In this document: positions 1 through 64,000 of the stretch, one piece after another
Layout: each line of letters opens with the position of its first letter
Position numbering within the stretch: the stretch's first letter is position 1
DNA from: Paraburkholderia hospita
GTDB taxonomy: Bacteria > Pseudomonadota > Gammaproteobacteria > Burkholderiales > Burkholderiaceae
NCBI RefSeq assembly: GCF_002902965.1
Contig: NZ_CP026106.1
Coordinates: 2,108,001 to 2,172,000, forward strand
DNA: 64,000 bases
Direction: 5' to 3'
The notes under the pieces: generated by a model
The model's database searches: none
The model's input: the letters and a program-made list of their open reading frames with translations, nothing else
Told to the model about the DNA's origin: nothing
Translations under genes and position numbers: made by a program

Positions 1-908
1 CACGCGGGCCGCGCCTTGCGCTGCGAATCGACGACGACGATATAGCGCCCCGCCCACGGCGTCACGACGCGGTCCGAATGCAGCACCCACAATGAGCGAC
101 CGTCGGCGACGAGCGCCTCGTAGTCGCGGTCGAGCATGCCGTAGTGGTCGAGGAACACGTTCAGCGATGCCGGTATCCGCACGCAGCCCTTCGAATGGCG
201 GATGCCGAGAATCGGCTCGAGCTTGTCGGGATCGGTTGCGTGCATCTGGAAGCGCATCTGCGACATGCCACCCTTGCCCCAGCCGCGCTCGCCCTGCGCC
301 CAGCCGAGATCGAAGATGCGCATGTCGTGGCCGCCGTAGCCGCGAATGCCGTTCTGGTTCATCGTGCCTTCGGCGCGGAAATCCATGTTGTCGGGCGTGT
401 GCTCGAACACGCCGAGCGGCGTGATGAAGTGATCGAACTGCCCCGGCCTCCCCGTTGCGACGGGCGACGCACCGATCATCTGCCATGCGTCCAAAGGCGC
501 CGCGCGAAAGTAGATGAAGAGCGCCTGCACGTTCTCGTTGCGATCGACGAGCACCACATACTCACCCGACAGATTGCCCAGATCGTTCTGCGCGAGCCCC
601 TGCTCCAGACGCTCGCCGTACGCGCGTTGCTCCGCTGCGGGGACTTTCAGACGGCGCGTCACGCTGCGCGCGAACACGTCGCGCAACAACAGCGCGCGGC
701 GCGGGTCCACGCGGCCGGCGGCATCGTGCGCGGCGACAGCGGAGGCGTCGATGGCAGCATTGGACGCGACTTGCGGGGCATCGGCGGCACGTGCGTATTG
801 TGTGAACGCGGAAATGGCAAGCGCCGAGGTCAGCGAAAGCGCTAACGACAATCCGAACGACGACGCCGATCGGCGCACGCATAATCGCGCACGCGACACC
901 GACGCCAT
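1..908 (-). CDS. L,D-transpeptidase family protein (3' end cut by window)
   Basis: Reading leftwards from ATG 908, the frame stays open to the window edge, giving about 302 residues without a stop. The first 40 or so residues form an export signal (Arg-rich, then a Leu/Ala core ending near ARAAD). The C-terminal half contains HSKGCVRIPASLN, the YkuD catalytic signature with its Cys and preceding His, and upstream GVFEHTPDN and GYGGHDMRIFDLGW segments that fit a murein L,D-transpeptidase-like domain. Enzymes of this family cross-link peptidoglycan or attach proteins to it in the periplasm. It is divergent from nadE across a 381-bp gap. The C terminus is not visible. Confidence 0.85.
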   Translation of the reverse strand, partial: MASVSRARLCVRRSASSFGLSLALSLTSALAISAFTQYARAADAPQVASNAAIDASAVAAHDAAGRVDPRRALLLRDVFARSVTRRLKVPAAEQRAYGERLEQGLAQNDLGNLSGEYVVLVDRNENVQALFIYFRAAPLDAWQMIGASPVATGRPGQFDHFITPLGVFEHTPDNMDFRAEGTMNQNGIRGYGGHDMRIFDLGWAQGERGWGKGGMSQMRFQMHATDPDKLEPILGIRHSKGCVRIPASLNVFLDHYGMLDRDYEALVADGRSLWVLHSDRVVTPWAGRYIVVVDSQRKARPA

Positions 909-1289
909 CACATCGATCGCCCTATCCCCGTTATCACTGCGCAGTGTGCCGCTCTGCGCATCCGCCCTCTCTCGTGCAGGCGGAATGACTACCCTGTTCT
1001 GTTTTGTGCTGGTCATTTTGTTCGAACGTCACTGCCAGTCGCCCAACCCGTGCAACCGCTCGTGGCGTGCTGCCGGGCGTCTTCCGGCGCGGCAACGTTG
1101 TGCCCGCGCCGTGCTTTCGCGCTGTCCGATATCGGACGGCTACTGCATCTCTCGATTTAAAGCCTTAATCGTTCAGATTTAATTATGGGTATGCCACATT
1201 AAACCAGACAATGTGTGACGGCGCATCGAGTTCAGCACTTCATGCCATCATCGCCAGTGATATCTATGCCATTTGCAAGGAGAACGTCG
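909..1289. other. Intergenic region with a perfect 14-bp palindrome
   Basis: This is the divergent promoter space between the L,D-transpeptidase and nadE. It contains GTCCGATATCGGAC at 1124-1137, a perfect palindrome typical of a dimeric repressor site, followed by an AT-rich stretch (1155-1205) that could hold the nadE promoter. No gene is supported here. Confidence 0.5.
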
Positions 1290-2126
1290 ATGGACCAGCA
1301 GCAACGCGCCGCGCGCCAGCGGCAGATTGCAGCCGAACTGCACGTCGCGGACCATTTCGACGCGGCGCGCGAAATCGAGCGGCGCGTCGCGTTTCTCGCC
1401 GATTATCTGCGCACGAACGGACTTGCGGCCTATGTGCTCGGCATCAGCGGCGGCGTCGATTCGTCGACGGCGGGACGGCTCGCGCAGCTTGCCGTCGAGC
1501 GTCTGCGCAAAGCGCACTACGACGCGCGCTTCGTCGCGATGCGCCTGCCGTACGGCGTCCAGCACGACGAAGCGGATGCGCAGCAATCGCTCGCCTTCAT
1601 CCGTCCCGACGACACCTTGACCGTCGACATCCGCCCAGCCGCCGACGCGATGCTCGCCTCGCTCAGCGCGAGCGGCCTGCCCTTTGCCGACGCGTCGCAA
1701 CAGGACTTCGTGCACGGCAACATCAAGGCGCGCCAGCGGATGATCGCGCAGTACGCGGCGGCGAGCGTGCGGCGCGGCATCGTGATCGGCACGGACCACG
1801 CGGCGGAATCGGTGATGGGTTTCTTCACGAAGTTCGGCGACGGCGGCGCCGACGTGCTGCCGCTCGCGGGCCTGACCAAGCGGCGCGTGCGCGCGCTCGC
1901 CAGGGCGCTCGGCGCCAACGACGCGCTCGCGCACAAGGTGCCGACCGCCGACCTCGAAATGTTGCGCCCTCAACGTCCGGACGAAGACGCCTACGGGATC
2001 CGTTACGAGGACATCGACGATTTTCTCGAAGGCAAGCCCGTGAGCGACGCGGTGTTCGACACCGTTATGCGCTTTTACGACAGCACGCATCACAAGCGCG
2101 CGCTGCCTTACACGCCATTCGATTGA
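1290..2126 (+). CDS. nadE: NH3-dependent NAD(+) synthetase
   Basis: 278 residues. It carries out the last step of NAD synthesis, ATP-dependent amidation of nicotinic acid adenine dinucleotide. The PP-loop ATP pyrophosphatase motif SGGVDS lies at residues 53-58, and later motifs (GNIKARQRM, GTDHAAESVMGFFTKFGDG, PTADLEMLRPQRPDEDAYG) are those of the NadE family. Length matches ammonia-dependent enzymes, with no glutaminase domain. The start at 1290 is chosen for AAGGAG 7 bases upstream; longer in-frame extensions lack a ribosome site and add non-conserved sequence. Monocistronic. Confidence 0.96.
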   Translation: MDQQQRAARQRQIAAELHVADHFDAAREIERRVAFLADYLRTNGLAAYVLGISGGVDSSTAGRLAQLAVERLRKAHYDARFVAMRLPYGVQHDEADAQQSLAFIRPDDTLTVDIRPAADAMLASLSASGLPFADASQQDFVHGNIKARQRMIAQYAAASVRRGIVIGTDHAAESVMGFFTKFGDGGADVLPLAGLTKRRVRALARALGANDALAHKVPTADLEMLRPQRPDEDAYGIRYEDIDDFLEGKPVSDAVFDTVMRFYDSTHHKRALPYTPFD

Positions 2127-2142
2127 ACACGCGGCGCGTGGA

Positions 2143-2412
2143 CTATTTGCGCGGCGGCGTTTCGTCGCCGCCAAATGGCACGGCGCTAACCTGCAGCGCT
2201 ACGCCGGCCAGCTGCTTGCCGGTGAACTGCTGCGCGATGACCTCGGCGACATAGGCTTCGTCGGCTTCGACATCGACTTTCGCATACGCGTTCGACGTGC
2301 CCTGCTCGAACACTTCGATGTCTTTTGCATAGTGACCGAGTTCATGGCCGAGAAAATCACGTACTTCCTGCTCGGAGCAAGATTCGGGAATGTTCCACAC
2401 GATGATCTTCAT
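2143..2412 (-). CDS. Small RRM-like protein of unknown function
   Basis: 89 residues from ATG 2412, with GAGAG 10 bases upstream; a GTG at 2421 would add three residues but sits too close to that ribosome site. The pattern KIIVWNIPESCSEQEVRDFL, then NAYAKVDVE and VAEVIAQQFTGKQLAG resembles an RNA-recognition-motif fold: a beta strand with RNP2-like residues, a helix, a strand with an RNP1-like position, then a helix. It may bind nucleic acid or be a structural relative only. It is convergent with nadE, with a 16-bp gap. Confidence 0.65.
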   Translation of the reverse strand: MKIIVWNIPESCSEQEVRDFLGHELGHYAKDIEVFEQGTSNAYAKVDVEADEAYVAEVIAQQFTGKQLAGVALQVSAVPFGGDETPPRK

Positions 2413-2602
2413 ACGCGCCACGCTCTCAGTTGATGGTAGTCATGCAGCTAGCCGGATTGGCGCTGCATGCCGGACCTCGAAGCTGTGCTGTTTCCGTGCT
2501 GTTTCGTTAGTGTTTCGACCTTCAGCGTAGCCAGAAACGTGCCCCGGAGCAACGCAGGCGACAGAGGGCGCCCGCGCGTGGTCCGGCAAGCTCAGTGCAA
2601 AC

Positions 2603-2950
2603 TCAGTCTGCGTTCTCGACGTTCGCCGCGCTGACCCACCAGGCCATCTCGCCTTGCGGCACATGCACGAGCACGGCGGAAGGATCGGCGACGCCGTCAT
2701 CGGCGATCTCGCAGACGCCGAGTCCGTCAGGCAGACGCTTCACAGTGCCGGCGTCCTGAAAGAGCGAGAGACGATGCGCGTCGAGCGGGCGCAACTGGCG
2801 GTACACGTCGTAGCTGATCGCGCCCGGCGTGTCGCCGCGGATCTGCAGCGCGTCGTCCTTGCCGCACGGCGACGATGCGGCCAGCGCGGCATGACTCGCC
2901 GCGAGGCAGCCGAGCGCGGCCACGACGGCAGCGATGAATGATTGCTTCAT
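2603..2950 (-). CDS. Small secreted protein, unknown function
   Basis: 115 residues starting at 2950 behind GGAG (7-base spacing). Residues 1-24 are a clear Sec signal peptide (MKQSF, a hydrophobic core, cleavage after AALA). The mature part has two cysteines that could pair (PCGKDD and LGVCEIAD) and no domain I recognise. It is downstream of the other secreted nuclease-like gene on the same strand, 87 bp apart, so the two may be co-transcribed. Confidence 0.6.
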   Translation of the reverse strand: MKQSFIAAVVAALGCLAASHAALAASSPCGKDDALQIRGDTPGAISYDVYRQLRPLDAHRLSLFQDAGTVKRLPDGLGVCEIADDGVADPSAVLVHVPQGEMAWWVSAANVENAD

Positions 2951-3037
2951 ATTGATTCTCCAGGATGTGACGGTTGGCCGCGCGTCGCGGCCTCCGGGAA
3001 AGCGGATTGAACGTGCCGGCGACAGTTGCGGCCAGGC

Positions 3038-3649
3038 TCAGGAGCCATCGCTGCCGATCGACGCGACGCCGCGATCGTCGTCGCACGGCGCGCTGCCGAA
3101 GCCCCCGTAATGCGCGGACCAGTTTCCGGCGATAGCCGCCTGCGCTTCGCCCAGCGACATGCGCCCTTCGCACACGCAGCGCTTGAGCTTCGCCGTCAGC
3201 AACTCCTTGCGACGCTCGCCCTTGTGCCCGCTCCATGGCAACAGATCGAGGTTGTCCTGCGCATCCGGCGATCCGCCCAGCAAGATCGGCACGCGCCGAT
3301 CCAGCGCGTAACGCGTGCCATGCCCGGCATCGATGCCGCGTTCGGCGAGCAACCGGTCCTTGAGTTCCATCATGTCGTCGAACGGTGGCGAAACCGTGTC
3401 GGCGTAGCCGGGCCGGCATATCGTCGTGGCGATGTTCTGCTGCGAAACGCGCTCGTCGAGCATCGACGCGTCTTGTGCAAACGACGCCGACGCATGCAGA
3501 TACAAGCCCGCCAACACGGCAACGAGCGCTATGGCGCGCAGGCGCCTCTTTCGCGCGAGACCCGTGACGCGGCTCGCGTCACTGATAGTTGATTCGATCC
3601 GACTGATGCTGTGCGCCTGCTCAAGCGCGTTCTTCTTCCCTTCGTTCAT
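3038..3649 (-). CDS. Secreted HNH-nuclease-like protein with altered catalytic position
   Basis: 203 residues with a membrane/signal segment near residues 38-58. The body matches the layout of small secreted HNH-type nuclease-like proteins: ATTICRPGY, then YALDRRVPILLGGSPD, NLDLLPW, and a C-terminal CEGRMSLGEAQAAIAGNW. Relatives usually have a D-H pair at the position where this protein has D-R-R, so the putative metal/catalytic His seems replaced. Function may be lost or changed. The start is uncertain because no good ribosome site precedes 3649. Confidence 0.55.
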   Translation of the reverse strand: MNEGKKNALEQAHSISRIESTISDASRVTGLARKRRLRAIALVAVLAGLYLHASASFAQDASMLDERVSQQNIATTICRPGYADTVSPPFDDMMELKDRLLAERGIDAGHGTRYALDRRVPILLGGSPDAQDNLDLLPWSGHKGERRKELLTAKLKRCVCEGRMSLGEAQAAIAGNWSAHYGGFGSAPCDDDRGVASIGSDGS

Positions 3650-3771
3650 TAATCAGCGCGCCTTTGAGTAGCGCGGAAGAGTTAATTCGCAGGACAATTA
3701 AAACACATCCAGGACGCACGACGTAAATACAGCCAGATTGAATCGCTTCACTTTTTCGATGCTGGCGGCAT

Positions 3772-3804
3772 CGAGGGCATCGCTACGGCGCCGCGATGCC
3801 CTCG
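3772..3804 (-). terminator. Hairpin downstream of S10 peptidase gene
   Basis: A 12-bp perfect stem (3772-3783 with 3793-3804) and 9-base loop lie about 60 bases past the S10 peptidase stop codon. There is no U-run, so it may be a transcript-end or stabilising hairpin and not a classic intrinsic terminator. Confidence 0.45.
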
Positions 3805-3864
3805 CCGATGGAGTCTTGCCGATGCACGGAAGCGCCGCCATGACACGCATCAAAACAGACTCGC

Positions 3865-5529
3865 TCAATGCATCTTGGCAGCCGTAAGCGCCTGCAATGC
3901 GCGCACGCGCCCGAGCGCTTCCGTATTGCTCACCGCCTTCTCGTACATTGCCGCGAGATCGGCCTTCAATGCGGTGCGCGAGCCGCCGTCGAGATACACC
4001 ATATGCCCCGACGGATAGAACCGCGCGGACAGGTTGTTCCGCACCTGCTGGCTCAGGAGCGGCATCTGCTGCAGATCGAGCACCGTCTGATAGAACGGCG
4101 TGACGAAGTCATAGAACCCGTTCGCCGACAGCACTTTCAGATCGACGTTGAGCGCCATCACGGCGGCGAGGTCGCCCGCCGTGTAGAGAATGATGTTGCC
4201 CTTGCTGTCGAGGCCCTTCTGCTCGCCCGTCGGATCGATATGGCCGAAGTCCCAGAACTTGAACGCCTGATCGTTCAGATCCGTGAACGCCGAGTTCGAT
4301 GTGAACTTCAACTGCTCGTTCAGATAGACGTTCCACATCGTCGTGTAGACGCCCGTGACGGCCGTCATGGTCGGATCGTTGCCGCCCGAGTTCGGATCGA
4401 TCTTGCCCGCGATGCCCGTTTCGATTGCGGTGACGCGGCCGTCATATGCGCCGAGCGCGAGCCCCTTCGACTTGAGCAGCGTGGTCAGGAACAGCGAATT
4501 GCCCCGGCTGTCGTACCCGGCTATGTCGAGACTCCACGCAAGCAGCGTGGCCTTGTCGATGCCCGTGTACTCGCTGAGCTTTTCGACCACGGCGCTGTCG
4601 GTGGTCGGGAACTTGCGCAACGCGTTCAGGTAGTCCGTGCGTGCGAACTGCGCGACCTCTTCGACGAACTGGCCAAGGTCCGTGGGCCGAGGCGCGATGC
4701 CGAGCTTCTTGTGATACCACGCGTCCGCGGCGGCTGTGGGCAGCGAGCCGATGGGATTGCCCGCCTGCGTGTAGTCGAGGATCGACGACTGCAGCGTGAT
4801 GCCGTTCAGATCGACGCCGTCTTCATGCAGCTTGTAGGCGAGCACGCAGCTGCGCGCCGTGCCATACGATTCGCCGAACAGAAACTTCGGCGAATTCCAG
4901 CGGTTGTTCTTCGTCAGATAGCGCTTGATGAACTGCTTGATCGAATCCGCGTCCTGATCGACGCCCCAGAAGTCGCGGTTCTTGCGCGGCGCGACGGCGG
5001 CCGAATAACCGGTGCCGACCGGGTTGATAAAGATGAGGTCACTCTTGTCGAGCAGGCTGTCCGGGTTGTCTTCCATCTGATACGGCGCGGGCGGCGTGAA
5101 GCTCGGCATCGACGTCTTGATGCGGCGCGGTGCGAACGATCCCAGCAGCACGAACACCGACGACGAGCCCGGTCCGCCGTTATAGAAGAACGTGAGCGGC
5201 CGGCTCTCTTCCTTCTGGTTATCCTGCGTGAACGCGACATAGAATACCTTCGCGCTCGGCAGCGAACTGGATGGATCGACCGTTACCAGATGGCCAGCTG
5301 TTGCCGTGTAGTTGAGCTTCTTGCCGCCGATCGTGATCGAATGCTTCGTGATCGCTGCGCTCTCGCTGGTGTCGGTGACCGAGTCGTCGGGCCCGTTGCC
5401 ATATGCGACGGGATCGAAGAACGGGTGGTCACCGGCCTTGTGAGACGCGCTCGCAGCGGATGCTTCCTGCGTGGCGTGTGAGTTGTGAGGCGACTGCGAA
5501 CTGCCGGAAGCTGATTCTGTATTCGTCAT
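3865..5529 (-). CDS. S10 family serine carboxypeptidase-like peptidase
   Basis: 554 residues. The S10 catalytic machinery is present: oxyanion motif NGGPGSSS at 117-124, nucleophile Ser221 in GESYGT, Asp474 in NGFYDFVTPFYQ and His509 in PSGHMVYLDGG. S10 enzymes are mostly active at acid pH and remove C-terminal residues. The N terminus (about 45 Ser/Ala/His-rich residues) is not a recognisable signal peptide, so location is unclear. GGAGC precedes ATG 5529. It lies 99 bp downstream of the S53 peptidase on the same strand, so the two probably form an operon of acid-acting peptidases. Confidence 0.88.
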   Translation of the reverse strand: MTNTESASGSSQSPHNSHATQEASAASASHKAGDHPFFDPVAYGNGPDDSVTDTSESAAITKHSITIGGKKLNYTATAGHLVTVDPSSSLPSAKVFYVAFTQDNQKEESRPLTFFYNGGPGSSSVFVLLGSFAPRRIKTSMPSFTPPAPYQMEDNPDSLLDKSDLIFINPVGTGYSAAVAPRKNRDFWGVDQDADSIKQFIKRYLTKNNRWNSPKFLFGESYGTARSCVLAYKLHEDGVDLNGITLQSSILDYTQAGNPIGSLPTAAADAWYHKKLGIAPRPTDLGQFVEEVAQFARTDYLNALRKFPTTDSAVVEKLSEYTGIDKATLLAWSLDIAGYDSRGNSLFLTTLLKSKGLALGAYDGRVTAIETGIAGKIDPNSGGNDPTMTAVTGVYTTMWNVYLNEQLKFTSNSAFTDLNDQAFKFWDFGHIDPTGEQKGLDSKGNIILYTAGDLAAVMALNVDLKVLSANGFYDFVTPFYQTVLDLQQMPLLSQQVRNNLSARFYPSGHMVYLDGGSRTALKADLAAMYEKAVSNTEALGRVRALQALTAAKMH

Positions 5530-5628
5530 GATCGCTCCATTGAATGCCTGTATGTGTTACCCACTGTTGCGATGCATTCATCGCCGCCAAAAGCACGGCG
5601 CCCGAGCCGCGAGCGCCCGCTCATCAGA

Positions 5629-7188
5629 CTATAAAGCTGCCGCCACCTTCACACCATTGGGACTGCCCAATCCCGTGCAGGCATCCCAGCCGGTCGTCGC
5701 GGCATAACTGCCGTTGTTGCCCTGCGTGATGTCGTTGCAGGCGCCCGCCGCCTTGTACAGCTTCGGATTGACGAAGCCGACGGGCGCGCCCTTCGCACCG
5801 TTGATGCGCGCGATCAGCGCGGCCCACAGCGGCGCGACGGCGCTGGTGCCGCCGATCACCGTGTTGCTGCCGTCGACGATCACGTCGTAGCCGGTGAGCG
5901 GTGACGCGTCGCCCGCCACGTCCGGCACGCCGCGCCCCGTCAGCGCGTGCTTGCCCTGCGAGCCCGATACGGACAGCCCTTCCTGCCACGCCGGCACGGG
6001 GAACGTGCCGCTCACGCCCCCGCCCGACGCGCCGCCGTTCGCGCCGTCGTTCCACACCACTTCGTGCGAGACCGCTTGCCCCGAGCCTTGCAGGCTGGTG
6101 CCGCCGCAAGCGAGTACGTACGGGCTCGACGCGGGGAAATCGACATGGTCGCTGCCGTCGCCCACGCCGTCGCCGGAGCCACTGTCGCCCGATGCCGCGC
6201 AGACAGTCACACCGATCGCTGCAGCCGATTGCAGCACATCGTTGAACGCGTTCATCGACTGCGCGGTCCACACGCTTTCCGGCGCGCCCCAGCTGATCGA
6301 AATCACCGACGGTTTGTTGGTCGTGTCATGCACCGCGCGGCTGACGGCGTCGATGAAGCCCGCGTCGCTGTTGGTCGTGAAGTAGACGGCGATAGTCGCG
6401 CCCGGCGCGATCGCGCCGGCGATCTCGACGTCGAGCGTCACTTCGCCGTCCGGTCCGTTCGGATCGCCAGTAGGATGGTTGCCGCCCTGGTCGACACCAA
6501 CGGCAACGACTTTCGGCGAGCCCACGCCGAGGCTCGAAAAATAGTTGTCGAGGTCGGCCGTGCGATAGCCGCCGCCCAGTTCGATGATGCCGATGCACTG
6601 GCCGCTGCCGTCGCCCTGCGGAAACCGGTACAGCGAAGCGAGTTGCAACGGCGTGAACGACGATGCCTGCTGCGCCTGCGCCGGCCGGAACGGCGGACGG
6701 ATGCGGAAATGCGGGCGCGCTTGCGGGCGGTCGTCGAGACCGAGCACGGCAGTGACGACGCCATGCAGATCGTCGGGTACGCTGATCGCGCCCGTGCGGC
6801 CACGAAACTGGCCCATCGATTGATGCTCGTAGTGCTGCAGTTGAACGTCGAACGCCGTCTGGAACTGATCGATCTTGCCGCTCAGTACCACAGTGCGCGC
6901 CGAGGCGTCTTCACGCACGACCGTCAGCCCGTGCTGCGCAGCGAAGGCTTTCAGTTTCGCAATGTCGTCCGCCGATGCGCCAAAACGCTGTTCGAGTTCC
7001 TCACGTGTAAGCGGCTTTGCATCCGCCGCGCCTGCTTCGATCTTTTTCATCATCTGGGCGAACTGCGGCTCGTCCTTGCGGCGCAGCACGACGACGACCT
7101 GAATCGTTTCCGACGGATCGCACTGCGCGATCACCTTCGAACCGGGCGCGAGCGTGCGCTCGCTGCCGGGCAATGGATGCTTCGACAT
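5629..7188 (-). CDS. S53 family peptidase (sedolisin/kumamolisin-like) with pro-domain
   Basis: 519 residues. Residues 1-165 are a pro-kumamolisin activation domain (SETIQVVVVLRRKDEPQF, then REDASARTVVLSG). The catalytic domain follows, with Glu249 and Asp253 in GEVTLDVEIAG, oxyanion Asp335 in SGDSGSGDG and nucleophile Ser449 in GGTSAVAPLW. TTGWDACTGLGSPNG near the C terminus is the Ca-binding end of sedolisins. There is no classical signal peptide, as in several bacterial sedolisins. GGGAG precedes ATG 7188. It is first gene of a likely operon with the S10 peptidase. Confidence 0.92.
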   Translation of the reverse strand: MSKHPLPGSERTLAPGSKVIAQCDPSETIQVVVVLRRKDEPQFAQMMKKIEAGAADAKPLTREELEQRFGASADDIAKLKAFAAQHGLTVVREDASARTVVLSGKIDQFQTAFDVQLQHYEHQSMGQFRGRTGAISVPDDLHGVVTAVLGLDDRPQARPHFRIRPPFRPAQAQQASSFTPLQLASLYRFPQGDGSGQCIGIIELGGGYRTADLDNYFSSLGVGSPKVVAVGVDQGGNHPTGDPNGPDGEVTLDVEIAGAIAPGATIAVYFTTNSDAGFIDAVSRAVHDTTNKPSVISISWGAPESVWTAQSMNAFNDVLQSAAAIGVTVCAASGDSGSGDGVGDGSDHVDFPASSPYVLACGGTSLQGSGQAVSHEVVWNDGANGGASGGGVSGTFPVPAWQEGLSVSGSQGKHALTGRGVPDVAGDASPLTGYDVIVDGSNTVIGGTSAVAPLWAALIARINGAKGAPVGFVNPKLYKAAGACNDITQGNNGSYAATTGWDACTGLGSPNGVKVAAAL

Positions 7189-7520
7189 GGTTGCGATTCT
7201 CCCTGTGTCGACGGGCGTGGGCGCCTGGCGCTGACTCCCGTCTCATCCAGCTTGGTTGCGGCGAATGACTCGAAGCCACGCGTTTTGATACACGGTGCAC
7301 CGACGGGCGCTCAGGCGCGCCGTCATGCCACGCGGCAACGACATCCGTCCGACCAATCCATTCGAACACAGTTCCAGCGCGACCGACACCTGGCCGATCG
7401 GCTAGCCTCCAGCATGGGTCAAATCGGGGTTACGTTGCTCCAGCAGCTTTTACGCTGTTGCGTTACGCTATGCGACCGCGAGCCAGAGAGCGCGCGGCTC
7501 CAGCAATTCAAGGACCCTCC
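7189..7520. other. Divergent intergenic region, nothing specific seen
   Basis: About 330 bp between the S53 peptidase and the DUF1993 gene. It should hold both promoters, but I see no convincing consensus, RNA structure or gene fragment. Confidence 0.4.
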
Positions 7521-8033
7521 ATGACCATTTCGATGTTTCAGGCATCCATCCCCGTGCTGATTCGCGGCCTCACGAACCTGCAGGCCATTCTCGGCAAGGG
7601 ACAGGCGCACGCGGCAGAAAAACAGATCGACCCGTCGGTGCTCACGGGCGCCCGTCTCTTTCCGGACATGCATCCGCTGGCCCGTCAGGTGCACATCGCA
7701 ACGGATACCGCGAAGGGTTGCGCAGCGCGGCTGGCCGGCGTCGAAGCGCCGAAGTTCGACGACGTGGAGTTCACGTTCGACGAGCTGAACGCGCGCATTC
7801 AAAAAACCATCGATTATCTGAAGGAGTTCAACGCGGCGCAGATCGACGGCTCGGAGACACGCGCTGTAACGCTGAAGATGCGCAGCGGCCCGGTCGAGTT
7901 CACCGGCCAGTCTTATCTGCTCGGCTTCGCGATGCCGAACTTCTATTTCCACATCACGACGACGTACGACATCCTGCGTCATAACGGCGTCGAACTCGGC
8001 AAGCTCGATTTCCTCGGCAAGCCGAACAGCTAA
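7521..8033 (+). CDS. DUF1993 family protein
   Basis: 170 residues. Nearly the whole length matches the DUF1993 pattern: SMFQASIPVLIRGLTNLQAIL at the N terminus, DPSVLTGARLFPDMHPLARQV, ATDTAKGCAARLAG, AQIDGSETRAVTL, and the C-terminal LGFAMPNFYFHITTTYDILRHNGVELGK. The fold is a DinB-like four-helix bundle; the role is unknown. ATG 7521 is chosen because homology begins immediately. It ends before a hairpin at 8061-8089. Confidence 0.9.
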   Translation: MTISMFQASIPVLIRGLTNLQAILGKGQAHAAEKQIDPSVLTGARLFPDMHPLARQVHIATDTAKGCAARLAGVEAPKFDDVEFTFDELNARIQKTIDYLKEFNAAQIDGSETRAVTLKMRSGPVEFTGQSYLLGFAMPNFYFHITTTYDILRHNGVELGKLDFLGKPNS

Positions 8034-8060
8034 CGCTGAAGGGAAATATTGGCGAGCGAT

Positions 8061-8089
8061 GCGCGAACCGGTTCTAGCCGGGTTCGCGC
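8061..8089. terminator. Bidirectional hairpin between convergent genes
   Basis: A perfect 9-bp stem (GCGCGAACC with GGTTCGCGC) and 11-base loop sit between the ends of the DUF1993 gene and the YnfA-like gene. It has no clear U-run on either strand. Confidence 0.5.
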
Positions 8090-8135
8090 GTCGCGGCTGA
8101 AGCGAGGAATTGCGTAAGACGCGCCCTGATGCAAG

Positions 8136-8456
8136 TCAGACGCGCGGCTGGAATGCGATGATGCCCATGCCCGCCAGCGTCAGCGCGACGCCCGCGAGAT
8201 CCCATGCGCTCGGACGCACATGGTCGACGCACCATAGCCAGAGAATCGCCACCGCTACATAGACGCCGCCGTATGCCGCATAGACGCGGCCCGCCGCCGC
8301 GCCGTGAAAGGTCAGAAGCCACGCAAACAGCGCGAGGCTCAATGCGCCCGGCAACAACAGCCACGCTGGGCCGCCGTCCTTGAGCCAGCGCCAGGGCAGA
8401 TAGCAGCCGACGATCTCGGCGATCGCGGTCACAACGTACAGCAACAGGGTCTTCAT
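8136..8456 (-). CDS. YnfA family (UPF0060) small membrane protein
   Basis: 106 residues, close to the usual 108. It has four hydrophobic segments with the family markers [14 protein letters not shown] in helix 1, [20 protein letters not shown] across helices 2-3, and [15 protein letters not shown] before the C-terminal PR. Relatives are small inner-membrane proteins related to the drug/metabolite transporter group; some are reported as drug exporters. It starts at 8456 and is divergent from the DUF1289 gene. Confidence 0.92.
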
Positions 8457-8606
8457 CGGCAGGATTGAGGTGATCGGTCAATGCGGCGTCAAGGCTTTGG
8501 CCGTGCAGTCTATCGCCTTTATTGACACAATCACTTTGCCTGCCGGCGGCGCACCATGCGACATTGACCTTTCATCCTCCATTCAAACGATCACGAGCAC
8601 GCCAGC

Positions 8607-8780
8607 ATGAGTGTCAAATCGCCCTGTATCGACATCTGCAAGTTCGACGGCAAGACCGGTTATTGCGTCGGCTGCCTGCGCACGAAGGAGGAATGCAAAG
8701 GCTGGAAGAAGATGAAAGACAAGCATCGCCGCAAGGTCATCGACCAGAAGCCGGAACGCGCGGCGATGATCCGCAAATAA
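8607..8780 (+). CDS. DUF1289 domain small Cys-rich protein
   Basis: 57 residues from ATG 8607. The sequence begins MSVKSPCIDICKFD, then GYCVGCLRTKEECKGW, the four-cysteine pattern of DUF1289 proteins, followed by a Lys/Arg-rich helix ending in RKVIDQKPERAAMIRK. The cysteines probably bind a metal (zinc or an Fe-S cluster); function is unknown. It is a single-gene unit convergent with the LysE exporter. Confidence 0.88.
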   Translation: MSVKSPCIDICKFDGKTGYCVGCLRTKEECKGWKKMKDKHRRKVIDQKPERAAMIRK

Positions 8781-8813
8781 GCACGCGCAGCGCGGGCGCG
8801 CTTCACAGGCACA

Positions 8814-9443
8814 TCAATCGAGCGACAGACGCAGCGCGAAACCGATCAGCGCGGCGGAGAACGTCCAGCGCTGCACAGACTGTGCGAGCGGATGCGCGCG
8901 CACCCAGCCGGCGATCCGCGCGGCGCCGATTGCATAGACGGCGTCGAAACACGCGCCGAGCGCAACCAGCACGACACCCAGTTCAACCATCTGCCACGCG
9001 ACGGGCCCCGCTTCCGGACGCACGAACTGCGGCAACAGCACCGAACAGAACAGCAGCGCCTTCGGGTTCAGCAGATTCGTGAACAGCCCTTTGACGAACG
9101 CCGTCCGCAACGCGCCGTCCTCGTCTGTCTGCACGCCACTCGATGGCAGCGCGAACATCGGTGAGCGGAAAATCTGCACGGCCACCCACGCCAGATAGAT
9201 CGCGCCGCCGTAGCGCACCACTTCGTAGAGCCACGGCGCGTTGCGCAGCAGCGCGGCGACGCCGCAAGCGGACAGCGTGACATGCGTCGCGCGCGAAAGG
9301 CCAAGGCCGACGGCGGCGGCAAAACCATTGCGCGCGCCGCGTCCGATGCTCGTCTGCAGCACGAGCGCCATGTCCGGTCCGGGCAGCGCAAACACCACGA
9401 CCAGGGCCGTGACATACATGATCAGAAGATGAGCGGAAATCAT
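8814..9443 (-). CDS. LysE/RhtB family amino acid exporter
   Basis: 209 residues from ATG 9443, with GAGAGG 6 bases upstream; an upstream in-frame start at 9467 adds eight non-conserved residues. Five to six membrane segments are visible with the family motif ALPGPDMALVLQTSIGRGARNGFAAAVGLGLS near the N terminus and LTNLLNPKALLFCSVLLPQF in the middle. Such proteins export amino acids or related small molecules from the cytoplasm. It is divergent from an Lrp/AsnC regulator, the usual pairing, so amino-acid-responsive control is likely. Confidence 0.92.
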   Translation of the reverse strand: MISAHLLIMYVTALVVVFALPGPDMALVLQTSIGRGARNGFAAAVGLGLSRATHVTLSACGVAALLRNAPWLYEVVRYGGAIYLAWVAVQIFRSPMFALPSSGVQTDEDGALRTAFVKGLFTNLLNPKALLFCSVLLPQFVRPEAGPVAWQMVELGVVLVALGACFDAVYAIGAARIAGWVRAHPLAQSVQRWTFSAALIGFALRLSLD

Positions 9444-9577
9444 GGGGAACCTCTCGTTTCGAGGCATTCATGATGCATTCGAGTGAGTAGCGAATATTGG
9501 CGATTTTCTACCACTTAGCATCACGGATTAGCGGATTGCCCTAAAATAGCTCAACCCATAAAAGGTTTCCGCTAAGC

Positions 9578-10042
9578 ATGATCGGACTCGACAAAACAGA
9601 CCGCGCAATCCTCGCCGCGTTGCAATCGGACGGCCGGATGTCCAACGCGAAACTCGCCGACACGGTCGGCCTGAGCGAAACGCCCTGCGCGCGACGGCTC
9701 AAGCGCCTCGAAAACGACGGGTATATCGAGCGCTATCGCGCGATGCTGTCGCGCTCGGCGCTCGGATATGGCGTCGTCGCGTTCGTGTACGTGCGCTTTG
9801 CCGTGCATGACCGCGCCACCGCGACGCGCTTCGAGCGCGAGGTGCTGGCGATCCCGCGCATCCTGTCGTGCCACAACGTATCGGGCAGCGCCGATTACGT
9901 GCTGCAAGTGGTCGCGCGCGACCTCGACGATTACGGCACGTTCATGCGCGACGAGATGCGCAGCTTGCCGGGCGTGACGTCGGTGGAATCGTCGCTGTCG
10001 CTGCGCGAGGTGAAGGCAAACGGCGGCTTGCCCTTGAGCTGA
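9578..10042 (+). CDS. Lrp/AsnC family transcriptional regulator
   Basis: 154 residues. It starts with the Lrp winged helix-turn-helix (LDKTDRAILAALQSDGRMSNAKLADTVGLSETPCARRLKRLENDGYI) and continues with a RAM ligand-binding/oligomerisation domain (FEREVLAIPRILSCHNVSGSADYVLQVVARDLDDY). The divergent LysE-type exporter gene across a 134-bp gap is the most likely target, controlled by an amino acid ligand. Confidence 0.93.
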   Translation: MIGLDKTDRAILAALQSDGRMSNAKLADTVGLSETPCARRLKRLENDGYIERYRAMLSRSALGYGVVAFVYVRFAVHDRATATRFEREVLAIPRILSCHNVSGSADYVLQVVARDLDDYGTFMRDEMRSLPGVTSVESSLSLREVKANGGLPLS

Positions 10043-10131
10043 ACCATGCGACGCAGAGCGCGAAATGCGCGGCGACTCGTGGCATAGTGAGCGCCTCGCC
10101 GTCACGGCACGATGAATCACGGAGCATTGGT

Positions 10132-10365
10132 ATGGACCACGCAGCAGCGCGAGCCGAAGAAACCCGCGCAATGGAGCGCGTTCTGAACGCAACGAAACAG
10201 GTGCAGACGGCGTTCGCCGCGCTGCAGTCGCAATTCCCGCCGGACGGCAGCGGCCGCCCATCGCAGATCGCGTTGCAGACTTTCGACGCCGCGCTGCAGG
10301 AACTGGAAGACGCCCAATCCGAATTCGACACGATCCTCAACGATCTGCTTGACGGCAACCGTTGA
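10132..10365 (+). CDS. Small helical protein, unknown function
   Basis: 77 residues from ATG 10132, rich in Ala/Glu/Gln and predicted to be nearly all alpha helix (for example QTFDAALQELEDAQSEFDTILNDLL). No signal peptide and no family I recognise. It may be co-transcribed with the Lrp regulator 89 bp upstream. Confidence 0.5.
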   Translation: MDHAAARAEETRAMERVLNATKQVQTAFAALQSQFPPDGSGRPSQIALQTFDAALQELEDAQSEFDTILNDLLDGNR

Positions 10366-10505
10366 GCCGACTACGCGCCGGGCGGCTGATGAAGTCCGGC
10401 GTAACGCGCGGCGCGGGCATGTACGGATGCCTCTGCCGCGCGCCGCGGAGAAGGCGGGAGTTGGCGGGGACTGACAGTTAGTTGCGATTGTGCGGGCCGC
10501 GATCA

Positions 10506-10517
10506 TCACTATAGTGA
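10506..10517. promoter_or_regulatory. Perfect 12-bp palindrome TCACTATAGTGA
   Basis: The palindrome TCACTATAGTGA lies in the 235-bp gap upstream of the histidine phosphatase gene, about 84 bases before its start. It could be an operator for that gene or the acyl-CoA block behind it; no known consensus is recognised. Confidence 0.35.
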
Positions 10518-10600
10518 ATGACGGCTGATTCAATAAATAAACTTTCGAAATACACCCGCCGCCGCTAAGCTGGCTTCACCTCTTTAAGGCGAAGCATGTG

Positions 10601-11275
10601 ATGGCGGAACTCTATCTGGTACGGCATGGCCAGGCGTCCCTGGGCGCCGACGATTACGACCAACTTTCGGACGCAGGCGAACAGCAAGGCATCTGGCTCG
10701 GCGAATACTTCGCACAGCGCGATATCGCGTTCGACCGCGTGATGACAGGCACCCTGCGCCGCCACGCGCAGACCGCAGATGCGATCCGGCGCGGGCTCGG
10801 TGTGCCGCGCATCGATTGCGAGATCCATCCCGGTCTCGACGAATACGACTTCCACGCACTGTTTCGCGCGCTCGGCGACGAGCACAGCGCGCTGGCCGAA
10901 CGCGCCACGCGCAGTCCACGCGATTTCTTCAAGGCTTTGCGCGAAGTCCTGCAACTGTGGACGGAAGGCGCGCTCGACGGCCGCGCGCCCGAAACCTGGG
11001 TCGCGTTCCAGCAACGCGTCGCCGAAGCGCGCGGCGCGATCCAGCAAGGCAGCGGCCAGCGCGTGCTGGTCGTGAGTTCCGGCGGCGTGATCGCCGCGCT
11101 GACGCAGCAGGTCTTGCAGGCGCCCGCCGCCACGGCCATCGCGCTCAACATGCAGATACGCAACAGCAGCGTCAGTCATTACTTCTTCAATCGCGACACG
11201 CTGCATCTGTCGAGCTTCAACGGCATCGGCCATCTCGACGATCCGCAGCGCCGCGCCTTCCAGACCTATGGCTAA
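10601..11275 (+). CDS. Histidine phosphatase superfamily protein
   Basis: 224 residues. The phosphoglycerate-mutase-type signature LVRHGQASLG at residues 5-14 carries the catalytic His, followed by LSDAGEQQGIWLGEYF, a TGTLRRHAQTAD Arg-His segment and the late VVSSGGVIAAL motif, where the second catalytic His of classical members appears to be Ser-Gly. It overlaps the start of the APH-like kinase by 8 bp, so the two are translationally coupled. Its substrate may be a phospho-intermediate of that acyl-CoA pathway, or it may simply share the operon. GTG 10598 is an alternative start. Confidence 0.85.
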   Translation: MAELYLVRHGQASLGADDYDQLSDAGEQQGIWLGEYFAQRDIAFDRVMTGTLRRHAQTADAIRRGLGVPRIDCEIHPGLDEYDFHALFRALGDEHSALAERATRSPRDFFKALREVLQLWTEGALDGRAPETWVAFQQRVAEARGAIQQGSGQRVLVVSSGGVIAALTQQVLQAPAATAIALNMQIRNSSVSHYFFNRDTLHLSSFNGIGHLDDPQRRAFQTYG

Positions 11276-12329
11276 TTCAGGGCTTAACGCATCGAACGAT
11301 ATGACTTGCGATCACCACGACACCACGCTCGACCTCGCCCGCCTTGCACGATATCTGGAGCAACACGTCGCGGGCTTCCGCGGCCCGTTGCGCGCGACGA
11401 AGTTCGCAGGCGGCCAGTCCAATCCGACTTATCTGCTCGACGCGCAGAGTGGCCGCTACGTGCTCCGCCGCCAGCCGCCCGGTCAGTTGCTGAAATCGGC
11501 GCATGCCGTCGACCGCGAATTCCGCGTGCTGAGCGCGCTCGCCGATACGCCCGTGCCTGTCGCGCACGCCTGGCATCTGTGCGAGGACCGCGAAGTAATC
11601 GGCAGCATGTTCTACGTGATGAGCTACGAGGAAGGCCGGATCTTCTGGAACCCGGCGCTGCCCGAAGTGGAGCGCGACGCGCGACGCGACTATTATGCGT
11701 CGATCGTGAAGACGCTCGCAGCGTTGCATGACGTCGATCCTCAAGCAGTGGGACTCGCCGACTATGGACGCGCCGGCAATTACTTCGAGCGTCAGATTGG
11801 CGTCTGGACGAAACAGTACCGCGCCGCCGAAACACAACGCATCGACGCGATGGAAGCGCTGATCGACTGGTTGCCCGCGCACTGCCCTGCCGATGGACTG
11901 CGCGCATCGCTCGTGCATGGCGACTTCCGCATCGACAACCTGATCTTCGCGAGCGACGCGCCACAAGTACGCGCGATTCTCGACTGGGAACTGTCGACGC
12001 TCGGCGATCCGCTCGCCGATCTTGCGTACTTCTGCATGTGCTTGCGGCTGCCCGCGCACGGTCATATCACGGGATTGCGCGGACAGGATCGCGCGGTCCT
12101 GGGTGTGCCCGACGAAGAAGAAATCATCGCCCAGTATTGCGCGCTGCGCGGGCTGCCCGCGATCGACAACTGGCCGTTCTACCTTGCATTCAGCTTCTTC
12201 CGGCTTGCGTCGATTGCGCAGGGCGTGAAGGCACGCGCGCTGCAAGGCAATGCATCGAGTGCGCAGGCGCATCAGGTCGGCGCGATGGTCGAGCCGCTCG
12301 CGCAACTTGCCGCCGAGCTGATCGCGTAA
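11268..12329 (+). CDS. APH-family phosphotransferase (ACAD10/11-kinase or LvaA-like)
   Basis: 353 residues. Kinase-like fold of the aminoglycoside/choline phosphotransferase family: FAGGQSNPTYLL near the N terminus for nucleotide binding, LVHGDFRIDNLIF as the catalytic loop with Asp and Asn, and AILDWELSTLGDPLADLAYF with the metal-binding Asp. This subfamily accompanies acyl-CoA dehydrogenases of the ACAD10/11 type, where the kinase phosphorylates 4-hydroxyacyl-CoA. The SDR and ACAD genes downstream support that role. ATG 11268 overlaps the preceding gene; ATG 11301 is an alternative. Confidence 0.85.
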   Translation: MANSGLNASNDMTCDHHDTTLDLARLARYLEQHVAGFRGPLRATKFAGGQSNPTYLLDAQSGRYVLRRQPPGQLLKSAHAVDREFRVLSALADTPVPVAHAWHLCEDREVIGSMFYVMSYEEGRIFWNPALPEVERDARRDYYASIVKTLAALHDVDPQAVGLADYGRAGNYFERQIGVWTKQYRAAETQRIDAMEALIDWLPAHCPADGLRASLVHGDFRIDNLIFASDAPQVRAILDWELSTLGDPLADLAYFCMCLRLPAHGHITGLRGQDRAVLGVPDEEEIIAQYCALRGLPAIDNWPFYLAFSFFRLASIAQGVKARALQGNASSAQAHQVGAMVEPLAQLAAELIA

Positions 12330-12356
12330 GCCTCGAACACAATCATCGACGAGAAC

Positions 12357-13136
12357 ATGAAGGAGACAACATTGAGCACGAACCTTTTCGACCTGACGGA
12401 CCGCATTGCACTCGTGACGGGCGCGAGCCGCGGGATTGGCGAAGCGATCGCGAGATTGCTCGCGCAACAGGGCGCGCATGTGATTGTGTCGAGCCGCAAG
12501 CTCGAAGAATGTGAGCATGTCGCGGCGGATATCCGCGCGGCGGGCGGGAGTGCCGAAGCGTTTGCGTGTCACGTCGGGCATATGGAGGACATCGCGGCGA
12601 CGTTCGCGCATATTCGCGAGAAGCATGGGCGGCTGGATATTCTCGTGAATAACGCTGCCGCGAATCCCTATTTTGGGCACATTCTCGATACGGATCTTGC
12701 TGCGTATAACAAGACTGTCGAGGTGAATGTGCGTGGGTATTTTTTTATGTCGGTGGAAGCGGGCAAGTTGATGAAGGAGCGAGGACGTGGCGCGATTGTT
12801 AATACGGCGTCTGTCAACGCGCTGCATCCTGGTGATATGCAAGGGATTTATTCGATCACCAAGGCGGCTGTCGTCAACATGACCAAGGCGTTTGCCAAGG
12901 AATGTGGGCCGCTCGGGATTCGCGTTAATGCTCTGTTGCCTGGGCTTACGAGGACCAAGTTTGCTGGCGCGCTGTTTGAGAACAAGGATATTTATGACCA
13001 ATGGGTCAGCAATATTCCGCTGCGCCGGCATGGGGAGCCTTCTGAAATGGCCGGGACGGTGTTGTATCTCGTTTCTGATGCAGCTAGCTATACGAATGGG
13101 GAATGTATTGTTGTTGATGGAGGATTGACCGTCTAG
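12357..13136 (+). CDS. SDR family oxidoreductase
   Basis: 259 residues. Rossmann NAD(P) motif TGASRGIGEAIA at about 20-31, NNAAANPYFG, the catalytic Ser in NTASVNAL, YSITK with Tyr and Lys, and the C-terminal DAASYTNGECIVVDGGL of classical dehydrogenase/reductases. Likely a 3-hydroxyacyl or 3-ketoacyl oxidoreductase in the acyl-CoA block. The first third uses GC-rich codons, but from about 12600 to the stop codons become G/T-ending and the DNA visibly more G+T-rich on this strand, increasing toward the repeat element at 13286. Confidence 0.93.
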   Translation: MKETTLSTNLFDLTDRIALVTGASRGIGEAIARLLAQQGAHVIVSSRKLEECEHVAADIRAAGGSAEAFACHVGHMEDIAATFAHIREKHGRLDILVNNAAANPYFGHILDTDLAAYNKTVEVNVRGYFFMSVEAGKLMKERGRGAIVNTASVNALHPGDMQGIYSITKAAVVNMTKAFAKECGPLGIRVNALLPGLTRTKFAGALFENKDIYDQWVSNIPLRRHGEPSEMAGTVLYLVSDAASYTNGECIVVDGGLTV

Positions 13137-13186
13137 GGTTTTTTTGCCCTGCGGGCGCGTTGGTTCGCGGTGCGGCGTATTTGCTC

Positions 13187-13294
13187 TTTGCGTTGGGCTT
13201 TGCGTTGGGCTTTGCGTTGGCCTTTGCGTTGGCCTTTGCGCTGGCCTTTGCGCTGGCCTTTGCGCTGGCCTTTGCGCTGGCCTTTGCGCTGGCA
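13187..13294 (+). repeat. 12-bp tandem repeat, nine units
   Basis: Nine adjoining copies of TTTGCG(T/C)TGG(G/C)C run into the left end of the palindromic element, the last unit merging with its outer arm (GCGCTGGCATCCGCG). Units drift from TTGGGC to TTGGCC to CTGGCC from left to right. The copy number probably varies between strains by slippage. It encodes only a low-complexity FALA/LCAG stretch, so I do not call a protein. Confidence 0.9.
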
Positions 13295-13947
13295 TCCGCG
13301 GTTTGTCTTCGTGCTTCACGCGTCGCCCCTGTGCGGGGCGGCACCTACTTTTCTTTGCCGCCGCAAAGAAAAGTAGGCAAAAGAAAGCGGCTAACACCGC
13401 TAATTCTTGTTTTTGCCTGAGGGCCCCCAAAGGGTCTTACGCTTCACACGGCAGCGCGCCGGTCCGCGCTCGTTGCCAACGCTTCGAACAGATGCCTCAC
13501 CCGCTTCAGACACCTGCACAAGGGCAAGCGGCAGCCAATGGTTTGTGCCGCCCAGGTGGCAAACTGTGTGTAGGTTGTCGCGTCGTATAGCTTGGCGCTC
13601 TTACATGGAGGAACGCGTGCGCTATCGGTCCGAAGTGAGGCGTGCGAGGCACTACGGCCTACACACAGTTTGCCACCTGGGCGGCGGTGGAATATCTGAC
13701 GCGGCGTGCGGCAATGCGGGGGCGTGAAGCGGGTGAGGCGCACCGCAAGAGCGTTGGCAACGAACATGGGTCACGTGATTGCCGTGTGAAGCGTAAGACC
13801 CTTCGGGGGCCCTCAGGCACGAAGAAATGTTGGCGGTGTTAGCCGCTTTCTTTTGCCTACTTTTCTTTGCGGCGGCAAAGAAAAGTAGGTGCCGCCCCGC
13901 ACAGGGGCGACGCTTGAAGCACGCTAACAAAACGCGGATGCCAGCGC
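13286..13947. repeat. Palindromic repeat element, copy A (about 660 bp)
   Basis: A nested inverted-repeat element. Outer arms of about 115 bp (13286-13404 and 13833-13947) each contain a 15-bp stem hairpin with a CGCC or GGCG loop (left one 13344-13377). A perfect 28-bp inner inverted repeat lies at 13547-13574 and 13658-13685, around an 83-bp core. The asymmetric parts define an orientation; copy C (55176-55838) is the same way round and copy B (25005-25663) is reversed. No transposase or credible gene is inside; open frames in it exist on both strands only because of the palindrome. Confidence 0.9.
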
Positions 13948-14088
13948 AAAGGCCAAAACGCCGAACCGCGACCCATGAATTACGAAGGCATAACGCGGAT
14001 GCCAGCACAAAGGCAAACACCCAACACCAGCACTCGCGCACCAAGTACCAAGTACCAAGCACCAAGCACCAAACAGAGGAAACACATC
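13948..14088. repeat. Repeat-derived spacer with short tandem heptamers
   Basis: Right flank of element A. A second copy of the ACGCGGATGCCAGC arm end lies near 13990-14005, and a heptamer (CAAGTAC/CAAGCAC) is repeated about four times at 14040-14070. The strand is strongly A+C-rich. GAGGAA just before 14089 serves the next gene. Confidence 0.55.
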
Positions 14089-15339
14089 ATGAACTTCGGC
14101 TACAGCCAAAAAGTAGAAACCCTCCGCCACCGCGTACGCGCCTTCATGGACGAGCACATCGTGCCCCGCCACGCCCAGTGGCTCGACGAAGTGCATGCGG
14201 GCCACTTCCCCGCCTCCTTCATGGAAGAGCTAAAAGCAAAAGCCAAATCCGAGGGCCTGTGGAACCTGTTCCTGCCGCACCTGAAGAACGACGAACCCGG
14301 CACAGCCCTGACGAACCTCGAATACGCGCCGCTAGCCGAAATCATGGGCCGCATCTCCTGGGCCCCCGAAGTCTTCAACTGCAACGCACCCGACACAGGC
14401 AACATGGAACTGCTCCACATGTTCGCGACACCCGCGCAACGGGAGCAATGGCTCACACCACTACTTGAAGGCACAATCCGCTCAGCCTTCGCGATGACCG
14501 AACCCGACGTCCCGTCGTCAGATGCAACCAACATCACGACATCGATCCGCCGCGACGGCGACGACTACGTGATCAACGGCCGCAAATGGTTCATCACGAA
14601 CGCCGCGCATCCGAACTGCAAGATCTTCATCGTGATGGGAAAAACAAACCCGGACGCGGAAACGCACCAGCAACAAAGCATGATTCTCGTGCCCGCAGAA
14701 ACGCCCGGCGTGAAAGTCATCCGCAACATTCCCGTGATGAACCACATCTCACCGGAAGGCCATTGCGAAATGACATTCACAAACGTGCGCGTCCCCGCCA
14801 CGAACCTGCTCGGCGAAGAAGGTAGCGGTTTCGCGCTCGCGCAGGCGCGGCTCGGACCGGGACGCATCCACCACTGCATGCGCTCGATCGGCGCGGCGGA
14901 ACTCGCGCTCGAACTGATGATCGAGCGGTCGCAGGAACGCAAGACGTTCGGCAAGTATCTGCATCAGCACGGCACGATCGGCGAATGGATTGCGAAGTCC
15001 CGCATCGAAATCGATCAGGCAAGGCTGCTCGTGCTGAAGACCGCGTGGCTCATCGACGAAGTCGGCGCCAAAGCAGCGCGCAAGGAAATCTCGATGATCA
15101 AGGCGATCGTTCCGCAACTGCACACCACCGTCTGCGATCGCGCGATGCAGGTGTTCGGCGCAATGGGCCTGAGCCCCGATACGCCGCTCGCCGATCACTG
15201 GACCTGGGGCCGCGCGCTGCGTTACGCGGATGGTCCCGATGAAGTCCACCTGCAGGCAATCGCGCGCATGGAACTCGCACAAAGCAAGGAGACGCTGGGA
15301 GCCGCCGCCGCGTATCTGACCATGCCGCCGCGCGATTGA
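14089..15339 (+). CDS. Acyl-CoA dehydrogenase (ACAD10/11 or LvaC-like)
   Basis: 416 residues. N-terminal helical domain, beta domain with SAFAMTEPDVPSSDATNI (flavin/substrate loop) and YVINGRKWFITNAAHPNCK, then the C-terminal helical domain with LGPGRIHHCMRSIGAAELAL, ERKTFGKYLHQHGTIGEWIA and QVFGAMGLSPDTPLA. These are ACAD10/11-type features. In the best-known cases these enzymes act on 4-phosphoacyl-CoA made by an APH-type kinase such as the one upstream. The 5' third uses A- and C-ending codons atypical of the rest of the window, next to repeat element A. Confidence 0.92.
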   Translation: MNFGYSQKVETLRHRVRAFMDEHIVPRHAQWLDEVHAGHFPASFMEELKAKAKSEGLWNLFLPHLKNDEPGTALTNLEYAPLAEIMGRISWAPEVFNCNAPDTGNMELLHMFATPAQREQWLTPLLEGTIRSAFAMTEPDVPSSDATNITTSIRRDGDDYVINGRKWFITNAAHPNCKIFIVMGKTNPDAETHQQQSMILVPAETPGVKVIRNIPVMNHISPEGHCEMTFTNVRVPATNLLGEEGSGFALAQARLGPGRIHHCMRSIGAAELALELMIERSQERKTFGKYLHQHGTIGEWIAKSRIEIDQARLLVLKTAWLIDEVGAKAARKEISMIKAIVPQLHTTVCDRAMQVFGAMGLSPDTPLADHWTWGRALRYADGPDEVHLQAIARMELAQSKETLGAAAAYLTMPPRD

Positions 15340-15447
15340 ATGCACACACGGACGCAACGCATCGATGCCCTCGCTTATCATGTCGACTCGGCGTGAGGCC
15401 GGTGTAGGCGCTAAAGCGCTAACTCCCGTCGACAAGGAAACTCCGCG

Positions 15448-16359
15448 ATGCGTCCACCCAAACTCGATCTGAACCTCTTCGTCGTATTCGAAGCGATCTA
15501 CGACAAACGCAACCTGACGCGCGCGGCCGACATGCTGTTCATCACGCAGCCCGCCGTCAGCAATGCGCTCGCTCGTATGCGCAAGGCGTTCAACGATCCC
15601 CTCTTCGTCAGCACGCCGTCGGGCATGGTGCCGACGCCCCTGTCCGAGAACATCATCGGCCGCGTGCGCGAAGCGCTGCAATTGCTGGAAACGAGCGCAA
15701 CGGAAGGCGACGTGTTCGTGCCCGCCGCGTCGGAGCGCACGTTCCGTCTCAGCATGCCCGACTTGACCGAGGCGATCCTCCTGCCCGCGCTCGGCGAAGT
15801 GCTGCAGCAGCAGGCACCCGGCATGCGCATCGAAAGCTATTTCACCCCGCGCAGCGAAGTGGCCGCCGCGCTCGCGACGGGCAAGATCGACTTCGCGATC
15901 GACGTGCCCCTCATCGACGATCCGCAACTGCATCAGATGCCGCTCGGCAGCGACCGCTACGCGTGCATGCTGCGCCACGATCATCCGTTCGAAGGCGACA
16001 CGCTGTCCATGGACGACTATCTCGCGCTCGGCCACATTCAGGTGTCGAGCCGCCGACAGGGCAGCGGCCTCGTCGACGCCGAATTGCACAAGCTCGGCAA
16101 GCGCCGCCAGTTGCAGATGCGCGTGCAGCACTACATGGTCGCGCCGCTCATCGCGCTGCGCACCGATCTCGCGCTGACCGCGCCCGTGCAGTTGCTGCAA
16201 CGCTACGACGCGCGCATCCTCGCACTGCCGTTTGCGCTCGCGAAGCTCGAATGGCATCTGTACTGGCATCGCAGCGGCGAGCAGGACCAGGCGAACCGCT
16301 GGGTGCGCGGCGAAGTGATCCGGCTGATGAAGGAAATGGCCGAGGCAGGCGGCGTGTAG
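15448..16359 (+). CDS. LysR family transcriptional regulator
   Basis: 303 residues. N-terminal helix-turn-helix (LDLNLFVVFEAIYDKRNLTRAADMLFITQPAVSNALARMRKAFNDPLF) of the LysR type, resembling the NodD/LinR-like subgroup with the LDLNLL-type opening, then a substrate-binding-like effector domain. It follows the acyl-CoA dehydrogenase by 108 bp on the same strand; a short direct repeat GCGCTAAA/GCGCTAAC at about 15409-15423 precedes it. It probably regulates the upstream catabolic block. Confidence 0.93.
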   Translation: MRPPKLDLNLFVVFEAIYDKRNLTRAADMLFITQPAVSNALARMRKAFNDPLFVSTPSGMVPTPLSENIIGRVREALQLLETSATEGDVFVPAASERTFRLSMPDLTEAILLPALGEVLQQQAPGMRIESYFTPRSEVAAALATGKIDFAIDVPLIDDPQLHQMPLGSDRYACMLRHDHPFEGDTLSMDDYLALGHIQVSSRRQGSGLVDAELHKLGKRRQLQMRVQHYMVAPLIALRTDLALTAPVQLLQRYDARILALPFALAKLEWHLYWHRSGEQDQANRWVRGEVIRLMKEMAEAGGV

Positions 16360-16530
16360 AACGTTGCCGCACGTCAGTGACGGCGGCAGCAACATCTGGT
16401 AAGGAAAGGCCTCTTTTCACGGCTGTTCCGCGTTTTGGAAACGGCCTCTTGCGGCGATCATCGCTTGAATCCGCAGGCGCGCGTGCGCCTGGCGGAGCGA
16501 CCTAAGCGAATCATCGACGTAGAGAAAGAC

Positions 16531-17799
16531 GTGAATACCTTGTTCGCACGAACGGTGCTGTTATCGGTGGCGATGTTGCTTACCGTGCATGTCGGTTATC
16601 GGCTGATCGAGTCGGTTTCTTTAGCCGCTGACGGCTTTCCTTCCAGCGCGCCGCAAGCGGGCGCGTCGTACGCCGCGCGCGAAGACACCTTCCTCGATAC
16701 GGGCGACGCGACGCGCATCGGCCCCGCGCTGTCGATCCGTCCGCGCATCGTCGATCTCGGCGCGTCCGTCACACCCAGCCTGCGCGCCGCCGTGTGGAAC
16801 GCCGCTCCGATGTCCGCCTCGTTGCCCACCTCATTGACCGCCTCAATGAGCGCGTTCGCGCTGGCCGACACCGCATCGCCCGATAGCTGGGACGATGCGC
16901 CCTTCTCCTACGCTTACGACCCGCGCTTCGCGCCGTTGATCCTGTCGCTGCCTGCCGCGTTGATCGCGCTGTGCGCCTACTGGTTCTGCCAGATGCGGCG
17001 CAACCTGTGCGAGCTCGCGCAGATGGCGCGCAACGCGGACGCAGGCGGCACCGCGCTGCGCGCGCCCGATCGCGGCGTGTGCGACGTGCGCGTGCTCGCG
17101 CGCGCGTTGAACGACCTGATGGGCCGCCACAGCCGTGCACTCGACGAACAGTCGACGGCGCTCGCCGCGTTCTCGCGGCAGATCGACGCGCGCGTCGCCC
17201 GCTTGCGCACCCGTGCGCTGCACGTCGCGCAATGGCACAGGCGCGTGGGGTTCATCGAAGACATCGACCTGTTCTCGAACGTCGCGCGTCAGTTCGTCGA
17301 CGTCGTGGGACGCAGCGAAACGCAAGCGGCGCATGTGTGCGTCGATGCATGGCTGCACGACCGCTTCGTGCACGGCGCCACGCTCGACGACGCGAAGATC
17401 GTGCTGCGCCTGAATGCAGGCGCGGACTTCAAGCTGCCGCGCAACGCGCTGGAGCGGCTCGTCGGCAATCTGGTCGGCAATGCGCTCGCGCACGGCGCGC
17501 CGCCCATCGAAATCTGCACGGCGCGCGGCGTGCGCACGTGGATGCTGAGCGTGCGCGATCACGGCAAGGGCATCAGCGAAAGCGAACTCGCAGCGGCGAC
17601 GCAGCCGTTCGTGCGCTTCACGTCGAACGAGACAACCGACGAACCACACATGGAACTCGGCGAACATTGGGGACTCGGACTCGCGATCGTCAGCCGGCTC
17701 GCGCAGCATTGCGGCGCGAAGCTCAAGCTCGGCAATCATCCCGAAGGCGGGCTGTGGGCGCGCGTGATCGTGTCGATGCCCAAGGCCCGCCTGAATTGA
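16531..17799 (+). CDS. Sensor histidine kinase homologue with lost phospho-acceptor His
   Basis: 422 residues from GTG 16531 (AGAGAAAG upstream). Two membrane segments (about 5-25 and 135-155) flank a periplasmic loop of about 105 residues, followed by a HAMP-like stretch, a degenerate H-box, and a good HATPase domain: N-box NLVGNALAHGAPP, G1 VRDHGKGIS, G2 HWGLGLAIVSRL. Where EnvZ-type kinases read S-H-D-L-R-T-P-L, this protein reads FSRQIDARVARLR, so Arg216 occupies the His position. It probably cannot autophosphorylate in the usual way. No response regulator gene is adjacent. Confidence 0.82.
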   Translation: MNTLFARTVLLSVAMLLTVHVGYRLIESVSLAADGFPSSAPQAGASYAAREDTFLDTGDATRIGPALSIRPRIVDLGASVTPSLRAAVWNAAPMSASLPTSLTASMSAFALADTASPDSWDDAPFSYAYDPRFAPLILSLPAALIALCAYWFCQMRRNLCELAQMARNADAGGTALRAPDRGVCDVRVLARALNDLMGRHSRALDEQSTALAAFSRQIDARVARLRTRALHVAQWHRRVGFIEDIDLFSNVARQFVDVVGRSETQAAHVCVDAWLHDRFVHGATLDDAKIVLRLNAGADFKLPRNALERLVGNLVGNALAHGAPPIEICTARGVRTWMLSVRDHGKGISESELAAATQPFVRFTSNETTDEPHMELGEHWGLGLAIVSRLAQHCGAKLKLGNHPEGGLWARVIVSMPKARLN

Positions 17800-17954
17800 C
17801 GCTCACGGGTTCCATGGCGGATTCCACCCGGTTGAAAGCAGAGGAAATAAGGCTCTCTTAAGCAGACGCCCCCTAGTCTGTGGCCTTTGTGCCGCGCTGC
17901 AGCGAAACACGACGCTCGACGCGGCGCCCTTCACTCACTTTCACGCCCGACGCC

Positions 17955-18710
17955 ATGGAAAAACTGAATAACGCCGTCGCCAAGGTTCCCGAGGTCACGC
18001 TCGCGTTCTGGATCATCAAGATTGCCGCTACCACGCTCGGCGAAACGGGCGGCGATGCCGCTTCGATGTCGATGAGCCTCGGCTATCTCGTCAGCACGCT
18101 GATCTTCGGCGTCATATTTCTGGTCGCCGTGACCGCGCAGATCAAGGCGGACCGGTTCAATCCCGTGTTGTACTGGATCACGATCATCGCGACGACGACG
18201 GTCGGCACGACGCTCGCCGATTTTGCCGACCGCTCGCTGGGCATCGGCTATGCGGGCGGCAGCGCGCTGCTGCTAGGCCTGCTGCTCGCCTCGCTGCTGG
18301 TCTGGTATCGGACGATGGGGTCGGTGTCCGTCACGACCGTTTCGTCCTCGAAGGCAGAAATGTTCTACTGGGTGACGATCATGTTCTCGCAGACGCTCGG
18401 CACCGCGCTCGGCGACTGGACAGCCGACACCGAAGGTCTCGGCTATGCCGGCGCGGCGCTGATTTACGGCGGCCTGCTGCTGGCGATCGTCATCGCGCAC
18501 TACGCGACCCGGATGCCGCGCACCTTGCTCTTCTGGGCGGCGTTCATCCTGACGCGCCCGCTCGGCGCCGTAGTCGGCGATTTCCTCGATAAGCCGATCG
18601 CAAACGGCGGTCTCGCGATGAGCCGCTATGGCGCATCGATCGCGCTCGTCCTGTTCATTCTGGTTTGCGGGACGCTTTTCCGGCAGCGGCCAGCGAAGGT
18701 TTCGCACTAG
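17955..18710 (+). CDS. COG4705-type membrane protein
   Basis: 251 residues, about eight hydrophobic segments. It contains repeated blocks of one pattern: KVPEVTLAFWIIKIAATTLGETGGD, YWITIIATTTVGTTLADFADR, YWVTIMFSQTLGTALGDW and FWAAFILTRPLGAVVGDF, so it looks like a four-fold internal repeat of a two-helix unit with conserved Gly and Asp/Glu in the helix. Proteins of this group are inner-membrane and uncharacterised. ATG 17955 is chosen because the conserved region starts there. Confidence 0.85.
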   Translation: MEKLNNAVAKVPEVTLAFWIIKIAATTLGETGGDAASMSMSLGYLVSTLIFGVIFLVAVTAQIKADRFNPVLYWITIIATTTVGTTLADFADRSLGIGYAGGSALLLGLLLASLLVWYRTMGSVSVTTVSSSKAEMFYWVTIMFSQTLGTALGDWTADTEGLGYAGAALIYGGLLLAIVIAHYATRMPRTLLFWAAFILTRPLGAVVGDFLDKPIANGGLAMSRYGASIALVLFILVCGTLFRQRPAKVSH

Positions 18711-18740
18711 TTGCGCGATACGGCCGCCCACGCAGCGGCG

Positions 18741-19004
18741 CTAATTTGCAGCGCTGCGCCTGTGCAGGCAGTCGTCTGGGCGCAACTTGCTGCCCCGCTC
18801 CGCGACGGGCACCTTGCAGTTGTCGACGCGCTGGTCGTCGCTTGCCTTGTTGCCAAGACGTTCCTTTAGCGTTTTGGGTTCGCTTGCCGCGGTGTCGTCG
18901 GCAGCGGCGGCAGCGGCGGCATTGGCCGCATGCGCCGACGCAGCGCCACCCATCGCGACCAGCGCAACAAACACATACGCGATGGCGGACGTTGACGGCA
19001 TCAC
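18741..19004 (-). CDS. Small periplasmic protein, unknown function
   Basis: 87 residues with a signal peptide (residues 1-27, cleavage after SAHA). The mature part is Ala-rich, then charged (KTLKERLGNKASDDQRVDNCKVPVAERG) with two Cys. Similar short proteins occur in Burkholderiaceae genomes; no function can be given. It is convergent with the COG4705 gene. Confidence 0.5.
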   Translation of the reverse strand: MMPSTSAIAYVFVALVAMGGAASAHAANAAAAAAADDTAASEPKTLKERLGNKASDDQRVDNCKVPVAERGSKLRPDDCLHRRSAAN

Positions 19005-19109
19005 ATGCCCTCCCGTGACTGTTGCCCAATATTAGGTCAACTCGCCGCCGGGAAGATTGCTTACTCATTCTTCCGAGCGCGCACCGCGTCCCAGCACGCC
19101 ATTATTCGT

Positions 19110-19362
19110 TGGCAAATCCTGAGAACGATCCCTTCTCGGGCAACGTGCTCGCCGCGCAGCGCTGGGATCAGCTCGATCCGGGGGCGCGCGCGCTGTGTCG
19201 GTGATTTATCCGCTGCATACGGGCGAACTCGGCGGGCCACTGCTGATGACTGTTCTGGGCGTCGGCGGCCTCGCGCTGTTCGAGCTTTCCGTGACGGGCG
19301 TCTGGCAGTGGTGGCGGCGTCGCAAGGCGCGCCGCATGCCCAGCAGCACACGCAACCGCTAA
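19110..19362 (+). pseudogene. Remnant of a PepSY-associated membrane protein
   Basis: Two frames carry consecutive pieces of the C terminus of a PepSY-TM protein: ENDPFSGNVLAAQRWDQLDPGARAL in one, then VIYPLHTGELGGPLLMTVLGVGGLALFELSVTGVWQWWRRR in another, ending at a stop at 19362. The junction is near 19196-19203, so a frameshift separates them, and the rest of a normal 350-residue-plus protein is missing. PepSY-TM relatives work in iron/siderophore or redox functions in the inner membrane. Called a decayed fragment. Confidence 0.7.
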
Positions 19363-19738
19363 CGGCACCCATAGCGCCGAAACTACTTTGATTCTGAACA
19401 TTGATTGGTTCGCTCGCGCGACGGCCTTCGCTACATTGAAGGCTTCGATCACAGCCGGGCCCGAGGGCGATCAATGGCACAGCTTCTACGCTTTGCATCC
19501 TTCACGCAGTCGCGCGCCCTGCGCGACTTCCTGACGACGGCAGCCGCCGCGCTCGCCCTCAGCTACTTCGGAACCCCGCAATCCGACCGTTTTCCGGACT
19601 GAAACCCGGCGAAACGCGCTACTGGAACGCCTTAAAACGCTTGCGCTCATACGCGATAACGATAGCGCTCGATATTATTTGCGCGGCCACGAGCGGCTCT
19701 CTACGATCTCGGCATCTTCAACCGATGACTTCTGAATC

Positions 19739-20566
19739 ATGAAAACAACCAAGACGCTCAAAGCCGCACTCTTCTCCGTTCTGCTGACATGCGGGATTGT
19801 GAGCGTACAAGCGGCACTCGCCGCGGACCAGACGGTGCGCGTCGGCATCATGTCCGGCGAAGACGAAGACGTGTGGCGCGCCGTCGCGGCCAACGCGGCG
19901 AAGCACGGCATCAAGGTCAAGATCACGACGTTCTCCGACTACACGCAACCCAATGAGGCGCTCGCGCAACACGACCTCGATGCCAACTCGTTCCAGCACA
20001 AGCCGTATCTCGATGCGCAAATCGCCGCGCGCCACTATGACATCGTGCCTGTCGGCTTTACCTATGTGCAGCCGATCGGCCTCTACTCGCGCAAGGTGAA
20101 GTCGGTCGCAGCGCTGCCGCAAAACGCGACCATCGGCGTGCCGAACGACCCGAGCAACGAAGGCCGCGCGCTGCTGCTGTTGCAGGCCAACGGGCTCATC
20201 AAGCTGCGTCCCGACGTGGGCCTGCTGCCGACGGCTCGCGACATCGCGGACAATCCGAAGCATATCCAGATCAAGGAACTCGACGCGGGCATCGTGGGCC
20301 GCGCGATCACCGATGTGGACGCAGCCGTCGTCAACACCGACTGGGCGATCAAGGCGGGCATCCAGATTCCGCAGGAACGCATCGCGCAAGAAAAGGTGCC
20401 GGGCAATCCGTATCGCAACTTCATCGCGGTCAATGCGAAGGATGCGAAGGCGGCCTGGGTGAAGACGCTGGTCGACAGCTATCAGCAGGTCAATGTCGCT
20501 TCATCGATCCTGACCGTCTATCACGGCGCAACGCTGCCCGCATGGGACGGCGCACCGCAGCACTAA
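19739..20566 (+). CDS. MetQ/NlpA family substrate-binding protein
   Basis: 275 residues with a signal peptide (1-28, cleavage after ALA). The NlpA pattern is clear: VRVGIMSGEDEDVWRAVAANAAKHGIKVKI, TQPNEALAQHDLDANSFQHKPYLD, TYVQPIGLYSRKVKS, VPNDPSNEGRALLLLQANGLIKL. This family binds methionine or related amino acids in the periplasm for MetNI transporters. No lipobox Cys is seen. No ABC ATPase or permease is beside it; only a second binding protein 15 bp downstream, so it must share a transporter encoded elsewhere. Confidence 0.92.
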   Translation: MKTTKTLKAALFSVLLTCGIVSVQAALAADQTVRVGIMSGEDEDVWRAVAANAAKHGIKVKITTFSDYTQPNEALAQHDLDANSFQHKPYLDAQIAARHYDIVPVGFTYVQPIGLYSRKVKSVAALPQNATIGVPNDPSNEGRALLLLQANGLIKLRPDVGLLPTARDIADNPKHIQIKELDAGIVGRAITDVDAAVVNTDWAIKAGIQIPQERIAQEKVPGNPYRNFIAVNAKDAKAAWVKTLVDSYQQVNVASSILTVYHGATLPAWDGAPQH

Positions 20567-20581
20567 GCGCGCGCACTCGCC

Positions 20582-21535
20582 ATGTCTATGACTAACCGAC
20601 GCTCGTTCCTGAAACAGTCGCTCGCCGCCGCTGCGGCAGCGGCCGTGCCTGCCGCCTTCGCGCAAGGTTCACCGCGCACGCTGCGCATCGGCAATCAGAA
20701 GGGTTATCTGAATCTGCTGAAGGGACGCGGCACGCTCGAAAAGCGGCTCGCGCCGCTCAATGTATCCGTGAGCTGGACCGAGTTCTCCGCGGGCCCCGTG
20801 CAACTGGAAGCGCTGAACGTCGGTTCGATCGATTTCGGCGACGTCGGCGAAGCGCCACCGATCTTCGCGCAGGCCGCGGGCGCGCCGCTCGCGTACGTGG
20901 CGGCGACGGTGACGCGGCCGCAATCCGAAGCCGTGCTCGTACCGCCGAATTCGCCCATCCACACGGTCGCCGACCTGAAGGGAAAGCGGATCGCGCTCAA
21001 CAAAGGCAGCAACGTCCACTACTTTCTGGTGAAGCTGCTGCGCCAGCACGGCCTGCAATATGCCGACGTGAACCTCGTGTTCCTCGCCCCCGCCGATGCG
21101 CGCGCCGCGTTCGAGCGTGCCTCCATCGACGCGTGGGTCATCTGGGACCCGTTCTTCGCCGCAGCGGAGAAATCGCTCGGCGCTCGCGTGATTGCGGATG
21201 CGAGCGGCGTGGTCGGCAATCGCGCCTACTACTTTTCGTCGCAGACGTATGCGGCGAAAAATGCCGACGTGATTCGCATCGTGATCGAGGAAATCGGAAA
21301 GGTCGATGAGTGGGGCCGGCAGAACAAGGATCAACTGGCGAGCGAACTCGCGCAGTTGTGGGGCTTGCCGAAACCCGTCGTCGATGTGGTCGTGGCGCGC
21401 CAGCAGTTCGGCACCCAGCCCATCACGCGCGCGATCCTCGCCGAACAGCAGCAGATTGCGGATACGTTCCTCGAGCTTGGGCTGATTCCAAAGCATGTGG
21501 ACGTGCTGAAGGCCGCGCCGCCGAACCTCGCGTAG
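20582..21535 (+). CDS. Aliphatic sulfonate-type substrate-binding protein (SsuA-like)
   Basis: 317 residues. N terminus NRRSFLKQSLAAAAAAAVPAAFAQ is a signal with a single-Arg twin-like start. Mature part matches SsuA/TauA: LRIGNQKGYLNLLKGRGTLEKRLAPLNVSVSWTEFSAGPVQLEAL, GSIDFGDVGEAPPIFAQAAGAPLAYVA, LKGKRIALNKGSNVHYFLVKLL, DAWVIWDPFFAAAEKSLGAR. It would capture alkanesulfonates for sulfur supply. It is adjacent to the NlpA-type protein and also lacks its own permease and ATPase, so the pair may be a sulfur-scavenging operon. Confidence 0.92.
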   Translation: MSMTNRRSFLKQSLAAAAAAAVPAAFAQGSPRTLRIGNQKGYLNLLKGRGTLEKRLAPLNVSVSWTEFSAGPVQLEALNVGSIDFGDVGEAPPIFAQAAGAPLAYVAATVTRPQSEAVLVPPNSPIHTVADLKGKRIALNKGSNVHYFLVKLLRQHGLQYADVNLVFLAPADARAAFERASIDAWVIWDPFFAAAEKSLGARVIADASGVVGNRAYYFSSQTYAAKNADVIRIVIEEIGKVDEWGRQNKDQLASELAQLWGLPKPVVDVVVARQQFGTQPITRAILAEQQQIADTFLELGLIPKHVDVLKAAPPNLA

Positions 21536-21611
21536 CGCCACCCGTTTCGCGCGTTGCCGTTACAATCCAGCACTTCGATCGTAACAGGCAAACTGCGAGG
21601 CACACTGCGCG

Positions 21612-22010
21612 ATGAAATTCCTTCCTGCATCGACACTCGCGGCGGCAATCGCCGTCGCGAGCACGGCTGCGATTGCCGCGGACTCCGGCGCGAACGGTAA
21701 CCTCAGTTGCGCGATTGGCTATGTGACGGGCGTCGGCGGAGCGGCTGACAGCATGCGCGAATACCTCGCGACACCCGACCGCGACCGCTATCGCTATATT
21801 TCCGAACACCCGATCCAATGCCGCGTGAGCGACGAAGGGCGCGCAACCGGCTGCGTCGGCGTCGAGAACCTTCGCAAAGAGAAGGTGAGCGTGTACGACG
21901 AGATCGACAGCGCGACGATGTCGGTCGTCGCGCGCATCGAACTCGAACATGGCCAGACGTATCCCGTGATTATCGTCGTTCAGAAGAAGGACGTGCGCTG
22001 CGACGATTGA
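21612..22010 (+). CDS. Small secreted protein, unknown function
   Basis: 132 residues with a signal peptide (1-23, cleavage near AIAAD). The mature domain has three to four cysteines (LSCAIGYV, IQCRVSDE, TGCVGVEN, VRCDD) that could form disulfides. No family recognised. Convergent with the acyltransferase gene. Confidence 0.6.
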   Translation: MKFLPASTLAAAIAVASTAAIAADSGANGNLSCAIGYVTGVGGAADSMREYLATPDRDRYRYISEHPIQCRVSDEGRATGCVGVENLRKEKVSVYDEIDSATMSVVARIELEHGQTYPVIIVVQKKDVRCDD

Positions 22011-22043
22011 GTTCGCCGCCCTTCCCCTTCACGTCGAAAACGG

Positions 22044-23375
22044 CTATTCGCTGGTGTCCGCGCCTGCTTCCGCGCTTTCGTCCTCACTTTCGTCCGCGTT
22101 TTCGTCCGCGTTTTCGTCCGCTAGCGCCGCCGTGATCTCCACCATCATCTGGTCGAGCAGCCCCAGCACGGGCGTATAACTCGTATGCACCAGATGCAGT
22201 TGCCCGTCGAACGTCGCCGCGCCGATCACCTGTTCATCGACGACACCCACCGAAACCGACGGGCCCCAGACCGCGTCGAGCGTGAGCGGGCCGAACCGCT
22301 TCGGCAGATTCACGACGCCCAGATTCGTGACCACTGCATCGTTCGCGAATGCCTGCGCGAAAACGGCTTTCGCGTCGGCCGTTCCATTCACGGTGTCGAG
22401 CAGCGCGTGTGCCGTCAGCACGCGCTCCGCCAGTACCTCCGTCGACTCGATATCAGCGAACGCCTGTCCGGCGTGGCGCGCGCGGCTCCACAGGCCCGCG
22501 TCGCGCGGACCGTCGTCGGCGTGAACGACGCCGCTCGCACACATCGCAAGATGATCGCTGCCGTCGAGCAATCGACGCCGCAAATCGATGGGCGATAGTA
22601 CGCGCGGTTCCTTCTGCGCATCGGCATTCAGAAAGCACATTGCCCGCGTGAACGCCGCGATCAACGCCGACTGAACCGAGGTACGCTCGGCCCTTGAACG
22701 CTCGCGCAGCGCGCGCGTCATCGTGGACGTCAGACGCAGCGCCTCGACATGCGGCGCCGAACCGTCCGGCCGCCGCATCTCCAGCGGCGCACGCATGGGC
22801 TCATCCGACGGCACCGGCGCGCTCGAAGGAAGCTTCGGCGCGCCATGCTTCAGTTCGATCAACCGCTCTAGCGCCCTCGTCTCGCCGCTGCGCATCAGAT
22901 TTTCGCCCGCCACCGCGCGCAGCAGATCGCCGAGCAACGACGTCAGCGACAACCCGTCGCCGATCGAATGATGCACGACGAGCACGATGACCGACCGTGC
23001 TTCGCCATGCAGCAGCGTCGCGCGCAGCAGAGGCGGATGCAGCTCATCAAAGGGTTGCGCGATTTGCGCGGCGACTTCATCCGTCCAGTTCGTCGAACCA
23101 ACCCGCGCCACTTTCATCGGGACCGAACCATGCGGAACGGGCACGAATGCGGGCGCGCCGTTGTTGCCCCGTTCGACGCGCGACCACACGAGCGGCGAAT
23201 GGTGCGCGACCAGATCGAGCGCGTCCTGCCACTGATCAACGCGCGTAGGTCCCGACACCTCGCCAACCATGGCGAAATGGTTTGGATGACTCTGATTCAA
23301 CAGATAAAAGAATTTTTCCATTGCACCCAGCGAACGCGCGGCGCGGATCATGACGGGTTCGGCTAATGAATTCAT
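22044..23375 (-). CDS. WS/DGAT-like condensation-type acyltransferase
   Basis: 443 residues. The chloramphenicol-acetyltransferase-fold signature VHHSIGDG (His135-His136 to Asp140) is present, with an N-terminal SLGAMEKFFYLLNQSHPNHFAMVGEV resembling wax ester synthase/diacylglycerol acyltransferases and PapA-type proteins. Likely joins an acyl-CoA to an alcohol or glycerolipid, or belongs to a natural-product step. The C terminus is a low-complexity acidic tail (ENADENADESEDES) encoded by a 12-bp tandem repeat. GGAAGGA precedes ATG 23375. Confidence 0.72.
   Translation of the reverse strand: MNSLAEPVMIRAARSLGAMEKFFYLLNQSHPNHFAMVGEVSGPTRVDQWQDALDLVAHHSPLVWSRVERGNNGAPAFVPVPHGSVPMKVARVGSTNWTDEVAAQIAQPFDELHPPLLRATLLHGEARSVIVLVVHHSIGDGLSLTSLLGDLLRAVAGENLMRSGETRALERLIELKHGAPKLPSSAPVPSDEPMRAPLEMRRPDGSAPHVEALRLTSTMTRALRERSRAERTSVQSALIAAFTRAMCFLNADAQKEPRVLSPIDLRRRLLDGSDHLAMCASGVVHADDGPRDAGLWSRARHAGQAFADIESTEVLAERVLTAHALLDTVNGTADAKAVFAQAFANDAVVTNLGVVNLPKRFGPLTLDAVWGPSVSVGVVDEQVIGAATFDGQLHLVHTSYTPVLGLLDQMMVEITAALADENADENADESEDESAEAGADTSE
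22076..22123 (+). repeat. 12-bp tandem repeat inside acyltransferase 3' end
   Basis: Four units of TTTCGTCC(T/G)C(A/G)(C/T)-like sequence encode the acidic C-terminal tail of the acyltransferase on the opposite strand. Unit number is likely to vary, changing tail length in steps of four residues without breaking the frame. Confidence 0.7.
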
Positions 23376-23711
23376 AACGTCCTTCCATGTTTCGTTGGCG
23401 GTTGTATTTCGAAGAACGCCTGACGAATTTCGCTTATTCCCTCAACGCGTCAGAAATTTCGATGATCTGATGAATAGCACCGGGCGCTTCGCATTTCAGC
23501 ACGCGCTGCGAAGTCGCATTGCCACATGCGAAGGCGCGAACTGGATGCAACGCTCGAACGCGATAAGCAAAAAACGTTGGAATAGGCGGCCCGCGACAGT
23601 TGTTATGGAGAGAGGTCCTATCTCAAACGGACCGTTTGAATCGCCCGAGAACCTCTCAGTTCTATTTATTAGCGATCCTATCTATATGCGTCACAACGAA
23701 TGAGGAAGTCG
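23376..23711. other. Divergent intergenic region between acyltransferase and TIGR03118 gene
   Basis: About 336 bp of lower-GC DNA that should contain both promoters. Open frames here show no signal or family features. A strong palindrome at 23623-23639 is listed separately. Confidence 0.5.
23623..23639. promoter_or_regulatory. Palindromic operator-like site TCAAACGG-A-CCGTTTGA
   Basis: A perfect 8-bp inverted repeat with one central base, the size and symmetry expected for a TetR-type dimer. It lies about 73 bases before the TIGR03118 gene and 250 bases from the divergent acyltransferase start. The repressor gene is not in this neighbourhood. Confidence 0.5.
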
Positions 23712-24818
23712 ATGATGAAGACCTATAGACCATTATTCGCAATTTCACTCGCCGGCGTTCTGGCAGCCGGCCTCGCGGCATGCGGCGGCGGAAACGATTC
23801 GCCGGCGCCGCCCGCGCCGCCCCCCAGCCCGTTCACGTCGACTGCACTGGTTTCCGACGGCAGCACCGCCGCCGCGCATACCGATCCGAACTTGCAGAAC
23901 GGCTGGGGCGTGGCGTTCAATCCGAAGGGCACCTTCTGGGTGTCGGACAATACGACTCACAAGTCGACGCTTTACGACGGCAATGGCGTCGTGCAATCGC
24001 TCGTCGTGACGATTCCCGATGGCAAGAACGGCCCCGCCGGACCGACGGGCATCATCTTCAATTCCACTACGGATTTCACCATCAGCAGCGGCGGCAACAG
24101 CAGCACCGCTGTCTTCGTCTGGGCCACCGACGCAGGCACGATCGCCGCGTGGTCGCCGAAAGTTCTGCCGACCCAGGCCGTCACCGCATTCGATGACGGG
24201 AGCGCAGGCGCCAACTACAAAGGTTTGACGGCAGCCGCCGTGAACGGCCAGAACCTGCTGTACGCGGCGGACTTTCACAACGGAAAGATCGACGTGTTCA
24301 ATACCGCGTTCACGAAGATCCAGCTCGACGGACAGTTCAAGGACCCGACGCTACCGGCAGGCTTCGCACCGTTCGGCATCCAGGCGATCGGCAACAACAT
24401 CTTCGTCACCTACGCGAAGCAGAACGCGACGGCCAACGCGCAGGTCGTCGGAGCCGGACTGGGCGTGCTCGACGAGTTCGATCTCAGCGGCCACTTCGTC
24501 AAGCAGTTCGCCGGCATGGGCGGTGTGCTGAATGCGCCGTGGGGACTCGCGCAGGCACCCGCGAACTTTGGCACGTTGAGCAACGATTTGCTGGTCGGCA
24601 ACTTCGGCGACGGCACGATCGAAGCATTCGATCCGAACAGCGCGAAGGATCTCGGCAAGCTCACGCTGCACGACGGCCAGCCGTTCACGCAACATGGGCT
24701 GTGGGGCATCAGCTTCGGCAACGACGTCGACAACCAGCCGAAGAACACGCTGTTCTATGCGGCGGGGCCGAGCAAGACCACGGGCGTGTTCGGCCGCATC
24801 GACGCGTCGGCGAATTGA
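23712..24818 (+). CDS. TIGR03118 family lipoprotein (beta-propeller-like)
   Basis: 368 residues. N terminus has a lipoprotein signal (LAAGLAACGGG) with a Pro/Ser linker. The rest matches the TIGR03118 pattern: LVSDGSTAAAHTDPNLQNGWGVAFNPKGTFWVSDN, AGPTGIIFNST, FVWATDAGTIAAWSP, YKGLTAAAVNGQNLLYAADFHNGKIDVFN, LPAGFAPFGIQAIGNNIFVTYAKQ, LNAPWGLAQAPANFG, GLWGISFGND, repeating units as in NHL-type propellers. Function unknown; location is the envelope. Start 23712 or 23715, both after GAGGAAG. Confidence 0.88.
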   Translation: MMKTYRPLFAISLAGVLAAGLAACGGGNDSPAPPAPPPSPFTSTALVSDGSTAAAHTDPNLQNGWGVAFNPKGTFWVSDNTTHKSTLYDGNGVVQSLVVTIPDGKNGPAGPTGIIFNSTTDFTISSGGNSSTAVFVWATDAGTIAAWSPKVLPTQAVTAFDDGSAGANYKGLTAAAVNGQNLLYAADFHNGKIDVFNTAFTKIQLDGQFKDPTLPAGFAPFGIQAIGNNIFVTYAKQNATANAQVVGAGLGVLDEFDLSGHFVKQFAGMGGVLNAPWGLAQAPANFGTLSNDLLVGNFGDGTIEAFDPNSAKDLGKLTLHDGQPFTQHGLWGISFGNDVDNQPKNTLFYAAGPSKTTGVFGRIDASAN

Positions 24819-24901
24819 TCGAGGATTATCGGAGAGCCGGGCTCTAAAAGGTTTGCGGTTTCGCCCCGCGCGGATGCTATCGCGGGTTTGGGGTTGGGTT
24901 T

Positions 24902-24968
24902 GCGGTTGGCATCCGCGGTTTGCTTTTGGTTTGCTAGCGTTGCCCTGTGCAGGGCGGCACCTACTTTG
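24902..24968 (+). repeat. Extra partial arm of the palindromic element
   Basis: A degraded copy of the outer arm (GGCATCCGCGGTTTGC through CCTGTGCAGGGCGGCACCTACTTT) lies about 100 bp before full copy B and in the same orientation as its left arm. It looks like a duplicated or left-over arm of an earlier insertion. Confidence 0.7.
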
Positions 24969-25004
24969 GGTTGTCCGCGACGCTGGGTTGCTTGCCGGTC
25001 TTTT

Positions 25005-25663
25005 CGCTGGCATCCGCGCTACGGTGTTTGCCATTCAAGCGTCGCCCCTGTGCGGGGCGGCACCTACTTTTCTTTGCCGCCGCAAAGAAAAGTAGGCAAA
25101 AGAAAGCGGCTCACACCGCTAATTCTTGTGTTTGCCTGAGGGCCCCCAACCGGTCTTACGCTTCACACGGCAATCACGTGACCCACGTTCGTTGCCAGCG
25201 CTCTTGCCGTGCGCCTCACCCGCTTCGCGCGCCCGCGTCGCCGCACGCCGTGCCGGATATCCACCGCCGCCCAGGTGGCAAACTGTGTGTAGGTCGTAGT
25301 GACCCGCACGCCTCACTCCGGACCGATAGCAGACGTGTTCCACCATGTAAGAGCGCCAAGCTATACGACGCGACAACCTACACACAGTTTGCCACCTGGG
25401 CGGCACATACCATTCGCTGCCGCTTGCCCGGGTACGGGTATTCGAAGCGGGTGAGGCGTTCATTCGAAGCGTTGGCAACGAGCACCAACCAGGGCACTGC
25501 CGTGTGAAGCGTGGGACCGGTTGGGGGCCCTCAGGCAGGGAGAAGAGTTGGCGGTGTGAGCCGCTTTCTTTTGCCTACTTTTCTTTGCGGCGGCAAAGAA
25601 AAGTAGGTGCCGCCCCGCACAGGGGCAACGCATGAAGCTAGATAACAAATCGCGGATGCCAGC
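25005..25663. repeat. Palindromic repeat element, copy B (about 660 bp, reversed)
   Basis: Same architecture as copy A: outer arms with the 15-bp CTACTTTTC-type hairpin, inner 28-bp inverted repeats at 25266-25293 and 25377-25404, and an 83-bp core. The unique sequence between arms and the core correspond to the reverse complement of copies A and C, so the whole element is inserted the other way round. It lies between the TIGR03118 gene and the 3' end of ilvD. Confidence 0.9.
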
Positions 25664-25700
25664 AAAAAGTCAAAAACACCAAACCGGCATCCAAACAGGA

Positions 25701-27560
25701 TCAATCGTCGAGCAACGACAAATCCCGCACCGCGCCCTTATCCGCCGACATCACCAGCTTCGCATAAGCCTTCAGCGCGCCCGACACCTTGCGCGGACGC
25801 GGCTTAGCCGGCTTCCAACCCTTCGCGTTCTGCTCCTCACGGCGACGCGCGAGTTCCTCGTCGGACAGCAGCACGTCGATCGTACGGTTCGGAATGTCGA
25901 TGCGAATACGGTCGCCGTCGCGCACGAGCCCGATCGCACCACCCGCCGCCGCTTCCGGCGAGCAGTGGCCAATCGACAGACCCGATGTACCGCCCGAGAA
26001 GCGCCCGTCCGTCAGTAGCGCGCACGCCTTGCCGAGGCCTTTCGACTTGATGTAACTCGTCGGGTACAGCATCTCCTGCATGCCGGGACCACCCTTGGGC
26101 CCTTCGTAACGCACGATCACGATATCGCCCGCCTTGACCTTGTCGTTGAGGATGTTCTCCACTGCTTCATCCTGCGACTCCGTCACATGCGCCGAGCCTT
26201 CGAACACCAGAATGCTTTCGTCGACGCCCGCCGTCTTCACCACGCAACCGTCGAGCGCGATGTTGCCCGTCAGCACCGCAAGACCGCCTTCCTTCGAGAA
26301 CGCGTGCTCGTACGAACGAATGCAGCCTTCCGCGCGGTCCAGATCCAGACTCGGCCAGCGCGTGCTCTGGCTGAACGCGACCTGCGTCGGAATGCCGGCG
26401 GGGCCTGCCATGTAGAACGTCTTGACGGCTTCGTCGTCGGTGAGGGCGATGTCCCACTGGGCCAGCGCGTCCTTGAGCGTCGCCGTGTGCACGGTCGGGA
26501 CGTCGGTGTGCAGCTTGCCCGCGCGGTCCAGCTCGCCGAGGATGGCCATGATGCCGCCCGCGCGATGCACGTCTTCGATGTGGTACTTGTTCGTGTTGGG
26601 CGCGACCTTGCACAGCTGCGGCACGATGCGCGACAGACGGTCGATATCCGTCATCGTGAAGTCGATTTCCGCTTCCCGCGCGATGGCGAGCAGGTGCAGG
26701 ATCGTGTTGGTCGAGCCGCCCATCGCGATATCGAGCGTCATCGCGTTTTCGAACGCCTTGAAGCCGACCGAACGCGGCAGGATGCGCTCGTCTTCGTTCT
26801 CGTAGTACTGGCGCGCCAGTTCGACGACACGGCGCCCCGCGCGCTTGAACAGTTGCTCACGGTCCGCGTGCGTCGCGACCACCGTGCCGTTGCCAGGCAG
26901 CGAAAGACCCAGCGCTTCCGTCAGGCAGTTCATCGAGTTGGCCGTGAACATGCCCGAGCACGAACCGCAGGTCGGGCACGCAGAGCGCTCCACTTCGGCG
27001 ACGTCGGCGTCGGAGTATGACTGGTCGGCAGCGATCACCATCGCGTCCACGAGGTCGAGCTTCTTGAACTCGATGGTGCCCGTCTTCGGGTTCGCGAGAC
27101 GCGTCTTGCCGGCTTCCATCGGGCCGCCGGACACGAAGATCACGGGAATGTTGAGGCGCATCGCGGCCATCAGCATGCCGGGGGTGATCTTGTCGCAGTT
27201 GGAGATGCACACCATCGCGTCGGCGCAGTGCGCATTGACCATGTATTCGACGGAGTCCGCGATGATGTCGCGGCTCGGCAGCGAATACAGCATGCCGTCA
27301 TGGCCCATCGCAATGCCGTCGTCGACGGCGATGGTGTTGAATTCCTTGGCTACGCCGCCCGCCGCTTCGATTTCACGCGCGACGAGTTGGCCCAGGTCTT
27401 TCAGGTGCACGTGTCCGGGCACGAACTGGGTGAACGAATTGACCACCGCGATGATCGGCTTCGAGAAGTCTTCGTCTTTCATGCCGGTGGCGCGCCACAG
27501 CGAGCGCGCCCCAGCCATGTTGCGGCCGGCGGTGGAGGTTTTGGAACGGTATGCGGGCAT
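25701..27560 (-). CDS. ilvD: Dihydroxy-acid dehydratase
   Basis: 619 residues, the size of the E. coli-type enzyme. It dehydrates 2,3-dihydroxy-3-methyl-acids to 2-keto acids in valine, isoleucine and leucine synthesis, using an Fe-S cluster. Cluster ligands sit in [12 protein letters not shown] and [27 protein letters not shown] [15 protein letters not shown] and late [15 protein letters not shown] motifs are all present. It is a stand-alone gene. Its last 100 bp lie beside repeat copy B. Confidence 0.97.
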
Positions 27561-27727
27561 CGTGGTTGTGGGAGAGTTATCGCGGAGAGAAAGCGGGCCA
27601 CGGGAATAAAGGCCCCTTGAGCGCCCGTGCGAACAACCTCGTGAGTCGCGCCCTGGGCAAACCGCGATTATCCCACACAGCCTTTAGGCACGTCGGAATC
27701 CCACTACCTGGAAATCCCCGCCCGCGC

Positions 27728-28255
27728 TTACGGCGCGTACCGCGTGAAGACGTAGTCGCGGTCCTTCACCCGTGCCGCGTGACAGGCGAAACACGTCTGG
27801 TGCTGCGCGAGGTCAGCGGGTTGTCCGTTGATGAAGCGCCCGAACCCCCAACCGCCCGTCGATGCATAGCGCCGCGAGTCTTTCACCATCACCTGCACCG
27901 TCGTCGCCTGCCCCGGCACCGTCGCGGATTCGAAATCGGGCGACTGCTTGCGCTTGTACGCGAGCTTTACGAGAATCGTGCCGTCCGGGTACGGCAGCGT
28001 CGAGCTTTCGATCGCCTTGATCGCCGCGGGATTGCCCAGCACGACGCGCAGCTCGTCGAGCGGCGCGGCTTCCTCGGCGGGCGCGATCATCTGCCACTTG
28101 CGGTATCCGTCAGGAATCGTGACACCGTAAATCGGCGATGCCGCTTTCGTTGCAGCGGCAGGCTTGGCGGATTCGGCAATTGCCTGATCCGCCGACACGG
28201 CGCCGAGCAGCAGCGCCGTGCTGAGGACAACATACGCGGTCCGAATGGCTCGCAT
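27728..28255 (-). CDS. Cytochrome P460 family protein
   Basis: 175 residues. Signal peptide 1-27 (cleavage after AIA). The body follows cytochrome P460: IYGVTIPDGYRKWQMIAPA, LRVVLGNPAAIKAI, PDGTILVKLAYKR, MVKDSRRYASTGGWGFGRF, and the haem-binding CFACH near residue 160. Family members oxidise hydroxylamine or are electron carriers of unclear role in non-nitrifiers. It follows the alpha/beta hydrolase gene by 23 bp with AGGAG before its ATG, so it is the second gene of a two-gene operon driven from the promoter at 29484-29575. Confidence 0.9.
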   Translation of the reverse strand: MRAIRTAYVVLSTALLLGAVSADQAIAESAKPAAATKAASPIYGVTIPDGYRKWQMIAPAEEAAPLDELRVVLGNPAAIKAIESSTLPYPDGTILVKLAYKRKQSPDFESATVPGQATTVQVMVKDSRRYASTGGWGFGRFINGQPADLAQHQTCFACHAARVKDRDYVFTRYAP

Positions 28256-28278
28256 TGGATGGCTCCTCGGTCGTCCGT

Positions 28279-29307
28279 TCAGAAACGCGCCACGTCGATG
28301 ATCGCGTCGGCGAATGCCTTCGGCGCTTCCTGCGGCAGGTTGTGTCCGACGCCGCCGCCGATGTTCCGGTGCGCGTACTTGCCGGTGAACTTCTTCGCGT
28401 ACGCAGACGGGTCCGGATGCGGCGCACCGTTCGAGTCGCCTTCCATCGTGATGGTCGGCACCGAGATGGTCGGCGCTGCCGCGAGGCGCTTTTCGAGTTC
28501 GTCGTATTTCGCCTCGCCGCGCGACAGCCCGAGACGCCAGCGATAGTTGTCGATCACGATGGCAACGTGGTCCGGGTTAGCGAACGACTCGGCCGTGCGA
28601 TCGAAGGTCGCGTCGTCGAAATTCCACTTCGGCGAGGCGAGTTGCCAGATCAGCTTGTTGAAGTCGTGGCGATTGGCGTCGTAGCCCGCATAGCCGCGCT
28701 CGGTTGCGAAGTAGAACTGATACCACCAGGCGAACTCCGCTTTCGGCGGCAGCGGCGCGCGGTTCGCCTGCTGGCTGCCGATCAGATAGCCGCTCACCGA
28801 CACCAGCGCCTTGACACGCTCCGGCCACAACGCGGCGATGATGTCCACCGTGCGCGCGCCCCAGTCGAACCCGCCCAGCACGGCCTTATCGATTTTCAGC
28901 GCGTCCATCAGCGCGATGATGTCGACGGCGATCACGGCTTGCTGGCCGTTGCGCGGCGTATCCGCGGACAGGAAGCGCGTGCTGCCATAACCGCGCAGAT
29001 ACGGCACGATCACCCGATAACCGGCGGCAACCAGCAGCGGCGTAACCTCGGCAAAGCTGTAGATGTCGTACGGCCAGCCGTGCAGCAGAATCACAACCGG
29101 GCCGTTCTGCGGGCCCGCTTCCGCGTAGCCGATGTTCAGCGTGCCCGCATTGATCTGTTTGATCGTATCGAACGAAGCGGCACGTGCGCCCGTCTTGACG
29201 CTGGTCTGCGCATTGGCGAACCCGCTCAGGCCCAGTTCCATCAGGCCGATGCCTGCAACGGTCGTCCCGAGCAGACGACGGCGCCGAGTGTTGATCTGAT
29301 CCGACAT
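28279..29307 (-). CDS. Exported alpha/beta hydrolase, epoxide-hydrolase/dehalogenase type
   Basis: 342 residues. N terminus NTRRRRLLGTTVAGIGLMELGL with cleavage near ANAQ looks like a Tat signal. HGWPYD at 76-81 forms the oxyanion region, the nucleophile is Asp148 in GGFDWGAR (not Ser), and His322 lies in GGGVGHNLP. Asp nucleophiles mark epoxide hydrolases and haloalkane dehalogenases. It is highly similar along its whole length to the protein at 46669-47712. First gene of an operon with cytochrome P460; GAGGA precedes its ATG. Confidence 0.88.
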   Translation of the reverse strand: MSDQINTRRRRLLGTTVAGIGLMELGLSGFANAQTSVKTGARAASFDTIKQINAGTLNIGYAEAGPQNGPVVILLHGWPYDIYSFAEVTPLLVAAGYRVIVPYLRGYGSTRFLSADTPRNGQQAVIAVDIIALMDALKIDKAVLGGFDWGARTVDIIAALWPERVKALVSVSGYLIGSQQANRAPLPPKAEFAWWYQFYFATERGYAGYDANRHDFNKLIWQLASPKWNFDDATFDRTAESFANPDHVAIVIDNYRWRLGLSRGEAKYDELEKRLAAAPTISVPTITMEGDSNGAPHPDPSAYAKKFTGKYAHRNIGGGVGHNLPQEAPKAFADAIIDVARF

Positions 29308-29483
29308 GTTTTTTTCCTCAGGTACGGTTGCTTGGATGACATCTGCGCGCTCTTCTCAGATGCGCAGCCTGTTGATTCGACAGCACGCGGAACGCGCACA
29401 GCGCGAGCGTCGGCTCAGTGCGTTTCACGCGAACGCCTGTTCGCGCTTCCCGTTCGCAACGCCAGAACAGCTGGCATGGAGGT

Positions 29484-29575
29484 ATTAAACATGTCGGACG
29501 TATCTGCGGTTTGTCCGCATTGTCCGCCAATGAGTCGTTATGTATCAGGCGGCGGGGCAGATACATTGGGATACA
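29484..29575 (-). promoter_or_regulatory. GATACR-type promoter of hydrolase-P460 operon
   Basis: Read on the minus strand: TTGTATC-N4-TGTATC, 13 bases, GATACA (29546-29541), GACTCA 10 bases later, then 42 bases from the first GATACA a GATACG (29504-29499), exactly 9 bases, TTTAAT (29489-29484). Hexamers at 10-bp phase ending 9 bases before a -10 box resemble PhoB/OmpR-type activation sites. The leader to the start codon would be about 170 nt. Confidence 0.65.
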
Positions 29576-29629
29576 AAAACGTCGTGAATTGCGGTCCGGG
29601 AAACGCGTTCAGCCGTTCGGACCGTCTTA

Positions 29630-30076
29630 CTACTTCTTCGCTTCGTCCGCATCGTAGGTGACGTAGAGCTTGGTGTAGCCCTGCGTGTCGAACTGCCCCG
29701 TCCATCCTTTCGGCAGCGTGACGGCTTCGCCCGTATTCACGACCATCACCGAACCGTCCGACGACGTCAGCTTCACATTGCCCGAAAGAAAATAGAGGAA
29801 CTCCGTATAAGGCAGACCTTGCGGACCTTTGATGTCCTCGTGCAACGGACCCGATTTATAGACGCCCGTCTGATAGGCGTTATCTGGAGACGTGAAGGTG
29901 ACCACGTCAGTACTTCGCTGACCGTTTTCGTCCTTCTTGACCGCGTCGTTCCGGTTGAATATCGCGCCCGCGAGTTCGGCTTTCGAAACCTTGACGGGCT
30001 TGATGGTTTCCGCGTGCAAACCCGTTGATGCGATTGCACTGCTCAATGCCAATGCTGCGAAAAATGCCTTGTTCAC
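29630..30076 (-). CDS. Exported cupin-domain protein
   Basis: 148 residues from GTG 30076 (AGGA 7 bases upstream); an extended frame to 30208 overlaps the AraC gene and is not credible. Signal peptide 1-22 (cleavage after LHA). C-terminal cupin: TEFLYFLSGNVKLTSSDG and GEAVTLPKGWTGQFDTQGYTKLYVTYD, similar to the (S)-ureidoglycine/EutQ-like cupin_3 group but secreted. Ligand unknown. It lies 25 bp behind the AraC regulator on the same strand, so they are probably co-transcribed. Confidence 0.78.
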   Translation of the reverse strand: MNKAFFAALALSSAIASTGLHAETIKPVKVSKAELAGAIFNRNDAVKKDENGQRSTDVVTFTSPDNAYQTGVYKSGPLHEDIKGPQGLPYTEFLYFLSGNVKLTSSDGSVMVVNTGEAVTLPKGWTGQFDTQGYTKLYVTYDADEAKK

Positions 30077-30101
30077 GATGTTTTCCTGTGACTGAATGCT
30101 T

Positions 30102-31049
30102 TTACAACTGATTGACCGTAAAGCGGAAATCCGATGGCGACACGCCGTATTGCCGCTTGAACAGGCGGCTGAAATGCGCTGCCGTGGTGAATCCGCACTG
30201 CCATGCAATTTCCTGAATCGAACTGTCGTGCGCGCCGCGCGTTCGCAGCAATAGCCCCGCGCGCTCGAGCCGCGCCTGCCACAGATACCGCATCAGCGAC
30301 ATGCCCTTTACACGGAACAGCCGCTGCAGGTGTTGAGAAGAAACATGCACACCGGATGCAATCGCAGCGACGTCCAGCCCAGCCTCGCCGAGATGGCTTT
30401 CAATATAGCGCTTCGTCTGATGGATCAACGCTTCGGGGCATCGCCTCTTCGAGCGCGCGCCGGGATCGATCATCGCGAATTCGATGAGTTCGAGCAGTTG
30501 CTCGCCCATCATGTTTTGCGCAATGACGCTCGGCGCAGTGGATTGCCGCGCGATGCACTGGATGAGATCGCAGGTCGCGCGAACATCGGGCGACAGCGCA
30601 TCGCCCACCAGCGGCCCCGCACTCGAACGATACACGCCGCGCTCACGCAGACGCTCCTTCGGTACGCGCAGCACAGTCATCCGCGCGCGCTCAGGGAACA
30701 CTTCGACAAACGGATAGACGGGGTCGATGATGAACATGCTGCCCGCGTCGAAACGCTCGACCAGGCCGCGCGATTGCACATGCACATGGCCCTCCGTCAC
30801 GAGCTTCACGAAAAGCCAGCCGCCTTGCCACGACGGCAATTCTTCGCCGACAGGCGAAAGCGTCTGCGTTGCCAGGTCGGCAAGCGAGACGCCGACTTCG
30901 CCGAGGGTCCAACTCTTGACGGTCGAGTCGATCGACTGCCGCGGATCGAATGCGCATTGCAATCCGTGGCTGTTCAACATGATGTGCGACCATCGCTCGC
31001 CCGCGCTCAGACCGGTGTCGAAAGTGATCTCGTGCGTGTCGAAGTGCAT
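30102..31049 (-). CDS. AraC family transcriptional regulator
   Basis: 315 residues from ATG 31049; a longer frame to 31118 adds unconserved residues. The N-terminal half resembles the AraC-binding-like domain of the FeaR/AraC_N type (FDTGLSAGERWSHI, then HVHVQSRGLVERFDAGSMFIID). The C-terminal 100 residues are the double helix-turn-helix (LDVAAIASGVHVSSQHLQRLF and IQEIAWQCGFTTAAHFSRLFKRQYGVSPSDFR). It sits between an aldehyde dehydrogenase and a cupin gene, its likely targets. Confidence 0.92.
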   Translation of the reverse strand: MHFDTHEITFDTGLSAGERWSHIMLNSHGLQCAFDPRQSIDSTVKSWTLGEVGVSLADLATQTLSPVGEELPSWQGGWLFVKLVTEGHVHVQSRGLVERFDAGSMFIIDPVYPFVEVFPERARMTVLRVPKERLRERGVYRSSAGPLVGDALSPDVRATCDLIQCIARQSTAPSVIAQNMMGEQLLELIEFAMIDPGARSKRRCPEALIHQTKRYIESHLGEAGLDVAAIASGVHVSSQHLQRLFRVKGMSLMRYLWQARLERAGLLLRTRGAHDSSIQEIAWQCGFTTAAHFSRLFKRQYGVSPSDFRFTVNQL

Positions 31050-31150
31050 GAAAACGTCCCATGATTCAAAACGGACGGCATGCGCAGGTCTTTGGCGCGT
31101 GCGTAACGAATCGACCACAACGATCGATCACGCCCGCGCCTCTCTGCCTG

Positions 31151-32620
31151 TCATCCAGCCGCCGTCGGCATGAACACTGCCTTGGTTTCGAGGTACGCCT
31201 CCAGTCCCTCGCGACCGCCTTCGCGGCCCACTCCTGATAACTTGTAACCGCCGAACGGCACATTGGCCGCCAGTTCGACGCCGTTAATGCCGATATGGCC
31301 TGCCTGGATGCGGCACGCGAGCGCGTAGGCCCGCTCCACATCGCTGCTATAAACTGAGCCGCTCAGGCCATACGGCGTGTCGTTCGCGATACGCACGGCG
31401 TCGTCGATGTCGTCATAAGGAAGAATCGAAACGACCGGGCCGAAGATCTCCTGCTGCGCAATCGTCGTGTCCGGCGTGACGTGAGCGAATACCGTAGGCT
31501 CGACGAAATAGCCCTTCCCGAAGCCACCATTGCCAGTACCGCCCAACACGAGCTGCGCGCCTTCACTGATGCCCTGCTCGATATAGCCGCGCACACGATC
31601 CCGCTGCACTGCGTTCAATACCGGCCCGATCCGCGTATCGGTCTCGCGCGGGTCGCCAAGCTTCAGCTTCGAAATGATCTCAGCGTACGCGCTGACGACC
31701 TCGTCATGTCGTGCCCTGGGCGCAAGAATGCGCGTCTGCGCGAAGCAGATCTGGCCGGAAAACGGCATCGTGAACGGCGTCAGCGCTGCCAGCGCCGAAG
31801 GCAGATCGACGTCGTCGAGCAGAATCGCCGCCGATTTCCCGCCGAGTTCCAGCGTCACGCGAGCCAGCCGATCCACTGCCGCGCGTGCGATCCACTGCCC
31901 CGTGGCGACGCTGCCCGTAAAGCTGATCTTGTCGACATCGCGCGATTGCACCAGTTGCGCGCCCTCGTCACGGCCCGCCGTGATGACATTCAGCACGCCC
32001 GGCGGAAGGCCCACAGCCGCCGCGCATTCCGCGATGATCAGCGCATCGAGCGGACTCTCCGGCGGCGACTTGACGACGACCGTGCAACCCGCGGCCAGCG
32101 CCGCCGCGATCTTGTGCGACACGATCGGGAAGGTTGCATTCCACGGCGCAATCAATGCGGCGACACCGACGGGTTCGCGACGTACGCGCGCGTGGCCGCG
32201 CCGTGTCGGTCGCGCGTCCTCGAATTCGAACGTCTCTGCGAGCGACGCAAAGAACTCGAAGCGCGTGATACCCGTGGGAAGCAGACCATTCGCAAACGTA
32301 ATCGGCGCGCCGACCTGATCGGTCCACAGTTGCGCGAGCAAGGGCAAGCGCTGACGGATTTCTTCCGTCAGCCGCTTCAGATATCCGCTTCGCTCAGCGC
32401 CCGATAACTTCGGCCACGGACCGCTGTCAAATGCGCGGCGCGCCGCCGCGATCGCACGCTCGACGTCCACGGAATCCGCGAGCGGAACCGACATGAAAGG
32501 CTCTTCCGTCGCAGGAGAAATCAGCACATGGCGCGCGCCGGAGTGGCTCAGCACCCATTCGCCATTGATGAAAAAGCGACTGCGGACATTCGACGAAAGT
32601 GCTGTGGAGTACTCGGTCAT
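31151..32620 (-). CDS. NAD(P)-dependent aldehyde dehydrogenase
   Basis: 489 residues from ATG 32620. Full ALDH domain: Asn161 in APWNATFP, Rossmann FTGSVATG, general base Glu258 in LELGGKSA and catalytic Cys292 in SGQICFAQTR; FGPVVSILPYDD and GYKLSGVGREGG near the end. It would oxidise an aldehyde to the acid in the cytoplasm; the substrate is unknown, although the FeaR-like AraC gene next door hints at aromatic or amine-derived aldehydes. Upstream in-frame sequence to 32806 is not conserved. Confidence 0.94.
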   Translation of the reverse strand: MTEYSTALSSNVRSRFFINGEWVLSHSGARHVLISPATEEPFMSVPLADSVDVERAIAAARRAFDSGPWPKLSGAERSGYLKRLTEEIRQRLPLLAQLWTDQVGAPITFANGLLPTGITRFEFFASLAETFEFEDARPTRRGHARVRREPVGVAALIAPWNATFPIVSHKIAAALAAGCTVVVKSPPESPLDALIIAECAAAVGLPPGVLNVITAGRDEGAQLVQSRDVDKISFTGSVATGQWIARAAVDRLARVTLELGGKSAAILLDDVDLPSALAALTPFTMPFSGQICFAQTRILAPRARHDEVVSAYAEIISKLKLGDPRETDTRIGPVLNAVQRDRVRGYIEQGISEGAQLVLGGTGNGGFGKGYFVEPTVFAHVTPDTTIAQQEIFGPVVSILPYDDIDDAVRIANDTPYGLSGSVYSSDVERAYALACRIQAGHIGINGVELAANVPFGGYKLSGVGREGGREGLEAYLETKAVFMPTAAG

Positions 32621-33058
32621 GGTCTTTCCGATTGAAAGTCTTCTACATCTACAGTGAAAGGGTTTCGCAGCCAGCACCCGACGTATCGCGTCATGTCGGG
32701 TTGAAACCCACCAACGGATTCCGCTAACGTCGGGAACCTGTGACTTTTCAGTGTAGTGATTCGACTCTTTCGAAAATTGTCCAAGGCAATTCGATCGCTT
32801 GTCCAAAACGCGCTTTCTGATTGATGCCTGGTTATAGCCTGGTTTTAGCGCAGGAATATGTCGTAATGTATCTGCCGCCGCTTACGATACATCCGGTTTC
32901 AAATGCCTTTCCCGGACATACCTGCCCGCTGTCGTCCACGTCTATAGCGTTCGGATGCGCGTCCCAGACAAGACAAATGCGCCGCATGGACAAGGCATCC
33001 ATCAATTGGAAGCGATAGAGTAGGCAGTTCCCCTCCGTCGATCCGCTTCCCGATTGCA
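32621..33058. other. Intergenic region with TGTATC-N13-GATACA dyad
   Basis: About 440 bp between the aldehyde dehydrogenase and the truncated sigma gene. TGTATC (32867-32872) and GATACA (32886-32891) are spaced 13 bp, exactly as upstream of the hydrolase-P460 and DipZ-like genes. A further pair of phased hexamers (GACATG/GATACG read leftwards, near 32690-32706) lies nearer the dehydrogenase. No obvious -10 box at the standard 9-base spacing is seen for either neighbour. Confidence 0.5.
32867..32891. promoter_or_regulatory. TGTATC-N13-GATACA dyad (variant site)
   Basis: Same half-sites and spacing as in the island's other sites. Rightward, GATACA is followed after 7 (not 9) bases by TCAAAT. 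It may serve the dehydrogenase, the truncated sigma gene, or both. Confidence 0.5.
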
Positions 33059-33370
33059 ATGCAGTGCATGGATTTTTCGCTCATTCTTCCGGACATGCTT
33101 CCCCGGCTCTGGTCTTTCGCGTTAAGGCTGACAGAGAACGAATATGAAGCGGAAGAACTGGTTTATCAGGCCTGCGCGCGCGGGCTTGAAGACTCACACA
33201 AGCTGCCTCGCGACATATCCCCGCCCGACTGGATGTTCTCGATCGTGTATTCGATCTGGCGCGCCGATCCGATGGGTCATGCGCGGCGGCATTGTACTGC
33301 GAAGAAAAGTTCTCTTTGCTCACAACACCTTTTCCAGAAAAACGTGTGCGGAATAGATCCGCCTCGCTAA
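33059..33370 (+). pseudogene. Truncated ECF sigma factor (region 2 only)
   Basis: 103 residues. LPRLWSFALRLTENEYEAEELVYQACARGLED followed by WMFSIVYSIWRAD matches region 2 of extracytoplasmic-function sigma factors (core binding and -10 recognition). The frame then runs into unrelated sequence and no region 4 is found in any frame before the next gene at 33488. It may be a decayed gene or a short protein that still binds core polymerase. ATG 33068 is an alternative start. Confidence 0.6.
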
Positions 33371-33487
33371 GCGTTGTTGAGAAGAGCACCGGAAATCCAG
33401 CATCGGATGCATCCGGCTCGCATTACGAAATCCTCACTTTCAATCGGAGTACGACCCGCTTCGCGCTCCGTTACGGATCGAAAGAAC

Positions 33488-33937
33488 ATGTCATCCTTTT
33501 CAAGAATGCTGCTCGTCTACGACGGAACGCTAGAAGCTCAAGCCGCGCTGAAACGTTGCTCGCAATTGTCGCTGGCGTTGTCCGCACACGTCGATGTGGT
33601 TTCCGTCGTCGATTCGATCACGGCCAATGCGACCTGTGCAGGCATGCTGTCGGATCTCGCGTGCAGCAGTATGGAAGCCCACGCGCAACACGCGCTCGAC
33701 GTTGCAGTCGCGCATCTCGTGAATCTCGGCGTCACCGCGCATGGCTTCATCAAGTTCGGACGCACTGTCGACGTGGTTCCGCTGCATGTCGCAGCATTCC
33801 ATGCCGATATCGTGGTGATCGGCCATCGCGTGCAATCGGGGTTCGCGCGCTGGTGGGGCGGGCGCCCGGTTCATCTCGATCTGGCCGAACGGCTGCGTGG
33901 CGCCGCAATCGTGGCCGTCACAGCGCCCCTTTCGTGA
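33488..33937 (+). CDS. Universal stress protein (UspA) family
   Basis: 149 residues from ATG 33488. Begins FSRMLLVYDGTLEAQAALKRCSQLSLALSAHVDVVSVVD, the UspA first strand and helix, and ends with ADIVVIGHRVQSGFARWWGGRPVHLDLAERLRGAAIVAV. The usual ATP-binding G-x2-G-x9-G(S/T) loop is altered (GHRVQSGFARWWGG), so ATP binding is doubtful. Cytoplasmic stress protein; partners not evident. No convincing ribosome site. Confidence 0.78.
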   Translation: MSSFSRMLLVYDGTLEAQAALKRCSQLSLALSAHVDVVSVVDSITANATCAGMLSDLACSSMEAHAQHALDVAVAHLVNLGVTAHGFIKFGRTVDVVPLHVAAFHADIVVIGHRVQSGFARWWGGRPVHLDLAERLRGAAIVAVTAPLS

Positions 33938-33960
33938 TTTTTGATGAGGGCGCGTGTGGA

Positions 33961-33982
33961 CCGGGCGGCAGTTGCCGCCCGG
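33961..33982. terminator. Bidirectional hairpin between UspA and amidase genes
   Basis: A 10-bp GC-rich inverted repeat (CCGGGCGGCA with TGCCGCCCGG) with almost no loop lies 24 bp after the UspA stop and just past the convergent amidase stop. It lacks a U-run. Confidence 0.5.
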
Positions 33983-33987
33983 CAAGC

Positions 33988-35388
33988 TCAAACAACAGGG
34001 TCGATTGGCGAAGGCGGCACGCCGCGCGCTTCGATCGCTTCGCCCGCCAGCAGACACAAGTCCTCGCGATAATGCGCGGCGACAATCTGCACGCCAACGG
34101 GCACGCCGTCGACCAGTTGCGTCGTGACAGCCAGCCCCGGCAGACCCATCGCGGGCAGCGCGCGCATCGTGAGCTGCGCTTCCCATACCCGGTCGAAACC
34201 TTCAGGGCCACGCTGATCGAGATCGTCGGGAAACGGCAGTTCGCCTGAGACGGGCATCAGCACCACCGCGTACTGATCGAGGAACAGACGCCATTCACGC
34301 ACCAGCGTCGAGCGCCGCACCAGCGAACGGCTGATCACATCGGCAGGCAGGCCCTGTACCTTCAGATGTGCCGCCGCGACGACGGCCGCCGCGCCCGGAT
34401 CGCCGTCACGCGCGACGGAATCGGCCAGCGCGTCGAAGCCGTCACCCAGCCATAAGCGCTCCTGCAATTGCCCGGCTTCACGGATCGACGGCACGTCGTC
34501 GATTTCCTCGACGGTCCAGCCTGCATCGACGAGCCGGCGCGCCGCATCGAGCAACGCATCCTCGACTTCCTTCGCGATCTGCAAACCGCCGGGGCGCAGG
34601 CACAGCGCTGCGCGCAGCGGCACGGCGCGCCCTTCCAGCGGCAGCGGCACATACCAGGGGTCGCGAAGATCCGGCGCGGCAAGCGCAAGCAGGCCGAGAC
34701 GGAGATCTTCGATCGTGCGTGCAATCGGTCCCGCTGCCGACATCAGTTGCGCGCCGATCGCGCGTTCCGGCGACGACGCGTTGAACGCCGGCACACGCCC
34801 TAAGCTCGGCCTGAGTCCATGTACGCCGCACGCGTAGGCGGGATAGCGGACCGAGCCGCCGATATCGGTGCCGAGCGCAAGCTGTCCAATGCCCACGGTG
34901 ACAGCCGCAGCCGCGCCGCCCGATGAGCCACCGGGCGTGAGCTTTGCATCGCGCGGATTCAACGTGCGTCCATGCACCTGGTTCGACGTGAACCAGCGCA
35001 GCGCGAAGGTCGGCGAATTGCTGCGGCCAAGCAGCACCGCGCCCGCCTTCGACAGATTGTCCACGGCAGGACTGCTCGTTTCGGCGATCAGGTTTTCCTG
35101 CAGACGCGTGCCGTTCGTGGTCGCAAAGCCAGCCTGATCGACATTGATCTTCACGGTGACAGGCACGCCCGCGAGCGGCCCCGGATCTTCGCCGCGCGCG
35201 ATCGCCTGGTCGATCTCGTCCGCCTGGCGCAGCACCCATTCGGGCTTGTGCGCGACGACGGCATTGATGGTGGGGTTCACTGCATCGAGACGCGCCAGCG
35301 CGGATTGCGCCGCCTCGCGCGCGGATACCTCACGGCTGCGAACACGCCTCGCGAGTTCAGCCGCCGACAAGCGCCATAGTTCACTCAT
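33988..35388 (-). CDS. Amidase signature family enzyme
   Basis: 466 residues. The Ser-Ser-Lys triad is in place: Lys80 in VPVTVKINVD, Ser155 in TPGGSSGGAAAA, and nucleophile Ser179 in GTDIGGSVRYPA. These enzymes hydrolyse amides in the cytoplasm. GGGGA precedes the ATG at 35388. No GatB/C partner is nearby, so it is not the tRNA amidotransferase. Substrate cannot be told. No promoter of the GATACR type is seen. Confidence 0.92.
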   Translation of the reverse strand: MSELWRLSAAELARRVRSREVSAREAAQSALARLDAVNPTINAVVAHKPEWVLRQADEIDQAIARGEDPGPLAGVPVTVKINVDQAGFATTNGTRLQENLIAETSSPAVDNLSKAGAVLLGRSNSPTFALRWFTSNQVHGRTLNPRDAKLTPGGSSGGAAAAVTVGIGQLALGTDIGGSVRYPAYACGVHGLRPSLGRVPAFNASSPERAIGAQLMSAAGPIARTIEDLRLGLLALAAPDLRDPWYVPLPLEGRAVPLRAALCLRPGGLQIAKEVEDALLDAARRLVDAGWTVEEIDDVPSIREAGQLQERLWLGDGFDALADSVARDGDPGAAAVVAAAHLKVQGLPADVISRSLVRRSTLVREWRLFLDQYAVVLMPVSGELPFPDDLDQRGPEGFDRVWEAQLTMRALPAMGLPGLAVTTQLVDGVPVGVQIVAAHYREDLCLLAGEAIEARGVPPSPIDPVV

Positions 35389-35427
35389 GTTGTCCCCGAT
35401 AAAGATTCGGACTAGAAATGATACGCC

Positions 35428-35865
35428 TCATGCGACGGGCTGTTCCGCATGCGGATCGAGTGTCGCGGCGAGGATCATCTGATGCCGGTTGGACGGCACA
35501 TGAAAGTCATGCGCGCGCGGACGAAACACCTCGTCGCCGCGACTGATCGCACGGCCCGTCAGCGCGCACACGGCTGCGTCGCGCGCGAGTCCGCTGCGCC
35601 ATATCTGCGCGTTGTATCGCCCCGAGCAGGGATCGCTCCACGAGACGCTGATCGTGCACGACGACAACCGCTCTTCGACCACGATATGCGCGGGCCTGGA
35701 CGGCGCGTCGCACGCGTCTTCAACGACGGGCGACGGGATGCTGACGCGCAGCTTCTTCAGCGCCGCATAACGGTTGACTGCGCACGCGTCGCGCTGTTCT
35801 GTGGAAGGGTCCAGCACATTCAGCAGCGTGCGGACCACGATATTGTCTTCGGATAGCGCATTCAT
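35428..35865 (-). CDS. DUF3331-like protein
   Basis: 145 residues from ATG 35865 (GGGAG 9 bases upstream). The central part ISVSWSDPCSGRYNAQIWRSGLARDAAVCALTGRAISRGDEVFRPRA resembles DUF3331, a family found mostly in Burkholderia and relatives. Its short beta-rich pattern with CALTG and GDEV is like a small zinc-ribbon or OB-like module. Function unknown. It is separated from the BON gene by a hairpin. Confidence 0.62.
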   Translation of the reverse strand: MNALSEDNIVVRTLLNVLDPSTEQRDACAVNRYAALKKLRVSIPSPVVEDACDAPSRPAHIVVEERLSSCTISVSWSDPCSGRYNAQIWRSGLARDAAVCALTGRAISRGDEVFRPRAHDFHVPSNRHQMILAATLDPHAEQPVA

Positions 35866-35927
35866 CGACTCATCTCCCGTCCCTGTCGCGGGCCATAGCG
35901 TGAAAACGTCTTTGTTCCGACGGCGGC

Positions 35928-35956
35928 GGCCCTGCGGGACGCATGCCCGCAAGGCC
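35928..35956 (-). terminator. Hairpin after BON-domain gene
   Basis: An 11-bp stem with one mismatch (GGCCCTGCGGG with CCCGCAAGGCC) begins about 27 bases beyond the BON gene stop. Likely transcript end, no U-run. Confidence 0.45.
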
Positions 35957-35982
35957 GTTCGCCATCGTGTATTACGCCGCGA

Positions 35983-36360
35983 TCAACCGCCGCCTTGCTG
36001 GCGCAGCGTCAGCTTGCTGACGACAGCCGTGACGCCACGCACCTGCTTTGCCGTTTCGACGGCGAGGTGGTCCTGGTCCTCGCTCGCAATCTGTCCGGCC
36101 AAGGTCACCTGACCCGTCTTCGCATTGCCGAATGCCGTGATCGACGTATCTTCCAGGCCCTTCGTCTTCAACAGCGTCTTTTGAACGGTCTTCGAGAACG
36201 CGCGATTCGCAACGCGAATCGACTTCTTCGACGTGGCAGCGGGAGCGGCCGTCGTTGCGTCGGTTGCCGATGCAGCCGCGTCCGCAGCGAACACCTGCGT
36301 GCAAGAGAATGCGATAACGGCGGCGAGGCCGCTGCCCATTACGAATTGGCGGAGGTTCAT
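35983..36360 (-). CDS. Periplasmic BON-domain protein
   Basis: 125 residues from ATG 36360 (AAGGAC upstream). Signal peptide 1-25 (cleavage after VFA), an Ala/Thr-rich linker, then one BON domain: NRAFSKTVQKTLLKTKGLEDTSITAFGNAKTGQVTLAGQIASEDQDHLAVETAKQVRGVTAVVSKLTLR. OsmY-like BON proteins bind phospholipid and are induced by osmotic or envelope stress. Promoter elements at 36432-36484 place it in the GATACR group. Confidence 0.87.
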   Translation of the reverse strand: MNLRQFVMGSGLAAVIAFSCTQVFAADAAASATDATTAAPAATSKKSIRVANRAFSKTVQKTLLKTKGLEDTSITAFGNAKTGQVTLAGQIASEDQDHLAVETAKQVRGVTAVVSKLTLRQQGGG

Positions 36361-36431
36361 TGTCTTGTCCTTGTCGTTGTAGAAACTGGTTTGCAGGCCA
36401 TCGAACGGGCTAACGTCGATGCCTGCCAAGG

Positions 36432-36484
36432 ATTAGAAGCGCCGAATGTGTCGTCTGTTTTTCCTCGACGTATCCAAATGTATC
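36432..36484 (-). promoter_or_regulatory. GATACR-type promoter of BON gene
   Basis: On the minus strand: GATACA (36484-36479), GATACG 10 bases on (36474-36469), GACACA 22 bases after that (36452-36447), exactly 9 bases, TCTAAT (36437-36432). The leader to the BON start would be about 65 nt. Confidence 0.65.
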
Positions 36485-36544
36485 GGGATTACAGTTGCAT
36501 TGCATTCGCTCACGCATAGCGCTTTCATCAGCACGGCCTGATCG

Positions 36545-36928
36545 TCATCCATATCCGAGCGCGCGGCCAATCCACGTCTCCAGCTCGAATGCCTCGATCG
36601 GTTTTTCGATCATGCAAAGCGCCGCGCCCGCCTGCACGCGCTCGCGTATGCGAACCGTGGCGAAGGCGGTAACGAAGATCGTGGGGATGCGCATGCCTTT
36701 GCGCTCTAGCGTGTCGAGCAGTTCGATACCGTCCATGTCCGGCATCTGCACGTCGCAGACGAGGCAACGCGTGCGTTCGAGCACGTCGGAAGCAAGCAAT
36801 TCCGCGCCGGATGCAAAGACGCGTGCCTCCCATCCGAACGAACGCACCAGACTGCTGGCCGCGGCGCGCACGAGGGAATCGTCGTCGACGATGGAAACTA
36901 GCTCGTTGTTGTGCAGGGACAAGGACAC
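36545..36928 (-). CDS. Stand-alone response-regulator receiver (FixJ-type)
   Basis: 127 residues if begun at GTG 36928; an upstream TTG at 36967 is the alternative. Receiver domain only: acidic pocket IVDDD, phospho-acceptor Asp59 in LVCDVQMPDMDG, FVTAFA with the switch Thr, and Lys in IEKPIEA. No output domain follows, so it may act as a phosphate sink or connector for the large hybrid kinase. A CATATGATCGTATATG palindrome lies about 85 bases upstream. Confidence 0.85.
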   Translation of the reverse strand: MSLSLHNNELVSIVDDDSLVRAAASSLVRSFGWEARVFASGAELLASDVLERTRCLVCDVQMPDMDGIELLDTLERKGMRIPTIFVTAFATVRIRERVQAGAALCMIEKPIEAFELETWIGRALGYG

Positions 36929-37012
36929 TCTCGCTGATGACCAGCCAAGCGAATGAGCGGATCCCAATCTTGCCCGGCAGCGTCAGGATAGGGCGCGTCT
37001 CACCTGCCCGCC

Positions 37013-37031
37013 ATCATATGATCGTATATGG
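37013..37031. promoter_or_regulatory. FixJ-neighbourhood palindrome, site 1
   Basis: ATCATATGATCGTATATGG, one of four related sites (see 37862, 44620, 46473). It sits upstream of the stand-alone receiver gene. Confidence 0.55.
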
Positions 37032-37087
37032 CCCTACTTGCCGCTTACTTGCCGCTTACCAGGCGTTTGAAGGCTGGCGGCGAGCGG

Positions 37088-37750
37088 TTATCGCGGCGTT
37101 TGAACGATGCCTAGCGCTTCCATTTTGCGCATCAGTTCCGCGACTGAACGTGAGTTCATCTTGCGCATTGCCTGGCCGCGATGAATCTTCGCGGTGATCT
37201 CCGCGATACCCATGTTCGCGGCAATCTGCTTGTTCAACAGCCCCGTTGCGACGAGTTGCAGCACTTCGCGCTCGCGCGGCGTCAGCGACTCCCACGCCGT
37301 GCGCATCGCGTGCAGCGAGCGGTCGGACGCGAGACGCCGCGCATCACGCTCCAGCGCGGCGATCACGGCGTCGATCATGTCCTGATCGCGGAACGGCTTG
37401 GCGAGAAAATCCATTGCGCCTGCCTTCATCGCTTTCACCGACATCGCAATGTCGCCGTAGCCCGTCATGAAGATGATGGGCATATGCAGGCGTCCGTCAT
37501 CGATCAGCGTTTGCTGCAACGCCAGGCCGCTTTGACCGCGCAGCCGCACGTCGAGTACAAGACACGAAGGAATGGCCGGCTTGTCGGCAGCGAGAAATTC
37601 TTCCGTCGACGCGAACGCACGCACGTCGATGTCGATCGAGCGCAACAGGCCCGAGAGCGCGCCACGTACGAGCTCATCATCATCGACGACATAAACGAGG
37701 CGGGCATCGGACTCAAGGGAACCAGTCTGGAACGGCGTGGATTTGGACAT
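37088..37750 (-). CDS. FixJ/NarL-type response regulator
   Basis: 220 residues from ATG 37750. N-terminal receiver with VVDDDE, phospho-acceptor Asp67 in LVLDVRLRGQSG, IFMTGYGD and FLAKPF, then a LuxR-type helix-turn-helix (SLTPREREVLQLVATGLLNKQIAANMGIAEITAKIHRGQAMRKM). Order and linker are FixJ-like. Its partner is very likely the 1690-residue kinase gene immediately upstream on the same strand. A near-perfect palindrome (37862-37880) lies about 110 bases before its start, a natural autoregulatory site. Confidence 0.93.
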   Translation of the reverse strand: MSKSTPFQTGSLESDARLVYVVDDDELVRGALSGLLRSIDIDVRAFASTEEFLAADKPAIPSCLVLDVRLRGQSGLALQQTLIDDGRLHMPIIFMTGYGDIAMSVKAMKAGAMDFLAKPFRDQDMIDAVIAALERDARRLASDRSLHAMRTAWESLTPREREVLQLVATGLLNKQIAANMGIAEITAKIHRGQAMRKMNSRSVAELMRKMEALGIVQTPR

Positions 37751-37861
37751 CGTTGATTTTTGCTGTTTTCGATGACGCGAACGTCCGCGCAATCAAGCGG
37801 ACGGCGATGGTAACAAATGCGATCGCGACGGTCCACGACGCTCATCAGCGAACGCGCGGCA

Positions 37862-37880
37862 ATCATACGATCGTATGCGG
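37862..37880. promoter_or_regulatory. FixJ-neighbourhood palindrome, site 2
   Basis: ATCATACGATCGTATGCGG contains the perfect palindrome CATACGATCGTATG. It lies between the end of the hybrid kinase gene and the FixJ-type regulator it probably controls. Confidence 0.6.
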
Positions 37881-37884
37881 CGGC

Positions 37885-40800
37885 TCAAGACACGAAGCGC
37901 GGCAGCGTGAACGTCGCGCGCGTGCCTTTCACTTCGCGCGGCGACAGCGTCAACGTGCCGCCATGTGCTTCGACGATCGAATTGCAGATGGCGAGGCCCA
38001 TGCCCATGCCGTTTTCCTTCGTGGTGAAAAGCGGTTCGAGCAGACGCCCGGCAATCTGCGGATCGATGCCGCTGCCCCGGTCTTCCACCGACACGCAAAC
38101 GGGCGCCCCGTCATCCGATGTACAGATCAGTCTCAGCTTGCGTTCGCCCTGCGCGAGCGATGCCATCGCTTCGGCGCCGTTCGTCAGCAGATTGATGGCG
38201 ACCTGCTGTAACTGGATGCGATCACCGCTCACCTGCACGGGACAGTCGAGGCCACGCAGCTCCAGCGTGATCGCCATTGCATCGAGTTGCCCGGCGACGA
38301 GCGCGGCCGCTTCACGCAGCGCCTCGTTCAGATCGAGCGTCGTGAATTGCGGCTCTGCTCTGCGCGCCTTCGCGCGCAGACCCTGGATGATCGCCCTTGC
38401 CCGCGTCGCGCTCAAGCCGATATGCGTGAGCATCTCGCGTGTCTCGCCGATCTCGGGCGGATTGCGGTTCAGCCAGCGCAACGCCGCGCTCGCCGACGTA
38501 TCGACGGCAGCGAGCGGCTGGCCAACTTCGTGCACGATCGACGCAACCAGCTCGCCCATCGCCTTCAAACGGCTCGCGCGCTCCAGATCACCGAGCGCAT
38601 TGCGCAACTGGTCTTCGGCCTTGGCGCGCTGACGGTTCTGCTCGAACAGTTCTTCATAGAGGCGCGCGTTTTCGAGCGCGAACGCGGCTTGCGAAGCGAC
38701 GACTTCGAGCAACGCCGCTTTCGCCGACGTGAACACGTTCGCCGCGAGGTTGTTCTCGATATAGAGCACGCCGACGAGCATCGCGTAACGCATCAGCGGC
38801 ACGCACAGCACCGAGCGCGGACGATGACGCCGCACGTAGTCGTCCTGCGCATAGGCGGGCGAATCGCACACGTCGTCGAGCACGAGCTTTTCCTGCGTGC
38901 GCGCGACGGCATGCACGATCGACACAGGCAGCGTCTCCGACGAGAAATCGGCCGCTTCGTGCGAGACGACGATTGCGCCGCCCAGCACATGCGCGCGTGC
39001 CGCCACGCGCCACACGCCGCGTTGCAACAGCACCAGCGCGCCCTGCTCGGCGCCCGCGCTTTCGAGTGCCGTGCGTAACAGCGTTTCGACCAGACGCGCG
39101 GGCACGATGTTGCTGGCAAGCGCATTGGAAATCCGCAGCACGGCCTGAACGTCGAGTTCCTGCAGACGGCTCGCGCCAGGCGCGCTGCTGTCGGACTCGA
39201 AATAGTCCGGATAGTCGGCCTGCAACTGACGCACCTTGGCCGTCGCGCCCCAACGCTGCCACGCGCCGCGAGCATGGTTCAGATACGCTTGCGCGGGCAC
39301 CTCTTCTTCGCGCGCGGCATGAAAGCGCGCCGCCAGTTCGGCGGCCAATGCTTCGACCTGCGTGAAACCGTGACGGCGCGCGTGCGACACGGCCTTCGCA
39401 TACCCTTGCCCGGCTTCGTTCGAAAGGCCCACTGCGCGCAAGTATTCGGCACGCACCAGTTCACGCCGCGCGACGAAGTTCACCGGGCATGCGCGAGCCC
39501 ACACATCGAGCTGATCCATATGGCGCTGAAGCGCCGCTTGCTGTGCGGCATCGCGCGTGGGCAACGCGAGCAGCGTCAGTGCGCCGTAATACGGCAACTC
39601 GGCGCGCTCCGCGAACGAGCGCGCGAAGTGCGCGCAGGCGTCGGCCCGTCGATGCGACTCGACGGCATCCTGGAGATCGCCGAACAGCAGCGCCCGTTGC
39701 ATGCGATACACCCAGTAGGCGAGATCCACCAGCGTGACGGGCGCGCCCTCGACGGGAACGGGCGCCGGCTCTTCGTCGGGGTCCGGCGCGCCATCCTGCA
39801 GCGCCGTGACGAACGCCCACTTCGCGAGAAACGATTTGATGACGAGGCGAAAATTCGCATCGCGCACCAGCGCAAGACCTCGCGCAATCGTCGCGCGCAC
39901 GTCGCCGAGGAACTCGCCTGCGAACAGCATCCCCGTGACCTGGTTGCTGGGGCAATACATCGCGAAGGTGTGATCGCCGCTTTGGACGGCGACATCGAAC
40001 GCACGGCGGATGTAGTCATGCCCCGCTCTCGCCGGCAAGGCCCACGGCACGACGAAGGTGCCGAACACCATATAGACCCGCGCGCGATAACGCGCGAGGC
40101 CACGCTCGTCGACGAGATGCAGCGCAAGCTCGCCGAACGGCAACGCCGCCGTATGGTCGCCGTAGCGCGCGCCGAAAATCTGCTGCATGCACGTGTACAC
40201 GTTCGCGGACGCATCGGAGTGGCCGTGCTCGATCCCGAGATTGACGGCGCGCAGCAGCATCAGGTCGACGAGATCCTGATCCGTGTAGAGCGCGGGCGGA
40301 ATCAGATCGGCGAAGATGTCGGTGATCGCACGGCGCAACGGGTCGGCGACGATCGGCAGGCGGCGCAGCCCGTCGATGCCATGCACGTCGAGCCAGCCGC
40401 GCAGACGCGCGTATTCGCGGTCGACGTCGTAGGCACTCGGGCGCAACGGCACGTCGATGCCCGCTTTGCTCAGGAACGCGAGCCCCACTTGCAGCGCGAG
40501 ATCGTAGCGGCCGAGCGTCGTGTACAGCGCCGCGCGCAAGCGCGCCAGGTCCGCGCCGAAGATGCCGTCGCCCGCCACCCGCTCCAGCGCCGACAGTCGC
40601 GCCTCGGCGGGTTCGAGCGCGCCCGTCATGAACTCCGCCTCACCGCACAGCATGCGGGCTGTCAGACCGTCTTCGCTGATGTCGTCGTCGCCGAGAAAGT
40701 CGAGCGCGGCGCGAAACAGGCCCAAGGCCGAATGGTGCGCCGTCGCCGCCTTCGCCTGGCGCCCGGCATCGAGATTGAGGCGCGCGAAGGCGAGCCGCTC

Positions 40801-42957
40801 GTCAGGGTCCGTAACGACGGGCTGCGCGAGATTGACCTGCACGGCCATCGCGAACACGTCGGCTTGCGCGGCGCGGTGCGCGAGCATCCGCCGCGCGATC
40901 TTCAGATGCAGCGGCGCGCGGTCGGCCTTCGGGATCGACGCGTACGCCGCCTCGCGGATGCGGTCGTGCCAGAACACCCAGTCCTCGCCGTCGCGATAGA
41001 TGCTGCCCGCTTCGAGCGCGGCGTGCAGGCCCTGAACCGCATCGCAGGTGGGCAGCGCCGAGGCGATGGCGAGCATGTCGCCCGATGCGCGGTCGCCAAG
41101 GCAAGCCAGCGTACGCAGCACGCACTGCGCGGGCACGGGCAACTGCTCGAGCTTGTGCGTCAGCAGTTCGATGACATTGTCCGCGCCGCGATGGCTCATG
41201 ATGCGTTCGAGATGCCATCCCCACGCGCCCGCTTCGAGGTCGTATTCGAGCGCGCCTTCGTCGGCGAGCACGCGCAGCAGATGGCGAACGAAGAACGGAT
41301 TGCGCCCGGTCTTGCGGCCGATTTCGTCGGCCAGCGGCGCGAGCGCGTGCATGTCACGATGCAGCGCGAGCGCGATCAGTTCGCGCAGCGCGTGGTCGTT
41401 CAACGGTCCCAGTTCGATGCGCAGCGTGTCGCGCGATTGCGCCAGCGGACCGACCCGCAACGGATGATCCGCGCCGACTTCGTTGCCCCGGAATGCGCCG
41501 ATGAACAGCAGCGCCACGTCCGTGTGCCTGAACAACCGCTCGAGCACATGCAGCGTGCCGACGTCCGCCCATTGCAGGTCGTCGAGCAACAGCACGAGCG
41601 GACGCGAGGCCGTCGCGAAACACGCGATCAGGCGCGCCATGCCTTGCAGCACGCGCTCGCGTTCGAGCGAGGGCTGCGGGTCCGGCGCCTCGCCGATGCC
41701 CGGTTGCGAACCGAGCACGGCCGTGAGGGTCGGCAACAGGCCCGCCAGCGTGCGACCGGCCGGCCCGGTCGCTTCACGGATGCGGTTGCGCCACTGCGCG
41801 AATTCGTCGTCCGCGCAACCCAGCACGTATTGCAGCAACGGCTCCAAGGCCTGCACGAGGATCGCATACGGCGTCGCGCGGCGGCCTTCCTCGCTCTTGC
41901 CCGCGGCAAGCAGCGGCGCGTCCGTTCGGCGGATGCGCGCGACGGCTTCCTGCAGCAAGGTCGACTTGCCGATACCGGACGCGCCGGCTATCCAGCCGAT
42001 GCGCGCCTTGCCGCCATCAGCGACGATACGGTAAGCCGTGGTCAATGCTTCGAGTTCTGCTTCACGTCCAAACACACCGTCGGCACGCTGCAGCGATTGC
42101 AGCGCGGCGTGTGTATCGAGCGCAAATGATGGGATGTGCCCGGCACGGTCGTGCAGATCCTCGCACCGGCGCAGATCGGCGAGCAGGCTTGCGGCATTGG
42201 CATAGCGCTGCCCCGGCGCCTTCTCCAGCAGCTTCATCACCAGTTGCGAGACCTGCGGCGGCACGTGCGCGGCGAACTCGGCGGGCGGACGCGGGCGATG
42301 CGTCGCGTGCGCGTGGACGCGCGCGGCGGCATCCGTCGCGCTGTCGAAGGGCACAACACCCGTCAGCAGTTCATAGAGGATGCAACCCAGCGAATAGAGA
42401 TCGGCCCGTTCGTCGACCCGCACGTTCATGCGCGCGCCAAGCTCGGGCGCCATGTAGATGAAGCTCGCTTCGCACCATTCGAAGTCGGCATCGGGCACGC
42501 TCGCCATGTCGTTCAGCGCACACGACGCAAAGCCGAACCCCACCAGCCGAGCCCGGCCCGCTTCGTCGATGAGGAAACTGCGCGGCATCAGCGCGCGATG
42601 GACCACGCCCGCCGCGTGCATCGCATTCAATGCGGTCGCGAGGCTCGCAGCCAGCGCGAAGAATGCCTTCAACCCCGCCGGACCTTGCGTGCCCGCGCGC
42701 AACAGCTCGCCGCCCGGGTCGGCCAGCACTAGCAACGCGCCGTTGCCATGCGGCTGCAACGTCAGCGGCACGGCGCACCACGCTTCGTGCAACCTGTCCC
42801 GCAGTGCGTATTCGCGTTGCAGCGCGGCCAGCTCGGCAGGCGTCGCGTTGGCCCGGCCAACGACGAGAACGGGCGCAGCGCTTTCGGCGACGGCCCGTTG
42901 CAGCCTGAGCGCTCCCGCGCTGAGTTCAATGAAGTTTCGGGTAAGAAGATCGATCAT
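37885..42957 (-). CDS. Kinase-like/AAA ATPase/GAF/histidine kinase giant sensor
   Basis: 1690 residues from ATG 42957. Order: protein-kinase-like domain (about 20-270), AAA/NACHT-like ATPase with P-loop GASGIGKST (about 325-333) and Walker B LVLLLDDLQWAD, a long helical TPR-like middle, GAF (about 1240-1420, LCVPLMRYAMLVGVLYIENN), then HisKA with His1476 in HEVGQPLA and HATPase (NLLTNGAEAM, EDRGSGID, GMGMGLAI). The kinase-like domain reads HRA for HRD and GFG for DFG, so it is probably a pseudokinase. Relatives sense unknown cytoplasmic signals. Likely partner of the two FixJ-type proteins downstream. Confidence 0.93.
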   Translation of the reverse strand: MIDLLTRNFIELSAGALRLQRAVAESAAPVLVVGRANATPAELAALQREYALRDRLHEAWCAVPLTLQPHGNGALLVLADPGGELLRAGTQGPAGLKAFFALAASLATALNAMHAAGVVHRALMPRSFLIDEAGRARLVGFGFASCALNDMASVPDADFEWCEASFIYMAPELGARMNVRVDERADLYSLGCILYELLTGVVPFDSATDAAARVHAHATHRPRPPAEFAAHVPPQVSQLVMKLLEKAPGQRYANAASLLADLRRCEDLHDRAGHIPSFALDTHAALQSLQRADGVFGREAELEALTTAYRIVADGGKARIGWIAGASGIGKSTLLQEAVARIRRTDAPLLAAGKSEEGRRATPYAILVQALEPLLQYVLGCADDEFAQWRNRIREATGPAGRTLAGLLPTLTAVLGSQPGIGEAPDPQPSLERERVLQGMARLIACFATASRPLVLLLDDLQWADVGTLHVLERLFRHTDVALLFIGAFRGNEVGADHPLRVGPLAQSRDTLRIELGPLNDHALRELIALALHRDMHALAPLADEIGRKTGRNPFFVRHLLRVLADEGALEYDLEAGAWGWHLERIMSHRGADNVIELLTHKLEQLPVPAQCVLRTLACLGDRASGDMLAIASALPTCDAVQGLHAALEAGSIYRDGEDWVFWHDRIREAAYASIPKADRAPLHLKIARRMLAHRAAQADVFAMAVQVNLAQPVVTDPDERLAFARLNLDAGRQAKAATAHHSALGLFRAALDFLGDDDISEDGLTARMLCGEAEFMTGALEPAEARLSALERVAGDGIFGADLARLRAALYTTLGRYDLALQVGLAFLSKAGIDVPLRPSAYDVDREYARLRGWLDVHGIDGLRRLPIVADPLRRAITDIFADLIPPALYTDQDLVDLMLLRAVNLGIEHGHSDASANVYTCMQQIFGARYGDHTAALPFGELALHLVDERGLARYRARVYMVFGTFVVPWALPARAGHDYIRRAFDVAVQSGDHTFAMYCPSNQVTGMLFAGEFLGDVRATIARGLALVRDANFRLVIKSFLAKWAFVTALQDGAPDPDEEPAPVPVEGAPVTLVDLAYWVYRMQRALLFGDLQDAVESHRRADACAHFARSFAERAELPYYGALTLLALPTRDAAQQAALQRHMDQLDVWARACPVNFVARRELVRAEYLRAVGLSNEAGQGYAKAVSHARRHGFTQVEALAAELAARFHAAREEEVPAQAYLNHARGAWQRWGATAKVRQLQADYPDYFESDSSAPGASRLQELDVQAVLRISNALASNIVPARLVETLLRTALESAGAEQGALVLLQRGVWRVAARAHVLGGAIVVSHEAADFSSETLPVSIVHAVARTQEKLVLDDVCDSPAYAQDDYVRRHRPRSVLCVPLMRYAMLVGVLYIENNLAANVFTSAKAALLEVVASQAAFALENARLYEELFEQNRQRAKAEDQLRNALGDLERASRLKAMGELVASIVHEVGQPLAAVDTSASAALRWLNRNPPEIGETREMLTHIGLSATRARAIIQGLRAKARRAEPQFTTLDLNEALREAAALVAGQLDAMAITLELRGLDCPVQVSGDRIQLQQVAINLLTNGAEAMASLAQGERKLRLICTSDDGAPVCVSVEDRGSGIDPQIAGRLLEPLFTTKENGMGMGLAICNSIVEAHGGTLTLSPREVKGTRATFTLPRFVS

Positions 42958-43090
42958 GCGATGACGTTGCAGACACAGCGACGGGCATAACAGGCCCGCT
43001 ACTGTACCGTGCCTGTCACCCCGCAACGCCCGTATGTGACGCCGGGCTCATATTGTGACGTCGGGCGATCGCCGGTCGATCTTCCCGGGC

Positions 43091-44362
43091 TCAACGCAAC
43101 GGCCTGAACCCGGCCCGCACTTCCTGGGCGAACAGCAGCGGCTCTTCCCATGCCGCGAAATGGCCGCCCTTGTCGACCTCGTTGAAATAGATCAGGTTGT
43201 GATAGCAACGCTCGGCCCAACTGCGCGGCGCCTGATAGATCTCGCCCGGAAAGACGGTGATCGCGGTGGGCAGCGAGATATCGACGGCGTTGAAGTTGTT
43301 CGAGTGGTCTTCCCAATAGATCTGCGCCGACGACGTCGCGCTATCGGTCAGCCAGTACAACGAGATGTCGTCGAGAATCTCGTCGCGCGTCAACGAGCGC
43401 TCTGGCACGCCGCCGCTATAGGTCCACTGCGAAATCTTGTCGTACATCCACGCGGCCTGGCCGGAGGGCGAATCGGCGAGCGCATAGCCAACCGTTTGCG
43501 GGCGCGTGACCATCATCGCTGAATAACCGCAGTTGTCGCGATAGAAGACAGCGAGTTTCTCGTACGCGTTCTTCTCCTTCGGCGACAGACCGGCCGGCGC
43601 GGGATCGCCGACAGCCAGCGAGCGCGCGATATCAGCCGGGACGGTGGCGGGCATGTTCACATGGATGCCGATCAAACCCTTGACGTGCTGCATCGCCATG
43701 CGCTGCGACACCACGGAGCCGCAATCGCCGCCTTGCGACACGAAGCGCGTATAACCCAGCCGCTCCATCAGCACGCCCCATGCGCGCGCAATGTGATCCG
43801 AGCCCCAGCCCGGGGTGGTCGGCTTGCCCGAAAAGCCGAAGCCGGGCAAGGACGGCACGACCACATGGAAGGCGTCGTCGGCGCTGGCGCCGTAGGCGGT
43901 CGGGTCGGTGAGCGGGCCGATCGCCTTGATGAGTTCGAAGATCGAACCCGGCCAGCCATGCGTCATGATCATCGGCATCGCGTTCTTGTGACGCGAGCGG
44001 ACATGGATGAACTGGATATCCAGCCCGTCGATCTCCGTCACGAACATCGGCAAAGCATTCAGCTTCGCTTCGCCCTTTCGCCAGTCGTATTCGCTGCCCC
44101 AGTATTGAACGAGCTGCTGCATGCGCGCGAGCCGCACGCCCTGGGATTCGTCGGTGACCGTTTCCTTACCTGGCCAGCGCGTTTTAGCCAGACGTTGCCG
44201 TAAATCGACGAGGTCGCTATCGGGGATATTGGCTTTGAATGGACGGATATTCCCCGCGTTATTCGCGGCGTAAATCGCTTCGGGAAATAACGCAAATGCG
44301 CCCGCTGCCGCCGTGGCGGCCAGCACGTTACGCCGCATCGGCGAGAACGGAGTTGAAGACAT
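43091..44362 (-). CDS. Exported epoxide hydrolase (EHN-domain type)
   Basis: 423 residues. Tat-like signal (MRRNVLAATAAAGAFAL, cleavage near YAAN). Residues 39-145 form the epoxide hydrolase N-terminal domain (IRPFKANIPDSDLVDLRQRLAKTRWP), followed by an alpha/beta hydrolase with HGWPGS and nucleophile Asp213 in GGDCGS. Similar enzymes open epoxides; a periplasmic form is unusual. Gene start follows AGGATG. Promoter elements at 44487-44539 put it in the GATACR group. Confidence 0.9.
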   Translation of the reverse strand: MSSTPFSPMRRNVLAATAAAGAFALFPEAIYAANNAGNIRPFKANIPDSDLVDLRQRLAKTRWPGKETVTDESQGVRLARMQQLVQYWGSEYDWRKGEAKLNALPMFVTEIDGLDIQFIHVRSRHKNAMPMIMTHGWPGSIFELIKAIGPLTDPTAYGASADDAFHVVVPSLPGFGFSGKPTTPGWGSDHIARAWGVLMERLGYTRFVSQGGDCGSVVSQRMAMQHVKGLIGIHVNMPATVPADIARSLAVGDPAPAGLSPKEKNAYEKLAVFYRDNCGYSAMMVTRPQTVGYALADSPSGQAAWMYDKISQWTYSGGVPERSLTRDEILDDISLYWLTDSATSSAQIYWEDHSNNFNAVDISLPTAITVFPGEIYQAPRSWAERCYHNLIYFNEVDKGGHFAAWEEPLLFAQEVRAGFRPLR

Positions 44363-44486
44363 GCTTTGTCATCCTGTTTCCAAGGAATGGGCATCGATGC
44401 GCATGACGCTATGCACATCAATGTGAGCGAACTGGCAGAGCAATGCTTGACCGCTTGCGAGGCGAATGGCCCGAAGCGTCCCACTC

Positions 44487-44539
44487 ATTAGAAACGACGA
44501 ATGTATCTCGCGTTTGTCCGCGATGTACTTGTTCGTAAC
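44487..44539 (-). promoter_or_regulatory. GATACR-type promoter of epoxide hydrolase gene
   Basis: On the minus strand: GTTACG (44539-44534), AGTACA 10 bases on, GATACA (44507-44502) 32 bases from the first, exactly 9 bases, TCTAAT (44492-44487). The leader is about 120 nt. The divergent flavoprotein gene starts 157 bases to the right. Confidence 0.6.
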
Positions 44540-44619
44540 AGGCTGGCGTTAAAACGCCAGGAATAACTTAAAGTTGCGCGCGGGAATAAACAAAGGAATC
44601 GATATAGGCAAGCGTGCAT

Positions 44620-44636
44620 ATCATACGTTCGTTTGG
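44620..44636. promoter_or_regulatory. FixJ-neighbourhood palindrome, site 3
   Basis: ATCATACGTTCGTTTGG, 60 bases before the flavoprotein start, left half identical to site 2. Confidence 0.5.
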
Positions 44637-44695
44637 ATTGACCCTTGACCCCATAGCCGCGATTATTCCAGCGCAATAGCAAACAGAGGAATGCG

Positions 44696-46423
44696 ATGAG
44701 TCAGCATCGACACGACAGCGACGATCCACAGGCAGGCAAGCGTCCTTCCCCTCTGGAGCCGCAATCGGATTCGAATGCGGCTCCGAAGGCCGCGCCTGCC
44801 GATGACCGTTACCCACGCTTCAGCACCGCCGACATCGAAAAGATGATGCGCTTCGGCATGATTGAGCATTGGCGCGCGGGCGACGTGATGTTCCGCATCG
44901 GCCAGCCGGGACTCGGCATGCGCGTGCTGCTGCGCGGGCGTGCAAGGCTGTCGCGGCGCGATGGGCTCGGCCGGTCGCAGACCATCGTCGAGCTGGGCGC
45001 AGGCCAGTTCCTCGGCGAAGTGGCGCAACTCACCGGCAAGCCTGCGCTTGCCGATGGCCTCGCACTCGACGACGTTGACGCACTGATGATTCCGCCACAG
45101 CAGATCCGCGACATGCTCGTCGCGGAAGCGCACCTCGGCGAGCGGATCATGCGCTCGCTGGTGCTGCGCCGTTTCGGTCTCGTGCGCGAAGGCGCCGGCC
45201 CCGTGCTGATCGGACGTTCGGGCGATCTCAGGCTGCTCGCGCTCGAGGGGCTGCTGCATCGGCTCGGTCATCCGTACTCCGTCGCGGACCCCGCGACCGA
45301 TACCGACATCCGCGCTCTGCTCGAAGACTGGGGCGTATGGCACGACGACGTACCCGTTGTGATGCTCGCGGACGGCACGCTGCTGCGAGACCCCAATGAA
45401 CGTCAACTGGCCGCGCGCCTGGGCCTCCTGCCCGAACTCGACTCGGCGCGCACTTATGATGTTGCCGTAGTCGGCGCAGGACCAGCCGGCCTCGCCGCTG
45501 CCGTGTATGCGGCATCCGAGGGACTGTCGGTGATCGTCTTCGACAGCCACGGCCCAGGCGGACAGGCAGGCGCCAGTGCGCGGATCGAGAACTACCTCGG
45601 CTTTTCGACGGGCGTGTCGGGCCGCGAGCTGGCGGCGAACGCGTTCGCGCAAGCAGTGAAGTTCGGCGCGGAAGTCGTGATCCCGACTCGCATCGACCGG
45701 CTCGACTGCGCGCAGGCGCCGCTTCAGCTCGAACTGCAAGGCGGCCAGCGCATCTCGTCGCGCACGGTCGTGATCGCGACGGGGGCGGCGTATCGGAAGC
45801 CCGCCATCGAGGGCCTCGATGAAGTCGCAGGCCGTGGCGTCTACTACTGGGCTTCGTCGATCGAAGGACGTCTGTGCCGAGGCGCGGAAGTGGTCCTCGT
45901 CGGCGGCGGCAACTCGGCGGGACAGGCCGCCGTGTTTCTGTCGACACACGCGAGCCGTGTCCACATATTGATTCGCGGCGACGGTCTCGAGTCGAGCATG
46001 TCGCGCTATCTGATCGACCGTATTGCGTCGCTGGGTAACGTGGTGCTGCATACGCGGACCGTCGTCGCGTCCGTCAGAAGCGACGAACGGGGCCTCAAAG
46101 CCGTCACATGCAGCACGCCCGAAGGCGAGCTCGCATTCGATACGCGGCACCTGTTCCTGTTCACGGGCGCGAATCCCAACACGCAATGGCTGCGCGATTG
46201 CAGCGTCGAGATCGACGACCGTGGCTTCGTCAAAACGGGCCTCGCGGCAGGCGTGCGCGCCGATACGGCATGCTTCGCGTTGCAGACCAACGTACCCGGC
46301 GTGTTTGCGATCGGCGATGTGCGCAATGCATCGGCGAAGCGCGTCGCGGCGGCAGTGGGCGACGGCGCCGCTGTCGTCGCGGAGATTCATCAGTTTCTGA
46401 GCGCCCCGTTGCCTGTCGCATGA
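44696..46423 (+). CDS. cNMP-binding, thioredoxin-reductase-like flavoprotein
   Basis: 575 residues. Residues 40-155 are a cyclic-nucleotide-binding-like beta roll (FGMIEHWRAGDVMFRIGQPGLGMRVLLRGRARL); 165-255 a thioredoxin/glutaredoxin-like linker; 260-570 a thioredoxin-reductase fold with FAD motif VVGAGPAGLAAAVYA, GGQAGASARIENYLGF, NAD motif VLVGGGNSAGQAA and GVFAIGDVRN. The usual CxxC of thioredoxin reductase is absent (YYWASSIEGRLC). The linker also has no CxxC. It likely reduces something other than thioredoxin, or is a sensor. AGAGGA precedes the ATG. Confidence 0.9.
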   Translation: MSQHRHDSDDPQAGKRPSPLEPQSDSNAAPKAAPADDRYPRFSTADIEKMMRFGMIEHWRAGDVMFRIGQPGLGMRVLLRGRARLSRRDGLGRSQTIVELGAGQFLGEVAQLTGKPALADGLALDDVDALMIPPQQIRDMLVAEAHLGERIMRSLVLRRFGLVREGAGPVLIGRSGDLRLLALEGLLHRLGHPYSVADPATDTDIRALLEDWGVWHDDVPVVMLADGTLLRDPNERQLAARLGLLPELDSARTYDVAVVGAGPAGLAAAVYAASEGLSVIVFDSHGPGGQAGASARIENYLGFSTGVSGRELAANAFAQAVKFGAEVVIPTRIDRLDCAQAPLQLELQGGQRISSRTVVIATGAAYRKPAIEGLDEVAGRGVYYWASSIEGRLCRGAEVVLVGGGNSAGQAAVFLSTHASRVHILIRGDGLESSMSRYLIDRIASLGNVVLHTRTVVASVRSDERGLKAVTCSTPEGELAFDTRHLFLFTGANPNTQWLRDCSVEIDDRGFVKTGLAAGVRADTACFALQTNVPGVFAIGDVRNASAKRVAAAVGDGAAVVAEIHQFLSAPLPVA

Positions 46424-46472
46424 GCGCGCCGCTCGCATGATCCGGACGGGTTTGGGGAGAAACCCAGCGTAA

Positions 46473-46491
46473 CCTATACGAACGTATGCGG
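46473..46491. promoter_or_regulatory. FixJ-neighbourhood palindrome, site 4
   Basis: CCTATACGAACGTATGCGG, right half identical to site 2, in the gap between the flavoprotein and the second alpha/beta hydrolase gene; a half-site CCGTATG follows at about 46500. Confidence 0.5.
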
Positions 46492-46668
46492 TTGCCCATC
46501 CGTATGAATCAGCTGGCTAGATGCAGATTGTATGGAACACATGCAACCCGCAGTCTAATCTTTGCACATCGATGCTTTGAAGCGGCGATCGGTCATCTTG
46601 CCTTGCGTTAGCGAAGCAAGCCCGAACGACTCTGACAAAAAAACTGTACGAAAAAAAGGAGTACGCAC

Positions 46669-47712
46669 ATGCAAGACACGGTGAATCTGCGCCGCCGTCG
46701 ACTGATCGGGACGACTGCGGCAGGCATCGGCCTGCTGGAACTGGGCCTCGGCAACCTCGCGCACGCGCAAGCCACGAAGAGCGCGCACGCCGCAAAGAAA
46801 GCGGCTCACCATACGTCGTTCGATGCGATCCAGCAGATCGACGCGGGCACGCTAAACGTCGGCTACGTGGACATGGGCCCGAAGGACGGACAGCCCGTCA
46901 TCCTGCTGCACGGCTGGCCGTACGACATCTACGCGTTCGTCGACGTCGCGCCGATCCTCGCTGCAGCGGGTTACCGCGTGATCGTGCCGTTTCTGCGCGG
47001 CTACGGCTCGACGCGCTTTCTTGCCAACGAAACGCCGCGCAACGGCCAACAGGCCGTCGTCGCCGTCGACATCATCGCGCTGATGGATGCGCTGAAAATC
47101 GATCAGGCTATCTTCGGCGCATTCGACTGGGGCGCGCGCACGGCGTGCATCATCGCCGCACTGTGGCCGCAGCGCTGCAAGGGGCTGGTGTCGGTGAGCG
47201 GCTATCTGATCGGCAGCCAGGAAGCGAACCGCAAGCCCTTGCCGCCCAAGGCGGAATTCGCGTGGTGGTATCAGTTCTATTTCGCCACCGAGCGCGGCGA
47301 ACTGGGCTACGCGGCCAACCGCAACGACTTTAACCGGCTGATCTGGCAACTCGCGTCGCCCAAGTGGCATTTCGACGATGCCACGTATCAGCGCACGGCG
47401 GCATCGTTCAACAACCCCGATCACGTCGCCGTGGTGATTCACAACTACCGCTGGCGTCTGGGCCTCGTGCAAGGCGAGCCGCAGTACGACGAGATCGAGC
47501 AGCGTCTCGCGGCGCTGCCCACCATCGGTGTGCCGACCATCACGATGGAAGGCGACGCGAACGGCGCGCCGCATCCCGATCCGTCCGCGTACGCGAAGAT
47601 GTTCACGGGCAAGTATCAGCACCGCAACGTGAGCGGCGGCATCGGCCACAACCTGCCGCAGGAAGCGCCTCAGGCATTTGCCGAGGCCGTCCTGCAAGTC
47701 GCTCGCCTTTGA
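46669..47712 (+). CDS. Exported alpha/beta hydrolase, paralogue of 28279-29307
   Basis: 347 residues. Tat-like signal (NLRRRRLIGTTAAGIGLLELGL, cleavage near AHAQ), HGWPYD at 81-86, nucleophile Asp153 in GAFDWGAR and His327 in GGIGHNLP. Apart from a Lys/His-rich insertion after the signal, it aligns without gaps to the hydrolase at 28279-29307 (for example the shared LPPKAEFAWWYQFYFATERG). AGGAG precedes the ATG. The OmpR-type regulator gene follows 52 bp later and may be in the same operon. Confidence 0.9.
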   Translation: MQDTVNLRRRRLIGTTAAGIGLLELGLGNLAHAQATKSAHAAKKAAHHTSFDAIQQIDAGTLNVGYVDMGPKDGQPVILLHGWPYDIYAFVDVAPILAAAGYRVIVPFLRGYGSTRFLANETPRNGQQAVVAVDIIALMDALKIDQAIFGAFDWGARTACIIAALWPQRCKGLVSVSGYLIGSQEANRKPLPPKAEFAWWYQFYFATERGELGYAANRNDFNRLIWQLASPKWHFDDATYQRTAASFNNPDHVAVVIHNYRWRLGLVQGEPQYDEIEQRLAALPTIGVPTITMEGDANGAPHPDPSAYAKMFTGKYQHRNVSGGIGHNLPQEAPQAFAEAVLQVARL

Positions 47713-47764
47713 TCCCGGATGCGTTCAAGCATGACACGCCAATCGTCGCCCCTGACCTGACATC

Positions 47765-48520
47765 ATGGACAAACCCGACCACGTTCTGATCGTCGACGAG
47801 GACCGCGGCATGCGCGAGTTCGTCGCCAGTTATCTGGAGAAAAACGGCATGCGCGTATCGCTCGCGTCCAGCGGACGCGACATGCACGCCGTGCTCGACC
47901 GGCATACGCCCGATGTGATCCTGCTCGACGTGATGCTGCCGGGGGAAGACGGCCTCGCGCTATGCCGCGGGCTGCGCGCGGGCCGTCATCGCGCGGTGCC
48001 CGTGATGATGGTGACCGAGCATTGCGATGAGATGGACCGGATCATCGGCCTGGAGATGGGCGCGGACGACTATCTGGCCAAGCCGTGCGCCGTGCGCGAG
48101 CTGCTCGCGCGCATCCGCGCGGTGCTGCGACGCACGCGCATGCTGCCGCCCGGCATGCTGGTGGAGGAATCGACGGAGATGCTGAGCTTCGGCGACTGGC
48201 GGCTCGATACGACGGCGCGTCACCTGCTCGACACCGAGGACGCCGTGGTCGCGTTGAGCGGCGCGGAATACCGGCTGCTGCGCGCCTTTCTCGATCACCC
48301 GCAACGCGTGCTGACGCGCGACCAGCTGCTCAATCTGACGCAGCGGCGCAACGCCGAACCGTTCGATCGTTCGATCGACCTGCTGGTCAGCCGTCTGCGG
48401 CAAAGGCTCCGCGACGTCGCCCGCGTGCCGCGCTACATCAAGACGCTGCGCAACGAAGGCTATGTGTTTTCGTCGACGGTGAAGGCTGTCGAGGAAGCGC
48501 GCGCGCGGCAACATGCGTGA
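47765..48520 (+). CDS. OmpR/PhoB-type response regulator (paralogue 1)
   Basis: 251 residues. Receiver with IVDED, Asp55 in LLDVMLPGEDG, VTE at the switch position and Lys106 in LAKPC, then a winged helix (LLDTEDAVVALSGAEYRLLRAFLDHPQRVLTRDQLL through RYIKTLRNEGYVFSS). Very close to the regulator at 53055-53825. No HisKA-type kinase gene is next to either. Either is a plausible binder of the GATACR sites around it. Confidence 0.94.
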   Translation: MDKPDHVLIVDEDRGMREFVASYLEKNGMRVSLASSGRDMHAVLDRHTPDVILLDVMLPGEDGLALCRGLRAGRHRAVPVMMVTEHCDEMDRIIGLEMGADDYLAKPCAVRELLARIRAVLRRTRMLPPGMLVEESTEMLSFGDWRLDTTARHLLDTEDAVVALSGAEYRLLRAFLDHPQRVLTRDQLLNLTQRRNAEPFDRSIDLLVSRLRQRLRDVARVPRYIKTLRNEGYVFSSTVKAVEEARARQHA

Positions 48521-48616
48521 TGCGTGGCGCAGTTCCGGCGTCGTCAGCGTCTTGTGGCGCATGACGGCGTTTTAGCCACCCCTGCGTCCAGAAAAGACGG
48601 CCGCCCGGTCGTCGTT

Positions 48617-48708
48617 TGTATCGCCATGTATCCGGCGGCGCAGCCGATACATCGCGATACGCACCCTCACCTTCCTGAAATTCGCCGGATACATGTGCGG
48701 GCTTTAAT
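48617..48708 (+). promoter_or_regulatory. GATACR-type promoter of DipZ-like gene
   Basis: TGTATC (48617), TGTATC (48627), 13 bases, GATACA (48646), GATACG (48656), then GATACA at 48688-48693, exactly 9 bases, TTTAAT (48703-48708). The outer four hexamers form a symmetric array with 10-bp phase. Leader about 80 nt. This is the most complete example of the motif in the window. Confidence 0.7.
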
Positions 48709-48792
48709 CCGTCACAAGAGCACGCGCGAGATCGACATGCGCTGCGTGCAGACCGGTTGAATCAACCGTTTCCGGATCAGGAGGTCGATTCC

Positions 48793-50553
48793 ATGTTACT
48801 CATCGTCATTGCGTTTCTGGGCGGGGTGCTCACCATCCTGAGCCCATGTATCCTGCCTGTCGTGCCATTCGTCTTCGCCCGTTCCGACAAGCCGTTCGTG
48901 ACGGGCCGGCTGCCGTTGCTGCTCGGCCTGGCTATCACGTTCGCGCTCGTCACGGGCGTCGGCATTGCCGGCCTGAGCGGGGCCGCGCAACTGAACCACT
49001 ACGGGCGCTGGGTATCGCTCGCGCTGTTCGGCGTGTTCGGCGCATCGCTGCTGTTCCCGGCGCTCGCGGCGCGTCTGTCGCGCCCGTTCTTTGGGATCGG
49101 CAACCGCGTCGCCGCGCAGTCGCAAATGCGCGGCACACGTTTCCAGATCGGCTCCGCGCTGCTGCTCGGCGTGGCGACGGGCTTGCTGTGGGCGCCTTGC
49201 GCGGGCCCGATTCTCGGCCTGATTCTCACGGGCGCCGCGCTGCATGGCGCGACCTGGGCGACGGCGGCAGCATTGACCGCGTACGCGCTCGGCGCGGCGA
49301 GTTCGCTCGCCGTCGTGTCGGGGCTCGGCAAGCAGGCGCTCGATGGGCTCAAGCGATCGCTCGGTCTCGGCGAGCGCGTGCGCCGCGCGATGGGCGCGCT
49401 GGTGCTGTTGAGCGTCACGGCCATCGGCTTCGGTTTCGATACACGCGCCCTTGCGCAGTTGCCGTCGGCATCGACGACGGGCGTCGAGAGCCGGCTGGTC
49501 GGCCTGCTTGGTTCCGACCACGCGCAACAGCCGCGCACGCTGAAGCCGCACATCCAGCGCATCAGCGCGAAGGTGCCGTCCGCGCTTCCTGTCGAAGGCC
49601 ATCTGCCTTCGCTCGATGGCGCCGAGAGCTGGCTCAACTCGCCGCCGCTCACGAGCGACGCGTTGCGCGGCAAGGTCGCCGTCGTCAACTTCTGGACGTA
49701 TTCGTGCATCAACTGCCTGCGCACGCTGCCGTATCTGAAGACGTGGTCGGACCGCTATCGTAACGATGGTCTCGTGGTGGTCGGCGTGCATACGCCGGAG
49801 TTCGCCTTCGAGCACGATCCGTCGAACGTGAAGCGCGCCGTCGCCGACCTCGGCGTGCACTACCCCGTCGCGATCGACAACGGCTACAAGATCTGGCAAG
49901 CGTTCGGCAATCAGTACTGGCCGGCGTTTTATATCGTCGATGCACAAGGCCGCATCCGTTATCACCATTTCGGCGAAGGCGGCTATGCCGAAGCCGAGAA
50001 GGTGATCCAGCAGCTGCTGGCGGAGTCGGGACACACGATGCAGACGCGCGACCTGCAGCCCATTCAGGGCGCCGGCGCGCAGGCGGCCGCGGATAACCCG
50101 AACGTCGAATCGGGCGAGACCTATGTGGGTTATCAGCAGGCGCGCGGCTTCGCGTCGCCGGAAGACCTCCGACCCGACGACGTCGCCGCGTACACCGTGC
50201 CGTCGCAGTTGCAGCTCAATAGCTGGGCATTCGGCGGGAAGTGGATCGTGGGCGGCGAAGCGGCCGTGCTCGACGACGCGCATGGACGCATTGCCTACCG
50301 CTTCCACGCACGCGATCTGCATCTCGTGCTCGGCCCCGGCGTGAATGGCAAGCCCGTGCGGTTTCGCGTCACGATCGACGGGGCGGCTCCCGGCGACTCG
50401 CATGGCGCCGATGTCGCCGCCGACGGCAGCGGTGTCGTGACGAGCGCCCGCCTGTACCAACTCGTGCGTCAGCACGACGCCGTGCGCGACCGGACCTTCA
50501 CGATCGAATTCCTCGATCCGGGTGTGCAGGCTTTCTCGTTCACGTTCGGTTGA
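48793..50553 (+). CDS. DipZ-like thiol-disulfide/cytochrome c biogenesis fusion protein
   Basis: 586 residues from ATG 48793, after AGGAGG 9 bases upstream. Residues 1-215 form the CcdA/DsbD membrane part with Cys19 in SPCILPVVP and Cys136 in WAPCAGP; 265-420 a thioredoxin-like periplasmic domain with Cys305-Ile-Asn-Cys308; about 440-586 a beta-sandwich DipZ C-terminal domain (LNSWAFGGKWIVGGEAAVLDDAHGRIAYRFHARDLHLVL). Electrons would pass from cytoplasmic thioredoxin through the membrane to the periplasmic domain. Followed by a good hairpin terminator. Confidence 0.93.
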   Translation: MLLIVIAFLGGVLTILSPCILPVVPFVFARSDKPFVTGRLPLLLGLAITFALVTGVGIAGLSGAAQLNHYGRWVSLALFGVFGASLLFPALAARLSRPFFGIGNRVAAQSQMRGTRFQIGSALLLGVATGLLWAPCAGPILGLILTGAALHGATWATAAALTAYALGAASSLAVVSGLGKQALDGLKRSLGLGERVRRAMGALVLLSVTAIGFGFDTRALAQLPSASTTGVESRLVGLLGSDHAQQPRTLKPHIQRISAKVPSALPVEGHLPSLDGAESWLNSPPLTSDALRGKVAVVNFWTYSCINCLRTLPYLKTWSDRYRNDGLVVVGVHTPEFAFEHDPSNVKRAVADLGVHYPVAIDNGYKIWQAFGNQYWPAFYIVDAQGRIRYHHFGEGGYAEAEKVIQQLLAESGHTMQTRDLQPIQGAGAQAAADNPNVESGETYVGYQQARGFASPEDLRPDDVAAYTVPSQLQLNSWAFGGKWIVGGEAAVLDDAHGRIAYRFHARDLHLVLGPGVNGKPVRFRVTIDGAAPGDSHGADVAADGSGVVTSARLYQLVRQHDAVRDRTFTIEFLDPGVQAFSFTFG

Positions 50554-50576
50554 CACCCTCAGTCAGCGCTTCAGGC

Positions 50577-50609
50577 AACGCCACTGCGCTTTCGCGGCGC
50601 AGTGGCGTT
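50577..50609 (+). terminator. Terminator hairpin after DipZ-like gene
   Basis: A perfect 13-bp stem (50577-50589 with 50597-50609), 7-base loop and TT(T) tail start 24 bases beyond the stop codon. Confidence 0.75.
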
Positions 50610-50647
50610 TGTCATTGGCAACCCGCTGCCTGAGATTTGTAGCGCAA

Positions 50648-50729
50648 TGTATATATCGCCGATTGGGAAATACTGGCTTACATTCCGGCGCGTTCTGGAA
50701 ACAAGCCAGATACGTGAGCGGGTTCAAAT
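50648..50729 (+). promoter_or_regulatory. GATACR-type promoter of DUF4148 operon
   Basis: A weakened dyad TGTATA (50648), 13 bases, GAAATA (50667), 10-phase CTTACA (50677), then GATACG at 50709-50714, 42 bases from GAAATA, exactly 9 bases, TCAAAT (50724-50729). Leader about 125 nt. Confidence 0.6.
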
Positions 50730-50861
50730 AACGACACGCAAGGTTGATTCATGACAGTGCGACTGACCGGGTGAGAAGGCATCGCGAATGCAATACGCAA
50801 AACGCGATGACCGCCCGGGATGACATCAACGCAGACCCGCTTCACTACTGGAGAAGTACTC

Positions 50862-51188
50862 ATGAAACTCGTTCAATCCCTCATCGTTGCAGCCTTGATC
50901 GCCGCTCCCGCTGTGTCGTTCGCGCAGTCGAACCAACCCGTGACCCGCGCCCAGGTGCGCGCCGAGCTGGTTCAGTTGCAGCTGGCCGGCTACAACCCGG
51001 CCAGCGACAACACGCAATATCCGACGAACATCGAAGCCGCGCTGTCGCGCATCCAGGCTGAAAAGGGTGCTGCGTATGGCGGCGTCGCAGCGGGTCAATC
51101 GAACTCGGGCGCGCATCGCGACACCGCACAAACGCCCGCTCCGCAGCAAGATGTGCTGGGTCTCGAACCGATCTACGCGCACTCGTGA
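50862..51188 (+). CDS. DUF4148 domain secreted protein
   Basis: 108 residues from ATG 50862. Signal peptide 1-22 (cleavage after SFA), then QSNQPVTRAQVRAELVQLQLAGYNPASDNTQYPTNIEAALSRIQ, the DUF4148 pattern found in many copies in Burkholderia-type genomes. Role unknown; often stress- or plant-responsive. First gene of a probable operon with an alpha/beta hydrolase and a quinone oxidoreductase. Confidence 0.93.
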   Translation: MKLVQSLIVAALIAAPAVSFAQSNQPVTRAQVRAELVQLQLAGYNPASDNTQYPTNIEAALSRIQAEKGAAYGGVAAGQSNSGAHRDTAQTPAPQQDVLGLEPIYAHS

Positions 51189-51293
51189 TCGCCGCTGCTC
51201 CGTTTCCGATGCATGCACATGCGTCGTAACGGAGCGCCCAACTGACGCAGCAGAAAAACATCTATCGATAACGCGGTACTCAGGGGCAACACA

Positions 51294-52073
51294 ATGACAA
51301 GAAGCTTCAGGACCTTCCTCACGTTCGCCACGATGCTGTGCGGACTTTTCGCGTTGCAGACTGCGCACGCGGCCACGCAAGACGATCTCAAAGGTACCAG
51401 TGTCGTTCTCGTGCACGGAGCATTCGCCGACGGGTCGAGCTGGAACCGCGTGATCCCGTTACTCGAAGCACATGGGCTGCACGTTGTCGCCGTGCAGAAT
51501 CCGTTGAGCTCGCTCGCCGACGATGTCGCGGCGACGAAGCGCGTCATCGATCAGCAGAAAGGACCCGTGGTGCTGGCCGGTCATTCGTGGGGCGGCGTGG
51601 TCATCAGCCAGGCGGGCAACGACGACAAGGTCAAATCGCTCGTCTACGTCGCGGCCTTCGCGCCCGACGCCAACCAGTCGATCGCCGACATCACGCAAGG
51701 CATGAAGCCGCCCGTATGGGCGAATGAACTGCAGAAGGATTCGGCCGGCTATCTGACGCTGTCGGACAAGGCCGTGCGCGACGACTTCGCGCTTGACCTG
51801 CCCGCAGGCCAGCAACGCATCGTCGCCGCGACGCAAGGGCCGTGGTTTTCCGGCTGCGTGAACGACAAGGTGACGCAGGCCGCCTGGCACGAGAAGCCGT
51901 CGTACTTCGTGATTCCCGGCCGCGACAAGATGATCGATCCGCATCTGCAAGCGAAGATGGCGACGCAGATCCATGCGCAGGTGACGCGCGTCGACGCGAG
52001 CCACGTCGCGATGCTGAGCCAGCCCGAAGCCGTCGCCAACGCGATTCTCGCAGCGGCACGCAACGCGCACTAA
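51294..52073 (+). CDS. Exported alpha/beta hydrolase, EstC/salicylate-esterase-like
   Basis: 259 residues. Signal peptide 1-26 (cleavage after AHA). VVLVHGAFADGSSWNRVIPLLEAHGLHVVAVQNPLSSLADDVAATKRVI is the start of the EstC/MES-like group; nucleophile Ser98 in GHSWGG and His237 in DASHVAML. Unlike the other exported hydrolases here it has a Ser nucleophile. AGGGG precedes the ATG. It lies 105 bp after the DUF4148 gene and 16 bp before the quinone oxidoreductase. Confidence 0.9.
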   Translation: MTRSFRTFLTFATMLCGLFALQTAHAATQDDLKGTSVVLVHGAFADGSSWNRVIPLLEAHGLHVVAVQNPLSSLADDVAATKRVIDQQKGPVVLAGHSWGGVVISQAGNDDKVKSLVYVAAFAPDANQSIADITQGMKPPVWANELQKDSAGYLTLSDKAVRDDFALDLPAGQQRIVAATQGPWFSGCVNDKVTQAAWHEKPSYFVIPGRDKMIDPHLQAKMATQIHAQVTRVDASHVAMLSQPEAVANAILAAARNAH

Positions 52074-52089
52074 GGCAGAGGCGCGCGAC

Positions 52090-53058
52090 ATGAAGACCAT
52101 CATGATGGACGGTCCTGGGGGGCCGGAGAAGCTTCGGCTGGTCGAATGCGGCGAACCTGTCGCTGGCCCGGGTGAAGCCGTCGTCGAAGTGGATGCCGCA
52201 GGCGTCAACTTCATGGACATCGGCGTGCGGCGCGGCGGCATCTGGTCGACGATGGCGAATCCGAAACCCTTGGGCGTCGAAGGCGCGGGACGCGTGTTGA
52301 GTGTTGGCGACGACGTTGCGGATATCCGGCCGGGACAGCGTGTCGCGTGGGTCTATGCGCCCGGCAGCTACGCGCAGCGTATTGCGATACCCGCTGCATC
52401 GCTCGTCCCCATTCCCGACGCGATCGATCACACCACCGCCGCCGCCGTGATGATGCAGGGCCTCACGGCCAGTCACTTCGCGACGGACTTCTACCCTGTC
52501 CGGCAAGGCGACATCGCGCTGGTGCATGCGGCGGCGGGCGGCCTCGGGCTGTTGCTCACGCAGATCATCAAACAGCGCGGCGGCATGGTGATCGGCCGCG
52601 TGTCGCATGAAGACAAGATCGAAGCCGCGCGGCAAGCGGGCGCCGATCATGTGATCGTCGACAGCGAAGGCCGGTTCGCCGACGAAGTCATGCGCGTCAC
52701 CGACAGCGAAGGCGTGCATGTCGTCTACGACGGTTCGGGACCGGCGACGTTTCAGGGCTCGCTCGCATCGCTGCGGCGCTCGGGCACGTTCTGCTGGTAT
52801 GGGCCGGTGTTGGGCGCGGCCGGACCGCTTCATATCATGAGCCTGCCGAAGAGCATCAAGATCGGCTACGCGACGTTCACCGATCACGTCCACACCCCTG
52901 CCCTGTTGCGCGCGCGTGCGAAGCAGCTGTTCGACTGGATCATCGCGGGCGTGCTCGACGTGCGGATCGGCGGCGTCTATCCGCTTGCGGATGCTGCACG
53001 AGCGCACGCCGACATGGAGAGCCGCAGGACCACGGGCAAGCTGCTGCTGATTCCCTAG
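52090..53058 (+). CDS. NADPH:quinone reductase, zeta-crystallin type
   Basis: 322 residues. MDR-superfamily quinone oxidoreductase without zinc-ligand cysteines: GPGEAVVEVDAAGVNFMDIGVRRGG, PKPLGVEGAGRVLSVGDDV, AAVMMQGLTASHFATDFYPVRQGDIALVHAAAGGLGLLLTQIIK with the NADP-binding AAxGGVG-like loop (AAGGLGLL). It would reduce quinones or enones with NADPH in the cytoplasm. Last gene of the DUF4148 operon; its stop overlaps the stop of the convergent regulator by 4 bp. Confidence 0.92.
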   Translation: MKTIMMDGPGGPEKLRLVECGEPVAGPGEAVVEVDAAGVNFMDIGVRRGGIWSTMANPKPLGVEGAGRVLSVGDDVADIRPGQRVAWVYAPGSYAQRIAIPAASLVPIPDAIDHTTAAAVMMQGLTASHFATDFYPVRQGDIALVHAAAGGLGLLLTQIIKQRGGMVIGRVSHEDKIEAARQAGADHVIVDSEGRFADEVMRVTDSEGVHVVYDGSGPATFQGSLASLRRSGTFCWYGPVLGAAGPLHIMSLPKSIKIGYATFTDHVHTPALLRARAKQLFDWIIAGVLDVRIGGVYPLADAARAHADMESRRTTGKLLLIP

Positions 53059-53825
53059 GCGATGCAGTTCATCACAGGCGCATGCGATATTTGGCTTTCG
53101 ACACGCATCACCGCCGCCGAAAACAGATAGCCTTCGTTGCGCAGCGTCTTGATGTAGCGTCCGTCGCGCACGCCGTCCTGCAGCCGCTGTCGCACGCGGC
53201 TCACGAGCAGATCGATCGAGCGGTCGAGCAGGTCGGCGTGACGGCCTTGCGTCAGGTTCAGCAACTGGTCACGCGTGAGCACGCGGTTCGGATGATCGAG
53301 GAACACTCGCAACAGCCGATACTCCGCGCCGCTCAACGCGACCACCGTGCCTTCGGGATCGAGCAGACGGCGCGCCGCCGTGTCGAGCCGCCACTCGCCG
53401 AAACGCAGCACGGTGGCCGATTCAGCGACGCGCATGCCGGGCGGCAGCATGTTCGTGCGGCGCAGGACGGCGCGAATGCGCGCCAACAGTTCGCGGATCA
53501 CAAACGGCTTGGACAAAAAGTCGTCGGCGCCCAGTTCGAGGCCGACGATGCGGTCCGCTTCGTCGTGACGCGCGGACAGCATGACGACGGGTATCGCGCG
53601 AAATTCGCCTGCGCGCAATTCGCGGCACAGCGACAGGCCGTCCGCATCCGGCAACCTCGCGTCGAGGACGATGAGATCAGGCGTGTCGCGCTCGAGCGCC
53701 GCGCGCATGTCGCGCCCGCTGGACGCGTGCGATACCCGCATGCCATTGCGTTGCAGATAGATGGCGACGAGTTCGCGGATCTCACGATCGTTATCGACGA
53801 TCAACACGTGTTCGAGCTTCTTCAT
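53055..53825 (-). CDS. OmpR/PhoB-type response regulator (paralogue 2)
   Basis: 256 residues from ATG 53825. Receiver with IVDND, Asp55 in VLDARLPDADG, VMLSARHD and Lys106 in LSKPF, then winged helix (LSGAEYRLLRVFLDHPNRVLTRDQLL and RYIKTLRNEGYLFSA). It shares most residues with 47765-48520 but has Ser-Ala in place of Thr-Glu at the switch. No cognate kinase is adjacent. It is divergent from the LysR gene, across a region with a GATACR promoter pointing toward LysR. Confidence 0.94.
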   Translation of the reverse strand: MKKLEHVLIVDNDREIRELVAIYLQRNGMRVSHASSGRDMRAALERDTPDLIVLDARLPDADGLSLCRELRAGEFRAIPVVMLSARHDEADRIVGLELGADDFLSKPFVIRELLARIRAVLRRTNMLPPGMRVAESATVLRFGEWRLDTAARRLLDPEGTVVALSGAEYRLLRVFLDHPNRVLTRDQLLNLTQGRHADLLDRSIDLLVSRVRQRLQDGVRDGRYIKTLRNEGYLFSAAVMRVESQISHAPVMNCIA

Positions 53826-53935
53826 GACTGATCCAACGACTGCGGCTACGGCACCGGCAAGGCGCGCTGCTTCCGGCTCGCACTGATGGTGCAACGTGCG
53901 GTGACAGCAGCACGGTCGTCGCCTTCGTACGCGCA

Positions 53936-54019
53936 TGTATCCGGCCCACACCCGCCGATACAAAACATTGCCTGCGAGCCACTTCACGACATGTGACGGA
54001 TACATTCCGCTGCTCAAAT
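53936..54019 (+). promoter_or_regulatory. GATACR-type promoter of LysR gene
   Basis: TGTATC (53936-53941), 15 bases, GATACA (53957), then 42 bases on GATACA at 53999-54004, exactly 9 bases, TCAAAT (54014-54019). Orientation is toward the LysR gene (leader about 140 nt); the divergent OmpR-type regulator could use the upstream half. Confidence 0.6.
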
Positions 54020-54168
54020 GAGCAACGTCGACACGCGTCACGCCGGCCACCGGGTGCGGGTTAATGTGCCGCGCATGGTGGCAGGAACGCATCGTTGACA
54101 CAACAGCAACTGTGCTCACTCCTTGTTGCACTATGGGCAACACTCGAGATTTCATGGGTCTGACAACG

Positions 54169-55098
54169 ATGCGAACAATCAATCACCAGCGCCTGAGATA
54201 TTTCTACGCGGTCCTGACGCAAGGATCGATTCGCGGCGCCGCCGACGACATGAACACGTCGCCGTCGGTCATCACGCGACAGATCCGGCTGCTCGAAGAG
54301 GAACTGGGCGTCACGCTGTTCGAGCGCGGTGCCAAAGGCGCGCGGCCGACGGAACCGGCGGCTCATCTGCTGGAGTTCTGGGAGGGGTGCCAGTCGCAGC
54401 AGGAGAGACTCGAAGACCAGTTGCATGCATTTCGCGGCCTGCGTCATGGACGGGTGCAGTTGGCTGTCAGCGAAGGTTTCGTCGATACGCTGACCGAGGA
54501 TGTGCTTGCGCCGTTCTGCGCGAAGTATCCTGCGCTGACGATCGAGATGAGCATGCTGGCTCGTGATGGCATTGTCGAAGAGGTGGCTGAAAGCCGGGCG
54601 CATATCGGGCTGGCTTATAACCCGCCGCCGCATCCGCGGCTTGAGTGTCTTGCGAGTTCGGTTCAGCGGGCGGTTTTGCTGTTGCGGCGGGAGCATCCGC
54701 TTGCGATGCGGAAGCGGGCCGCTACGATTCAGGATTTGCGGGCGTTTCCGCTGGCGTTGATGCCGCAGACGTTTGGGATCGGACACGCGGTGAAGATGCT
54801 TGAAGTTGCCGAAGGCATGCAGATCGAGCCGGCTATGACGACTAATTCGCTTGCTGTGCTTAAACGTATGGTTGCTGTGGAGAATTTTGTCACGTTGATT
54901 GGGGAGTTTGCGGCGCGGCGTGAAGTGGCAAGCGGTGAACTTACGACGGTGCCCGTCGATCATCCTGTTTTTCAGAGTACGCACGCGCGGTTGATCGTGA
55001 AGACGGGGCGTCTGCTTACGCCTGGGCCGATGGAATTGCTCAAGTGGATTCAGCGGCGGTTATCGGTGTTTGCGGTGGAAGGTGTCCACATGCACTAG
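54169..55098 (+). CDS. LysR family transcriptional regulator
   Basis: 309 residues from ATG 54169; ATG 54154 is an alternative. N-terminal helix-turn-helix [50 protein letters not shown], then the LysR effector domain ([30 protein letters not shown]). It is the likely end of the GATACR-controlled island. From about 54560 on, codons shift to G/T-ending and the top strand becomes G+T-rich toward repeat copy C. Confidence 0.93.
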
Positions 55099-55175
55099 TG
55101 GGGTTCTTGTCTGCGACTGCTGGGTGGGTTTGGTTTGGTTGCTGCGCGGGCATCTGGTTTGGTTTGCTTGTGTTT

Positions 55176-55838
55176 GCGCTGGCATCCGCGTTTTGTTAGC
55201 GTGCTTCACGCGTTGCCCCTGTGCGGGGCGGCACCTACTTTTCTTTGCCGCCGCAAAGAAAAGTAGGCAAAAGAAAGCGGCTAACACCGCCAGCTCTTGT
55301 GTTTGCCTGAGGGCCCCCAACCGGTCCTACACTTCACACGGCAGTGGCCCTGGTTGGTGCTCGTTGCCAACGCTCCGAATGAACGCCTCACCCGCTTCGA
55401 ATACCCGTACTCGGGCAAGCGGCAGCGAATCGTACGTGCCGCCCAGGTGGCAAACTGTGTGTAGGTTGTCGCGCCGTATAGCTTGGCGCTCTTACATGGA
55501 GGAACGCGTGCGCTATCGGTCCGAAGTGAGGCGTGCGAGGCACTACGGCCAACACACAGTTTGCCACCTGGGCGGCCGTGGAATATCTCGCACGGCATGC
55601 TGCAACGTGGGGGCCTGAAGCGGGTGAGGCGCTCATTCGAAGCGTTGGCAACGAACATGGGTCACGTGATTGCCGTGTGAAGCGTAAGACCGGTTGGGGG
55701 CCCTCAGGCAAGAAGAAATGTTGGCGGTGTTAGCCGCTTTCTTTTGCCTACTTTTCTTTGCGGCGGCAAAGAAAAGTAGGTGCCGCCCCGCACAGGGGCG
55801 ACGCTTGAAGCGCGAAGGCAAAGCGCGGATGCCAGCGC
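55176..55838. repeat. Palindromic repeat element, copy C (about 660 bp)
   Basis: Same orientation as copy A and closely similar to it. Inner inverted repeats at 55438-55465 and about 55549-55576 (one mismatch), 83-bp core, outer arms with the 15-bp hairpin. It lies between the 3' ends of the LysR and molybdenum-subunit genes, that is, between convergent genes. Confidence 0.9.
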
Positions 55839-55935
55839 AAACACGAGCAAACCACACCAGCGTCGGCAGACAAATCGCGGAAGCCAGCCCGCACCCACAA
55901 GCAAACCAAACCGCCCGCGCCGCGAAGGCGCCACA

Positions 55936-58170
55936 CTAAGCCCTCTCTACAAGCAAATCCTCAATCATCACCGGCAACCTCCGCACCCTGACACCCGTCG
56001 CATGATGCACGGCATCCGTAATCGCCGCCGCGACGCCAGCCAGCCCAATCTCGGCAATCCCACGCGCGCCCAGCTCGTTGAACACAGGATCGGGATAATC
56101 CAGAAACGTCACATCGAGCGCCGGCGTATCCGCATGCGAAGCGATGATGTAGTCAGCAAGATTGCTATTGATCGGCGCACCGCTTTGCGCGTCATACATC
56201 GTATGTTCGAAGAGGGCCATGCCAACACCCATCACCACAGCCCCTTCAATCTGATTGCGGCCGGCCCGCGGATTCAGAATCCGCCCCGCGTCGATCACCG
56301 TCACGATGCGGCTCACGCGCAGCCGCGCCGTCTCCGGCTGCCACGTCACTTCGGCGAAATGCGCGCCATACGAGTAGATCGAATAGTGCTTCTTCAGCGG
56401 ATCGTCGAAGCCACCCTGCGCACTGCCCTTACCTGACGCCGCGTGCATCTTCGCGGCCTGCAGGATCTGCGCAAACAGCACACCCTTCTCCACCGCATCC
56501 GCCTTGCGATACACACGTCCCGCGCCGAACGCAAGCGCGTCCTTGTCGGCACCCTTGAATGGCGACTCGTCGACAGCGACGGCCCGCGCCAACACCATGT
56601 CCGTTGCCGCACGCGCCGCCTGCAGCACGGCGGGAATCACGGAAGCCGTCGCCGCCGAGCCGCCCGATATCGGCCCGGCGGGCAGCATCGTATCGCCGAG
56701 CACGACTTCGATCCTGTCGAGCGGAATGCCCGTGTGCCCCGCGACCAGTTGCGCGAGGATCGTGTACGTGCCCGTGCCGATGTCCTGCGTGCCGCACACG
56801 ACGCGCGCCGTGCCGTCCGCGCGCAGATCGACGCTCGCCTCGGCGGAAAAACGCAGCCCCGGCCAGCCGCATGCGCCGACGCCCCAGCCGAGTGTCAGCC
56901 CGTCGCGTGTCATCGAACCGACTTCGGACGTGCGCTGCGCCCAGCCGAACTTCTCCGCGCCCGTCGTCAGACACTCAACCAAATGCCGCGACGAAAACGG
57001 CAAGCCCGTCGATTCGTCAACCTTCGGCTCGTTCCTCAAACGGAATTCGACAGGGTCGATATCGAGCTTGCGCGCCAGTTCGTTCATCGACGATTCGAGC
57101 GCGTAGAGACCCGGCACCGCGCCCGGTCCGCGCATCGCGGTCGGCGATCCAACGTTGCGCCGCACGAGACCTGAACTCACGCGCAGATTCGGCACACTGT
57201 ACAAAAACGGGGTGATCTCGCCGCAGCTTTCCTCGTAGTCGTCGGCGATCGCGGTGTGGTTCACGTAGTCGTGGCGAATCGACGTGAGCTTGCCGCCGCG
57301 ATCAGCGGAAAGACGCATACGCTGCTGCGTCGTCGGACGATGGCCGACGTTCTGGAACATCATCTTGCGGCTCACGACCAGTTTCACCGGCTGCCCCGTT
57401 TGTCGCGACGCCGCCGCCGCGAGCAGCGAGTGCGGCCACATCCACAGCTTGCCGCCGAAGCCCGAGCCGAGATAACGCGAGATCACGCGCACTTTCTCTT
57501 TCGGCAGGCCGAGCATCTGCATCAGCGTGCCCTGATGGTTCGACACAGCCTGCGTGGTCTCGTAGAACGTGTAGCCCTCGCCGTCCCACTGCGCGACAGT
57601 AGCGTGCAGTTCGATCGGATTGTGCGTTTCGACGGGCGTCACATACGTCTCGTCGAGCGTCACTTCGCTTGTGTCGAATGCGGATGCCGCATCGCCGCGC
57701 TCGCTCTGGACATGCGGCTCGCCCTTCGCTTCAAGCTCGTCGCTGACGTCGTGCGCCGTCTTTTCATAGCCGACTTTCACGGCGGCCGCGGCGTTGCTCG
57801 CCGCCTCGAATGTCTCGGCGACGACGACGGCCACATACTGGCCGTAATAGCGGATCACGTCGTCCTCGAACGGCGGGCGCGCTTCGTCGACGAAGCCCGT
57901 CTCCATCGAATTACCCGAAATGCGATAGAAGCGGCCGATGTTGCCGCGATGCAGAACCACACGCACGCCGGGCATCGCCTGCGCGGCGGCGAATTCGAGC
58001 GACGTCACTCGACCGCCCGCGATCGTCGCGCACACGGGCACCGCGTACAGCATGTCGGGCAAATCGATATCGGAGGTGTACTGCGCGCGTCCGCTCACTT
58101 TCAGCGGACCGTCGATGCGCGACTGCGGCTGCCCAATGATGGACAGCAAAGAATCGGACACAGTGGACAT
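55936..58170 (-). CDS. Molybdopterin-binding subunit of xanthine dehydrogenase-family enzyme (PaoC-like)
   Basis: 744 residues from ATG 58170 (GAGGA upstream); longer in-frame sequence is not conserved. Typical two-part aldehyde oxidase/xanthine dehydrogenase large subunit: VSGRAQYTSDIDLPDMLYA, then IGTGTYTILAQL, GSAATASVIPAVLQAA, and near the C terminus GAVVMGVGMALFEHT and GARGIAEIGLAGVAAAITDAV with the catalytic Glu segment. Three genes (2Fe-2S, FAD, Mo) form an operon in the order of PaoABC. Substrates are probably aldehydes. The last 100 codons are A/C-rich on the top strand beside repeat copy C. Confidence 0.93.
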   Translation of the reverse strand: MSTVSDSLLSIIGQPQSRIDGPLKVSGRAQYTSDIDLPDMLYAVPVCATIAGGRVTSLEFAAAQAMPGVRVVLHRGNIGRFYRISGNSMETGFVDEARPPFEDDVIRYYGQYVAVVVAETFEAASNAAAAVKVGYEKTAHDVSDELEAKGEPHVQSERGDAASAFDTSEVTLDETYVTPVETHNPIELHATVAQWDGEGYTFYETTQAVSNHQGTLMQMLGLPKEKVRVISRYLGSGFGGKLWMWPHSLLAAAASRQTGQPVKLVVSRKMMFQNVGHRPTTQQRMRLSADRGGKLTSIRHDYVNHTAIADDYEESCGEITPFLYSVPNLRVSSGLVRRNVGSPTAMRGPGAVPGLYALESSMNELARKLDIDPVEFRLRNEPKVDESTGLPFSSRHLVECLTTGAEKFGWAQRTSEVGSMTRDGLTLGWGVGACGWPGLRFSAEASVDLRADGTARVVCGTQDIGTGTYTILAQLVAGHTGIPLDRIEVVLGDTMLPAGPISGGSAATASVIPAVLQAARAATDMVLARAVAVDESPFKGADKDALAFGAGRVYRKADAVEKGVLFAQILQAAKMHAASGKGSAQGGFDDPLKKHYSIYSYGAHFAEVTWQPETARLRVSRIVTVIDAGRILNPRAGRNQIEGAVVMGVGMALFEHTMYDAQSGAPINSNLADYIIASHADTPALDVTFLDYPDPVFNELGARGIAEIGLAGVAAAITDAVHHATGVRVRRLPVMIEDLLVERA

Positions 58171-58193
58171 GGAAAGAAGTCCTCGAAAAAGTT

Positions 58194-59195
58194 TCAGACG
58201 GACTGCATGACCTGCGTCAATGCATGTATCAGGCAGCGCCTCGATAGTTCGATCTTGAAGCCGTTCTGGCTCTGCGCTTTCGCATTCGCGAGCGCGGCGT
58301 CGGCGGCGCGCGCAAAGCTCGCCGCATCGGGCACGGCGCCCGCGAGTTCGGCTTCGGCTTCGCGCGCGTGCCACGGCTTCGTGCCGACGCCGCCGAGCGC
58401 AACATGCGCGCGCGTGATACGCCCGTCGGCCACATTGACGACGACGGCCGCCGAAGCCAGCGCGAATTCATACGACGCGCGGTCGCGCAGCTTCAGATAC
58501 AGCGACCGGCTGCCCGGAATCGGAGGCAACGTGACATGTGTGACGAGATCGCCCGGTTCGAGCACGGTTTCGCGCTCCGGTGTGTCGCCCGGCAGCAGGT
58601 AGAAATCGTCGATCGGAACACTGCGCGCGCCCTTCGTCCCGTGAATCTGAACCGTCGCGCCGAGTGCCGCGAGCGCGACGTTCATATCCGACGGATTGGT
58701 TGCAATACATGCGTCGCTCGTACCGAGAATTGCCATCGTCCGGTTGAAGCCGGTGATCGCGGCGCAGCCGGAACCGGGCACGCGCTTGTTGCACGGCATC
58801 GCGGTATCGCGGAAGTAGACGCAGCGCGTGCGTTGCAGCAGGTTGCCGCCCGTCGTCGCCATGTTGCGCAGTTGCGCGGACGCGCCCGCCAGCAGCGCCT
58901 GCGACAGCACCGCATACGGCTCGTGAATCAGCGGATGCAGCGCGAGGTCGGCATTACGCACCAGCGCGCCGATACGCACGCCGCCCTCGTCGGTTATTTC
59001 GACGCGGTCAAGCGGCAAGTGGCTGATATCGACCACGCGCGCCGGTTTCTCCACATCGAGTTTCATCAGATCGAGCAGCGTCGTGCCGCCCGCGAGAAAG
59101 CGCACCTGTGCGCCCTGCTGCGCGGTCTGCGACGCGGCGCCTGCGACGATCGCGTCGCGCATGTCGTTCGCGCGCGAAAGCTGGAACAGTTCCAT
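58194..59195 (-). CDS. FAD-binding subunit of xanthine dehydrogenase-family enzyme (PaoB-like)
   Basis: 333 residues. FAD domain with FLAGGTTLLDLMKLDVEKPARVVDI and NMATTGGNLLQRTRC, then the CO-dehydrogenase flavoprotein C-terminal domain. Cys125, Cys135, Cys144 and Cys163 in the RTRCVYFRDTAMPCNK region could bind an extra 4Fe-4S cluster as in E. coli PaoB. It passes electrons from the molybdenum subunit. AGGAGG precedes its ATG; 9 bp after the 2Fe-2S gene. Confidence 0.93.
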   Translation of the reverse strand: MELFQLSRANDMRDAIVAGAASQTAQQGAQVRFLAGGTTLLDLMKLDVEKPARVVDISHLPLDRVEITDEGGVRIGALVRNADLALHPLIHEPYAVLSQALLAGASAQLRNMATTGGNLLQRTRCVYFRDTAMPCNKRVPGSGCAAITGFNRTMAILGTSDACIATNPSDMNVALAALGATVQIHGTKGARSVPIDDFYLLPGDTPERETVLEPGDLVTHVTLPPIPGSRSLYLKLRDRASYEFALASAAVVVNVADGRITRAHVALGGVGTKPWHAREAEAELAGAVPDAASFARAADAALANAKAQSQNGFKIELSRRCLIHALTQVMQSV

Positions 59196-59204
59196 CGTGG
59201 CCTC

Positions 59205-59756
59205 CTAGCGCTTGCCGCGCACGGCCTGGATGGCCGTCACGATGTTCTGATAGGCGCCGCAGCGGCACAGGTTGCCGCTCATCGCTTCGCGCACGTCGGC
59301 GTCATCGGGGCCGATCGCTTCGTCGAGCAGCGCGACGGCCGACATGATCTGGCCGGACGTACAGTAGCCGCACTGATAACTGTCGCATTCGACGAACGCG
59401 GCCTGCATCGGATGCAGCGCATCGGGCTCGCCGATGCCTTCGATGGTCGTGATCGTGTCGCCTTCGTGCGTAGCTGCGAACGACAGACACGCGTTTTCGC
59501 GGCGGCCGTTCACGTGCACCGTGCACGCGCCGCACTGGCCGTGGTCGCAGCCTTTTTTCGTGCCCGTCAGATGCAGATGCTCGCGCAACGCGTCGAGCAA
59601 GGTCGTGCGCGGATCGAGCGCGAGCGCGTACGACGTGCCGTTCACGTTCAGTTCGACGGGAATCGTGACGCTCGACGACGGCTGCACGTGTGGCGTGTCG
59701 CCAGGTGGATTGGCTTCCTGCGGAGTGACTTCGGGTCGGGCGATGGTGTGAGGCAT
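59205..59756 (-). CDS. 2Fe-2S subunit of xanthine dehydrogenase-family enzyme (PaoA-like)
   Basis: 183 residues from ATG 59756 (GGAG upstream). Two 2Fe-2S domains with ligands Cys70, Cys75, Cys78, Cys90 (KKGCDHGQCGACTV) and Cys129, Cys132, Cys164, Cys166 (QCGYC, GNLCRCGAYQN). E. coli PaoA carries a twin-arginine signal that takes the whole complex to the periplasm; here the N terminus (MPHTIARPEVTPQEANPPGD) has none, so this enzyme is probably cytoplasmic. First gene of the operon. Confidence 0.93.
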   Translation of the reverse strand: MPHTIARPEVTPQEANPPGDTPHVQPSSSVTIPVELNVNGTSYALALDPRTTLLDALREHLHLTGTKKGCDHGQCGACTVHVNGRRENACLSFAATHEGDTITTIEGIGEPDALHPMQAAFVECDSYQCGYCTSGQIMSAVALLDEAIGPDDADVREAMSGNLCRCGAYQNIVTAIQAVRGKR

Positions 59757-60126
59757 CGGGAAATCTCCATGCAGCAATCGGAAGGGGACGATCGGAAGGA
59801 AGACGGTCGAATGCCAGATGGCGCGCGTCACGATCGCGCGACGCCGTCGCCGTATCGTGGAGCACCGATGGACAAGCGAAAAGTATAGGCGCCGATCCGT
59901 GGACGCGCCGGTGGCGTGCTTCGCACCCTCCGCGTTTCAAACGCCCTGCGCTTCTGACCGTCCGAATGTCAGACCGAATCTCAAATCGATCGACAGACTG
60001 ATCAGGCGCAGCAAGCGCAATACCCGGGCCTCGCGCGCCCCGTTGCAAAAATCTGTAACCGTTACATCTGCCCCTTACAGCGCACAAATCACTCAACTCA
60101 TTCAGAATGATTTTTATTCAAGGGGC
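59757..60126. other. Divergent intergenic region with a TGTAAC-C-GTTACA palindrome
   Basis: About 370 bp between the PaoA-like gene and the outer-membrane protein gene. The palindrome at 60054-60066 is an operator-like site. AT-rich DNA at 60050-60125 probably holds the promoter of the right-hand gene. Confidence 0.5.
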
Positions 60127-61140
60127 ATGTCTTTGAACAATCTGAAGAACAACCCGCGCCACCGTCTGAAACCGTTGCTGCTGGTGGGCGCGGCCTGCGC
60201 CGCGCTGTCGGCCCGCAGCGCGTCGGCGCAGGAAATTGCCCTGTACGGCGGCTGGCTGAGAGGTGCGAGCACGAACACCTATTCATGGGCGATCGACTAT
60301 ACGGAAGGCTTTGGAAGATACGTCGCGGGCAGCATCACATGGCTGAACGAAGGCCATATGCCGGACCATCATCGCGATGGCCAGGCGGTGCAGATCTGGG
60401 GGCGTCTGCCGCTCGCGCAGAACCGTTTCGTGTTTGCGCTCGGCGTCGGACCGTATCGTTACTTCGATACGGAAGCCGCCGAACAGGGCCAGGGCTACTC
60501 GAACACACACGGCTGGGGCGGCCTGTTCAGCGCGCGGGCGACGTGGTACACGTCGCACCGCTGGACGACGAGCCTGCAGCTCAACCGCATACAGGTGTCG
60601 CGCGGACCTTCGACGACGGCCGTGCTGCTCGGCGTCGGCTATCAGCTCGACGCGCCCGACGAGCCGGGACCGCGCGCCTGGGCGCTGCCGCGTACGCATG
60701 ACGTGACGAACAACGAAGTCACGGTGATGGTCGGAGAGACCATTCTCAACAGCCTCGAATCGCAGACGTCTATAGCCGAGTCGATCGAATACCGGCGCGG
60801 GCTCACGCATTGGCTCGACGGCACGCTCGGTTATCTGCATGAAGGCGACGGCCTGAAAGCGCGCCGCGACGGCCTCACGGCACAGCTATGGCTGACGCGC
60901 GCGTTTCTCGACGATCACCTGACGCTCGGCTTCGGCGCGGGCGCGTACGCCGCGATCCATCACGGCGAGGATCCGGACGAACGCCCGACGGGCGACGGCG
61001 TGCTGTCGGGCATCGTATCGGCGTCAGCGTCGTATCGCTTCACGCAGCATTGGGCCGCGCGCGTGACGTGGAACCGCGTCGTCACGCGTTACAGCCGCGA
61101 TACGGATGTGCTGATGGGTGGTATCGGATATCGGTTCTAG
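60127..61140 (+). CDS. Outer-membrane beta-barrel-like protein, unknown function
   Basis: 337 residues from ATG 60127. Signal peptide 1-36 (cleavage after ASA). The mature protein is rich in alternating hydrophobic strands ending in aromatic residues (IALYGGWLRGA, RFVFALGVGPYRYF, ATWYTSHRWTTSLQLNRIQVS, LGVGYQL, TLGFGAGAYAAI, MGGIGYRF) and ends in Phe, the usual C-terminal signature for outer-membrane insertion. About 8 to 12 strands. No family recognised. The start is uncertain because the ribosome-like AAGGGG sits too close. Confidence 0.65.
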   Translation: MSLNNLKNNPRHRLKPLLLVGAACAALSARSASAQEIALYGGWLRGASTNTYSWAIDYTEGFGRYVAGSITWLNEGHMPDHHRDGQAVQIWGRLPLAQNRFVFALGVGPYRYFDTEAAEQGQGYSNTHGWGGLFSARATWYTSHRWTTSLQLNRIQVSRGPSTTAVLLGVGYQLDAPDEPGPRAWALPRTHDVTNNEVTVMVGETILNSLESQTSIAESIEYRRGLTHWLDGTLGYLHEGDGLKARRDGLTAQLWLTRAFLDDHLTLGFGAGAYAAIHHGEDPDERPTGDGVLSGIVSASASYRFTQHWAARVTWNRVVTRYSRDTDVLMGGIGYRF

Positions 61141-61153
61141 GCGCGGCGCGCGT

Positions 61154-62308
61154 TCACGCAAGCGCTTGCTCCTCGCCAAGATCAGCCAAAGGATGCGCCT
61201 GCGCGCGCCACGGCGACGACAGGAAATGCCGCACGCGCTCGGGCCGCACTTCAGCCAGCGTCGCGGGTGCCCAGCGCGGCTTGCGGTCCTTGTCGACGAG
61301 ATGCGCGCGCACGCCTTCGCTGAAATCGCCCTCTTCGATTGCCCGCGTGACGATACCCAGTTCCATCCGGAAACATTCGGCGAGCGTCATCTGACGGCCG
61401 CGCAACAACGCGTCGCGCGTGACGTACAGCATGGTCGGCGAATGCGACGTCAGCGCTTCGTAGGTTGCCTGCAGCCATTGACGCACCTCACGCGAATGCT
61501 CGCGCTCCAGATCATGGCGCAGCGTCGCGACGATCCGCTCGACACCCGAGCGCCGGTCGAAGTGGCGCAAGATCAGCTGCGTGAACGCGCCGAGCCCCGC
61601 GTGCGGGACGATGTTGCACGGCGGCTCGAATACGGTGCGCAAGGCGCGCAGCAGCTCGTCGGCGGCGACGTCGGCCGTTGCGATGCGCAATAGACGTTCC
61701 TCGAACGTATCGAGCCATTCGGACGGCACGCACAGATCCGCCAGCTGGAAGCGCAATGCCTCCGCGCCCGACAGCGTCACGCCCGTCAGCCCGACATACA
61801 GTTCGATCTCGGCGGGCATCATGCTCAGAAAACGCGTTGCGCCGACGTCGGGCAGAAAGCCGATGCGCGTCTCGGGCATTGCGATCTTGGTTCGCTCGGT
61901 GACGATGCGCAGCCGCGCCGCCTGGCCAAGCCCCATGCCGCCGCCCATCGTGATGCCGTCGAGCAGCGCGACAACGGGCTTCGGGAAGGTATGCAGCGCG
62001 TAATCGAGCCGGTACTCGTCGATGAAGAACTGCTGCCAGTTCCTTTCGTTGCGCTGCCGCATGCCGAACAGCGCGCGCACGTCGCCACCCGCGCAGAAGC
62101 CTTTCGCGCCTGCGCCGCGCAGCACCACGGCGACGATCTCGCTATCGGTGCGGCAGCGCTCGACCAGCGCGGCCAGCTCGCGCACCATCTCGTGCGACAA
62201 CGCGTTCAGCGCAGCCGGCCGGTTCAGCGTGACGATCGCGACGCGATTGACGACGCGAAACAGCACGTCGGGTTCGTGCATGCTTGCCTCTTTGAGAACA
62301 GCGCTCAT
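61154..62308 (-). CDS. 3-hydroxyisobutyryl-CoA hydrolase (enoyl-CoA hydratase fold)
   Basis: 384 residues from ATG 62308. Crotonase fold with RVAIVTLNRPAALNALSHEM, KGFCAGGDVRALF, and PETRIGFLPDVGATRFLS with the Glu-Asp pair of HIBCH-type hydrolases; the size (about 380) also separates it from plain hydratases. It frees 3-hydroxyisobutyrate in valine breakdown. Its ATG overlaps the stop of the upstream hydratase by 4 bp. Confidence 0.92.
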   Translation of the reverse strand: MSAVLKEASMHEPDVLFRVVNRVAIVTLNRPAALNALSHEMVRELAALVERCRTDSEIVAVVLRGAGAKGFCAGGDVRALFGMRQRNERNWQQFFIDEYRLDYALHTFPKPVVALLDGITMGGGMGLGQAARLRIVTERTKIAMPETRIGFLPDVGATRFLSMMPAEIELYVGLTGVTLSGAEALRFQLADLCVPSEWLDTFEERLLRIATADVAADELLRALRTVFEPPCNIVPHAGLGAFTQLILRHFDRRSGVERIVATLRHDLEREHSREVRQWLQATYEALTSHSPTMLYVTRDALLRGRQMTLAECFRMELGIVTRAIEEGDFSEGVRAHLVDKDRKPRWAPATLAEVRPERVRHFLSSPWRAQAHPLADLGEEQALA

Positions 62309-63102
62309 CGCTGCGACTCCTTCGATTGCGCGCCTTGCCACTTCGGCGCGCGTTTTTCGAGGAACGCGTTGACGCCCTCGCGCTGATCGGCGCCGTCGAA
62401 CAGATCGACGAAGCGCTCGCGCTCCACGGCCAGCGCCGCCGTGCGCGGCACGCCGTTGCGCGCCTGCTGGATCAGATCCTTGCTGAACGTGACGGCCTGC
62501 GGGCTCAAGCCCGCGACGCGCGCCGCCATCTGCAACGCGAATTCGCGCGCCGCGCCTTTCTCGACCACTTCCTCGACGAGCCCAATGCGCAGCGCCGTCG
62601 CCGCATCGACGCGTTCGCCTGTCAGCACGATGCGCTTCGCCCAGCCTTCGCCGACGAGCCACGGCAGCGTCTGTGTGCCGCAGCCGCACGGCAGCAGGCC
62701 AACGGCCGTTTCCGGCAACGCCATTACCGCGTGCTGCTCGGCGATGCGGATATCGCACGCGAGCGCGCACTCGAGCCCGCCGCCCATTGCATAGCCGTTG
62801 ATCGCCGCGATCACGACGGGCCGCGCGTTTTGCAGCGTCTCGAACGCCGTGCCGAAGCGCGATGCTGCTTGTCGCGCGATTTCCTTGTTGCCGTCGGCGA
62901 AGGTGTTCAGATCGGCGCCCGCGCTGAAGAACTTCGGGCCGTCGCCCGTGATGACGATTGCGCGCACTTGCGCGTCGCCGTTCAGGCGTTCGACGGTGTG
63001 CTGCAGCTGCGATAGCCCTTCCGGTGTGAATGCGTTCGCTGGCGGGCGCTTCAGGGTCAGCACGGCGACGCTGCCGTCATGCGCGTAGTCGAGTTCGATC
63101 AT
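62305..63102 (-). CDS. Enoyl-CoA hydratase/isomerase family protein
   Basis: 265 residues. Crotonase signature AVLTLKRPPANAFTPEGLSQL, SAGADLNTFADG, NGYAMGGGLECALACDIRIAEQ and LPETAVGLLPCGCGTQTLP with the catalytic-type Glu. Acts on methacrylyl-CoA in valine catabolism by context. GGAG precedes it; TAATG overlap with mmsB. Confidence 0.93.
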   Translation of the reverse strand: MIELDYAHDGSVAVLTLKRPPANAFTPEGLSQLQHTVERLNGDAQVRAIVITGDGPKFFSAGADLNTFADGNKEIARQAASRFGTAFETLQNARPVVIAAINGYAMGGGLECALACDIRIAEQHAVMALPETAVGLLPCGCGTQTLPWLVGEGWAKRIVLTGERVDAATALRIGLVEEVVEKGAAREFALQMAARVAGLSPQAVTFSKDLIQQARNGVPRTAALAVERERFVDLFDGADQREGVNAFLEKRAPKWQGAQSKESQR

Positions 63103-63995
63103 TACGCGTCTCCATCCTTGCGATACAGCTTGATCACCGCTGAGAAGTCGAGCTTACCGGCGCCGTTCGTGCTCATGGTCTGATAGAGCTGTTGCGCGAG
63201 CGCGCCGAGGTAGACGGGTTGGCGCGCGAGTTTGGCGGCATCGGTGGCGAGGCCGAGGTCCTTGAGCATCAGGTCGGTGCCGAAGCCGCCTGTGTAGCCG
63301 CGCGTCGACGGCGCGGTGTCGATGACGCCAGGGAACGGGTTGTAGGTGTCCGAACTCCAGCAACGGCCCGTCGATGTGTTGATGATTTTGCCCAGTACCT
63401 GGGGGTCGATGCCGAGTTTTTCGCCGAGTGCCATCGCTTCGGAAACGCCCGCCATCGTGATGCCTAGCACCAGGTTGTTGCAGATCTTTGCAACCTGGCC
63501 GGTCGAGGTTTCGCCGCAGTGGACTATGTTTTTGCCCATTGCTGAGAGGATTGGTTTCACCTGTTCGTAGGTTTCTGCGGTGCTGCCGACCATGAATGTC
63601 AGTGTGCCGGATGTGGCGCCGCCTGTGCCGCCTGAGACTGGCGCGTCTACGAAGGTGTTTCCATTCTGTGTCGCCAGTTCGGCGAAGGTTTTTACGCTGG
63701 CTGGGTCGATCGTGCTCGAGTCGATGATCGTCACGTTCTTCGCGATGCCCGCGAGGATGCCTTCTTCGCCTGTTAGCACTGCTTTTACATGTGCTGCGGC
63801 TGGGAGCATCGTGATGACATATTCGACGTCCGTCGATGCTTCTTTTGGCGTTTTTGCTGTTTTTGCGCCTGCTTGTTGCAGGGTTTCTAACGCTTGCGTG
63901 TTCAGATCGAAAACTCTTAGGGCGTGGCCCGCCTTTAGCAGGTTTAGCGCCATCGGCGCGCCCATGTTGCCTAGTCCTATGAAGCCGATTTTCAT
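63102..63995 (-). CDS. mmsB: 3-hydroxyisobutyrate dehydrogenase
   Basis: 297 residues. Rossmann GLGNMGAPMA at the N terminus, DAPVSGGTGGATSGTLTFMVGG-like substrate loop, catalytic Lys in GQVAKICNN and GFGTDLMLKDLGLA. It oxidises 3-hydroxyisobutyrate to methylmalonate semialdehyde. First of three overlapping genes here; earlier genes of the operon (such as mmsA and an acyl-CoA dehydrogenase) are probably to the right, outside the window. The 5' half uses CTA, AGA, AAA and other codons rare in its neighbours. Confidence 0.93.
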   Translation of the reverse strand: MKIGFIGLGNMGAPMALNLLKAGHALRVFDLNTQALETLQQAGAKTAKTPKEASTDVEYVITMLPAAAHVKAVLTGEEGILAGIAKNVTIIDSSTIDPASVKTFAELATQNGNTFVDAPVSGGTGGATSGTLTFMVGSTAETYEQVKPILSAMGKNIVHCGETSTGQVAKICNNLVLGITMAGVSEAMALGEKLGIDPQVLGKIINTSTGRCWSSDTYNPFPGVIDTAPSTRGYTGGFGTDLMLKDLGLATDAAKLARQPVYLGALAQQLYQTMSTNGAGKLDFSAVIKLYRKDGDA

Positions 63996-64000
63996 GTTCG

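Follow-up and report, generated by a model that had tools for sequence, protein, structure and literature searches.

A conserved GATAC-repeat promoter design precedes detoxification and redox genes in Burkholderia-related bacteria and points to an OmpR/PhoB-type regulator

Six promoters within a 64,000-nucleotide stretch of Paraburkholderia hospita DNA (the window) share a design built from GATAC half-sites, and the motif they define is real and not restricted to the genomic island in which they lie. The detoxification and redox genes that bear it in Burkholderia-related soil bacteria form a set that is widespread and, it seems, undescribed, and a single two-component regulator of the OmpR type most probably activates them jointly. 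We put the probability at roughly three in four that the motif promoters form the regulon of an apparently unnamed OmpR/PhoB-type two-component system, in which an activator of the family of RR1, a response regulator encoded in the window, replaces the -35 box.

Six promoters in the window

An exact search of the window for GATACR-N9-TNNAAT returned five matches against a mean of 0.06 expected from 100 dinucleotide shuffles, an enrichment that agrees with the original prediction, and once GACACA is admitted to the pattern the BON site becomes the sixth; all six sites claimed in that prediction are present. On the reverse strand, the alpha/beta hydrolase and cytochrome P460 operon (27728..29307, -), a predicted target like the genes that follow, has its promoter core at 29484..29504 (-), with GATACG (29499-29504), N9 and TTTAAT (29484-29489), a partner GACAA (29511-29515) at 11 bp, and a predicted upstream operator, GTATC-N5-GTATC-N13-GATAC (29542..29574, -), whose GATAC lies 42 bp upstream of the proximal GATAC. 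The promoter of the BON-domain protein (36432..36484, -) carries GATAC at -32 and at -22, GAAAA at -11 and GACACA at 0, then N9 and TCTAAT; the true start of its ORF, listed as 35983..36429 (-), is probably an ATG further downstream. The epoxide hydrolase gene (EHN and abhydrolase domains; 43091..44362, -) is preceded at 44487..44539 (-) by GTTAC at -32, AGTAC at -22, GACAA at -11 and GATACA at 0, followed by N9 and TCTAAT. Genes for a giant kinase, a LuxR-type regulator and receiver-only proteins lie on the same strand downstream of this promoter.

On the forward strand, the DipZ-like gene (DsbD_TM-redoxin-Thioredoxin_10; 48757..50553, +) has a promoter at 48618..48708 (+) whose upstream part reads GTATC-N5-GTATC-N13-GATAC-N5-GATAC and whose proximal part (+) consists of GAAAT (48677-48681), GATACA (48688-48693), N9 and TTTAAT (48703-48708), with a predicted start site at about 48715. 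The operon encoding DUF4148, alpha/beta hydrolase and zinc-type dehydrogenase proteins (50820..53058, +) follows a promoter at 50698..50729 (+) with GAAAC (50698-50702), GATACG (50709-50714), N9 and TCAAAT (50724-50729), upstream of which GTAGC and GTATA are degenerate copies. At the promoter (53937..54019, +) of the LysR-type regulator gene (54064..55098, +), GTATC-N15-GATAC (53937-53961) precedes GACAT (53988-53992), GATACA (53999-54004), N9 and TCAAAT (54014-54019). In all six promoters, a half-site thus precedes the proximal hexamer by 11 bp (GACAA, GAAAA, GACAA, GAAAT, GAAAC and GACAT in the order given). The earlier reading had overlooked these half-sites, as well as the upstream GTATC copies.

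Some details of that reading need amending. Three promoters (P460, DipZ-like and LysR), not the four claimed, carry another hexamer at a distance of exactly 42 bp upstream, and the DUF4148 operon has GAAATA at 42; as for the copies at 22 and 32 bp, BON has an exact GATAC at both positions, whereas those of the epoxide hydrolase promoter are degenerate (AGTACA at 22, GTTACG at 32). Nothing comparable was thought to precede the intervening genes, yet an operator-like palindrome, GTATC-N13-GATAC (32868..32890, unstranded), lies before the aldehyde dehydrogenase gene, between it and a sigma-like gene, although it does lack a canonical proximal site.

One design across the genome and its relatives

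Across the whole genome (11.5 Mb), GATACR-N9-TNNAAT matches 25 times and the pattern read backwards not at all. Scored with a regulon weight matrix that was extended with its own hits, ten of the 25 reach 24.7-46.9 bits and one (L024) 18.0, while the other 14 score at most 11.0 bits and look like chance. The same layout occurs at 13 genome sites, the six in the window and seven more that precede OsmC-family, epoxide-hydrolase, redoxin, hydrolase, PanE and transporter genes. The motif is not a trait of one island; it recurs in same-genus genomes and in other genera, with loci in Paraburkholderia, Burkholderia, Trinickia, Pandoraea, Herbaspirillum and Pseudoduganella. The genome scan places the full design upstream of functionally related genes again, in keeping with the predicted regulon of detoxification genes. 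Coding DNA, in which an equal frequency had been named beforehand as counting against the motif, was covered as well: in loci picked around sites or regulators, homology to the query proteins takes up 22% of the bases fetched, and none of 149 sites of at least 25 bits lies within it.

An ungapped profile built on 84 sites of the P. hospita genome and related ones, whose gap-free matrix partly imposes the register, resolves one design: inverted GTATC far upstream, GATAC at -42/-43, GAMAC 11 bp before GATACR, then N9 and T[C/T/G]NAAT. GAMA at offset -11 and TNNAAT are each present in 77/84 sites, GATAC with at most one mismatch at -42/-43 in 59, and GTATC at -60/-61 in 65 and at -70/-71 in 67; 53 of the 84 have an A 7 bp past the -10-like box, the expected start-site position. 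No -35 box was seen in this profile. The core, GAMAC-N6-GATACR-N9-TNNAAT, has the layout of PhoB-like class II promoters, in which a direct half-site repeat replaces the -35 box at a fixed distance from the -10, and its geometry fits that type, with an 11-bp direct repeat lying over the -35 region and ending 9 bp before the -10-like box. This agrees with the class II activator site originally proposed, from which we infer activation.

RR1 as the candidate regulator

The window encodes two paralogous response regulators (70% identity), RR1 (47765..48520, +) and RR2 (53055..53825, -; divergent from the LysR gene). Both have a receiver and a Trans_reg_C winged helix above the Pfam cut-offs, which places them in the OmpR/PhoB type, and both score below the curated equivalog cut-offs for OmpR (NF007005, 331 bits; RR1 230.7, RR2 222) and PhoB (TIGR02154, 296.2 bits; RR1 192.2, RR2 198.2). 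Among the curated families RR1 matches OmpR best, and the kinase encoded next to the L175 RR1 ortholog matches EnvZ best, at 176.5 bits against a cut-off of 415 (NF007004). In most relatives an EnvZ-like kinase gene follows the regulator gene; in this genome the pair of regulator and EnvZ-like kinase is on contig C1, and RR1 and RR2 are island copies that lack a neighbour of this kind. Across the RR1 clade the recognition helix, with the residues SIDLL, hardly varies. A more distant OmpR-like gene (45%) is found in the same genome at C3:668275.

The motif and RR1 travel together. Among 144 same-genus genomes the motif is present in 119/122 with an RR1-type gene vs 7/22 without; among family genomes it is present in 35/57 with an RR1 homolog vs 3/63 without, and in 34/36 at an identity of at least 73%, figures that partly reflect common descent and genome size; the Fisher tests take no account of the tree. 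Family genomes whose RR1 homologs are at 63-72% identity match model R1 in one of 21 cases; the 16 RR1 loci examined in this identity range comprise seven with a site of at least 20 bits, five with a weak one (13-20) and four with none. Within about 10 kb, 20 of 35 RR1 loci have a site of at least 20 bits; ten have no nearby site, five of them (L141, L142, L147, L149 and L150) from genomes with strong sites elsewhere. RR1 orthologs adjoin motif-bearing redoxin and DsbD-like genes in many loci, and 25/34 named relatives of at least 65% identity have a site (at least 15 bits) within 5 kb, as opposed to none in one shuffle per locus. Upstream of 27 more distant relatives (51-63%), a motif-blind count of repeats at 10-bp spacing returned GTAAC in 11, GATAC in 8 and GTATC in 7 of them where 0.4-0.6 were expected, with no comparable enrichment at 11-bp spacing. 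On gene neighbourhood and co-occurrence, RR1 and RR2 are the best candidates to bind and activate these promoters, and RR1 with its paralogs is likely to be the regulator.

Discussion

In the mechanism that we favour, phosphorylated RR1, and probably its paralogs too, would occupy GATAC half-sites as tandem dimers, one of them on GAMAC-N6-GATACR, its half-sites 11 bp apart, from about -38 to -22. This proximal dimer would stand in for the -35 box and RNA polymerase would be recruited to T[C/T/G]NAAT, while extra dimers at -42/-43 and on the inverted GTATC copies about 60 and 70 bp upstream may assist activation or serve divergent genes. The EnvZ-like kinase, here that of the contig C1 pair, would complete the two-component system. 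Judging by the targets (OsmC-family and redoxin proteins, DsbD-like membrane proteins, hydrolases of epoxide and other types, and cytochrome P460), the regulon may respond to oxidants or reactive electrophiles.

It is unlikely that another co-travelling regulator, either the LuxR-type protein with its giant kinase or the island's LysR-type protein, binds the motif and that RR1 is a bystander or target. Three genomes (G104, G188 and G216) do keep three to four strong sites each without an RR1 relative above 46% identity; in G104 a LuxR-type gene adjoins those of a receiver-only protein and of a kinase that shares 53% identity with the RR1-type kinase in its core, and in G216 a LysR gene, 67% identical to that of the window, lies beside its sites. 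LuxR-type homologs (E 1e-50) also track the motif, which is present in 29/45 genomes with such a homolog vs 9/75 without, but this family is rich in paralogs (10 matches in the P. hospita genome), and when the two candidates are separated the motif is present in 7/9 genomes with a close RR1 (at least 73%) and no LuxR-type homolog, against 2/18 with the LuxR-type homolog and no close RR1. Moreover, in the loci examined RR1 adjoins the motif far more often than a LuxR-type or LysR-type gene does, and tandem half-sites spaced by 10-11 bp are typical of OmpR-type proteins and recur upstream of distant RR1 relatives. Improbable, too, is that the sites are repression operators at which a regulator covering -38 to -22 blocks RNA polymerase. 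The proximal pair overlaps the region that polymerase contacts, and many response regulators both activate and repress; however, there is no visible -35 box that polymerase could use alone, the -10-like box is poor, and the fixed 9 bp to it suits activation, as repressors tolerate varied positions. Chance or compositional coincidence is a negligible prospect despite the 14 low-scoring genome matches, given the 0.06 matches expected in the window and none in shuffled relatives, and is already refuted by the motif recurring, in genome after genome, ahead of the same families of genes.

The choice of sigma factor is a refinement compatible with RR1-type activation. The -10-like box has A at -11 in none of 74 TNNAAT sites and none of 56 non-redundant sites, T and G occurring there as well as C, and TANNNT is absent from 83 sites selected with the hexamer left unscored; because A is never found at -11, a plain sigma-70 mechanism is not obvious. 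We take the box to resemble the sigma-E-like TCNAA, and since a proper -35 element is absent, an ECF-like alternative sigma reading TCNAAT would be one recruited by the OmpR-type protein. This we consider possible though doubtful. In its favour, the motif promoters depart from the general B. cenocepacia -10 of TAnAAT (PMC4603805), the Burkholderia housekeeping pattern with A at -11, and P. aeruginosa PhoB has been proposed to recruit the ECF factor VreI at promoters with a poor -35 (PMC4971064). On the other hand, an unsystematic look noticed no sigma gene accompanying RR1, T and G join C at -11, TATAAT appears in one of 26 relaxed sites near relatives (L226), and promoters with a poor -10 could simply be sigma-70 promoters that strictly need an activator. 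The distance from GAMAC to the box is also about 3 bp longer than the corresponding spacing of ECF promoters.

No named regulon with the GATACR-N9-TNNAAT motif was found in the literature searched, as the original prediction had anticipated, and the nearest published motifs are those of RisA and RhpR. The E. coli pho box consists of two direct half-sites, TGTCA, 11 bp apart. It usually substitutes for the -35 region (PMC4971064), and the present promoters resemble it in their 11-bp direct half-sites, short fixed distance to the -10 and OmpR/PhoB-type activator; they differ in the GATAC half-site, the redox and detoxification targets, the inverted GTATC copies upstream and the missing A at -11, and RR1 itself falls short of the PhoB cut-off. 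The P. aeruginosa pdtA and phdA promoters, those of PhoB with VreI, likewise combine an OmpR/PhoB-type regulator with a -10 unlike that of sigma-70, but their pho box lies upstream of the -35 (PMC4971064), whereas here the half-sites cover it. The recognition helix of E. coli OmpR has DVQ, as do the OmpR-like genes of G216 and G188, unlike the SIDLL of RR1. OmpR/EnvZ is nevertheless close in its tandem 10-bp half-sites (PMC7380067) and as best curated match, albeit with scores under the cut-offs. Bordetella RisA binds GTTACA, one base from GATACA (PMC11019879), a likeness of motif; the half-site is GATAC in the RR1 clade and GTTAC in several distant RR1 relatives. Pseudomonas RhpRS, likewise a two-component system and reported to have orthologs among beta- and gammaproteobacteria, shares the GTATC and GATAC half-sites (PMC6426608), but its element is the inverted repeat GTATC-N6-GATAC, of which neither the window nor the upstream regions (up to 500 bp) of 80 RR1 relatives contain a copy; the systems are set apart here by motif.

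A broader reading, which we offer tentatively, is that the promoters belong to an old class whose OmpR-family regulator, itself related to proteins from beta- to gamma- and alphaproteobacteria, replaces the -35 box and steers polymerase to a T[C/T/G]NAAT box that excludes A at -11, linking a sensor of the EnvZ kind to thiol redox in the periplasm and to epoxide and peroxide detoxification. If this is true, either a dedicated alternative sigma would be recruited regulon-wide by a response regulator, or the housekeeping polymerase would melt DNA at a non-A base only with the activator bound. The strict lack of A at -11 raises a specific question of how such promoters melt and which sigma they use. 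For the organisms themselves, the motif is a label by which a stress regulon can be recognized across the six genera listed above, one that brings numerous genes whose role is unknown (DUF4148, P460, BON and hydrolase genes) under a single switch with a named candidate regulator.

Architecture of the GATACR promoters

Five matches to GATACR-N9-TNNAAT lie in the window, compared with a mean of 0.06 and never more than one in shuffled sequence, and the BON promoter provides a further site once GACACA is accepted as the hexamer. The genome-wide scan suggested in the original prediction returned 25 matches in 11.5 Mb (the window being C2:2108001-2172000), versus none for a reversed-pattern control. 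When these exact matches were scored with the later weight matrix, ten reached 24.7-46.9 bits, one (L024) reached 18.0 and was left undecided, and 14 scored 11.0 bits or less and were set aside as chance. R1, a sequence-only promoter model built from eleven sites in a gap-free alignment, recovered its eleven source sites from this genome together with four weaker matches. Two of these, at C2:632015-632049 and C3:1225415-1225448, revealed the other half-sites on closer inspection; this pair, L046 (E 0.136) and L048 (with E 1.5), was retained on that ground, and L047 and L049 were set aside as chance. The full set in this genome thus comprises 13 sites, seven of them outside the window. The possibility that the motif is as frequent in coding DNA was not borne out: in loci chosen around sites or regulators, regions homologous to the query proteins account for 22% of the fetched bases but contain none of 149 sites of at least 25 bits, some of them counted twice in overlapping loci.

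The predicted GATACR-N9-TNNAAT design holds, but the promoters contain further elements that it had missed. Compared side by side, every proximal GATACR has a second half-site, GACAC, GAAAC or similar, 11 bases upstream, and oppositely oriented GTATC copies lie upstream, as GTATC-N13-GATAC in the P460 and DipZ promoters and with a spacing of 15 in LysR. The upstream hexamer expected at 42 bases is present in P460, DipZ and LysR and missing from DUF4148; at 22 and 32 bases, BON has GATAC and the epoxide hydrolase promoter has degenerate copies. We compiled an ungapped profile of 84 sites of at least 24 bits from 45 sequences that had been picked for holding sites. With the proximal GATACRT as position 0, and allowing up to one mismatch, GTATC occurs at -70/-71 in 67 sites and at -60/-61 in 65, and GATAC at -42/-43 in 59. 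GAMA at -11 and TNNAAT at +15 to +20 are each found in 77 of the 84, and an A at +27 (53/84) marks the expected place of a transcription start 7 bp past the -10-like box. Reduction to 56 non-redundant sites left this picture unchanged.

Genes behind the sites

Outside the window, the sites precede an OsmC-family gene that looks Ohr-like by eye and has a MarR-type gene behind it; an OsmC-tautomerase pair; a redoxin and a PanE-type reductase; an alpha/beta hydrolase and a second epoxide hydrolase; and an ABC transporter. Pfam confirmed the OsmC-family assignments. Across the 13 sites the theme, redox and detoxification, is largely coherent. Ohr/OsmC genes of B. cenocepacia are reported to be strongly oxidant-induced (PMC2830190), which we do not count as evidence for the regulon.

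Several neighbouring genes are unusual in their own right. A 1713-residue protein (37885-43026) combines a protein-kinase-like domain, an AAA_16 ATPase, GAF and histidine-kinase domains and adjoins LuxR-type and receiver-only proteins on the same strand, all downstream of the epoxide hydrolase promoter; together they are possibly a second signalling layer within the regulon. Divergent from the epoxide hydrolase, a cyclic-nucleotide-binding domain is fused to a thioredoxin-reductase-like oxidoreductase (44696-46423). A 103-residue ORF (33059-33370) resembling sigma-70 region 2 alone, under the Pfam cut-off, adjoins the GTATC-N13-GATAC palindrome at 32868-32890, and two partial homologues lie near motif sites in locus L104. 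An AraC-type regulator and an aldehyde dehydrogenase (30102-32806) stand behind this palindrome; here a variant minus-strand site, GATAC-N5-GACATA-N9-TAAAAC, was seen by eye, and its -10-like box, in contrast to those elsewhere, would have an A at -11.

Co-occurrence of the motif with an OmpR/PhoB-type regulator

The island encodes two OmpR/PhoB-type regulators, RR1 (47765-48520, plus strand) and its paralogue RR2 (53055-53825, minus strand), and a further copy on contig C1 is immediately followed by an EnvZ-like kinase gene. Regulator and kinase are paired in most relatives, often next to a redoxin or DsbD-like gene from which the motif separates them. RR1 scored below the curated OmpR and PhoB cut-offs, and the kinase beside the RR1 orthologue in L175 below that for EnvZ.

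R1 matched 38 of 120 family genomes at E <=0.05; its searches score only the best 46-150 first-look candidates in each genome, so that some sites may be missed. The motif was found in 35/57 family genomes with an RR1 homologue (E 1e-60) versus 3/63 without, and in the genus in 119/122 with RR1 (E 1e-85) versus 7/22 without (Fisher tests ignoring the tree, 6e-12 and 1e-12, respectively). At 73% identity or above, 34 of 36 family genomes had the motif, and the two exceptions (G073, G101) nonetheless have a site beside RR1 (L139, L140). Sites at 35 RR1 loci scored at least 20 bits in 20 cases and 13-20 bits in five; ten loci (L136, L141, L142, L147, L149, L150, L153, L154, L156 and L162) had none nearby, and L162, the contig C1 pair, has a palindrome in place of the site. 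This GTATC-N13-GATAC (G000:C1:1675430-1675452) lies ~500 bp before the pair and in front of a GFA-family gene (L026); a GFA-family gene likewise precedes the pair in L175, and L194 and L204 have GTATC-N13-GATAC at a similar distance. Among named species, a site of at least 15 bits lay within 5 kb of the regulator in 25/34 relatives of at least 65% identity and in 2/46 more distant ones; one shuffle per locus gave no sites.

A LuxR-type regulator is a competing candidate binder, and its co-occurrence is real: the motif is present in 29/45 genomes with the homologue (E 1e-50) and in 9/75 without. Splitting genomes by both genes gave the motif in 7/9 with a close RR1 alone, 2/18 with the LuxR-type gene alone, 27/27 with both and 2/66 with neither: the LuxR association is largely gone without a close RR1, and the motif follows RR1. 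Seven genus genomes have the motif and no RR1 match. In G250 a contig end truncates RR1; in G239 (L263) the gene is broken into two pieces that lie in different frames, and G240 (L251) retains RR1/kinase remnants, the motif sites still being there in both of the latter; G135 has one weak match (E 0.013). The other three, G104, G188 and G216, have strong, intact motif clusters (L110, L249, L250) but lack any RR1 relative exceeding 46% identity; either these sites are read by another regulator, or the loss of RR1 is recent. In G104 a LuxR-type regulator is accompanied by a kinase that resembles the RR1-type kinase in its core. Conversely, three genus genomes have RR1 and no R1 match: in G168 a site narrowly misses the threshold (E 0.0202), and G149 and G227 have no convincing site. 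A LysR-type regulator would bind a T-N11-A type box, to which GTATC-N13-GATAC is a poor fit. Nearest among the published motifs found are those of RisA (GTTACA) and RhpR (GTATC-N6-GATAC), and the RhpR layout was found neither in the window nor in up to 500 bp upstream of 80 RR1 relatives.

Half-sites of distant relatives

The DNA-recognition helix of the RR1 clade is nearly constant (DRSIDLLVSRLRQRL, with few changes). A motif-blind count of similar 5-mers 10 bp apart in the DNA preceding 27 regulators with 51-63% identity ranked among its top words GTAAC (11 loci, 0.62 expected), GATAC (8, 0.38) and GTATC (7, 0.38), and nothing comparable appeared at 11-bp spacing. Of 80 upstream regions, 22 contain tandem GATAC/GTTAC repeats with 10-bp spacing, in most cases at a distance of 60-125 bp from the gene. 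In the small sample L201, L206, L210 and L213, all carrying GTTAC, the helix has DVQ. A relaxed promoter core (e.g. GACAT-N6-GTTAC-N10-TNNAAT) matched 10/46 relatives below 65% in a scan run without a chance control. The letter at -11 of the box in 20 T-initial matches was C in 8, T in 9, G in 2 and A in 1, one of the accepted hexamer forms,.C.AAT, favouring C.

The -10-like box and a proposed mechanism

The A at -11 of a -10 box is the base that opens first. With the hexamer left out of scoring, TNNAAT was present in 74 of 83 sites of at least 17 bits; none of the 74 has A at -11, and none of the 83 has TANNNT. Another register accounts poorly for this, since TANNNT past GATAC is found at +17 in five of the 84 profile sites, at +20 likewise in five, and elsewhere in at most two; at +2, within the half-site, it occurs in ten. 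The general -10 of B. cenocepacia is given as TAnAAT (PMC4603805), so the regulon promoters depart from it at precisely this first-opening base. One live option is a deliberately weak sigma-70 box. An alternative sigma factor would be another, because P. aeruginosa PhoB is proposed to bring an ECF sigma factor to promoters whose boxes are non-standard (PMC4971064). With GATAC or GAMAC itself read as an ECF-type -35, the distance to the -10-like box comes to ~10 or 21 bp, and neither is a usual spacing.

Under regulation by RR1 and its paralogues, the phosphorylated regulator would occupy GATAC half-sites in tandem, OmpR being described as binding tandem 10-bp half-sites (PMC7380067). A dimer on GAMAC-N6-GATACR would cover the -35 region in the manner of the E. 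coli pho box (PMC4971064), further dimers would sit on the upstream copies, and the inverted pair could act in both directions. The genes concerned suggest periplasmic oxidants or electrophiles as the signal. We infer this mechanism as a whole, from binding to signal.

As the original prediction anticipated, our literature searches, with most subscription papers outside their reach, found no named regulon with this motif. The regulon is real and conserved, with a regulator of a known kind and apparently no earlier description, and one unusual feature of its promoters merits testing.
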